DNA of 37,542 nt from Bacteroidales bacterium (GTDB taxonomy: Bacteria; Bacteroidota; Bacteroidia; Bacteroidales; P3). Below, in pieces: positions 1 to 37,542 of this stretch. The stretch's first letter is position 1. Each line of letters starts with the position of its first letter. A program made the translations under genes and the position numbers. The stretch covers positions 1-37,542 of the forward strand of contig JAKSMO010000022.1 in the NCBI GenBank assembly GCA_024400545.1, read 5' to 3'. The notes below the pieces were generated by a model. That model had not been told where the DNA came from, did no database searches, and worked only from the letters and a program-made list of their open reading frames with translations.

Positions 1-370
1 CCATAGCACTATGCCATCTTTAGGTCAAAAAATGAATTTATAGAACCCACCTAAATCGAATTCGGGTGAAGAAAGGTGGGGCAGGAGCATCACCAACTCT
101 CTCGCAGAATGGGATTTGCTAGATATGCAAAAAATACACACATTAATAAATGAGGCGCAAAGTGGGGACTTTGCTTGAATGCCTTTCGGCATGCGCACCG
201 CGGGGGTGCGCTTCTCCGCTTCGCTATCGGCAATGCTCCACTGGAGCATTGCCTTCACTAGGTAGGGTGGCAGATCAATTTTATTAACACCTTATCAACA
301 CCTAACTCTATGCAAACAAACAAGTATAGTTGTTTGTTGACAGGGATAAAGAAAAAAGCAGAGAAATTTA
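1..370. other. Intergenic region with hairpin cluster, no convincing gene
   Basis: No supported gene lies here. The stretch 179-253 holds three inverted repeats in a row: ATGCC/GGCAT with a 4-base loop (179-192), GCGCACC/GGTGCGC with a 5-base spacer (193-211) and a near-perfect palindrome (229-253). None is followed by a T-run on either strand, so they do not look like ordinary intrinsic terminators. A 77-codon reading frame on the minus strand (25-258) crosses all three hairpins and has no recognisable domain. The tight packing suggests a dispersed intergenic element, but a single window cannot show this. Confidence 0.5.
229..253. repeat. 12-bp-arm palindrome around a single central base
   Basis: The left arm GGCAATGCTCCA (229-240) and the right arm TGGAGCATTGCC (242-253) are exact reverse complements around C241. 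As RNA this would be an 11-bp stem with a 3-base loop; as DNA it could bind a dimeric protein or extrude as a cruciform. No T-run follows on either strand. Confidence 0.75.
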
Positions 371-402
371 TTTGTTTCTTGACGAAAATCTTCGTAACTT
401 TG
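371..402 (+). promoter_or_regulatory. Probable Bacteroidota-type promoter for the riboswitch-nrdDG transcript
   Basis: TAACTTTG at 395-402 matches the Bacteroidota -7 consensus TAnnTTTG. TTTG at 371-374 lies 20 bases upstream, matching the -33 element. Transcription would start just before or at the first paired bases of the cobalamin aptamer, as expected for a riboswitch leader. Confidence 0.65.
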
Positions 403-405
403 CAG

Positions 406-588
406 TCGCAAAAGGAGTTTGAGGCGAGTGCTCGAATCAATAGGGAATCAGGTGGAAAACCTGAACTATACCCGTAGCTGTGAGTTTCAAAAACGGCACT
501 CTGGTCAGAAAAATGGTCACTGTCCCTTTTTTGGCGGATGGGAAGGCCGACCTGGGTGCGAAACAAGTCAGAAGACCTACCTTTGCGA
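406..588 (+). promoter_or_regulatory. Cobalamin riboswitch upstream of nrdDG
   Basis: The closing helix P1 is visible as TCGCAAA (406-412) pairing with TTTGCGA (582-588). Inside it are the conserved core around GGTGGAAAACCTG (451-463), the ACCCGTAGCTGTGA segment (470-483) and the B12-box-like AGTCAGAAGACCTACC (566-581). These are the hallmarks of the adenosylcobalamin aptamer class. About 138 bases separate P1 from the nrdD start. No U-rich terminator is evident there, so translational control is more likely. CCTTTA (674-679) could pair with TAAAGG (717-722), which overlaps the probable ribosome binding site just before the nrdD ATG at 727; this pairing is inferred. By analogy with known B12 elements in front of B12-independent isozymes, ligand binding should lower nrdDG expression. 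Confidence 0.93.
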
Positions 589-726
589 ACATAATGGCGA
601 AAAGCTTTCGGGAATAAGAGCTGTCGGCTGCCGGAGATAGATGTAGAGTGACTTGTGTGTGCCATGCTTATGCCCTTTACCCTCAATAGTTTGCGCTGAA
701 AAAAGAAAAATAATGATAAAGGAACA

Positions 727-2934
727 ATGATACAGACTGTAGTCAAGCGTGATGGCCGAATAGTCGGCTTCAACAAAGAAAAGATAGCAGCGGCCATACG
801 CAAGGCCATGCTAACCACCGAAAAAGGTGAGGACGAGAGCCTCATCTATCAGATTGTTGACCGAATTGAGATGAAGGGTCCCGAGCAAGCATCGGTGGAG
901 CAGATTCAGGATATGGTGGAGCTGCAGCTGATGCAGTCGGAGCGCAAAGAGGTGGCTAAGAAATATATAGCCTACCGCGACAAGCGTAGCATAGCCCGCC
1001 AGGCCAAAACGCGCGACATGTTTTTGGAAATATTGGAGGCCAAGAACAACGATGTGACTCGCGAAAACGCCAACATGAACACCGACACCCCTGCCGGAAT
1101 GATGATGAAGTTTGCCAGCGAGACCACCAAACCCTTTGTTGACGATTTCCTCCTCTCCGAAGAGTCGAAGGCAGCCGTCAAGAACAACTATCTCCATATC
1201 CACGACAAAGACTACTATCCCACCAAGTCGCTCACCTGCGTGCAGCACCCTTTGGACAAAGTGCTCAACTACGGCTTTGCCGCAGGCCATAGCGAGTCGC
1301 GCCCCGCCAAGCGTATCGAGACGGCCAGCGTGATAGCCTGTATCTCCATGGAAACTGTGCAAAACGAGATGCACGGTGGCCAGGCCATTCCGGCCTTCGA
1401 CTTCTATCTTGCTCCTTTTATCCGCAAAAGCTATCAGGAAGAGGTTAAACATGTGGAAGAAATGACCGGTTTCGACCTCAAGCACCTTTACGACGCTCCT
1501 ATCGACGACTACATTGAGGCCTCGCTCGACCTGCTGGATGGTGACGCCCGCATGAAACAATATGCCATCAATATGACCGTGCGCCGCACCCACCAGGCCA
1601 TGGAAGCCTTTATTCACAACATGAACACCATCCACTCCCGAGGCGGCAACCAGGTGGTGTTCTCCTCAATCAACTACGGTACCGACACATCGGCCGAGGG
1701 CCGTTGCGTGATTCGCGAGCTGCTCAAAACCACCTATGAGGGCGTAGGGTCGGGCTCCACGGCCATATTCCCCATCCAGATATGGAAGAAAAAACGCGGA
1801 GTGAGCTACCTGCCCGAAGACCGCAACTACGACCTCTACCAATATGCCTGCAAAGTGGCAGCGCGACGTTTCTTCCCCAACTTTGTCAATCTTGACGCCA
1901 CCTTCAATCAGCACGAGAAATGGAAGGCCGACGACCCCCAGCGCTATCTCTACGAAGTGGCCACCATGGGTTGCCGCACCCGCGTGTTTGAGAACCGCTA
2001 TGGCGAGAAGACCTCGGTGGGCCGAGGCAATATATCCTTTTCCACCATCAACATAGTGCGTTTGGCACTTGAATGTCGCGGTATTGAGGACAAAAGTGCC
2101 CGTATTGAGGCATTCTTTGCCAAGCTGGACAACCTGCTTGAAATCACCGCCAACCAGCTGGTGGAGCGTTACAACTTCCAGCGCACTGCACTGGCCAAGC
2201 AGTTCCCCTTGCTCATGTCGAAATTATGGCTGGGCAGCGAACGTCTTAAACCCAATGATTCCATCGACTCTGTGATAAATCAAGGCACCTTGGGTATAGG
2301 CTTTATCGGATTGGCCGAGTGTTTGATAGCCTTGGTGGGCAAACACCATGGCGAGAGCGACGAGGCTCAGCAACTGGGTTTGCGCATAGTGGGATACATG
2401 CGCGACAGGGCCTTGCAGTTTTCCGAAACAATGCAGCACAATTTCAGCATCCTGGCCACTCCCGCTGAGGGTCTTTCGGGCCGTTTTACCCGTCGTGACC
2501 GTGCCGATTTTGGCGAGATAGAAGGCATAACCGACAAGATTTATTACACCAACTCCAACCATGTGCCCGTCTATTACCACTGCTCGCCCCGCCATAAGGC
2601 CGAGATAGAAGGCCCCTACCACGACCTCACCCGTGGCGGCCATATCTTCTATGTAGAGATTGACGGCGACGCCACCCACAATCCCAAGGCAATCGAAAAT
2701 ATTGTGGATCTCATGGATAAGTTCAACATAGGCTACTGCTCGGTGAACCACAACCGCAACCGCTGTATGGACTGTGGCTACGAGGATGCATCGGCCAACC
2801 TGGAAAAATGTCCGCATTGCGGAAGCCTGAATATTGACCGCCTGCAGCGCATCACCGGCTACTTGGTGGGCACCACCGATCGTTGGAACAAAGCAAAACT
2901 GGCCGAACTGAATGACAGAATCGTTCACAAATAG
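727..2934 (+). CDS. nrdD: Anaerobic (class III) ribonucleoside-triphosphate reductase, large subunit
   Basis: NrdD reduces ribonucleoside triphosphates to deoxyribonucleotides under anaerobic conditions, using a glycyl radical made by NrdG. Over the 735 residues, an ATP-cone regulatory domain occupies about residues 3-92 (starting QTVVKRDGRIVGFNKEKI). The ten-stranded barrel follows, including the NTIHSRGGNQVVFSSINYGT stretch. The C-terminus carries a zinc-binding set C680, C683, C695, C698 and the radical motif RITGYL with Gly711. Length and order fit a complete class III enzyme. The ATG at 727 is preceded by AAAGGA, an unusually good Shine-Dalgarno for this phylum. The gene follows a cobalamin riboswitch and overlaps nrdG by 23 bases, so the pair should be co-transcribed and B12-repressed. 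Confidence 0.97.
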   Translation: MIQTVVKRDGRIVGFNKEKIAAAIRKAMLTTEKGEDESLIYQIVDRIEMKGPEQASVEQIQDMVELQLMQSERKEVAKKYIAYRDKRSIARQAKTRDMFLEILEAKNNDVTRENANMNTDTPAGMMMKFASETTKPFVDDFLLSEESKAAVKNNYLHIHDKDYYPTKSLTCVQHPLDKVLNYGFAAGHSESRPAKRIETASVIACISMETVQNEMHGGQAIPAFDFYLAPFIRKSYQEEVKHVEEMTGFDLKHLYDAPIDDYIEASLDLLDGDARMKQYAINMTVRRTHQAMEAFIHNMNTIHSRGGNQVVFSSINYGTDTSAEGRCVIRELLKTTYEGVGSGSTAIFPIQIWKKKRGVSYLPEDRNYDLYQYACKVAARRFFPNFVNLDATFNQHEKWKADDPQRYLYEVATMGCRTRVFENRYGEKTSVGRGNISFSTINIVRLALECRGIEDKSARIEAFFAKLDNLLEITANQLVERYNFQRTALAKQFPLLMSKLWLGSERLKPNDSIDSVINQGTLGIGFIGLAECLIALVGKHHGESDEAQQLGLRIVGYMRDRALQFSETMQHNFSILATPAEGLSGRFTRRDRADFGEIEGITDKIYYTNSNHVPVYYHCSPRHKAEIEGPYHDLTRGGHIFYVEIDGDATHNPKAIENIVDLMDKFNIGYCSVNHNRNRCMDCGYEDASANLEKCPHCGSLNIDRLQRITGYLVGTTDRWNKAKLAELNDRIVHK

Positions 2935-3472
2935 CATCCGGATACACAAAGTAGTGTATGGCACATCAGTTGATGGGCCTGGCCTGCGCACATCGGTGTA
3001 TGGGGCAGGCTGCGAGCACCATTGTGCCGGCTGCCACAACCAGCAAACCTGGGACCCCAGTGGCGGACAATCCTATGCTATTGACCGACTGGCCAACGAA
3101 ATAGTGGCCGAAGAGATGGATGTAACCTTCTCGGGTGGCGACCCTATGTTCCAAGCCCTTGCCTTTGCCAAGTTGGCCAAGGCCATCAAAGAACGTTCGA
3201 CTGCCAATATATGGTGCTACACAGGTTATACGATAGAACAGGTAATAAAATCGCCACTGCATCGTTGGCTATTGGACCAGGTGGATGTGCTAGTAGATGG
3301 TCCATTTGTTGAGGCCAAGAAAGACTCCACCCTCCTGTTTCGTGGTAGTGCCAATCAGCGTATTATCGATGTGAAAGCAACCTACAAAAAAGGCGAGGTT
3401 GTGCTATGGCATCAGCACTATTGCGATTATGCCGATTCTTTTGGAAGACAAGCGGTGTCGAGTGAAGTATAA
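2912..3472 (+). CDS. nrdG: Anaerobic ribonucleoside-triphosphate reductase activating protein (radical SAM)
   Basis: NrdG cleaves S-adenosylmethionine at a [4Fe-4S] cluster to generate the glycyl radical on NrdD. The 186-residue protein has the cluster motif CxxxCxxC at C34, C38 and C41 (GAGCEHHCAGCHN), followed by QTWDPSGG, typical of NrdG. The SAM-contacting SGGD motif appears in DVTFSGGDPMFQ. The length is slightly above the common 150-180 residues. The start at 2912 lies 23 bases inside nrdD in another frame; the family's conserved N-terminal part (DGPGLRTSVY) begins near residue 21, so this start is reasonable. Overlap with nrdD implies translational coupling and the same riboswitch control. 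Confidence 0.96.
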   Translation: MTESFTNSIRIHKVVYGTSVDGPGLRTSVYGAGCEHHCAGCHNQQTWDPSGGQSYAIDRLANEIVAEEMDVTFSGGDPMFQALAFAKLAKAIKERSTANIWCYTGYTIEQVIKSPLHRWLLDQVDVLVDGPFVEAKKDSTLLFRGSANQRIIDVKATYKKGEVVLWHQHYCDYADSFGRQAVSSEV

Positions 3473-3498
3473 AAGGAAAAGATAAAACAATCAAAGCG

Positions 3499-4050
3499 AT
3501 GAAAAAGATATTGTTTGCATTGATCACATGGATTGTCATGGCGGTTGTTTGCAGCTGTTCGGTCACCTACCAGGTGCCGTGGCAGGCCAAAGTAATCCCG
3601 GGTCATTATCAGTACGTACATTCTTGGACCTATCCCTCGCCCGAAGGCGGATATATGATAACCTGTTCGGAAGAAGGCACGTTGGATTTTGAACCCAATG
3701 GGCGTTTTATCGACCGTGCGGTGCAATACCATACAGCCCACATGGCAGGCGAACCCTGCTGGACTTTTGACTACGAGTGTCACGGCCTGTGGCGCGTGCA
3801 AGATGGTCATTTCCTGTTTTGCGAATTTCAGCAAGATTTCGTGATGGAACTGATGGGCGTGAATATTGACTATACGTATGATCTGGAGTGGGCGGCCCGT
3901 TTGGCCAACCGGCTGGTACAAAATTCGATGCCCAAATCGAGCCGATGGATCACCTTCGACATTGTCACCCTCAATGAGCACGAATTCACCTGGAGCTACA
4001 CCTATCCCGACGGCCATACCGATTATTGGGAGATGCATCGAGTGGAGTAG
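3499..4050 (+). CDS. Predicted small lipoprotein of unknown function
   Basis: A 183-residue protein starting MKKILFALITWIVMAVVCSC. The hydrophobic stretch ending VCS-C20 is an acceptable lipobox, so it is probably lipidated and held in an envelope membrane. The rest is rich in aromatic beta-strand patterns (EGTLDFEPNGRFIDR, GLWRVQDGHFLFCEF, HEFTWSYTYPDG), resembling lipocalin-like domains in which a state is tested against a blank or threshold; no named family is recognised. It begins 26 bases after nrdG, and no separate promoter was found, so it may share the nrdDG transcript. A link to nucleotide reduction is not evident and the neighbourhood may be incidental. Confidence 0.8.
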   Translation: MKKILFALITWIVMAVVCSCSVTYQVPWQAKVIPGHYQYVHSWTYPSPEGGYMITCSEEGTLDFEPNGRFIDRAVQYHTAHMAGEPCWTFDYECHGLWRVQDGHFLFCEFQQDFVMELMGVNIDYTYDLEWAARLANRLVQNSMPKSSRWITFDIVTLNEHEFTWSYTYPDGHTDYWEMHRVE

Positions 4051-4106
4051 GGGGGGGCTCTTCTTTCTCTTTTTTTAAAAAATTTCCGTTATTTTAAGAT
4101 TTTTTG

Positions 4107-4114
4107 TATATTTG
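4107..4114 (+). promoter_or_regulatory. Possible promoter for the giant surface-protein block
   Basis: TATATTTG matches the Bacteroidota -7 consensus TAnnTTTG. The -33 region is only T-rich and not a clean TTTG, so support is partial. The site leaves an AT-rich leader of about 110 bases before the ATG at 4234. The whole gap 4051-4233 is AT-rich and holds no gene. Confidence 0.5.
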
Positions 4115-4233
4115 CAAGGTCAATATTTGCCTTGTTTTCAACGATGGAATGTTTATAACTCGTTGCGAATGAGTTGAATATTGTAATTGTGATATTGTTG
4201 TTAACATATTATAAGTGAATAAAATAATTGTTT

Positions 4234-7200
4234 ATGGATAAATATTATCGTTTTGTTTGCCTATTTTTAACATTGTTGTGCACCGTTGGAGCCAAGGCTC
4301 AGTGCGACAATAATGCGGCCATGTGCCAGGTGCAGTTTCGTATGCACGACGATTATGGTGATGGCTGGAATGGATGCAAGGTGAATGTGTATCAAGGCGA
4401 GATACTTCGTGGTGTGGTTGAGTTGCCTACAGGGTATAATGGAGAAACCACAATCAACGTATGCGAAGGCGATTTTTCGCTTGTGTGGGTGAGTGGCAGC
4501 TATGCCTCTGAAGTGTCATTTGATGTGTATAGTTCCGACGAAGAACTGATGTTCTCGATGAGCGACTTGGATTACTATGGCACGGGTGACGTGTTGGCTT
4601 TGCTTTCTGCTGAATGCGGATCGTGTGGCAGAGTACGTGGACTGCAGTTGGTAGCGTCCACCATCAACAGTTTGCAACTGTCGTGGGAAGCCGGCGATGC
4701 AGCCGCATGGCTGTTGGAATATGGCCCTCGCGGTTTTGTGCCGGGTAGTGGTACGAGCATGGTGCTTACCACGCCCGCAGTAACCATTTCGGGGCTTGCG
4801 ACCACGCAGTATTACGATGTATATCTGCGCACAGTGTGCAGTGAGGGCGACACTAGCAGTGCCAAAAAGGTGACCTATCGTACCGCTTGTGCCACCAGTT
4901 GTCCGATCAATATTGTGATGCGTAATTTAGACAATTACAGTCGAGGTTGGTGGGGTGCGAAACTTATCATTACCAGCTCGATGGATTCCGTAGTTGTGGC
5001 GTTGGACGATAGTAGGTCGTACGATTCGATATTTGTTCCGTTGTGTCAGGATGAAGTAACGTTACAATGGCAGGGAGGCTATTCCGATTATGAATGTGCT
5101 TTTAGAGTTTATAATTATGAAGGAGAATTGCTGTGCGATTACGACGACCTTGGTGGGTTGGATATCCCCTTGTCATTTACTTTTGATCACGAATGTTCGT
5201 CCTGTGCCCGCCCGGGCGTGCCCCAACTAGTTGGCGGTAGTACCACCAGCATAGCCGTACGTTGGCAGGGAACAGCAGCCGACAGCTATAGTGTTGGCAT
5301 TGCCCCTATCTGGTCCGATAGTTATACATCATATATAGTTAACGATACTACTTTTACTTTTACCGGCCTCAATGCTGAAGAAACCTATCGCGTAGTTCTG
5401 CGCTCTATATGCGGCAGCGACACCAGTCGTGCCTCGTATGCTGAGATGAGACCGGCACCGGCATGGATTCCAACCATCCATGTGTCAAGCACCGGCACAT
5501 CGTCGGGCACGGGTGCTAGCTGGAACGATGCGGTAGAGTCGTTGCGTAGTGCCCTGGAGTTGGCTCAGGAGTATCTGCTGTTCTACAATCAGGTGCCCGA
5601 AATATGGATAGCGCGCGGACGCTATAGCGACACCGAAGATGCCGATTCCAACAACGCCATCTTCACCCTTCTGCCCGGACTGCATATCTATGGCGGACTG
5701 GAAGGTAACGAGCCCGCAGGGTATGATATGACGGGTAGAAGTTTGGACCTGAACCGCACCGAGATTTCCACTTGGCAGGACGGTACCCTCTTCTATCAGC
5801 CCGAGCCTTTCACCTCGGCCACTGCCGCAGTGATTGACGGACTGGTGCTGAGTGCCAACACTCGTTTTGCCGAACTTAAAGACTACGCCACCCTCCGCAA
5901 TTGCGAACTCACCAACGCTTGGGGCTACGATCCCGTGTTGGTGGTGGAAGCCTACAACTCTGACCCTGCCACCCAAGTGGCGTTGGATAAATGTAGAATA
6001 CAGAATTCCTCCTGCGGACAAAACGCTGTCATTCAGTTGGCACATGCCCGCATGGAGAACTGTTTGGTGGTAGAGTGTAGGTCCTCGCAGAACGTATTGC
6101 GACTGGTTGACGGAGCCATTGTATCGCACAGTGATTTTATCGACAACGTGGCCCGTATGGATAATACTATTGGTGGTATTTCCAACAATGACTACGCTGC
6201 CAACCAACTCCAAAACAGTGTCGTTTGGAGTTCGCTCGACTTTGGTCCACAGTCTTTCAGTGCCATAGGTACGGGAGTGGAAGTCTCCCATTCCGCCGTA
6301 GTTGGAGGCGCTGACGGGGTGGGCAACATCAACCTTGAGGCCAGCAATAGTGGAGCCGTTGCAGGTCGCAACTATCCCAATTTCGTATATCCCCCATTCG
6401 ATATCAGAGTCAACTCGGGTTCGGCACTGATAGATGCCGCTAGTTCCACCGTAGCCTCCGACCTTTACGGCAACCCCCGCCCCTATGGTGCGGCTCCAGA
6501 TATGGGATGCTACGAATATCAGGGTGCCGACCAATGTCCCAATACCAACGGCCTCTATGTCAGCTATAGTTACAGTTATGCAGCAGTCGTGTCGTTTGAG
6601 GCCTTTGTTGATCATAGCTATACATTGCGTTACCGTCCGCAGATTGGTGGCGAATGGACTACGCTCGACTTTACTGTAGATAGCAGCATGATTCCGTATC
6701 TTTACGGCGAAACGGGAACGGTAAGCCGGCGACTTGACAATCTTGCTGGTGCAACCCCCTATTTTGTTCAGCTCATACACCACTGCCCCTTTGGCGACAG
6801 CGACATTCTTCAGACCGAATTCACCACTGACTGTCCAAGCAATATCGGACAAGGTGAATGCGATACAGAGGTATGTCCGCTGCCTGGCGTGTTGGCATAT
6901 CCTGTAATCACTGATACTGTGATGACATTCTCCGTTGATGTGGCTCACAGACCAGTGCTCAAATATCAATATGCTGGCGGACCTGTTGCATATGTGTCCG
7001 ATTGCTCGCATATCGACAGAGACTACGCCCCTTGGGAGATAACCGCTCCGGCCTATGCCAATAGCACCTGCAATGTGTGGTTGGCTGATGTTTGCCCCAA
7101 TGGCGACACCAGCGAATGGCTGTTCCTTTCGGTGTATATACCCCCTGTGCAACTTTCGCGTATTTATGTGCGAGAGGGAGCCCAAGGCGCTGGCAATGGT

Positions 7201-10200
7201 TCGTCGTGGTACCATGCCTGCACTGATATCCATCAGGCCATCGCCCATGCCCAGACCATTTGGAATTATTTTCACACCCTCTGCGACATCTGGGTGGCCG
7301 AAGGCACCTATTATGGCGACACATTGTCCAACGCCATGCTGGATTTGAGCCATGGATGGAACATCTATGGTGGTTTTGCCGGTAACGAGCCTGATGACTT
7401 TGATCTTGACCAGCGTCGTATTGCTGACCATCCTACCATTTTGGACGGTCGTCACCAGCGCACCGTCATCAACCGCAGCTATACCAATTCTGGAGAATAT
7501 GCCACCTACAGTGGACTCATAATCCAAAATGGTTACCATGACTACGATGCCAGTGGTGTTCATGCAAACTCCCCCATCACCCTCAGCCATTGTATAGTGC
7601 GAAATAACCAGTCGAACTCCAACTCCGGTGGTGGTGTGTATATGTCGGAAGGCCGTATGTACAACTGTTTGATAGCCGATAATACCTCCAACTTCTATGG
7701 AGGCGCCTATCTCGTCAGTACCAGTGTTGACCATTGCACCTTTGCCGGCAACAGAGCCAGCAACTATAGTGCGCTCCGTTATATTGGCAGCAATTCCGAC
7801 ACCATTACTAACTCCATCATTTGGGGCAATGTAAATACCGCAGGCAGCGGTGCACAGGTGTATATAACCGGAGGCATATTACAGCATAATGCGTCAAAAG
7901 ATTTTTTGGGTGGTTCCGACAACATTCTTCTTGAGGATATCAATGCAGGCACTACCGAAGGCAACTTTGTTGCTTTTGCCGACCCGCAGAATGGCGATTA
8001 TCGCCTTACCTCATCCTCGGTATGTATCAATAAGGCCGCAACCTACCGTACCTATCCCTACGACCTTGCCGGCAATGTCCGCGTATTTGCCAATGTGGCT
8101 GATTTAGGTTGTTATGAATATAGCGGCCAGACCTACTGTGTGCCTCCCTATCATGTATGGGTAGAGGAAGTGTCGGCGACCTCAGCCTTGCTTCGTTGGA
8201 GCGGCTATACCGACGACGTGGTGATAGAAATTTCTCCTGCCGACGAAAACGCATGGACAGCCTATACCGCCCATGGTAGCCAATATGCGCTGCTGGGTCT
8301 TGAATCCGAGCATGAATACCAGGTGCGCATCAAGTCGGTTTGCGGCGGTAGTCACAGCCTCTATTCCCAGCCGATGATATTCTCCACCGTCTGTCCTTCG
8401 TCCAACCAGTTTGTCTTTGGCAATCCCTCCAACTACCAGACAACCTATTCTTCCGAACTACCGTTACATCCCTACTATCGTTACTCTCACACCCAGACCA
8501 TCATCACCGCCGACGAACTGTCTGGCTTGGCCATGACAATCCCCTCCATCAGCTACCAGTATATCCACAACAGCACCATCACTCGCAACATCAACATCTA
8601 TATGGCTCACACAACTGCCGAGTCGTTCTCAAGCAGCTTCATGCGGGTGCCTGCTGCCGACTATACCCTTGTGTATTCGGGCAATGTGACTTTTAGTCGC
8701 GAAAACCTGTGGACCGACATACCTCTCGATTCACCCTTTGATTATAATGGTGTTGACAACCTTGCCATAGCCGTAATCGACAACACGGGTTCCTATTTCA
8801 GCTCTGGCAACTATTTTGCCACCCATTACACCACTACAAATAAGAGCGTATCGCAGTACAGCGACAATTATGCCTACTCGCTCAGTGATGTAACTTCCAC
8901 CAATCTGCGCAACTACCGCAGCAACATGCAAATAACTTTGCCATGCGACACATCGGCTTGCGTACAACCCAATATCCTTCCAGTGGAAGTTACCGACCAA
9001 TTGATTAAATTAATATGCGTTTCAACCAGCGACTACGAGATCCAGTACCGTCAGAGCGGAAGCGAGGATTATATAGCCCTTGTGCCGAGTGATACTATTA
9101 CGCTCACTGGACTGTTGCAGAACACCACATATGTGTTCCGTGCACGCACTATCTGCTCCAATGCCGATACTTCGGTATGGACCACACTCACTGTAGCAAC
9201 CCAACTGCGCCGTGCCAGCCATTTCTATGTGAAACCAGTATCCTGTGGCTCGGGCGACGGTACCTCGTGGGACAATGCCATGAGCGACATCAACCTGGCC
9301 ATAGTAAATGCCGAGGCGGTGTGGAATACCTACCACACACGAGCCCAGATTTGGGTGGCCGAAGGTACCTATTATGGCAATACTGCAGCCGAGAGCGCCT
9401 TTACGGTGCGTAAAGGCGTGGATGTGTATGGTGGTTTTGTGGGCAACGAACCCGAAGACTACGACCTGAGCTTACGAGATTGGACCACCCATCGCACTAT
9501 TCTCGACGGACAGCATCAACATAGAGTATTAGGTCAGGACGACTATTATTACTTCGATACCATCCGTTGGGACGGATTTGTCATCCAGCACGGTTCATCC
9601 ACTTTCGGTGGCGGTGTTTATCTCCTTAATGGTACAACCCTGTCCAACAGCATTATTACCGACTGTGAGGCATCTTCCGCCGGTGGAGCTTATGTGTATG
9701 GCGGCCGACTAGAAAACTGCCGTATTGAGAACAATCTGGCTCATGTTTCATCCGGTGGTGCCCAAATCAATAACGCAACCGTGGTAAACTGTACCTTCGT
9801 CAACGACACAGCTTCCGACTACAGTGCCATGACTCTTTATGGTTCCACTGCCGTCAACACCCTTATCGCCAACAACTCATCCTACAACAGTACGATAGGC
9901 CTCTCATCTGGCGATACCCTAATCAACTGCGTCATCGTTGCCAACCATAGCGTCATTGCCACCCCTCAAAACAACCCCTTCAGCAGCTACTCCAATGTCC
10001 CGGTTATCAACAGCATTGTATGGGGCAACCAAAGCGATGCAATATCCATGGCCACCGAGCCTCGATACAATGTCGCATTTGACCATTGCGCCATCCAGGG
10101 TCCCACCCCCACCGATGCGATGAACAACACCGTTATCCTCTCCGCATCCAACGACGACGGCCTGTTCAGCCCCCGCTTCGTGCGTCCTTCCTCAGCTGCT

Positions 10201-13200
10201 GGAATGGGCCATGCCGATGGCGATTGGACCCTCCAACCCAATTCCGTGCTCATCGATAGGGGCACCCGTGCCGTCGATGCCACCCGATTCTCGGCCACCG
10301 ACCTTGCAGGCAATGCCCGACTCCAGGGCGAAAAAGTCGATATTGGCTGTTACGAGACCACTGCATCAGGGACTACAGCACCTACCTTTGCCGACCATAT
10401 TATATACGTGACTCCCACCGGAGCTGGCCTGCGTGATGGTACATCTTGGACCAATGCTATGAGTGACATCCAGGAGGCCAGCCGTATGGCTAACCTCTAC
10501 GATAGTATGGCTGTGTGGGTGGCTGCTGGCACCTACTACGGCGATACCGCAAGCGACCGAGCCTTCAACATTGCCTCTGGTGTCCAACTTTATGGTGGCT
10601 TTGTAGGCAGCGAACCTGCCAATTATGATATTACTCTTCGTAATTGTGACACCCATCCTACCATCCTTGATGGTGCCGGACAGCGCGCCGTGCTCAACAT
10701 TTACTCCAGCACTTCGTCGGCCAATCGCACCCATGTTGACGGATTCGTTATCCAAAATGGCTACAGCACCCATCTGAGTGGCGTTGGTGTGACCATGGGT
10801 TGCTACTCAAGCATTAGCAACTGCGTGATACGTAACAATGTGGTTAATTCCGCTTTGCCATATGGTATCACAGGTGTGGCTTTGGCACTCAGCGAACAAA
10901 GCTACTATGTTGACGGTAACGACATCTTTATGGTTGACCGTTGCCGTATAGAAAACAACGTTGGTCAAAGTTCCGTGAATTCAGGCCTGGTGCAAGGAAT
11001 GATATCATTCGGCTATGGTATTATGAGCAATACCCTGGTGGCCAACAACGAGTGTCAGAACTATGGCGTAATGAAATCGTTCGGCTCGGCACAAATTCAA
11101 AATTGCACCTTTGTTGCCAACCAAACACACTCGGGCAATAGCTTCGATTGCTCATACTATGGCAATACCTTCCGCAACTGTATTGTTTGGAACAACCTCG
11201 CGCCCATAGTGGATGAATACACCACCATCTCCGACCAACTGTTTCAGCATTGCGCTATCGACGAAGTGGTGCCCGGCGTTGACAACCTTGTCATTTCCAG
11301 CACCAACGATGAGGGCGACATTCTGGCTCCAGGTTTTGTAGCACCCACAGCAGGCATAGGCAGCCGCTATCAAAGTGGCGATTGGCATTTGCGCCAAGGC
11401 TCCATCTGTGTGGGACGAGGCACTGATATGCTGCCTGTTAATCAGCAAGACCTTGACGGCAACCCACGCGTGCAGGCCGATGGTATCGACCTTGGATGCT
11501 ACGAGTCTGTTCATCAGTCGAGAGCGCTTCCTCAAGTTGGCGAAATCATCTATGTGACTCAGAATGGCACTGGCGACGGCTCCAGTTGGAACAATGCCCT
11601 TGGCAGTCTCACCACAGCGTTGAAACTGTCTAGCTTCAGTCCTGCACGCCCCAGCATTTGGGTGGCCGGCGGCGTTTACTATGGCGATACCATTCGTGAT
11701 CAGGCATTCGTAATGGTTGACGGTGTGAACGTATATGGTAGCATGCAGGGTGATGAGCCTCCCACTTTCGACCCCGATAGTCGCTACGCCGACGGATCTG
11801 CCTTTGTGCCCACTACTATCCTCGACGGTATGCATCGCCACCGTGTACTCTCCCAACCTAAACCATTCAGAACCCCAACCCGTTGGGATGGTTTTGAAAT
11901 CCGCAATGGTAAGAACATTGTTCCCAACAACATGTATAGAACTGTTGAAGGCGTAGGTGTTTACCTGCAGAATAACGGTCAGCTATACAATAGCGTAGTT
12001 CACGACAACACAGTTGATTCAGTATATTATGCAAATGGTATTGGCGTATATGCCACCTATGGCGCGAAGGTTGAAGGCTGCGATATTTGGGGCAACGGCC
12101 CGCAAGAAGGCAGTTCTGTCACTATTGCTGGTGGAGGTTTGGCTCTGATAAACTCATCTGTCCATAACAGCCATGTGCACCACAACCACGGCACCTCGGG
12201 CGGTGGTATCCATGCTCAAGGAGGATTGATTGTCAACACCGTTGTGGATAATAATGAAGCAGAATCTGGCGCAGGCTTGTACTTGGAACGGTCTGAGGCT
12301 ACAAACATCACCGCAAGCCAGAACACCGCAAGCCAGAATGGTGGCGGTGTGTATGTCTCTTATAACAACACACTTGCTGGTGGCCTTGTGGCAAACAACC
12401 GTACCCATGGCATCGATGGTGCAGGTATATATTCGCTATACGACAACGATATCTACAACTACACCATTGTGGATAACTTCAGCGAAATATCCAGCTATTA
12501 CACCAGCTACCCCTCTGTGGCTATAGCAGGTTCGGCCTCGCTCTACAACAGTGTGCTTTGGGGCAACCGCTGCGACGCTCAATATATAAGAGAACAACGG
12601 CTGCTTACTCTCAATGGATTTGGAAGTGGCATCACTTTCGACCATTGTGCTATTGAAGGCGACTCGCTGGTAGATGGTATTATGTTGCTTGCCACCGATA
12701 ATTTTGGCTCCGATACCACGCTCAACTACCCGCAGTTTGTATCGGCCGAAAATGCCGACTACCGTATTTCTTCGCTCTCCGCCCTCTACAACCGAGGCGG
12801 TAGTGTCGTGCCTCCAACCCTGACTTCCGACCTTGCCGGCCAGCAACGTGTGTTTGCCGACACTATCGATATTGGCTGTTATGAATATGATGGTCAAGAA
12901 ATCTGCTATCCGATGTCTCGTTTCGGAATTGTAATGCGTGCTGGTACCGACGTGCTTTTTGGTTGGTCTGCTCGCAATCAGGCTCCCGACAGCCTGGAGT
13001 TCTGGTATCGTGCCGAGGGCGAGATTGCATGGACCATCGTTCCGCTTGTTTCGGGCACAACCACCCATTTCCTCCGCCAACTGGCACCTCAAACCACCTA
13101 TGAGGCAAAAGTGCGTACTCTTTGTGGCAACGAGGCAGGCCAGATTTTCACCCGCACGGTCACTTTCCATACCGACTGCTCCCATGGTCAGGACACGGTG

Positions 13201-16200
13201 TTTGACGTGCTGGCCGGAATGGAAACAGGAATATCTTCATTCCCCTTCGTATCCTCCTACTCTGGCGGCGATCAACTTTGCTACACCCAACAAATCTATC
13301 CTGCTAGCGTAATGCAGGGCTTTGTTGGCCTTGTTGACAGCCTTTACTTCCGTGTGACGGAAGATAACACTCGGTCTGTCAGCCTTCAGGTATATATGGG
13401 ACTTACCGACAAGGAGTCATTCCTCCATTCGGGCGATTATGTGGATCCCCTCCAACTTACCCTTGTGTATGATGGCCTTTTGGGTAGGAATGAGGACGGC
13501 TATAGAGGTGTGGAACTCAGCCAGCCCTTTATCTACGATGGTAGCAGCAATCTGGTGCTGGCTGTGAAGCAGAATCAGACAATCACCCGTGAGGCCGACT
13601 TCTACAACCACAGCAATCTTTTCGATACTGTGGGGCATAGCATAACTTACTATAGTAGCTACGAGATCAACCTTCGCCGACTGACGGAGAACAGCTACCT
13701 CTCCAACCACTTGTCGGAAATACGCCTCGTATCGCACCACTGTCAGGAGGATAGCTGTGCGGCACCCCTGCTCGCTATATCGGAAATAACCCAGAACTCC
13801 GTTACCTTTGAATGGGCTGCCGACAGCTCGGTTACTTTCCAGTATCGTAGGTTTGATGAGCCGACTTTCACCACTGTGCAGCCTTCGCGAATTGACGGCA
13901 CCTCGCTCACCAACCTTATTATGGGCACCAACTATGTGGCTCGCCTCCGCAGGCAGTGTCCTTATGGCTCTACCGATTGGTATGAGATACCCTTTAGCAC
14001 CCGCGCAGCAAGGTTCAACCGTCTTTATGTCACCCCACAGGGGGCAGGTCTTGGCGACGGATCGTCGTGGAGCAATGCTGTGCGTGGTGTGCGCGTGGCA
14101 CAGCGCATGGCCGACAACATACATCAGGAGTTTGACATTATGCCAGAAATATGGGTAGCCCAGGGCACCTACTATGGCGACACCAACTCCGTGGATGCTT
14201 TCGAACTGATCGAGGGCATGAACCTTTATGGTGGTTTTGCCGGCAACGAACCTGCCGATTTCGACCTCTCGCAGCGTGATATTGCAGCTCACCCCACCAT
14301 TCTTGATGCCAACAACATAAATCGTGTGTTGGTTCAGAAATACGATTTCAACACCCTTACGGTATGCGATGGTTTTATACTTCAAAACGGCTATGGTGTG
14401 GATATCTCCGGCGTGGGCGCCGTTGTTAGAGGCAATGGCGCACTCATAAACTGTATAGTGCGCAACAATACTTTGATTGCCCATGAATTCGATCCGCGTG
14501 CTGTGGGTGTGCTGGCATTATCCTATGGTCAGCCGGCACAGATTATCAACACATCTATCACCAACAACTATAGCTCTTCTACTAGGTATGGTAGAGTTGT
14601 GAAGGGTGGCGGCCTGTATGCTCGAGAGGCGTTGGTGGCCAATTGTAAGATAATTGACAACAGTGCCTATAGGGCTGGCGGCCTATATGCTGAGTCCAAC
14701 GTTAAGATTTTCAATACCGTGATAGCGGCCAACCATGCAACCGAAATGGGTGGCGCATATCTGGAACGTAATGACACGCTGGCCAATGTGACCATAGCCC
14801 TCAATACATCCGATAATTTTGCTGGCGGCGTGTATAGTGAATGGAATTCGGTGATATATAATTCTATTGTTTGGGGCAACAAGATGGGTTACATGGTTGA
14901 CAACTACAGTAGCGGTACTGAAATATACTCCTCGGCAGTGGAAGGCGGAATGCCTAATGGTAGTAATATCATCACCCTCTCGAGTATGAACGACGGTGCT
15001 TCTTCGTCGGAGTATTATGTGCGTTTTGTTGATCCGCAGCGTCGTAATTTCGCCCTCCACTCGGCGTCTAACTGTGTGGATGCCGGCGATACTACCTTGG
15101 CATATTGGCCTACCGATATTTTGGGCGGATCACGAATACAGGGTGCAACCATCGACCTGGGTGCTTATGAGAGCGAGACTCAGTTTGACTGTTTGTCGCC
15201 TATCAATTTGCGCACCACCGGTGTGTCCGGAACCTCGCTGTCGTTGGCCTGGAGTCCCCGCGGCACAGAAACGCAATGGGTAGTGGTAATGGCCAACCAG
15301 AACGATGAAACTACAATTACCTCTTACGATACCACATTAACTGTGACTGGGCTTACGGTGGGTAATGAATACACATTTTATGTGAAGGCTTTCTGTGGCA
15401 ATACCTATAGCTTTAATTCTCCCCAGCTCACGGTGAACACTCTGTGCGACACCTTGTCGCTCCAGCCTTTGTCGCCTGTGACCCTCGTTTCGCCTATTGA
15501 CAGCAGTGCTGTGCTGGGCAGAACGGTGGATCTGGAGTGGGTGTCGGTGCCTGAGGCTACATCCTACGACCTGTACATTTGGCGTACCGATATGCCCGAA
15601 CCCTCCACTCCTAATATGTCGGGCCTGCAGATGAATATACTGGGCAATGTTTCGCTGCCCCAGTTTGAAGACGGAAAGTATTACAACTGGAAGGTGGTGG
15701 CTTGGAACGAGTGCATTAGCCGCAGCAGCCAGGTGGGCACATTTTTGGCTAATCCTTTGGCCGATCTGCACGTCTCTGATTTGTCGTTCTCGTCAGCTAT
15801 GGCCAACCAGTCTATCACCATCACCTATACCGTTACCAACGACGGTAATGGCGCTACGCCTCCGGGTGCTACTTGGAATGACAACTTCTGGATTGTGGTG
15901 GGCATAGGCATTAGAATGTTTGATGGGTCCGACTCACGCGGTTACTTGGGTGAGGTGCCCAATTTGCGTGGCCTAGGCCCCGGCGAGAGCTACACCAACA
16001 CTGTCACCTTCACCATTCCGCCTCACCTGATGGGCAACTATTTCCTGTTTGCCCTTACCGATATGCCTGATGCCTTTGAGATCTACTATGCCGAGCGGGA
16101 TAACGACACCCTCAACCTGCCAGTGAACTATACGCCCAGCGTTACCGGTGTGCCCTACAATTACCTGAGGGGTTCTAGCCATGGTTTTGACAACGGTGTG

Positions 16201-19200
16201 AGGGAATATGTAGAGAACGACAATTTCTTCTATAAACAGATTTCTATTCTGCCGCCCCCTTCGCCCGACCTGCAGGTGACCCATGTGTCGCATCCCACCA
16301 CTACTTTCTCCAACCAGTTGGTTCCCTTTACGTGGACGGTGACTAATAACGGATCGGCTGAGGCCTCGTTGGGCCGCTGGGTGGACTATCTCTATCTCCA
16401 GGCTATCGAAGGTCCGCTTGACATGCTCCGTGCAATATGTATCGACTCTGTGCGTCACTTCGACAGGCTGCCTGTGGGCGAAAGCTACACTGTGAACACG
16501 TTGACCCACATACCCATACAGATGTTTGGCAGCTATTATGTGCATGTGGTTACCGACAAGCGCAACGAGGCGTTTGAGGGGATTTACGAAACCAACAACG
16601 AAGCCTCCTCGGGTCAGGTTATTGATATCACCATGGCCCCTGTGGCCGACTTGGTGGTGAGCAATATAGGCTTTGCCGACACCGTGAGCCCCCTGTGTCG
16701 CTATCCGTTATCTAGCACTATCACCAATGTGGGTTCCGGAGTAACCAATGAGCCCCAGTGGCTTGATGATGCCTATCTTTCTCCCACACCCTATCTCGAC
16801 CCCAGCACGGCAGTGCTGCTGGGTAGCCATGCCTACAGCCACCGGACAAGGTACCTGTGCTACGAACATAATGGCAGCGAGACCTATTGTTTGGGTAACT
16901 ACGATAAGGGTGTTTTGTCGCCCGATAGCAGCTATGAGCAGTTTGACTATGGCGACAGATACTCTGATAGGGTGTATAAATTTTACTACGCAGGCAGACA
17001 CTACGACAAGGATGAACGGTACGAAAATCTGTACGCCACAATACCCCGATATGTGGGCGGCGATTACTACATCATTGTGCGTGCCGATTCCCAAGATGAT
17101 GTGTTTGAGTATGACGCTGAGGATAACAACGATTTGGCCAAACCTATCTTTATTGCCAATCCCGACTTGGTGGTAACTGGTGTGGTGTATGATTCGGTGG
17201 TGGAAGTGAATCGAAGATCCCAGGTGTCGGCATTTGTCAAGAATATAGGCCAGGGCCGTTCGTACTCCTTCGTCTATAACAGGCTGATGCTCGATAACGA
17301 CACTGTGTATGCCGGTATATGGCTTGATCTGGCCCCCGGCGACAGCCAAGCTATTTCCTTCACCTTCACGCAGCAGTGCGCCCTAGGCAACCAAGGCCAT
17401 TTCCGTATCCAGACCAATGTGAGCTACAAGAACTCCGACACCATATACGAATATCGCGCTCCATTCAATAATTTAAGCGATGTTTATACTTATCATGTCC
17501 TTCAGCCCGACCTTTTGGTGGGTGCGATCAACTATCCCGATACTGTGTGGTCCGGCCTTACAGCCATGGTGGATTTCCAGATTCAGAACAACGGCGAACT
17601 GAAGGTTGATTCGCTCGGTTTCCCGGTGGCTTACAACATTTATATCAGTAACCGCCCCGACCAGCTGATTGCTGATGATGCACACCATGTGGGATCGGGT
17701 AGCAGGCGACTCAATCTTATGCCCGGCCAGTCGGGCACTGTTAGTCAGCAGGTCAGCATTCCCAATGGCTACAATGGTGTTTACTACCTACATGTGGTGC
17801 TTGATCCTGACAATTGGATTTGCGAGAACAACGAGACCAATAATGCAGGCTACGGCACGTTGCCCATGCGTGTTAATCTCAGCCCCTATCCCGATTTGGT
17901 TGTAACTCAAGCCATCATGCCCGACACGGTAAGCCTTGGCCAGAATGTCTCATTCTCGTTCAGCATTGCCAACCAAGGCACCGCTCCCATTGTGGGCAAC
18001 CTTTCCACCCGTGTGTTTATGAGTCAGTCGGCGGTGTTCAACCAGCAAGAAGCCAAGCCTGTTGCCACTTTGCATCGCACTGTGGATATGGCCGTAGGCG
18101 ATACTATCTCGGCTGTGGTTGCCGGCTTGATACCCAATAATCTGATGGTGGGCAACTACTATTTCTATGTCTTTGTTGACTACCCCGACGAACACTATGA
18201 ATACACTTTCGAGAACAACAACATCTATCGTTCCTCTCGCCGTTTCGTTAAGTCTTATCCCCTCGACTTGGCTGTCGATTCCATTGTGGGACCCTCGGTA
18301 GTGGAATGGGGACAGGTGGTGCACTACACCATGTATATCTCCAATCGTTCGGTGGTGCGTAGTCTCAACTACTTTAGCAACCAGCTTTACACTAGTGTTG
18401 AAGGCAGTATCATTTCGCAGGATACCGTGGGTAAGGCCGTTTCTCTAATTGAGTACCTCGATCCCGGTAGTTCTTCCTCGGTGACGTTTACCTTCAAGGT
18501 GCCTTACGGAATGCCCAACCAATTGTTCTTGATAGGTGTTTGCGACAATTCACGAAGCAATCCTGATATCGATTACACAAACAACCAGATAGCCATACCC
18601 ATCACGATCAATCCTGTGGCCACGGTGGATTACCAGGCTAGCGACTTCCATGTGGTGGATAGCGCAGTGGCAGGCCAATCTGTGCGCGTGGCCTATCAGG
18701 TGAGGAATGTTTCGGATGCCGAAGTGCTGCCCAGCAGTTGGTACCGTTTTGATCACTTCTTCCTTTCCGGCGACTCATCCTATTCCGTAGGCGATGTTTA
18801 TATTGATATGGCCATTATGGGAGGCCTCCGTCCGGGCGAGGTGGAATACGACACAGTGGAAGTCCGTCTGCCCTTGCCATACCAGGGCGATATGAACCTG
18901 CTTGTTTATGTTAATGGTTCGCGCAATCATTTTGAGACCAATCTCGATAATAACATTACAAGCACTCCCATCCACATTACCATGCCTCTGCCTGGCGACC
19001 TTATGGTGAGTGATGTGACTGTGCCCGACACCGTGGTGAGCGGATTCCCCGCCCAATTCTCATGGAATGTGGTTAATGTGGGTGTGAACAATATCTCGGG
19101 TAGGGGACTCGGCTCGCTGGCCTATATCTCCGACGATGATCAGTTTGATGTGACCGACAAGCTCATTGGTTCGGTGATTACAAATAATAACATCAACCTC

Positions 19201-20289
19201 GCTCCCGGCGATACTGTCACACAGCAGATCCAGGCCAATATTAACGGTATGCCCGAAGGCGACTACTACCTCTTTGTCAAGACTGATGTCCGCAATATGT
19301 TCAATGAAGACAACGAGGAGAACAACGAGGCTATATCCGCCTCCACATTCGCGCTTCGTTTGCGCACCCTGCCTTTCGGCGTTACCATTTACGACACCTT
19401 GGTCAATGGTCAGATCAGCGACTATAAGCTGCCCGTTGACACTGTTCAGCTGCAAACGGTACGCATCAGTGTTTCCTCACCCGATTCGCTTCGTGGTGCC
19501 GTCAACAACATATATGTGGCCAACAATACTATTGCCAACAATCTCAGCTATCACCTTTCCACCGTTGCTCAGAATGCTGGCAACCCCGAGCTCTACATTC
19601 CTGCCACTAAGGGCGACTACTATGGCGTGAGCATCTATGGCACCACACCCGTCGCCTCCCAGCAGATAGTGGGTCTCAGAGCCGATATCCTGCCCTTTGA
19701 ACTGCATAGTGTCAGCCCCAATTTTGGTGGCAACGACGGCGATGTGACAGTCAAGCTTACCGGCTCTCATTTCAGGCCCGACATGAAAGTGTGGATTGAG
19801 CGCAATGGCGACACCCTCTATGCCGACCGTTTCACTTTCGTTAACTACTATGAGTCGTTTGCTCATTTCAATCTTTTGGGTGCCGATACCGGTCGTTATT
19901 CGGTAGGTGTGCTCAACTATTGCGAGGGCGAAGGCGCACTCAGCAATGCCTTTACGGTAGTGCCGCCCTCGCCGCTAAGCCTGGGCTACACCATTGTGCC
20001 GCCTAGTGCTCCTCGTGGCAATAGGATTATCAGTCTTATGCTAGAATTTGGCAACATAGGCAACACCGATATCCGCGATGCTGTGCTCGAACTCGAGTCG
20101 GTAGGTGGCTGCCCCATCTCCCTCACTCCCGAGGGGCTCCGACAGGGTACCACAATGCTGCGGTTGCCCCTCTCCATTGAAGGCGAGCCCCAGGGACTCC
20201 TCAGACCCGGCAGCCAAGGCACAATCACTATCTACTGCCAATCCTCGGGTAATCTGGTATTCTCTATCAAAGAGGTGAATGGCTTATAG
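4234..20289 (+). CDS. Giant secreted modular protein: FN3, six beta-helix modules, nine CARDB-like repeats, IPT-like domain
   Basis: A 5351-residue protein. I place the start at ATG 4234 (MDKYYRFVCLFLTLLCTVGA, signal peptide ending near AKAQ) rather than at TTG 4228. Order: two DDYGDGWNG-type beta domains (about residues 25-125 and 225-335), each followed by an FN3 domain; six right-handed beta-helix modules starting near residues 415, 977, 1663, 2056, 2438 and 3263. Modules open with a form of YVTPTGAGDGSSWNNA and close with a form of IDLGCYEY. FN3 domains follow modules 1, 2, 5 and 6, and a duplicated T9SS-protein beta domain follows the FN3 after modules 2 and 5. Nine CARDB-like repeats span about 3843-5040, then a PPC-like and an IPT-like domain (about 5155-5245). 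It ends without a recognisable T9SS sorting domain. Likely an extracellular adhesin or scaffold; substrate unknown. Confidence 0.93.
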   Translation: MDKYYRFVCLFLTLLCTVGAKAQCDNNAAMCQVQFRMHDDYGDGWNGCKVNVYQGEILRGVVELPTGYNGETTINVCEGDFSLVWVSGSYASEVSFDVYSSDEELMFSMSDLDYYGTGDVLALLSAECGSCGRVRGLQLVASTINSLQLSWEAGDAAAWLLEYGPRGFVPGSGTSMVLTTPAVTISGLATTQYYDVYLRTVCSEGDTSSAKKVTYRTACATSCPINIVMRNLDNYSRGWWGAKLIITSSMDSVVVALDDSRSYDSIFVPLCQDEVTLQWQGGYSDYECAFRVYNYEGELLCDYDDLGGLDIPLSFTFDHECSSCARPGVPQLVGGSTTSIAVRWQGTAADSYSVGIAPIWSDSYTSYIVNDTTFTFTGLNAEETYRVVLRSICGSDTSRASYAEMRPAPAWIPTIHVSSTGTSSGTGASWNDAVESLRSALELAQEYLLFYNQVPEIWIARGRYSDTEDADSNNAIFTLLPGLHIYGGLEGNEPAGYDMTGRSLDLNRTEISTWQDGTLFYQPEPFTSATAAVIDGLVLSANTRFAELKDYATLRNCELTNAWGYDPVLVVEAYNSDPATQVALDKCRIQNSSCGQNAVIQLAHARMENCLVVECRSSQNVLRLVDGAIVSHSDFIDNVARMDNTIGGISNNDYAANQLQNSVVWSSLDFGPQSFSAIGTGVEVSHSAVVGGADGVGNINLEASNSGAVAGRNYPNFVYPPFDIRVNSGSALIDAASSTVASDLYGNPRPYGAAPDMGCYEYQGADQCPNTNGLYVSYSYSYAAVVSFEAFVDHSYTLRYRPQIGGEWTTLDFTVDSSMIPYLYGETGTVSRRLDNLAGATPYFVQLIHHCPFGDSDILQTEFTTDCPSNIGQGECDTEVCPLPGVLAYPVITDTVMTFSVDVAHRPVLKYQYAGGPVAYVSDCSHIDRDYAPWEITAPAYANSTCNVWLADVCPNGDTSEWLFLSVYIPPVQLSRIYVREGAQGAGNGSSWYHACTDIHQAIAHAQTIWNYFHTLCDIWVAEGTYYGDTLSNAMLDLSHGWNIYGGFAGNEPDDFDLDQRRIADHPTILDGRHQRTVINRSYTNSGEYATYSGLIIQNGYHDYDASGVHANSPITLSHCIVRNNQSNSNSGGGVYMSEGRMYNCLIADNTSNFYGGAYLVSTSVDHCTFAGNRASNYSALRYIGSNSDTITNSIIWGNVNTAGSGAQVYITGGILQHNASKDFLGGSDNILLEDINAGTTEGNFVAFADPQNGDYRLTSSSVCINKAATYRTYPYDLAGNVRVFANVADLGCYEYSGQTYCVPPYHVWVEEVSATSALLRWSGYTDDVVIEISPADENAWTAYTAHGSQYALLGLESEHEYQVRIKSVCGGSHSLYSQPMIFSTVCPSSNQFVFGNPSNYQTTYSSELPLHPYYRYSHTQTIITADELSGLAMTIPSISYQYIHNSTITRNINIYMAHTTAESFSSSFMRVPAADYTLVYSGNVTFSRENLWTDIPLDSPFDYNGVDNLAIAVIDNTGSYFSSGNYFATHYTTTNKSVSQYSDNYAYSLSDVTSTNLRNYRSNMQITLPCDTSACVQPNILPVEVTDQLIKLICVSTSDYEIQYRQSGSEDYIALVPSDTITLTGLLQNTTYVFRARTICSNADTSVWTTLTVATQLRRASHFYVKPVSCGSGDGTSWDNAMSDINLAIVNAEAVWNTYHTRAQIWVAEGTYYGNTAAESAFTVRKGVDVYGGFVGNEPEDYDLSLRDWTTHRTILDGQHQHRVLGQDDYYYFDTIRWDGFVIQHGSSTFGGGVYLLNGTTLSNSIITDCEASSAGGAYVYGGRLENCRIENNLAHVSSGGAQINNATVVNCTFVNDTASDYSAMTLYGSTAVNTLIANNSSYNSTIGLSSGDTLINCVIVANHSVIATPQNNPFSSYSNVPVINSIVWGNQSDAISMATEPRYNVAFDHCAIQGPTPTDAMNNTVILSASNDDGLFSPRFVRPSSAAGMGHADGDWTLQPNSVLIDRGTRAVDATRFSATDLAGNARLQGEKVDIGCYETTASGTTAPTFADHIIYVTPTGAGLRDGTSWTNAMSDIQEASRMANLYDSMAVWVAAGTYYGDTASDRAFNIASGVQLYGGFVGSEPANYDITLRNCDTHPTILDGAGQRAVLNIYSSTSSANRTHVDGFVIQNGYSTHLSGVGVTMGCYSSISNCVIRNNVVNSALPYGITGVALALSEQSYYVDGNDIFMVDRCRIENNVGQSSVNSGLVQGMISFGYGIMSNTLVANNECQNYGVMKSFGSAQIQNCTFVANQTHSGNSFDCSYYGNTFRNCIVWNNLAPIVDEYTTISDQLFQHCAIDEVVPGVDNLVISSTNDEGDILAPGFVAPTAGIGSRYQSGDWHLRQGSICVGRGTDMLPVNQQDLDGNPRVQADGIDLGCYESVHQSRALPQVGEIIYVTQNGTGDGSSWNNALGSLTTALKLSSFSPARPSIWVAGGVYYGDTIRDQAFVMVDGVNVYGSMQGDEPPTFDPDSRYADGSAFVPTTILDGMHRHRVLSQPKPFRTPTRWDGFEIRNGKNIVPNNMYRTVEGVGVYLQNNGQLYNSVVHDNTVDSVYYANGIGVYATYGAKVEGCDIWGNGPQEGSSVTIAGGGLALINSSVHNSHVHHNHGTSGGGIHAQGGLIVNTVVDNNEAESGAGLYLERSEATNITASQNTASQNGGGVYVSYNNTLAGGLVANNRTHGIDGAGIYSLYDNDIYNYTIVDNFSEISSYYTSYPSVAIAGSASLYNSVLWGNRCDAQYIREQRLLTLNGFGSGITFDHCAIEGDSLVDGIMLLATDNFGSDTTLNYPQFVSAENADYRISSLSALYNRGGSVVPPTLTSDLAGQQRVFADTIDIGCYEYDGQEICYPMSRFGIVMRAGTDVLFGWSARNQAPDSLEFWYRAEGEIAWTIVPLVSGTTTHFLRQLAPQTTYEAKVRTLCGNEAGQIFTRTVTFHTDCSHGQDTVFDVLAGMETGISSFPFVSSYSGGDQLCYTQQIYPASVMQGFVGLVDSLYFRVTEDNTRSVSLQVYMGLTDKESFLHSGDYVDPLQLTLVYDGLLGRNEDGYRGVELSQPFIYDGSSNLVLAVKQNQTITREADFYNHSNLFDTVGHSITYYSSYEINLRRLTENSYLSNHLSEIRLVSHHCQEDSCAAPLLAISEITQNSVTFEWAADSSVTFQYRRFDEPTFTTVQPSRIDGTSLTNLIMGTNYVARLRRQCPYGSTDWYEIPFSTRAARFNRLYVTPQGAGLGDGSSWSNAVRGVRVAQRMADNIHQEFDIMPEIWVAQGTYYGDTNSVDAFELIEGMNLYGGFAGNEPADFDLSQRDIAAHPTILDANNINRVLVQKYDFNTLTVCDGFILQNGYGVDISGVGAVVRGNGALINCIVRNNTLIAHEFDPRAVGVLALSYGQPAQIINTSITNNYSSSTRYGRVVKGGGLYAREALVANCKIIDNSAYRAGGLYAESNVKIFNTVIAANHATEMGGAYLERNDTLANVTIALNTSDNFAGGVYSEWNSVIYNSIVWGNKMGYMVDNYSSGTEIYSSAVEGGMPNGSNIITLSSMNDGASSSEYYVRFVDPQRRNFALHSASNCVDAGDTTLAYWPTDILGGSRIQGATIDLGAYESETQFDCLSPINLRTTGVSGTSLSLAWSPRGTETQWVVVMANQNDETTITSYDTTLTVTGLTVGNEYTFYVKAFCGNTYSFNSPQLTVNTLCDTLSLQPLSPVTLVSPIDSSAVLGRTVDLEWVSVPEATSYDLYIWRTDMPEPSTPNMSGLQMNILGNVSLPQFEDGKYYNWKVVAWNECISRSSQVGTFLANPLADLHVSDLSFSSAMANQSITITYTVTNDGNGATPPGATWNDNFWIVVGIGIRMFDGSDSRGYLGEVPNLRGLGPGESYTNTVTFTIPPHLMGNYFLFALTDMPDAFEIYYAERDNDTLNLPVNYTPSVTGVPYNYLRGSSHGFDNGVREYVENDNFFYKQISILPPPSPDLQVTHVSHPTTTFSNQLVPFTWTVTNNGSAEASLGRWVDYLYLQAIEGPLDMLRAICIDSVRHFDRLPVGESYTVNTLTHIPIQMFGSYYVHVVTDKRNEAFEGIYETNNEASSGQVIDITMAPVADLVVSNIGFADTVSPLCRYPLSSTITNVGSGVTNEPQWLDDAYLSPTPYLDPSTAVLLGSHAYSHRTRYLCYEHNGSETYCLGNYDKGVLSPDSSYEQFDYGDRYSDRVYKFYYAGRHYDKDERYENLYATIPRYVGGDYYIIVRADSQDDVFEYDAEDNNDLAKPIFIANPDLVVTGVVYDSVVEVNRRSQVSAFVKNIGQGRSYSFVYNRLMLDNDTVYAGIWLDLAPGDSQAISFTFTQQCALGNQGHFRIQTNVSYKNSDTIYEYRAPFNNLSDVYTYHVLQPDLLVGAINYPDTVWSGLTAMVDFQIQNNGELKVDSLGFPVAYNIYISNRPDQLIADDAHHVGSGSRRLNLMPGQSGTVSQQVSIPNGYNGVYYLHVVLDPDNWICENNETNNAGYGTLPMRVNLSPYPDLVVTQAIMPDTVSLGQNVSFSFSIANQGTAPIVGNLSTRVFMSQSAVFNQQEAKPVATLHRTVDMAVGDTISAVVAGLIPNNLMVGNYYFYVFVDYPDEHYEYTFENNNIYRSSRRFVKSYPLDLAVDSIVGPSVVEWGQVVHYTMYISNRSVVRSLNYFSNQLYTSVEGSIISQDTVGKAVSLIEYLDPGSSSSVTFTFKVPYGMPNQLFLIGVCDNSRSNPDIDYTNNQIAIPITINPVATVDYQASDFHVVDSAVAGQSVRVAYQVRNVSDAEVLPSSWYRFDHFFLSGDSSYSVGDVYIDMAIMGGLRPGEVEYDTVEVRLPLPYQGDMNLLVYVNGSRNHFETNLDNNITSTPIHITMPLPGDLMVSDVTVPDTVVSGFPAQFSWNVVNVGVNNISGRGLGSLAYISDDDQFDVTDKLIGSVITNNNINLAPGDTVTQQIQANINGMPEGDYYLFVKTDVRNMFNEDNEENNEAISASTFALRLRTLPFGVTIYDTLVNGQISDYKLPVDTVQLQTVRISVSSPDSLRGAVNNIYVANNTIANNLSYHLSTVAQNAGNPELYIPATKGDYYGVSIYGTTPVASQQIVGLRADILPFELHSVSPNFGGNDGDVTVKLTGSHFRPDMKVWIERNGDTLYADRFTFVNYYESFAHFNLLGADTGRYSVGVLNYCEGEGALSNAFTVVPPSPLSLGYTIVPPSAPRGNRIISLMLEFGNIGNTDIRDAVLELESVGGCPISLTPEGLRQGTTMLRLPLSIEGEPQGLLRPGSQGTITIYCQSSGNLVFSIKEVNGL

Positions 20290-20351
20290 TGTTGAAATGA
20301 TGTATCAAATCAACAAATCAACGGAATCAACATTGATCACAAATCACAAAT

Positions 20352-21542
20352 ATGAAACGAATAATTATAACTTTATTGCTTATCATTGAGGTCTTTGCGG
20401 TGCGGGCTCAGTTTGCCGGCGAGGATAAGGTGATACTCCGCAAGGCGGACAATAGCCAGGCCACCACCATCGGCACACCCGACCCCAATGCCCAGAACTG
20501 CTACAAATGGACAGGTCCTCACATCGAGGGCGACCCCAACCAACCCGTCATCACGGTGCATCCCATCGCTGAGTTCGAAACCTACTTTGTTAGGCGTATC
20601 ACCAAGAATGGTGTTGAAGAGGACATGGTGTCGGTTACTGTGGAAGACACCATCCGCATCATTTCCGTAACTCCAAAGCATAAATGTTATGCTGAAGGAG
20701 AGTCGCTGCAGGCCTATGATTTCGACATCAAAACCTATCCCGAAGGCTATGGCAACCTGGCCGAGTTCACACCCAGCACAGCCAAATGCCAGGAAAGGCG
20801 CAGCCAGTCCACGATGCCCTTGCAGGTTTCTATCTCGCGCAATGGGCATGTGTCACGCAGTTCCACCAGTATCAAGGTTATCAACGACGGAGCTGTGTCG
20901 CCCAATATCGGGCTGTCGGCCGATATCAAAAAGGTTGTAGAGCTTTTGAAAGACGGACAAAAATTAGCAGACTTGCTCAATGGCGTAGCATCGAAAGCCG
21001 ATCCTAAGACAAAAGTTCCGGGTCTCCCTTGCCAATCCGATATTGAATCCAGTTGGGGTACGGTGGCTATCACACCCAAGAACATCTGCTGCGAACACGA
21101 TCCTTATGCAGGTGCCACTTTGGCTTTTGGAGGCTTATCGGGAAAGCTTTATGTGAAATGTAAGGCGTTTAGTTGGGGCATACCAGGTGCCGGTTCGATT
21201 GATTTACTCCTCTCCTTTGAGATTTCGGGTGGTTTGGGACCTACCGAAACCACTATTTATCCCGGTGCCATGTCGTGCGGTTCGTTTTGCGTGCCTGTCT
21301 TCGTAGGCTATTCTGTGGGTGGAGGCGTTGGTGTATCTGCCTTGGGCGATCTTATTGCGGCCGATATTATGGTAGTGGGTTCGGCCACCGCTACGGCCAC
21401 TTGGTGCCCGTGGGGGGATAACAAAGCCACCCTGTCGCTCCTGGCCAAGGTTGAACTAGTAGGCACGGTAACGCTCCTGTCCTTTATCCAAAAATCTGTT
21501 TCATACCCATTTTTTAGCAAAGAAGCCAGTGTGACTTTTTAA
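20352..21542 (+). CDS. Secreted or outer-membrane protein of unknown function with glycine-rich beta C-terminus
   Basis: A 396-residue protein with a clear signal peptide ([20 protein letters not shown]). Residues about 25-175 look like Ig-type beta domains. A short helical part follows ([19 protein letters not shown]). From about residue 235 to the end the sequence alternates small and hydrophobic residues with many glycines ([20 protein letters not shown]) and finishes ASVTF. A terminal phenylalanine after amphipathic strands is what outer-membrane barrels show, but the strand count is not secure and several cysteines lie in the region. It is not a recognisable PorP/SprF protein and has no T9SS sorting domain. 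It sits 62 bases after the giant gene and 61 bases before the next, so it is probably one subunit of the same block. Confidence 0.85.
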
Positions 21543-21603
21543 TAATTTGTTGATTACAACAAATCAACTGTTCCACAAATCAACATATACAACCCTTATC
21601 GTG

Positions 21604-22950
21604 ATGAAAAAAACTATATTAATATCGCTTTTCTTTCTGGTGTCGGCTATGGCTTTTGCACAAACGCATCGTTTCCCAGCCTATAGCACCCAGGAGCAGC
21701 AGGTGGCTCTTGATGTCTCCTCCGATTCCAATACCTATCTTGTTCCCGATGGTGGGCACACCATTTGCCCCAATGTGGCTTTGTATAGCTTCACCGGTTG
21801 CATCCCTCAGTCGGGAGGTATGATAGCCCTAACTGGCGGTTCGCAGAATGCTGCCACCACCAATACCCCTCCCGCCGTTATCTGCCGCGCGTTGCAGGCC
21901 TATCAGTCGGCCTCGCTCACGGCCCTTACAGCTCTCTATCGTACGCAGGATGCTGCTACCATCTCCTCCATCCTTGCTCCCGACAGCGTACGTTTTCCCT
22001 ATTGGGCTTATGTGTCGGCCATCGACAGCATCGAATATGTGCTCAGCTATAATCAGGGGTCCAAGGTTATTGCCTATGTGCGCTATTATCGCGACACACT
22101 GCGGCTCCTCTCCACCTACGTCCTCACCCAGGTTTCGGGCCAGTGGAAACTTATGGTGGATAGTATTGGCTCTACCATGGATGATAATCTGGCCATTTAT
22201 CTCGATATGCATAGTACTACCGACCTTAGTGCTCCTGCCGATATCGACGGCGACGGCATACCCAATGCCTCCGACAACTGTCCCTGCACTGCCAATCCCG
22301 ACCAGGCCGATTCCGATCACGACGGCATAGGCGACGCCTGCGACAACTGCCCCCTCAAGTATAATCCCCAGCAGGAGGATTTTGATCATGATGGCATAGG
22401 TGATGTGTGCGACAACTGTCCCCTCAAGCCCAACCCCTTCCAAGAGGATACCGACCACGATAATATTGGCGACTCTTGCGACAACTGCATCACCGTGGTC
22501 AATCCCCGTCAGTACGATTTCGACTTCGACTCCATTGGCGACGAATGCGACCCTGATATCGATGGCGACGACATACCCAATTCCATCGATCCCGACCAGG
22601 ATGGCGACGACGTGTTGGATTCCATTGATAATTGCCCTATGCATTTCAACCCCTCGCAGGATGATTCTGATGGCGATGGCATCGGCGATCCTTGCGACAA
22701 CTGTCCGCTGAGCTACAATCCCGACCAAACCGACACTGATGGTGACGGCATAGGCGACGCCTGCGACGACGATGCTGACGGCGACGGCGTGCCCGACGAT
22801 ATCGACAATTGCAAATCAACCTACAATCCCGATCAAACCGACACCGACTGCGATGGTATTGGCGATGCGTGCGACCCCGATATCGACGGCGACGGTGTGC
22901 CCAACGAACTCGACAACCGCCCCCTGTTCTTTAATCCCGACCAGGACTAA
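21604..22950 (+). CDS. Secreted thrombospondin type 3 repeat protein, calcium-binding
   Basis: 448 residues from ATG 21604; the frame is open further upstream, but [20 protein letters not shown] is a standard signal peptide and fixes the start. Residues about 21-210 form a domain of unknown type, perhaps NTF2-like (low confidence). Residues about 213-448 are roughly eight thrombospondin type 3 units of the form [15 protein letters not shown], whose aspartates bind calcium and whose cysteines pair. In many Bacteroidota proteins such units act as a rigid linker before a sorting domain. Here the chain stops at NPDQD, just where another DxDxDG unit would start, with no sorting domain, and the last unit has DNRP instead of DNCP. 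It lies 33 bases before the 1449-residue gene, so calcium-stabilised association with that neighbour is plausible. Confidence 0.92.
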
Positions 22951-22983
22951 TTCAACAAAACAACAACCATCAATTCAACAACC

Positions 22984-25900
22984 ATGATGAAGAATATATT
23001 CTTGTGCCTGATGTTTCTGATGCCTTTGGGGCTTACGGCACAAATCACCAGCAAAATGCTCACCGAGGAGTCGTGCAACCCCGGTGGCGACGGCTCGGCT
23101 ACTGTAATCCTCCCGGCCGACCTCGTGCCACTTACCACTGTTGAGTGGTCCACTCCCAAAGGAACAAAGCTTACCGGGCGGACTATCACCGGTATGAAGG
23201 CTGGTGCTTATAGTGTGGTCGTTTATTCCAACGATTGTCACAAGGCCATCTATCAGGATGTGGTGCTGATTGAGCGCAACGAAGGTTGCCGCATCAATGT
23301 GTCAATCGGCGTTTCCTCGCCCTCGGTGCCCTGCAATACACAGCCTTCGGCCACCCTCACAGCCACTGCCCATGGCGGTGTGGGCAATCTTAGCTATTCC
23401 TGGGGCAGCAACACCATGTCCACAGCCTCGTCCGGCACTTATGGCGTTACCGTTACCGACTCTGCGGGCAATGTGGGCAGTGCCAAGGTGTCGGTCAGCC
23501 TCACCATGGTGCGATGCTCCGAGGACCCCAACGAGATTGATGGTCCGCTGGGCTACGAGTCGGCCCGCTATGTGTCTGCCGCCTCGCCTATGCGTTATAA
23601 GATTATGTTTGAAAACGACCCCAATTTCGCCTTTGCTCCTGCTTCTCGCGTAAGGGTCACCTATCCCATCCCGCCCCAGCACAATATTGCCAGCGTGCGT
23701 CTCGCCGATTTTGGGTTCGGCAGTTTTGTATTCAACGTTCCCGCCGGAACAACTAATTATACTAAGCGTCTTGATGTTTCCGACTCGCTGGGTGTGTGGG
23801 TGGACGTTACTGCCGGTATCGATGCCCTCAACAATCAGCTCTTTTGGAATTTCCAAAGCGTTGACCCAGCCACAGGTTTTGAGCCTGCCAACTCCCAGTT
23901 GGGTTTCTTGCTAGTTAACGACAGCCTTGGTCATGGCGAGGGCTATGTTGCTTTCTCCATCACCCCCAAATCATCCGTGGCCAGTGCCGACACAGTGGCT
24001 GCAGTGGCCGAGATTGTATTTGACGACAACAACTCCATCAATACCAATGTATGGGTCAACACTTTCGATGCCGTGGCTCCCACCTCTACTCTTGCCGCAC
24101 TGATCGATGTGACCGATTCCACTGCCGCACGCTTCACCTTCACTGCTACCGACGACCCCCAGGGCTGCGGTGTGGATAATGTGGAACTCTTGGTGTCTAT
24201 CGACGATGCCCCCTACACCTCGGTGGGCTATTACTCGCCATCTGACACGGTGGGCTACCGCATGGAAGAAGGCCACCTTTACCGCTTCATTTCACGAGCC
24301 ACCGACCATGTGGGAAACCAAGAGCCCCTCAAGTCGCAGGCCGACACTTCGTTTAATTACAACACTGCTCCTTTCGACCTTATCCTTTCCTATGCCGGCT
24401 TTGCCGAAAATGCGCCTGTAGGCACCTTGATCGGCACCCTCTCCACAGTCGATAACGATGTCACCCTTCCCTTCGTTTACGACCTTGTGTCCGGCTCGGG
24501 TTCCGACCACAACCACTTGTTCCGCATCAGTGGCAACAAGCTCCTCACCAACGCCTCTTTTAGCTGTACCGGAGTATTCGAATATTCTGTCCGCATCCGC
24601 ACCACCGATATTACGGGTCTTTCTTTCGAAAAAGAATTCATCATCCAGTGCATTCAGGAAAACTACCCCTACAGCATCACCTACAACCAGGGCATCTGTC
24701 AGGGCTCGTCCTATACCTTTGGCAGCCGCTTGCTCGACTCCACGGGAGTATATACCGATTCCCTCCTTACCGTCCGCGGTTGCGATAGCATTGTCACCAT
24801 CAACCTCACGGTGCACCCCACCTATCACTACAACCAAACCCAGCACATCTGCGAGGGCCAGTCATTCAGTTGGATAGGTCACGATATCACCAACGATACG
24901 CTCACCTCCGACATTTATACTTTTACCGACAACCTCCGCACTCAGCAGGGTTGCGACAGCCTTTTCGGCCTCACCCTCCATGTGCACCCCAACTATTCCA
25001 CCAGCCAGGAGGCAGTGATTTGCGACAATATGGGCTATACCTGGCTGGACCACGGCTATAGTCCCATCTATCGTCCTGCCGGCAGCCATATTATTTACGA
25101 CAGTGTGCGCAGCACCTTCGGCTGCGACAGCGTGTTTGTTCTTGCCCTCACCGTCAATCCCACCCATTCCCAGGTAGAGTCGGTCACCGCTTGCGACAGC
25201 TACACCTGGCATGGTACCACCTATACCGCTTCCACCACCGAGCCCACAGTCGTCAATCCCAATATTTATGGTTGCGACTCCGTCCGACATCTTCTCCTTA
25301 CCATCAACCCCAGCTCACACAACGTATCCGTGCAGCAGGCTTGTGACAGCTATTCATGGCACAGCGTTGCCCACACCGTGGGTGGCACCTACACTTATGA
25401 TTATACCAACAATGCCGGTTGCGCCAGCACCGACACCCTCCACCTCACCGTCAACTATAGCACCACAGGCATAGAGTCGATTACCGCTTGCGATGCCTAC
25501 ACCTGGCACGGCACCCCCTATGTGGCTTCCACCAACGAGCCTATCTATCACACTACCAATGCTGCGGGTTGCGACTCCACCGTCACCCTCCACCTCACCA
25601 TCAACAGCAGCACCCATCTTGTCGATACCCTTTCAGCCTGCGACAGCTATACCTGGCATGGCACCGCCTACACCGCCACCAGCACCTACACCTATCCCTA
25701 CACCAACGCCGTAGGATGTGCCAGTGTTGATACTTTGCGCCTAACGGTAAATCCCAGCACCCACAATTCCTTCACCATCGATGCTTGTGAAAACTACACC
25801 TGGCATGGCAATAATTACGCTACTTCAGGCCTCTACACCCACAACTACCTCAACACCTTTGGTTGTGCCAGCACCGATACCCTCCACCTTGCCATCAGCA

Positions 25901-27333
25901 ACCATATCGATACCACCTATCACATAGTGGCTTGCGATGGCTATAACTGGAATGGTCAGCAATACACCACCTCCGGTGTCTATACCTTCGACCATAGTAC
26001 GCAAGGGTCGGCATGCACCAATGTAGATACCCTCTACCTCACAATCAACGCCAGCACCACCATTGTTGACAACGTGGTGGCCTGCGATGCCTACACTTGG
26101 CATGGCACCACTTATACCACTTCCACCACCACGCCCACCTTCTCTGCTACCAATGCTGCAGGCTGCGATTCCATAGTCTCGCTCCACCTCACCATCAACA
26201 ATAGCACTTCCGGCACCGATGTGCAGACCGCTTGCGACAGCTACACCTGGCACGGCAACACCTACACCGCATCGGCCACCGATACCTATGCTACAACCAA
26301 TGCCGCCGGCTGCGACTCCACGGCCACGCTGCTGCTCACAATTAATTACAGTTCAACCTCCACCGAAGCGCAGACCGCTTGCGACAGCTACACTTGGAAC
26401 GGCACCACCTACACTGCATCGGCTACCGATACCTACACCACCACCAATGCTGCCGGCTGCGACTCCACGGCCACGCTGCTCCTTACAATTAATTACAGTT
26501 CAACCTCCACCGAAGCGCAGACCGCTTGCGACAGCTACACTTGGAACGGCACCACCTACACTGCCTCCACTACCGACACTTATGTCACCACCAATGCCGC
26601 CGGCTGCGACTCCACGGCCACTTTGACCCTCACGGTCAACTACAGCAGCACGGGTGTTGATAGTCAGGTGGCTTGCGACTCGTACACCTGGCATGGGGTA
26701 GAATACACCGCCTCCACCACCGAACCCACCTTTACTACGCAGAATGCTGCCGGATGCGACTCCACCGTCACCCTCCACCTCACCGTCAATTATAGCACTT
26801 CGGCCATTGATGAGCAGGTGGCTTGCGACAGCTACACCTGGCATGGTGTAGAATACACCGCCTCCACCACCGAGCCCACCTACACCACGCAGAACGCTGC
26901 CGGCTGCGACTCTACCGTCACCCTGCACCTCACCGTCAACTATAGCGTGCACGAGGTCATCGTTGATTCGGCCGTGGGCACCTACGAGTGGAATGGCGTC
27001 ACCTATACCGAGAGTGGCGAATACACCTACACCGGAGTCACCTCCGAAGGTTGCGATAGTGTTGTAGTGCTCCGCCTCACCATCCTCCAGCCCCAGGGCA
27101 TCAACGATGTACTGTTGCAGCAAGTGAGCGTATATCCCAATCCCACATCGGGCAAACTCACTATTGGTGCTGCGGGAGTGCTTCGTGTTGAGATATTCGA
27201 TTACACCGGTCGTATTGTAGCCACCTATGTTGGTGCCGACCAATTCGACATTTCCCATCTTTCAGCCGGCACTTACACCTTGCGCATCACCCTGCCGCAA
27301 GGCAACATCATCCGTCGAGTTATCAAACGATAG
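22984..27333 (+). CDS. Large T9SS-secreted protein: SprB-like repeat, DUF7619-like domain, 16 tandem repeats, type-A sorting domain
   Basis: 1449 residues with signal peptide MMKNIFLCLMFLMPLGLTAQ; the ATG at 22987 is an equally possible start. Domains in order: an SprB-like beta repeat (about 118-165), a DUF7619-like domain (about 180-367, DPNEIDGPLGYE and FENDPNFAFAP), an Ig-like domain (to about 456), a cadherin-like domain (about 460-556), sixteen tandem repeats (about 557-1366) of the type ACDSYTWHGTTYTAS then GCDSTVTLHLTVN, and a T9SS type-A sorting domain (about 1371-1449, VSVYPNPTSGKLTIG and LSAGTYTLRITL). The protein should cross the outer membrane by the T9SS, be cleaved at the sorting domain and be anchored to the surface. 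It is the only member of the four-gene block with this signal. Repeats 11-13 are nearly identical in DNA. Confidence 0.95.
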   Translation: MMKNIFLCLMFLMPLGLTAQITSKMLTEESCNPGGDGSATVILPADLVPLTTVEWSTPKGTKLTGRTITGMKAGAYSVVVYSNDCHKAIYQDVVLIERNEGCRINVSIGVSSPSVPCNTQPSATLTATAHGGVGNLSYSWGSNTMSTASSGTYGVTVTDSAGNVGSAKVSVSLTMVRCSEDPNEIDGPLGYESARYVSAASPMRYKIMFENDPNFAFAPASRVRVTYPIPPQHNIASVRLADFGFGSFVFNVPAGTTNYTKRLDVSDSLGVWVDVTAGIDALNNQLFWNFQSVDPATGFEPANSQLGFLLVNDSLGHGEGYVAFSITPKSSVASADTVAAVAEIVFDDNNSINTNVWVNTFDAVAPTSTLAALIDVTDSTAARFTFTATDDPQGCGVDNVELLVSIDDAPYTSVGYYSPSDTVGYRMEEGHLYRFISRATDHVGNQEPLKSQADTSFNYNTAPFDLILSYAGFAENAPVGTLIGTLSTVDNDVTLPFVYDLVSGSGSDHNHLFRISGNKLLTNASFSCTGVFEYSVRIRTTDITGLSFEKEFIIQCIQENYPYSITYNQGICQGSSYTFGSRLLDSTGVYTDSLLTVRGCDSIVTINLTVHPTYHYNQTQHICEGQSFSWIGHDITNDTLTSDIYTFTDNLRTQQGCDSLFGLTLHVHPNYSTSQEAVICDNMGYTWLDHGYSPIYRPAGSHIIYDSVRSTFGCDSVFVLALTVNPTHSQVESVTACDSYTWHGTTYTASTTEPTVVNPNIYGCDSVRHLLLTINPSSHNVSVQQACDSYSWHSVAHTVGGTYTYDYTNNAGCASTDTLHLTVNYSTTGIESITACDAYTWHGTPYVASTNEPIYHTTNAAGCDSTVTLHLTINSSTHLVDTLSACDSYTWHGTAYTATSTYTYPYTNAVGCASVDTLRLTVNPSTHNSFTIDACENYTWHGNNYATSGLYTHNYLNTFGCASTDTLHLAISNHIDTTYHIVACDGYNWNGQQYTTSGVYTFDHSTQGSACTNVDTLYLTINASTTIVDNVVACDAYTWHGTTYTTSTTTPTFSATNAAGCDSIVSLHLTINNSTSGTDVQTACDSYTWHGNTYTASATDTYATTNAAGCDSTATLLLTINYSSTSTEAQTACDSYTWNGTTYTASATDTYTTTNAAGCDSTATLLLTINYSSTSTEAQTACDSYTWNGTTYTASTTDTYVTTNAAGCDSTATLTLTVNYSSTGVDSQVACDSYTWHGVEYTASTTEPTFTTQNAAGCDSTVTLHLTVNYSTSAIDEQVACDSYTWHGVEYTASTTEPTYTTQNAAGCDSTVTLHLTVNYSVHEVIVDSAVGTYEWNGVTYTESGEYTYTGVTSEGCDSVVVLRLTILQPQGINDVLLQQVSVYPNPTSGKLTIGAAGVLRVEIFDYTGRIVATYVGADQFDISHLSAGTYTLRITLPQGNIIRRVIKR
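25183..27078 (+). repeat. Thirteen in-frame tandem repeats of about 147-150 bp
   Basis: These are the regular copies (numbers 4-16) of the repeat in the 1449-residue protein; three longer, more divergent copies precede them. Each encodes 48-50 residues with a paired-cysteine pattern (ACDSYTW near the start, GCDS near the middle) that copies 5, 7, 8, 9 and 16 break in part. Copies starting near 26341 and 26488 are exactly 147 bases apart and share about 77 identical bases from ATTAATTACAGTTCAACC onward, which points to recent duplication or gene conversion. Confidence 0.92.
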
Positions 27334-27353
27334 CAAATGCACCGTTTCAAATA

Positions 27354-27385
27354 AAAGAAAGCGACTGTCATCAGTCGCTTTCTTT
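27354..27385 (+). terminator. Strong intrinsic terminator after the four-gene surface block
   Basis: A perfect 14-bp stem: AAAGAAAGCGACTG (27354-27367) pairs with CAGTCGCTTTCTTT (27372-27385) around the loop TCAT. The right arm is T-rich at its 3' end. It lies 21 bases after the stop codon of the 1449-residue gene. The A-rich left arm would also give a U-tract on the other strand. Confidence 0.9.
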
Positions 27386-27742
27386 GTTATAGGTGATTCG
27401 CTATTGTGCTTCCAATGAGGCATCACATCAAGTCCCTTATTCCTCCCATATGTTCCCTATTCTAATTGTATTACTGTTACTGCGAGTGACCATTTATCTT
27501 CCTATAAGAGAAGGATTTGATGCGGTGCTGTTGTGGTGGTCCAAATATTAAAGGAAGTTGCCGAGAGCGTCAGCGTATAGTGGCTATTTCATGCAAGTTG
27601 GAAGGTTGGGCTACACTATGCCGGTGTATTTCTCGAACTTAGAATAAAGTAACCGGCCACTCACATTTGAAGCCTACATTTAGTAGGTGAGGTGAGTGGC
27701 CGGTGAGGGGGATATTTGCCGAAATTTTCGGTAATTTCTTTT
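27386..27742. other. Intergenic region between convergent genes
   Basis: About 350 bases with no supported gene on either strand. The only clear structure is the nested hairpin at 27652-27704, described separately. The rest (27386-27650) shows no repeat, RNA gene or promoter that I can support; it could be decayed coding sequence, but no family is recognisable. Confidence 0.6.
27652..27704 (-). terminator. Nested hairpin, probable terminator of the convergent membrane-protein gene
   Basis: ACCGGCCACTCAC (27652-27664) pairs with GTGAGTGGCCGGT (27692-27704) in a perfect 13-bp stem. Inside, CCTAC and GTAGG form a second small stem. It lies about 40 bases beyond the stop of the minus-strand gene. 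Read on that strand it is followed by TACTTTATTC, only a weak U-tract, so it may be an RNA-stabilising structure or factor-assisted terminator. Confidence 0.6.
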
Positions 27743-28387
27743 CTATTCCTCGTCGTTGAGGAAGGGGAAGGCTTCGCCTTTTACGAGCCAGGAAAGGCCG
27801 AAGAGGGTGAGGAGTATGATTTCGACCACCATGGTCATGTAGCCGGGGGAGTGGAGCAGTTTTACAAGCACGAAAATGACCTCGAAGGAGATCATGGCCC
27901 AGCCGCAGAAACGATAGATGGCGTTGCGCATACGTTTGCGAGGAGTCATGTCGCCACCAGATTTGGTGAAGAGGCAGATGCTGTTGATGGACAGCAGGAG
28001 GAAGAACAGTGCGGCAAAAATGGTGTGGAAGATGTGGGAAACCTCCATGGGGAGTTGGAAGAAACCGACGGGCTGTCCGGGGGCTATCCAGCTAACCTGG
28101 CAGGGGAATAGGATGATGCCCAAGCCACAAAGTCCGCTAAGGGAGGTGACGATGTTGTCCCATTTGTCGTAGCCGATATAGCATAGCAGCACGATGCAGG
28201 CGGGGGTGAGCACACCCACGAGGGCGGGCGACTGATAGTAGGTGCATGAAATGCTCCACCACCATTCGGAACTGGGATGTTGGGCAAGACCGGCAGAGAG
28301 TATTGCCAGCCAGGGAAGGATGGCTCCAAGAAAACCACAAATGTTTCTGATACGCATATACATGCGCTTTTCTTTTGTCTGTTGCAT
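27743..28387 (-). CDS. Six-helix integral membrane protein, unknown function
   Basis: 214 residues from the ATG at 28387. Six hydrophobic helices are visible: CGFLGAILPWLAILSAGL, LVGVLTPACIVLLCYIGY, VTSLSGLCGLGIILF, IFHTIFAALFFLLLSI, WAMISFEVIFVLVKLL and VVEIILLTLFGLSWLV. Short charged loops join them, and the SHIFHTIFAALFF part places histidines at a membrane face. The frame is open 7 codons further upstream, but that start lies inside the -7 promoter element; ATG 28363 (MYMRIRN) is a possible alternative that gives a longer leader. It is the only minus-strand gene in the window and converges with the surface block. No family is recognised with confidence, and a transporter or sensor role cannot be told apart. 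Confidence 0.82.
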   Translation of the reverse strand: MQQTKEKRMYMRIRNICGFLGAILPWLAILSAGLAQHPSSEWWWSISCTYYQSPALVGVLTPACIVLLCYIGYDKWDNIVTSLSGLCGLGIILFPCQVSWIAPGQPVGFFQLPMEVSHIFHTIFAALFFLLLSINSICLFTKSGGDMTPRKRMRNAIYRFCGWAMISFEVIFVLVKLLHSPGYMTMVVEIILLTLFGLSWLVKGEAFPFLNDEE

Positions 28388-28405
28388 AGTTTTATTGATT
28401 TTTTG

Positions 28406-28413
28406 CAAAATTA
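28406..28413 (-). promoter_or_regulatory. Promoter -7 element of the minus-strand membrane-protein gene
   Basis: On the minus strand 28413-28406 reads TAATTTTG, followed by C, matching TAnnTTTG. The upstream -33 region is AT-rich without a clean TTTG. Transcription would start near 28399, which rules out the most upstream in-frame start codon of the gene. Confidence 0.55.
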
Positions 28414-28521
28414 CATTTTTTTTCTAAATAAATAAAAAAATTAGCGTCGGAAAAGGTAATTTGTGAGGGGCGTGGCGGAAGGGTAGGGAAGAGGTGGATG
28501 GTGGGCGAGAGAAAAAAAAGA

Positions 28522-28551
28522 TTGTAAAATCAGAAAAAAAGTGTAAATTTG
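28522..28551 (+). promoter_or_regulatory. Promoter for arginine deiminase
   Basis: TAAATTTG at 28544-28551 matches the Bacteroidota -7 consensus and TTG at 28522-28524 lies 19 bases upstream as a -33 element. The resulting leader is about 60 bases. The promoter is divergent from that of the membrane-protein gene; the roughly 110 bases between them are G/A-rich with no other element. Confidence 0.65.
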
Positions 28552-28621
28552 CACTACCGCCATAGTATGCTATAGGCGTTAAAAGGCATTGTGTAGCAGT
28601 GTCTGACATTATTTTTATTAT

Positions 28622-29875
28622 ATGAGTGAAATATTAGATATTACAAAAACTAAGGTAAATGTAGGGAGCGAGTATGGCCATCTGAATGCCGTTTTGCTCC
28701 ATCGTCCTGGCGTTGAGATTGAGCGCATGACCCCCGCCACGGCCAACGATGCGCTGTATAGCGACATATTGTGCAAACATATCGTCGATAAAGAATATGG
28801 CAATTTTTGCGGTGTGTTTGAGAAATGGACCCAAGTGTTTTATGTGGAAGATCTGCTGGCTCAGCTGATGGATATGCCCGAGGTGCGTAAGGAAATGGTG
28901 GTGGAATGCTGCCGTTTGGACGAGTGCGACTTTTTGGTGGATTACTTGATGGGCTTGGACAGCAGAGCACTGGCCAAAGGCCTGATTGAGGGTGTGGACT
29001 ATAGGGCTGGCGTGGATCCCGAGATATTTGCCGAGGCACGCTACACGCTGAAACCTCTTTACAATCTTTTCTTCACCCGCGACGCATCATCGTCGGTTTA
29101 TAACGAGGTGCTGATTAACTCGATGTCTTTCCGTGTGCGCCAGCGCGAGACGGTTATCTATAAGTCTATCTTCAAGCACATCTTTAAGGCCAACACTATC
29201 TGCGCCATGGATGCCGACCCCGAGGGTCGTACCGAGGGTGGCGATGTGCAGATTGCGGCTCCCGATTTCCTGTGCATCGGCCAGGGTATCCGCACCAATG
29301 TGAAGGGTATCAACTATCTGGCTCAGAAATTTGCCAAGGAGCGTAAGCAGTTCCGTATCCTTACGCAGGAGTTGCCACACCATCCCGATTCGTTTATTCA
29401 CCTGGATATGGTGCATACTTTCTTGGGTGCGCACGACCTGATGGTGTATAAGCCCATGATTGACAAGACGGGCCTGTTTGCAGGCAAGGCTACCACGCTG
29501 ATTACTTGCGACAACGGCAAGATCACCTATAAGGAAATGCCCAATATGCTGGAAGGCTTGAAGGCTTGCGGCATGGAGATGAACCCGGTGTTTTGTGGTG
29601 GCGGCGATCTGTGGTATCAGGACCGCGATCAATGGCACAGCGGCGCCAACTTCTTTGCCCTGGACGACGGCAAGGTGATCGGTTATGAGCGCAACCTGCA
29701 TACTATCGAGTCGCTCAACAAGGCAGGCTTTGAGGTGCTTCAGGCCGAAGATGTGTGCAGCGGCAAAGTGGATATGCACGACTACAAGAAATTTGTGGTT
29801 ACCTTCAAGGCCAGCGAACTGCCCCGAGGTGGTGGCGGCGCCCGTTGCATGACCATGCCCATCAACCGCGACTAG
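28622..29875 (+). CDS. arcA: Arginine deiminase
   Basis: ArcA hydrolyses L-arginine to citrulline and ammonia, the first step of the arginine deiminase pathway, which yields ATP via carbamoyl phosphate and raises local pH. At 417 residues the protein is the usual length. The guanidino-group deiminase signatures are all present: FTRD (151-154), EGGD (205-208), HLDMVHTFL with His260 and Asp262, and the C-terminal GGGGARCMTMPI with catalytic Cys409. No arcB, arcC or antiporter arcD is adjacent, so citrulline use must depend on genes elsewhere, or ammonia production alone is the point. The start ATG at 28622 follows an AT-rich leader from its own promoter. Confidence 0.94.
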   Translation: MSEILDITKTKVNVGSEYGHLNAVLLHRPGVEIERMTPATANDALYSDILCKHIVDKEYGNFCGVFEKWTQVFYVEDLLAQLMDMPEVRKEMVVECCRLDECDFLVDYLMGLDSRALAKGLIEGVDYRAGVDPEIFAEARYTLKPLYNLFFTRDASSSVYNEVLINSMSFRVRQRETVIYKSIFKHIFKANTICAMDADPEGRTEGGDVQIAAPDFLCIGQGIRTNVKGINYLAQKFAKERKQFRILTQELPHHPDSFIHLDMVHTFLGAHDLMVYKPMIDKTGLFAGKATTLITCDNGKITYKEMPNMLEGLKACGMEMNPVFCGGGDLWYQDRDQWHSGANFFALDDGKVIGYERNLHTIESLNKAGFEVLQAEDVCSGKVDMHDYKKFVVTFKASELPRGGGGARCMTMPINRD

Positions 29876-29939
29876 TTGCGAGTACGGTTGTCTGCTACAA
29901 CATTACAATAAAGAATAAGTACAAAAAATAATTAATAAC

Positions 29940-32900
29940 ATGAAAAAGTATCATCTGATGAACAACATTATAGGCTGGGCAGTTTGCCTTGTGGCCTGTA
30001 TTGTTTACATCCTTACCGCCGAGGCCACCGCATCGTGGTGGGATTGTGGCGAGTACATCGCTACAGCTTCGAAATTGCAAGTGGGTCACCCTCCGGGAGC
30101 ACCTTCGTTCCAACTTATTGGCCGAATGTTCTCGATGTTCTCATCGCCTGAGAATGTGGCACATGCAGTGAATGTGATGTCGGCAGTGTGCAGTGGTTTC
30201 ACCATCCTGTTCCTGTTTTGGGGCATCACCCTTTTGGGCAAGCATCTGCTGCCCGATCCCAAGAATCCCGATTTGAAGGATTTCCGTACCTGGGGTGTGT
30301 ATGCTGCAGGTATTGTGGGTGCTTTGGCTTATACTTTTAGCGATACATTCTGGTTCTCGGCAGTAGAGGGCGAGGTTTATGCTATGTCGTCGTTCTTTAC
30401 GGCGGTGGTGTTCTGGGCCATCCTCAAATGGGAGGAGCAGGCCGACGATCCTCGTTCGCTACGATGGCTGGTGCTTGTGTGCCTGTTGGTAGGTGTGGCT
30501 ATTGGCGTGCACTTGCTCAACTTGCTTACCGTGCCCGCAATTGTGTATGTGGTATATTTCCGCAAATGGGAGAAGACCACATTTAAGGGCTTTATGTGGA
30601 GCGGCGTGATCAGCGTGCTGCTGCTTGCCCTTATCCTGTGGGGCATCATTCCCGGTATCGTAAATGTGGATTCGGCTTTCGACGTGTTCTTTGTCAATAC
30701 GTTGGGTCTGCCCTTCAATAGCGGCACCATCTTCTTCTTCTTGCTGCTTGCAGCCTTTATTGTTTGGGCTTTGTGGTACACTTCGCCCAAAAAGAAGAAC
30801 AAGCCCGTGTGGAACGCTTCGGCTCTTGGCCTGCTGATGCTGGTTATCGGCTACAGCACTTTCTTTGTGCTTGTTATCCGTTCCAACACCAACACCCCGC
30901 TGAACGAGAACGCTCCCAAAGACGCTGTGGCTATGCGCGCCTATCTGGGTCGCGAGCAGTATGGCCAGACTCCCCTGCTTACCGGTCAGTACTACACTGC
31001 CGGCATCCCCATCGACGCCAAGAAAGGCTACACCAAGTATGTGCGTGGCACCGATGAGAAGGGCAAGGACAAATATATTGCCGCTTCCTATCAGCAGAAG
31101 TTTATCTATCGTCAGAATCATACTGGCGTGTTCCCCCGTATGTATAGCGACGACAAGCGTTTGCGTCACCCCGAATTTTACGAGTTTTGGGCAGGCAAGT
31201 GCCATGGCGACCATAAGCCTACTGCCGCTCAGAACATGAAATATTTCCATGGCTATCAGATGGGCTTTATGTACTGGCGTTATTTTATGTGGAATTTCGC
31301 CGGCCGCCAAAACGATATCCAGGGTCATTATTTCAATGATGACGGTACGCGCGACTATATGAACGGCAACTGGATTTGCGGTATCAAGGCTATCGACCAG
31401 GCTCGCTTGGGTCCGCAGGACAATCTGCCCGACCACATGGCCAACAACAAGGCCCGCAACAAGTATTACCTGCTGCCTTTGCTGCTGGGTATTGCCGGCT
31501 TGCTGTATCATATCCGCCGCAATAAGAAAGATGCCTTTATCGTATTCATCATGTTCTTCATGACGGGTATTGCCATCGGTATCTATCTGAATATGCCTCC
31601 CCGCCAGCCTCGTGAGCGCGACTATGCCTTTGTGGGTTCGTTCAGCTTCTTCGCTATGTGGATTGGTTTGGGCGTGATGGCCTTGGCCGACTGGCTGACT
31701 CGTTTGCTCAAAAAGGAGTCGCTGTATAAGATTGTAATGCCCGTAGTGTTTGTGCTGTGCATGCTGGGTGTGCCCGTGCTGATGGCCAACGAGAACTGGG
31801 ACGACCACGACCGTAGCGAGAAATATGCTGCCCGCGATTTTGCCAAGAACTATCTGGCCTCGGTCAACAACAACGGCGTGCTCATCACTTTTGGCGATAA
31901 CGACACATTCCCCTTGTGGTATGCCCAGGAGGTGGAGGGATTCCGCACCGATGTGCGCATCCTCAACTATACCCTTAGCGGCATGCATTGGTATTGCGAG
32001 CAGCTCTTCAACAAACTTTATGAGAGCGAAGCTGTGGATTTCACCCTCACCAAGGATTTCTATGGTTTGGGCAAGGATATTGTCTATCTGCAGGATCGCA
32101 GCAACGAGTACTACGAGGTTACCGATATTCTGGCCCTCTTGCGCGATCACCCCGAGAAGTTCAAGGTGGTAGATGGCCGCGGCGAGACCGTTACCCTGCT
32201 CCCCACCACCCATTTCAAGATCACCCTGGATATTCCCGACCTGGTGAAGCGTGGCGTTATTCCTGCCGCATTGGCCGACAAGGTGGATCCCGAAATCAAA
32301 TGGCAGGTGACTAAGGGCAGCTTGATGCGTCACGAACTCATGGTGCTGGATATGCTTGGCACCAACAAGTTCAAGCGTGATATCAATATCATGAACCCCG
32401 GTTACATCAAAGATGTGTTTGCTCCCGTGCGCCACTATGTGGTGCAGGAGGGCATGAACTTCAAGCTGGTTCCCTACAAGGCCGAAATTTCGCAGCCCGT
32501 ACTCTACGACAACCGCGAGAACAAGTATGTGCTCCAGTCGTTTACCGAGGAAAGCTACGACTACTTCCTGCACGGCTATAAGGGTGCTGACGGCGAGATG
32601 CACGAGCTGGAATGGGGCAACCTGAACAGCGACATCTATGTTGACCCCGTGAGCGAAAACATGGGTACCGTTCAGCGTCAGACCTTCTGCATCGCTGCTC
32701 GCGAACTCTTGCAGAAAGGCGACACCGCTCGTGCTCGTCAGATGTTGGAACTCAGCGACAAATTCTTCCCCAAGACTAACTTTGTGCTTGATAAATACAG
32801 TCTGATTATGGTGGACCTTTATGCCGATGTATTCGGCAAGGACCGTGCCGCCGAAATCTGGGATGGTATTTTCAACTACTATAGTCAGGATCTTGCTTAC

Positions 32901-33068
32901 TACGGTCAGTATCAGAAAACTGCCAAGGCATCGGGTGTGTATCAGCTTCAGCAGGAAACCACTCAGCTTATCTATGCCCTTAGCCGTTTGGCTGTTGAGG
33001 TTTTGAACGACAAGACCCGCGAGGCTCAGTGCAACACGCTGATTGGCCAGGCGGGCTATCAAATCTAA
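29940..33068 (+). CDS. DUF2723-family polytopic membrane protein, probable glycosyltransferase-like (TMEM260-like)
   Basis: 1042 residues. The N-terminal part carries the family signature SWWDCGEYIATASKLQVGHP (about residues 33-52) followed by PPGAP, and around a dozen hydrophobic helices up to about residue 630. A long soluble C-terminal part (GDNDTFPLWYAQEVEGFRTD and onward) follows on the outside. DUF2723 proteins share the GT-C-like layout; the animal homologue TMEM260 is reported as an O-mannosyltransferase acting on IPT domains. For the bacterial members the acceptor is not established to my knowledge, so a protein or glycan glycosylation role is inference. It starts 64 bases after arcA, and the next gene follows within 12 bases. 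Confidence 0.88.
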   Translation: MKKYHLMNNIIGWAVCLVACIVYILTAEATASWWDCGEYIATASKLQVGHPPGAPSFQLIGRMFSMFSSPENVAHAVNVMSAVCSGFTILFLFWGITLLGKHLLPDPKNPDLKDFRTWGVYAAGIVGALAYTFSDTFWFSAVEGEVYAMSSFFTAVVFWAILKWEEQADDPRSLRWLVLVCLLVGVAIGVHLLNLLTVPAIVYVVYFRKWEKTTFKGFMWSGVISVLLLALILWGIIPGIVNVDSAFDVFFVNTLGLPFNSGTIFFFLLLAAFIVWALWYTSPKKKNKPVWNASALGLLMLVIGYSTFFVLVIRSNTNTPLNENAPKDAVAMRAYLGREQYGQTPLLTGQYYTAGIPIDAKKGYTKYVRGTDEKGKDKYIAASYQQKFIYRQNHTGVFPRMYSDDKRLRHPEFYEFWAGKCHGDHKPTAAQNMKYFHGYQMGFMYWRYFMWNFAGRQNDIQGHYFNDDGTRDYMNGNWICGIKAIDQARLGPQDNLPDHMANNKARNKYYLLPLLLGIAGLLYHIRRNKKDAFIVFIMFFMTGIAIGIYLNMPPRQPRERDYAFVGSFSFFAMWIGLGVMALADWLTRLLKKESLYKIVMPVVFVLCMLGVPVLMANENWDDHDRSEKYAARDFAKNYLASVNNNGVLITFGDNDTFPLWYAQEVEGFRTDVRILNYTLSGMHWYCEQLFNKLYESEAVDFTLTKDFYGLGKDIVYLQDRSNEYYEVTDILALLRDHPEKFKVVDGRGETVTLLPTTHFKITLDIPDLVKRGVIPAALADKVDPEIKWQVTKGSLMRHELMVLDMLGTNKFKRDINIMNPGYIKDVFAPVRHYVVQEGMNFKLVPYKAEISQPVLYDNRENKYVLQSFTEESYDYFLHGYKGADGEMHELEWGNLNSDIYVDPVSENMGTVQRQTFCIAARELLQKGDTARARQMLELSDKFFPKTNFVLDKYSLIMVDLYADVFGKDRAAEIWDGIFNYYSQDLAYYGQYQKTAKASGVYQLQQETTQLIYALSRLAVEVLNDKTREAQCNTLIGQAGYQI

Positions 33069-33079
33069 CCTTTCGTGTT

Positions 33080-33334
33080 GTGAGCAATAAAGTTAAGACA
33101 CCGAAAACTAAAAAATTCAGCATTACCCTCCCCGAGAGGGAGGGTAAGTTGCTGAAAATGTATGCTCAGGATTATGGTATTACCCGCCCTATGGCTCTCC
33201 GCCGTATGGTGCGCGAAGGACTTAAGGCCTATCAGCAGGCCAAGGGCACAATCCAGCCCGACAATCAATTAGGACTCTTTGACCCCTTGCAGATGGACAT
33301 CTTCGACGAAATAGCCAACGAAGAAGGCAAATAG
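33080..33334 (+). CDS. Small ribbon-helix-helix protein, possible DNA-binding regulator
   Basis: 84 residues from GTG 33080, which lies 11 bases after the preceding stop; an upstream GTG at 33029 would overlap the DUF2723 gene and add residues with no relation to the fold. KKFSITLPEREGKLLKMYAQ begins with a beta strand and is followed by two helices (to about residue 47, TRPMALRRMVREGLKAYQQ), as in the Arc/MetJ ribbon-helix-helix fold. The acidic C-terminal tail (GLFDPLQMDIFDEIANEEGK) is atypical and might contact a partner. No toxin gene is next to it, so it is not an obvious antitoxin. Target unknown. Confidence 0.75.
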   Translation: MSNKVKTPKTKKFSITLPEREGKLLKMYAQDYGITRPMALRRMVREGLKAYQQAKGTIQPDNQLGLFDPLQMDIFDEIANEEGK

Positions 33335-33373
33335 TCCGCCATAAACCCTACTTCACTTATAAATAAAATAATA

Positions 33374-34522
33374 ATGAAACACATCACTCTTTTAGTTCTA
33401 GCGTTGGCGATGGCCTTGGGTGCCGTTGCGCAGGATAGCTGTGTGGCCGATTCCGCCATGGCTCAGCACGACACCTTGGCGGTAGGCGAGAGTGAGCAGG
33501 CCGAAGAGCCGTTCAACCCCGGCGCCATCATCATCGGCCATATTATCGATGCCCACAGCTGGCACCTTTTCGACTACACCGACCGCAACGGTCACGAACA
33601 TGCTGTGGCTGTTCCCCTGCCCGTCATCCTTATCCATGATGGGCATCTTTATTGTTTCTCCTCCGCACGTTTCGAGCACGGACACGCCTCGTACAAGGGA
33701 TTTGCCCTTGTGGGTGGCGGTGTGGAACGAGAAGAGATTATTTGTGTGGGGGCTGACGGCAGCCCCATTGCCGACGCAGCAGGCAATATCGTCAAGCCCT
33801 TGGATTTCTCCATCTCTAAGATTCCGGCTGCTATAATGATAATCGTTGCAATGATCATCGTCATCGTGATGGTGGCCAAGCAAGGATATAAAAAACGTGA
33901 AAATCAAGCGCCTCATGGCCTACAATCGTTGGTGGAACTGCTCGTTGTGTTTGTGCGCGACAGCATTGCCAAACCCATGATTGGCGAGGCCCGCTATCAA
34001 AAATATCTCCCTTATCTGCTCACCCTCTTTTTCTTTATCTTTTTCAGCAACTGCATGGGTCTCATACCTTTCTTCCCTGCAGGTGCCAATGTTACGGGCA
34101 ATATAGGTGTAACCGCCACCCTGGCCATCATCACCTTCTTTATCACCAATCTCAGCGGCAACAAGCATTATTGGATCGATATTTTCAACACCCCGGGTGT
34201 GCCTGCATGGCTGAAAATCTTTCCCCTGATGCCCGTTGTGGAATTTGTGGGCGTGCTTACCAAACCCATTGTGCTGATGATACGACTCTTTGCCAACATG
34301 ACGGCAGGCCATATCGTAGTGCTGGGCTTTGTGGTGCTCATCTTCATCCTTAGCAACACCCTTAGCATGGGCGTGGGTGCCGGCGTTTCGGTATTCTCGG
34401 TGCTTTTTAGCGTGTTTATCAGCGTGCTGGAATGCTTGGTGGCCTATATCCAAGCCTTTGTGTTCACCATGCTCACCGCGCTGTATATCGGGGCTGCCGT
34501 GGCCGAACCTCATCATAAATAG
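33374..34522 (+). CDS. atpB: F-type ATP synthase subunit a
   Basis: Subunit a forms the proton half-channels of the Fo motor. The 382 residues include a signal-like N-terminus (MKHITLLVLALAMALGAVAQ) and a roughly 150-residue periplasmic part, an extension usual in Bacteroidota. The membrane domain carries the essential arginine Arg304 in KPIVLMIRLFANMTAGH, and a conserved NxMGLIPFF stretch near residues 226-234. It is probably functional. The gene is not followed by atpE or atpF, as in the usual operon, but by pgk 28 bases downstream. No promoter of its own is evident in the 39-base gap before it. Confidence 0.95.
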   Translation: MKHITLLVLALAMALGAVAQDSCVADSAMAQHDTLAVGESEQAEEPFNPGAIIIGHIIDAHSWHLFDYTDRNGHEHAVAVPLPVILIHDGHLYCFSSARFEHGHASYKGFALVGGGVEREEIICVGADGSPIADAAGNIVKPLDFSISKIPAAIMIIVAMIIVIVMVAKQGYKKRENQAPHGLQSLVELLVVFVRDSIAKPMIGEARYQKYLPYLLTLFFFIFFSNCMGLIPFFPAGANVTGNIGVTATLAIITFFITNLSGNKHYWIDIFNTPGVPAWLKIFPLMPVVEFVGVLTKPIVLMIRLFANMTAGHIVVLGFVVLIFILSNTLSMGVGAGVSVFSVLFSVFISVLECLVAYIQAFVFTMLTALYIGAAVAEPHHK

Positions 34523-34550
34523 ATAATCCAAAACAAAATACTTATAAACT

Positions 34551-35744
34551 ATGAAATCAATTAAAGATACTAATTTCGCAGGTCGTAAAGTCCTGGTCCG
34601 TGTGGACTTCAATGTCCCCATGGACGATAAAAAAAATATCACCGACGATACCCGCATCCGCGAGTCGCTCCCCACTATCAACAAACTGCTCGCCGACGGC
34701 GCTTCGTTGATCATCATGGCACACTTTGGCCGTCCCAAGGGTGGTTTTGATGCCGAACTCTCGCTGGCTCCCGTAGCCAAATATCTCGAAAGCCTCATCA
34801 ATCGTCCCGTGCAGTTCACCCAGGCCCTTCTGGGCGAAGGCAAGGCCGAAGAGATGGCCGCCAACCTCAAGGCAGGCGAAGTGATGCTGCTTGAGAACAT
34901 CCGTTTCTATGAAGGTGAGACCAAGGGCGACGAGGCTCTTGCCCAGCAGCTGGCCAACCTTGGCGACTGCTACGTGAACGACGCTTTTGGTGCCGCTCAC
35001 CGCGAGCATAGCTCCACCGCTACTATTGCCAAGTTCTTCCCCAACGACAAATACTTCGGTTTGCTTATGGAGAACGAGGTGGTGAACCTCGAAAAACTCA
35101 TGACCAACGCTCCCCGTCCCTTCACCGCCATCATCGGCGGCAGCAAGGTGAGCAGCAAAATCGGTATTCTCGAGAACCTTATCGACAAAGTCGATAACAT
35201 GGTCATCATTGGCGGTATGCGCTACACTTTCACCAAGGCCCTGGGTGGCAAGATCGGCAACTCTATCCACGAAGACGACAAGATGCCCCTCGCCCTCGAA
35301 CTCATGCAGAAGATGAAAGACCACGGCGTCAACTACTTCCTGCCTACCGACAGCGTGATCGCCGACGATTTCAGCAACGATGCCAACACCCAGATCGTAC
35401 CCTCCGACCAGGTGCCCGACGGCTGGGAGTCTATGGACTGCGGCCCCGAGAGCTGCAAGATGCTTCGCGATGTGATTATGAACTCCAAGACCATTCTTTG
35501 GAACGGTCCTGCCGGTGTGTTTGAAATCCCCAACTTCGCAAAGGGTACCATGGAAATAGCCAAATGCGTGGCCGAAGCCTGCAAGCAGGGCACTTTTGCC
35601 GCTGTGGGTGGTGGCGACTCTGTGGCTGCCGTCAAGCAGATGGGCCTTGCCGACCAGATGAGCTATGTCTCCACAGGTGGCGGCGCTATGCTCGAATACC
35701 TCGAGGGTAAGACCCTCCCCGGCATCGCAGCCATTGAAAAATAG
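34551..35744 (+). CDS. pgk: Phosphoglycerate kinase
   Basis: Phosphoglycerate kinase transfers the phosphate of 1,3-bisphosphoglycerate to ADP in glycolysis. At 397 residues it has the normal length. Motifs include VLVRVDFNVPMDD (about 14-26), LLENIRFYEGETKGD (about 108-122), ILENLIDKVDNMVIIGGM around the hinge, GPAGVFE, and the nucleotide-binding GGGDSVAAV. Start ATG 34551 agrees with MKSIKDTNFAGRKVLVRV. It lies 28 bases after atpB, so the two may be co-transcribed, coupling two ATP-related genes, though not from any known common operon. The sequence looks intact. Confidence 0.97.
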   Translation: MKSIKDTNFAGRKVLVRVDFNVPMDDKKNITDDTRIRESLPTINKLLADGASLIIMAHFGRPKGGFDAELSLAPVAKYLESLINRPVQFTQALLGEGKAEEMAANLKAGEVMLLENIRFYEGETKGDEALAQQLANLGDCYVNDAFGAAHREHSSTATIAKFFPNDKYFGLLMENEVVNLEKLMTNAPRPFTAIIGGSKVSSKIGILENLIDKVDNMVIIGGMRYTFTKALGGKIGNSIHEDDKMPLALELMQKMKDHGVNYFLPTDSVIADDFSNDANTQIVPSDQVPDGWESMDCGPESCKMLRDVIMNSKTILWNGPAGVFEIPNFAKGTMEIAKCVAEACKQGTFAAVGGGDSVAAVKQMGLADQMSYVSTGGGAMLEYLEGKTLPGIAAIEK

Positions 35745-35747
35745 TGA

Positions 35748-35820
35748 CTGTGAATTGTGAATAATGAATTGTGAATTGTGAATTGTGAATAGTGGTGCTA
35801 AGCCTCAATTCACAGTTCAC
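35748..35820. repeat. Short GAATTGTGAAT tandem repeats with complementary copy
   Basis: Starting at 35748 the spacer holds five closely packed forms of GAATTGTGA/GAATAATGA. A complementary stretch, CAATTCACAG at 35806-35815, is the exact reverse complement of CTGTGAATTG at 35748-35757, so the region can fold into a long imperfect hairpin after pgk. Without a T-run it is not a standard terminator. Such simple repeats are known from Bacteroidota intergenic DNA. Confidence 0.7.
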
Positions 35821-35848
35821 CTATCATAATACGCCAATCAGCAACCCG

Positions 35849-37542
35849 ATGCACACCAACCATTTTCTTCCCATAACATTAGACGAAGTAAAACGCCTTG
35901 GCTGGACCGAGGTGGACATCGTCATAGTTAGTGGCGATGCTTACGTGGATCATCCCTCCTTCGGTACCGCCGTTATCGGCCGGGTGTTGGAGGCCGCGGG
36001 CTATCGGGTAGCCATCATTCCGCAGCCCAACTGGCGAGACGATTTGCGCGATTTTCGCAAGTTCGGTCAGCCTCGGCTCTTTTTTGGCGTCACCTCGGGT
36101 GTGATGGATTCCATGGTGAACCACTACACCGCGGCTCGCCGTTTGCGCCACGACGATGCCTACACCCCCGGTGGGGCATTCGGTTTCCGCCCCGACTACG
36201 CCACCTATGTCTATTCCCGCATCCTCAAGCAGCTCTACCCTAACACCCCTGTTGTGATTGGCGGTGTGGAGGCCTCCATGCGTCGCCTTTCGCACTACGA
36301 TTATTGGAGCGATACGCTAAAGCCCTCCATCCTGGCCGATTGTCCTGCCGACCTTTTGGTGTATGGTATGGGCGAGAAAACCATGGTGAAGGTGGCTCAC
36401 CTTTTGGCCGACAACGAGCCGCTCTACAAGCTCCATCACCTGCCCCAGGTGGCCTATATCGACAGCCATGCCCCCAAGGCATCCGAGGCCATACAGCTGC
36501 ATAGTTTCGAGGAATGCCAGAAATCCAAACGCTGTCAGGCACAGAACTTTCATCATATCGAGGTGGAGAGCAACAAGATAGAGGCCGCCACCCTCGTTCA
36601 GCCCCACGGCAACAAATTCGTGGTAGTCAATCCGCCCGAGCCCCCCATGACCACCGAGGAGATGGATGCCTCCTTCGACCTGCCCTATCTGCGCCAGCCC
36701 CATCCCAAATACAAAAAACGCGGAGCCGTGCCCGCTTTCGAGATGATCAAAAACTCCGTCAACATCCATCGTGGTTGTTTTGGCGGGTGCTCGTTCTGCA
36801 CCATATCGGCCCACCAGGGCAAGCAGATAGCCTCGCGTTCCGACGAGTCCATCATGCGCGAAGTGGAGGCCTTGGCCAAGAGTCCCGACTTCAATGGCGT
36901 AATCTCCGACCTCGGAGGCCCGTCGGCCAATATGTTCCGCATGTCGGGCAAAAACAAAGATCTTTGTCGCAAATGTCCGCGCTATAGCTGCATCCAGCCC
37001 AGTATCTGCAAAAACCTCAACTCCGATCATGGCCCGCTGCTCAACCTTTATCGCAAAGTGCAGGCCGTGCCGGGCATCAAGCATGTGTATATAGGTAGCG
37101 GCATCCGTTGCGACCTTTTCACCGATCAGAATCGCGGCTACGACTATTTCCGCCAAGTGGTGCTGCATCATGTTGGCGGCCGCCTAAAGGTGGCTCCCGA
37201 GCACACCAGCGCGCGAGTGCTGGGCTATATGCGCAAGCCCAAGTTCGACCAGTTTCTCGACACCAAGGCGCGCTTCGACACCATCTGCCGCCAGGCCGGT
37301 GTGCGCTACCAGCTCATCCCTTATTTCATCAGCTCCCATCCCGGCTGCCAGCTCAAGGATATGGCCGACCTCGCCGTGGAGATGAAGCGCCTGGGCTACC
37401 GACTCGAGCAGATACAGGATTTCACTCCCACGCCCATGACCCTCAGCACCGAGATGTACTACACCGGCATCAACCCCGAAACCATGGAGCCCGTGTATGT
37501 GGCCAAGACCCCCGCCGAGAAAAAGGAGCAGAACCTCATGTT
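35849..37542 (+). CDS. ygiQ: YgiQ-family radical SAM protein, 3' end beyond the window
   Basis: The frame opens at ATG 35849 (MHTNHFLPITLDEVKRLGW) and runs off the window without a stop after 564 complete codons. The N-terminal domain has the YgiQ pattern (VDIVIVSGDAYVDHPSFG, GVEASMRRLSHYDYW). The radical SAM cluster motif CxxxCxxC is C310, C314, C317 in RGCFGGCSFC. A later cysteine set (CRKCPRYSC, then C in QPSIC) fits the extra metal site of this family. The biological reaction is not known to me. About 170 residues are probably missing compared with the roughly 740-residue Escherichia coli protein. It is preceded by the GAATTGTGAAT repeat region. Confidence 0.93.
   Translation, partial: MHTNHFLPITLDEVKRLGWTEVDIVIVSGDAYVDHPSFGTAVIGRVLEAAGYRVAIIPQPNWRDDLRDFRKFGQPRLFFGVTSGVMDSMVNHYTAARRLRHDDAYTPGGAFGFRPDYATYVYSRILKQLYPNTPVVIGGVEASMRRLSHYDYWSDTLKPSILADCPADLLVYGMGEKTMVKVAHLLADNEPLYKLHHLPQVAYIDSHAPKASEAIQLHSFEECQKSKRCQAQNFHHIEVESNKIEAATLVQPHGNKFVVVNPPEPPMTTEEMDASFDLPYLRQPHPKYKKRGAVPAFEMIKNSVNIHRGCFGGCSFCTISAHQGKQIASRSDESIMREVEALAKSPDFNGVISDLGGPSANMFRMSGKNKDLCRKCPRYSCIQPSICKNLNSDHGPLLNLYRKVQAVPGIKHVYIGSGIRCDLFTDQNRGYDYFRQVVLHHVGGRLKVAPEHTSARVLGYMRKPKFDQFLDTKARFDTICRQAGVRYQLIPYFISSHPGCQLKDMADLAVEMKRLGYRLEQIQDFTPTPMTLSTEMYYTGINPETMEPVYVAKTPAEKKEQNLM

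Follow-up and report, generated by a model that had tools for sequence, protein, structure and literature searches.

Do four consecutive genes for secreted proteins, here called g1 to g4, encode one giant surface protein that has been divided into subunits? The question is raised by a 37,542-nt window (the whole stretch of DNA analysed) of a gut bacterium, in which all four lie on one strand; their coordinates were re-checked (Table 1). Comparison with related genomes makes it probable, at roughly 0.6, that g1-g4 together form a T9SS surface complex whose chains all rely on a single sorting domain.

Results

Table 1. Features of the window (positions counted from its first letter).
Feature	Position	Strand	Description and basis
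g1	4234..20289	+	5351 aa; CARDB repeats preceded by fn3 and beta-helix-like modules; lacks a sorting domain
g1C	19357..20286	+	C-terminal ~310 aa of g1; profile region from alignments A4, A5
g2	20352..21542	+	396 aa; putative Ig-like N-terminal part, Cys/Gly-rich C-terminal part
g3	21604..22950	+	448 aa; uncharacterised N-terminal domain, then TSP3 repeats
g4	22984..27333	+	1449 aa; sole subunit with T9SS sorting domain
DUF7619 domain (PF24595) of g4	23515..24081	+	family alignment A6; Pfam match residues 317-359
CDSYTWHG-type repeats of g4	25186..27093	+	sequence; limits approximate, by eye
Por_Secre_tail / TIGR04183 type A sorting domain of g4	27130..27324	+	Pfam, NCBIfam
Bacteroidetes-type -7 element TANNTTTG (TANNTTTGC pattern) before g1	4107..4115	+	pattern match; candidate promoter, weak
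Strong hairpin 3' of g4	27354..27385	+	folding; possible terminator

The original prediction placed the four genes in one direction, 33-62 bases apart, each with a signal peptide, and this was borne out: the gaps are 62 bp (g1-g2), 61 bp (g2-g3) and 33 bp (g3-g4), and the N-termini are signal-peptide-like as judged by eye, not by SignalP (...AKAQ, ...VRAQ, ...AFAQ and ...LTAQ, respectively). The listed ORF of g3 begins at 21547 and its signal peptide at the ATG at 21604; an in-frame TTG lies at 4228, upstream of the g1 start. Pfam found CARDB in g1, TSP3 repeats of the calcium-binding type in g3, and DUF7619, as predicted for the 1449-residue protein, in g4, the only one with Por_Secre_tail. 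The proposed CARDB/IPT-type architecture at the end of g1 stands for CARDB; Pfam listed no IPT/TIG domain there. No family was found for g2. The search of solved structures gave weak titin Ig matches for g1C, weak Ig matches for g2 (E 0.18 and up), calmodulin matches for g3 that arise from its TSP3 end, and no match for DUF7619.

The three upstream proteins had been said to lack sorting signals, and we agree: the sorting model of NCBIfam matched g4 (TIGR04183/PF18962) and none of g2, g3 and the last 1382 aa of g1, and Pfam gave no sorting match in g1-g3. The host genome encodes the T9SS machine, with SprA (2330 bits) and PorU (930 bits) both over their cut-offs. Among related loci, sorting models matched 42 of 50 last-gene tails and none of the 58 g1 tails or the 70 middle-gene tails; the split loci scanned have one sorting domain per gene set. 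TIGR04183 had no match in 8 of the 50 last genes; by eye, the tails of three last genes (L126, L139 and L157) seem non-standard. A home-made rule for Sec signals was passed by 52/58 last genes, 66/70 middle genes of more than 200 aa and 14/16 uncut g1 (a further 42 g1 are cut). That the only export tag sits on the last piece points to assembly of the pieces and their joint exit from the cell.

Furthermore, the genome itself served as a control. It has 42 other sorting-domain places, of which 40 were fetched (C79 and C53:9-155 were left out) and 36 could be assessed, considering the next upstream gene only. By eye, a secreted gene lacking a sorting domain stands immediately upstream in about 8 of the 36 (L186, L191, L197, L200, L202, L204, L208 and L209; two look like lipoproteins). 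Simple adjacency is thus weak evidence.

The consensus of the Bacteroidetes -7 element, TANNTTTGC, has no match in the three gaps between g1 and g4. Its match before g1 says little, because the window holds 10 matches vs 5.3 expected. Of the sigma-70-like sites in the region, 7 vs 7.5 expected, one overlaps the g1-g2 gap. On these pattern scans, independent promoters, the other sign that would have spoken against the prediction, may still exist. Of the single strong terminator predicted after g4, the hairpin was recovered (-25.6 kcal/mol for the 66 nt folded, z -6.4 vs shuffles); its role as terminator was not, the consensus scan leaving out this hairpin, which has no T run. That scan lists 27716-27734 and several sites inside g2 and g4, 9 in all vs 5.3 expected.

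Subsequently, we followed the genes through related genomes. The order g1-g2-g3-g4 is kept in all five same-genus relatives found (two g1 and two g4 are cut by contig ends), hence the lack of conservation that would have spoken against the prediction did not occur. None of the flanking ORFs matches those of the window in the four relatives with flanks on the contig, and g2 identity is only 22-37%. In an order-wide sample started from g1C, this domain is linked to DUF7619 in 18/18 loci, window included, and a second sample started from g1C gave 17/17 further places on contigs that continue. The preserved order at such low g2 identity, together with the 18/18 linkage, puts the arrangement beyond chance. 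The order-wide g4 search covered 100 of 247 genomes and served only to find DUF7619 places, several of those lacking a g1C match being left out (e.g. G386, G356, G343 and G258); many of its weaker matches are generic N-terminal Ig-like repeats. Successive genes in relatives are close (median gap 19 bp; 126 of 134 gaps at most 150 bp). The identities of g1C and DUF7619 correlate over 75 loci with an r of 0.87 that owes partly to shared ancestry, and the nearest neighbours of the two domains coincide in only 43 of the 75.

The Rosetta-stone search for single-chain fusions was positive. Of the best 80 DUF7619 relatives, 16 carry g1C and DUF7619 on a single ORF, 58 have them in separate genes and 6 lack g1C, five of these running off the contig. 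The split layout also occurs in Dyadobacter sediminis (L123) and Siphonobacter (L141), which can be cultured. In the window g1C ends g1, a point beyond which the fused relatives continue. In 4/4 fused close relatives (L104, L105, L107 and L109) one chain covers g1, its alignment reaching residue 5347-5348 of 5351, followed by g4 from residue 12-20, approximately the mature start of g4. The chains of L104 and L105 finish in a sorting domain and those of L107 and L109 are cut; g2 and g3 were not found in these four genomes. A distant single chain, L245, has the order of the window (g1C, TSP3, DUF7619, sorting domain). Profiles of g2 and of the g3 N-terminal domain matched none of 11 fused chains tested and neither L245 nor L246. 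The nearest fused relatives look like re-fusions, since the tree places them within a clade of split loci. In the more distant, phylum sample most places have single chains (16 of 19). A home-made sorting profile matches 7 of these 16, does not match 8, all from one distant family, and one is cut; this protein type is therefore not always type A T9SS cargo. At the level of sequence, g1-g4 correspond to a divided version of the g1C-DUF7619 single chain, save for g2 and the N-terminal domain of g3.

Moreover, the slot between g1 and DUF7619 varies in content. At some related loci it holds Rhs proteins (14/14 scanned), and at other loci peptidases fused to the last gene; comparison of the loci shows the middle slot to be exchangeable. 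TIGR02542 (TANFOR) was absent from the models listed for g2-g4, the C-terminal 1382 aa of g1 and two middle proteins of L074, and g2 was not found in phage records. A peptidase C25 guessed by eye in L081 and L125 was dropped, as Pfam listed SprB only for L125. No motif is common to the tails of the middle proteins (not one column reaches 90% conservation); many g3 finish at their own TSP3 repeats.

Discussion

The core of the proposed assembly (g1 end, TSP3, DUF7619 and sorting domain) would correspond to one continuous polypeptide of other Bacteroidota. Regarding binding between the chains, joint export, anchoring and function, we infer that Sec takes every chain across the inner membrane, and that in the periplasm the end of g1 may dock onto the N-terminal Ig-like domains of g4, at the point of their fusion in relatives; g2 and g3, the TSP3 protein, would be kept in between. 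PorV/SprA would recognise the sole sorting domain, that of g4, so that the complex exits as one, and PorU would join g4 to the surface, thereby holding g1-g3 non-covalently. The slot between g1 and DUF7619 would be a cargo position, taken elsewhere by Rhs proteins or metallopeptidases. Chances look about even for the broader proposal that hetero-oligomers assembled beforehand leave through the T9SS on one sorting domain: a widespread chassis of g1 (CARDB end) and DUF7619 anchor would carry exchangeable sorting-less cargo, including TSP3 proteins and Rhs polymorphic toxin-like proteins, and at other loci peptidases would be fused to the anchor.

Other explanations were weighed. If a T9SS signal had gone unrecognised in each of g1, g2 and g3, in g1 the conserved C-terminal domain, the proteins would be exported separately but could come together once at the surface. 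The end of g1 can be recognised throughout the 58 split loci and lies at the very C-terminus like known sorting domains, and the seemingly non-standard last-gene tails suggest that unknown tail types may exist. We nevertheless regard this as unlikely: in single chains g1C is internal, with L104, L105, L245 and others finishing in a standard sorting domain, and the middle-protein tails have no common motif, many g3 finishing at their TSP3 repeats. Equally improbable in our judgement is mere co-expression, the upstream proteins staying periplasmic or leaving by vesicles or another route with no complex formed. Their missing sorting domains would fit, as would the unrelated secreted genes preceding sorting-domain genes in the same genome and the distant family of single chains unmatched by the sorting profile; a sorting-less endoglucanase of another Bacteroidetes species is abundant outside the cell, with vesicles suggested (PMC6247017). 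Co-expression, however, leaves aside that relatives have g1 and g4 covalently joined, and that g1C is linked to DUF7619 throughout both samples. Linkage and fusion also rule out chance adjacency. Division of one gene by assembly or sequence error could apply to L121 (the same place as L075), where g1 lies in two frames; for the window it is ruled out for practical purposes, since every one of the genes starts separately, with a signal-like N-terminus and a spacer of its own, and many independent genomes show these same breaks.

Should several chains depend on a single tag, the T9SS must pass complexes, and inventories counting only tagged proteins miss substrates; hetero-oligomer export would then be a T9SS substrate class overlooked by sorting-domain searches. 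The T9SS cargo of human pathogens is described, in the part of the source consulted, as invariably having its own sorting domain (PMC8545088). The recurrent changes between single-chain and multi-chain forms, whose junctions are exact, offer ready tests of the contacts between subunits, and the Rhs variants hint at how Bacteroidota may deliver such cargo.

The original prediction knew of no described system with this layout. A full-text literature search found no genetic split of one surface protein sharing one sorting domain, nor did the literature examined hold a precedent for joint T9SS export of a 5351-aa partner; the claim needs softening all the same, as the gingipain complexes, and the Rhs or TANFOR genes that neighbour T9SS genes, come near it in concept. 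In the RgpA/Kgp gingipain complexes of Porphyromonas gingivalis, chains from T9SS cargo are non-covalently held at the surface (PMC5445135, in the section drawn on), an arrangement proposed for g1-g4; the gingipains, however, are one polypeptide fragmented later, whereas g1-g4 are separate genes with their own signal peptides. TANFOR polymorphic toxins of Bacteroidetes have signal peptides, neighbourhoods enriched in SprB and sorting-domain genes, and a hypothesised export by the T9SS (PMC7073777). They differ in that no TANFOR model matched the g1-g4 proteins scanned, and the consulted part of that article describes no g1C/DUF7619 frame or fusion test. In Apibacter, Rhs genes stand beside type A sorting-domain genes, as in our 14 related loci; the passages available describe adjacency only and mention neither a CARDB partner nor a single-chain counterpart nor a shared signal (PMC8125069). 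One signal serves a multi-chain complex in Tat hitchhiker export and in piggyback import into peroxisomes, machines different from the T9SS, for which the excerpt used reports no case (PMC9251779). Near relatives too are the single-chain CARDB-g1C-DUF7619 proteins of Bacteroidota described above (e.g. L082, L083, L104 and L245), which are one polypeptide vs two to four, show no g2 or g3 N-terminal match (11 tested), and have the same domains in the same order.

The gene cluster and its conservation

The four consecutive same-strand genes g1-g4, read by the original prediction as one giant surface protein split into subunits, lie at the positions it had assigned, with the short spacers it described (62, 61 and 33 bp), and the T9SS type A sorting domain (Por_Secre_tail/TIGR04183) is indeed restricted to g4. 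Of the strong terminator claimed 3' of g4 a strong hairpin was found, which a terminator consensus scan does not list. Neighbours with an assigned family are housekeeping-like both upstream (NRDD, a Fer4_12/radical SAM gene) and downstream (arginine deiminase-family, TMEM260-like, ATP synthase A chain, PGK and radical SAM genes); no family was assigned to a 183-aa ORF adjoining g1. The genome encodes SprA and PorU and holds 43 Por_Secre_tail places at E ≤0.001 (the window's counted), 40 of them above the cut-off. Because about 8 of 36 of its sorting-domain genes, judged by eye, also follow a secreted gene lacking the domain, adjacency by itself is weak evidence.

Features of the window and of loci from relatives (L-numbers)
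Feature	Positions	Product (aa)	Content
g1	4234-20289	5351	fn3 and beta-helix-like modules, CARDB repeats, C-terminal ~310 aa (g1C)
g1/g2 gap	20290-20351		several AAATCAAC-like words
g2	20352-21542	396	no family in Pfam or NCBIfam
g2/g3 gap	21543-21603		several AAATCAAC-like words
g3	21604-22950	448	N-terminal domain without known family, then TSP3 repeats
g4	22984-27333	1449	DUF7619, CDSYTWHG-type repeats, sorting domain
L094	7635-7976	114	sole ORF between g1 and g3; g2 seemingly broken or absent; g3 and g4 start both present
L151 (Saprospiraceae contig)	11542-13492		g2 and g3 homologues behind the DUF7619 gene, not before
L019 (genome G124)	11900-16000		type I restriction-modification hsdM/hsdS-looking genes (by eye), few kb behind cluster
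L102, last gene	4682-12472		Por_Secre_tail-like match inside the protein, well ahead of DUF7619 (residues 254-320; 26.9 bits against a cut-off of 27)

Among 149 same-family genomes, g2 was present in six (the window's own included), all of one genus. The gene order proved conserved: g1C-g2-g3-g4 on one strand recurred in all five others, with two g1 and two g4 cut by contig ends and the window's own flanks short; in G124, g3 was masked by an overlapping ORF in one view and seen in others. No flanking ORFs matching the window's were found in the four relatives whose contigs include flanks. From the same order and the lack of matching flanks, g1-g4 are a unit, patchy in occurrence and situated at differing genomic places. 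Aligned identity of these five relatives to the window was 53-59% for g1C, 50-66% for the N-terminal part of g4, 31-51% for that of g3 and 22-37% for g2.

Split and single-chain layouts

The Rosetta-stone search for single-chain fusions was positive, with g1C and DUF7619 in one ORF across three samples. The g1C profile matched 14 of 247 genomes of the order at 18 loci (19 rows, of which two belong to a single locus), and DUF7619 stood in cis at all 18, the window counted; six have four genes (window counted; in L075 g1 is spread over two frames), four have two genes and eight one ORF. Searched from g1C, a phylum sample gave 19 places besides the window in 13 of 296 genomes: 16 with one ORF, one with two genes and two where the contig ends before any visible DUF7619 (in one of these, L244, the ORF stops just short of the contig end). 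A scan of genome contigs begun from DUF7619, with the best 80 of 431 relatives retained, is a biased sample because its seed systems had been picked for g1C, and the two g1C-side searches serve as its check; it yielded 16 loci with one ORF, 58 with separate genes and six without g1C (five run off the contig; L169 is a 4.7-kb contig). Zero, one or two ORFs were listed between the separate genes at 13, 14 and 31 loci, the count for L111 being one too low because an overlapping ORF hid g3. DUF7619 places without a g1C match also exist, as found in a g4 search of the order. Identities of g1C and DUF7619 correlate at 0.87 over 75 loci, shared ancestry included, and nearest neighbours by the two domains agree in 43 of 75.

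Four fused chains from Bacteroidales MAGs (L104, L105, L107, L109) match window g1 to residue 5347-5348 of 5351 and, after a short linker, g4 from residue 12-20, approximately its mature start; L104 and L105 end in the sorting domain, and L107 and L109 are cut. Searches of their genomes, run without a positive control, found no g2 or g3. In the midpoint-rooted DUF7619 tree of 81 rows these four form a clade (99/97) within the window-type set of 27 rows (97/92), and the single-chain state needs 3 changes versus a shuffle average of 14.8 (0 of 500 shuffles as low). The nested clade and the few changes argue that switches between one chain and several occurred more than once, and the four look like re-fusions. 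The distant single chain L245 runs from g1C through TSP3 repeats and DUF7619 to the sorting domain, which places the TSP3 part of window g3; neither g2 nor the g3 N-terminal domain had a match in L245 or in 11 fused chains.

Middle proteins longer than 1200 aa carry RHS repeats (14 of 14) and DUF6531 (13 of 14). Behind five of these 14 lies a small ORF (140-185 aa, no signal peptide), as would be expected for immunity proteins; two were scanned and gave no family. L139, L141, L142, L143 and L154, ordered g1 - Rhs protein - small ORF - DUF7619, hold candidate T9SS-linked toxin-immunity pairs. Among the N-terminal regions of 17 last genes at loci without upstream g2/g3, six matched M4 peptidase, five M23, two RHS and one M12B. 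Given RHS in middle genes and peptidase or RHS in these N-termini, the position between g1 and DUF7619 is an exchangeable slot that can be filled by g2 plus g3, by Rhs or by a peptidase, encoded either separately or in fusion with the last gene.

Distribution of the sorting domain

At the split loci of the best 80 of 431 DUF7619 relatives, an NCBIfam scan of the last 160 aa per protein found the sorting model in none of 58 g1 tails and none of 70 middle-gene tails (of 76; six small ORFs left out), and TIGR04183 in 42 of the 50 last-gene tails that remained once eight truncated last genes had been set aside. The scan itself does not name the eight non-matching last genes; by a home-made profile and by eye, those of L093 and L101 have unidentified bases near the end and those of L126, L139, L144, L151 and L157 other tails. 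The DUF7619 proteins of L126 and L139 (Spirosoma) end, by eye, in a W..GRIP..gd-type tail, possibly another kind of T9SS tail, and the last gene of L157 in a dockerin-like Asp-rich one; none matches the home-made sorting profile. Most chains have a signal-peptide-like start (home-made rule).

In the phylum sample, which has 16 single chains, the home-made sorting profile matched seven and one is cut; the remaining eight (L231, L234, L235, L237, L238, L239, L241, L242), all of one distant family, have no match and count against a simple one-tag picture. Seven of these share, by eye, a G.V.GDV(N/D)GSW-type tail.

Proposed assembly and known systems

In the simplest account, Sec-exported chains would form an assembly with one sorting domain; we infer binding between the chains, their joint export and a role of g2 and g3. 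With its beta-helix, CARDB and TSP3 modules, the assembly may serve in adhesion or in plant or mucus glycan binding in rumen or gut; rumen and gut MAGs make up most of the nearest named relatives in the DUF7619 scan (best 80 of 431).

The full-text literature within reach (which leaves out preprints and most subscription papers), including passages of PMC7073777, PMC10994853, PMC9251779, PMC6247017, PMC8125069, PMC5445135 and PMC8545088, yielded neither an account of the g1-DUF7619 system nor one of a sorting domain common to several gene products. TANFOR toxins (PMC7073777) and Apibacter Rhs genes (PMC8125069) are recorded adjoining sorting-domain genes, and gingipain complexes consist of pieces cleaved from a single polypeptide and held together non-covalently at the surface (PMC5445135).
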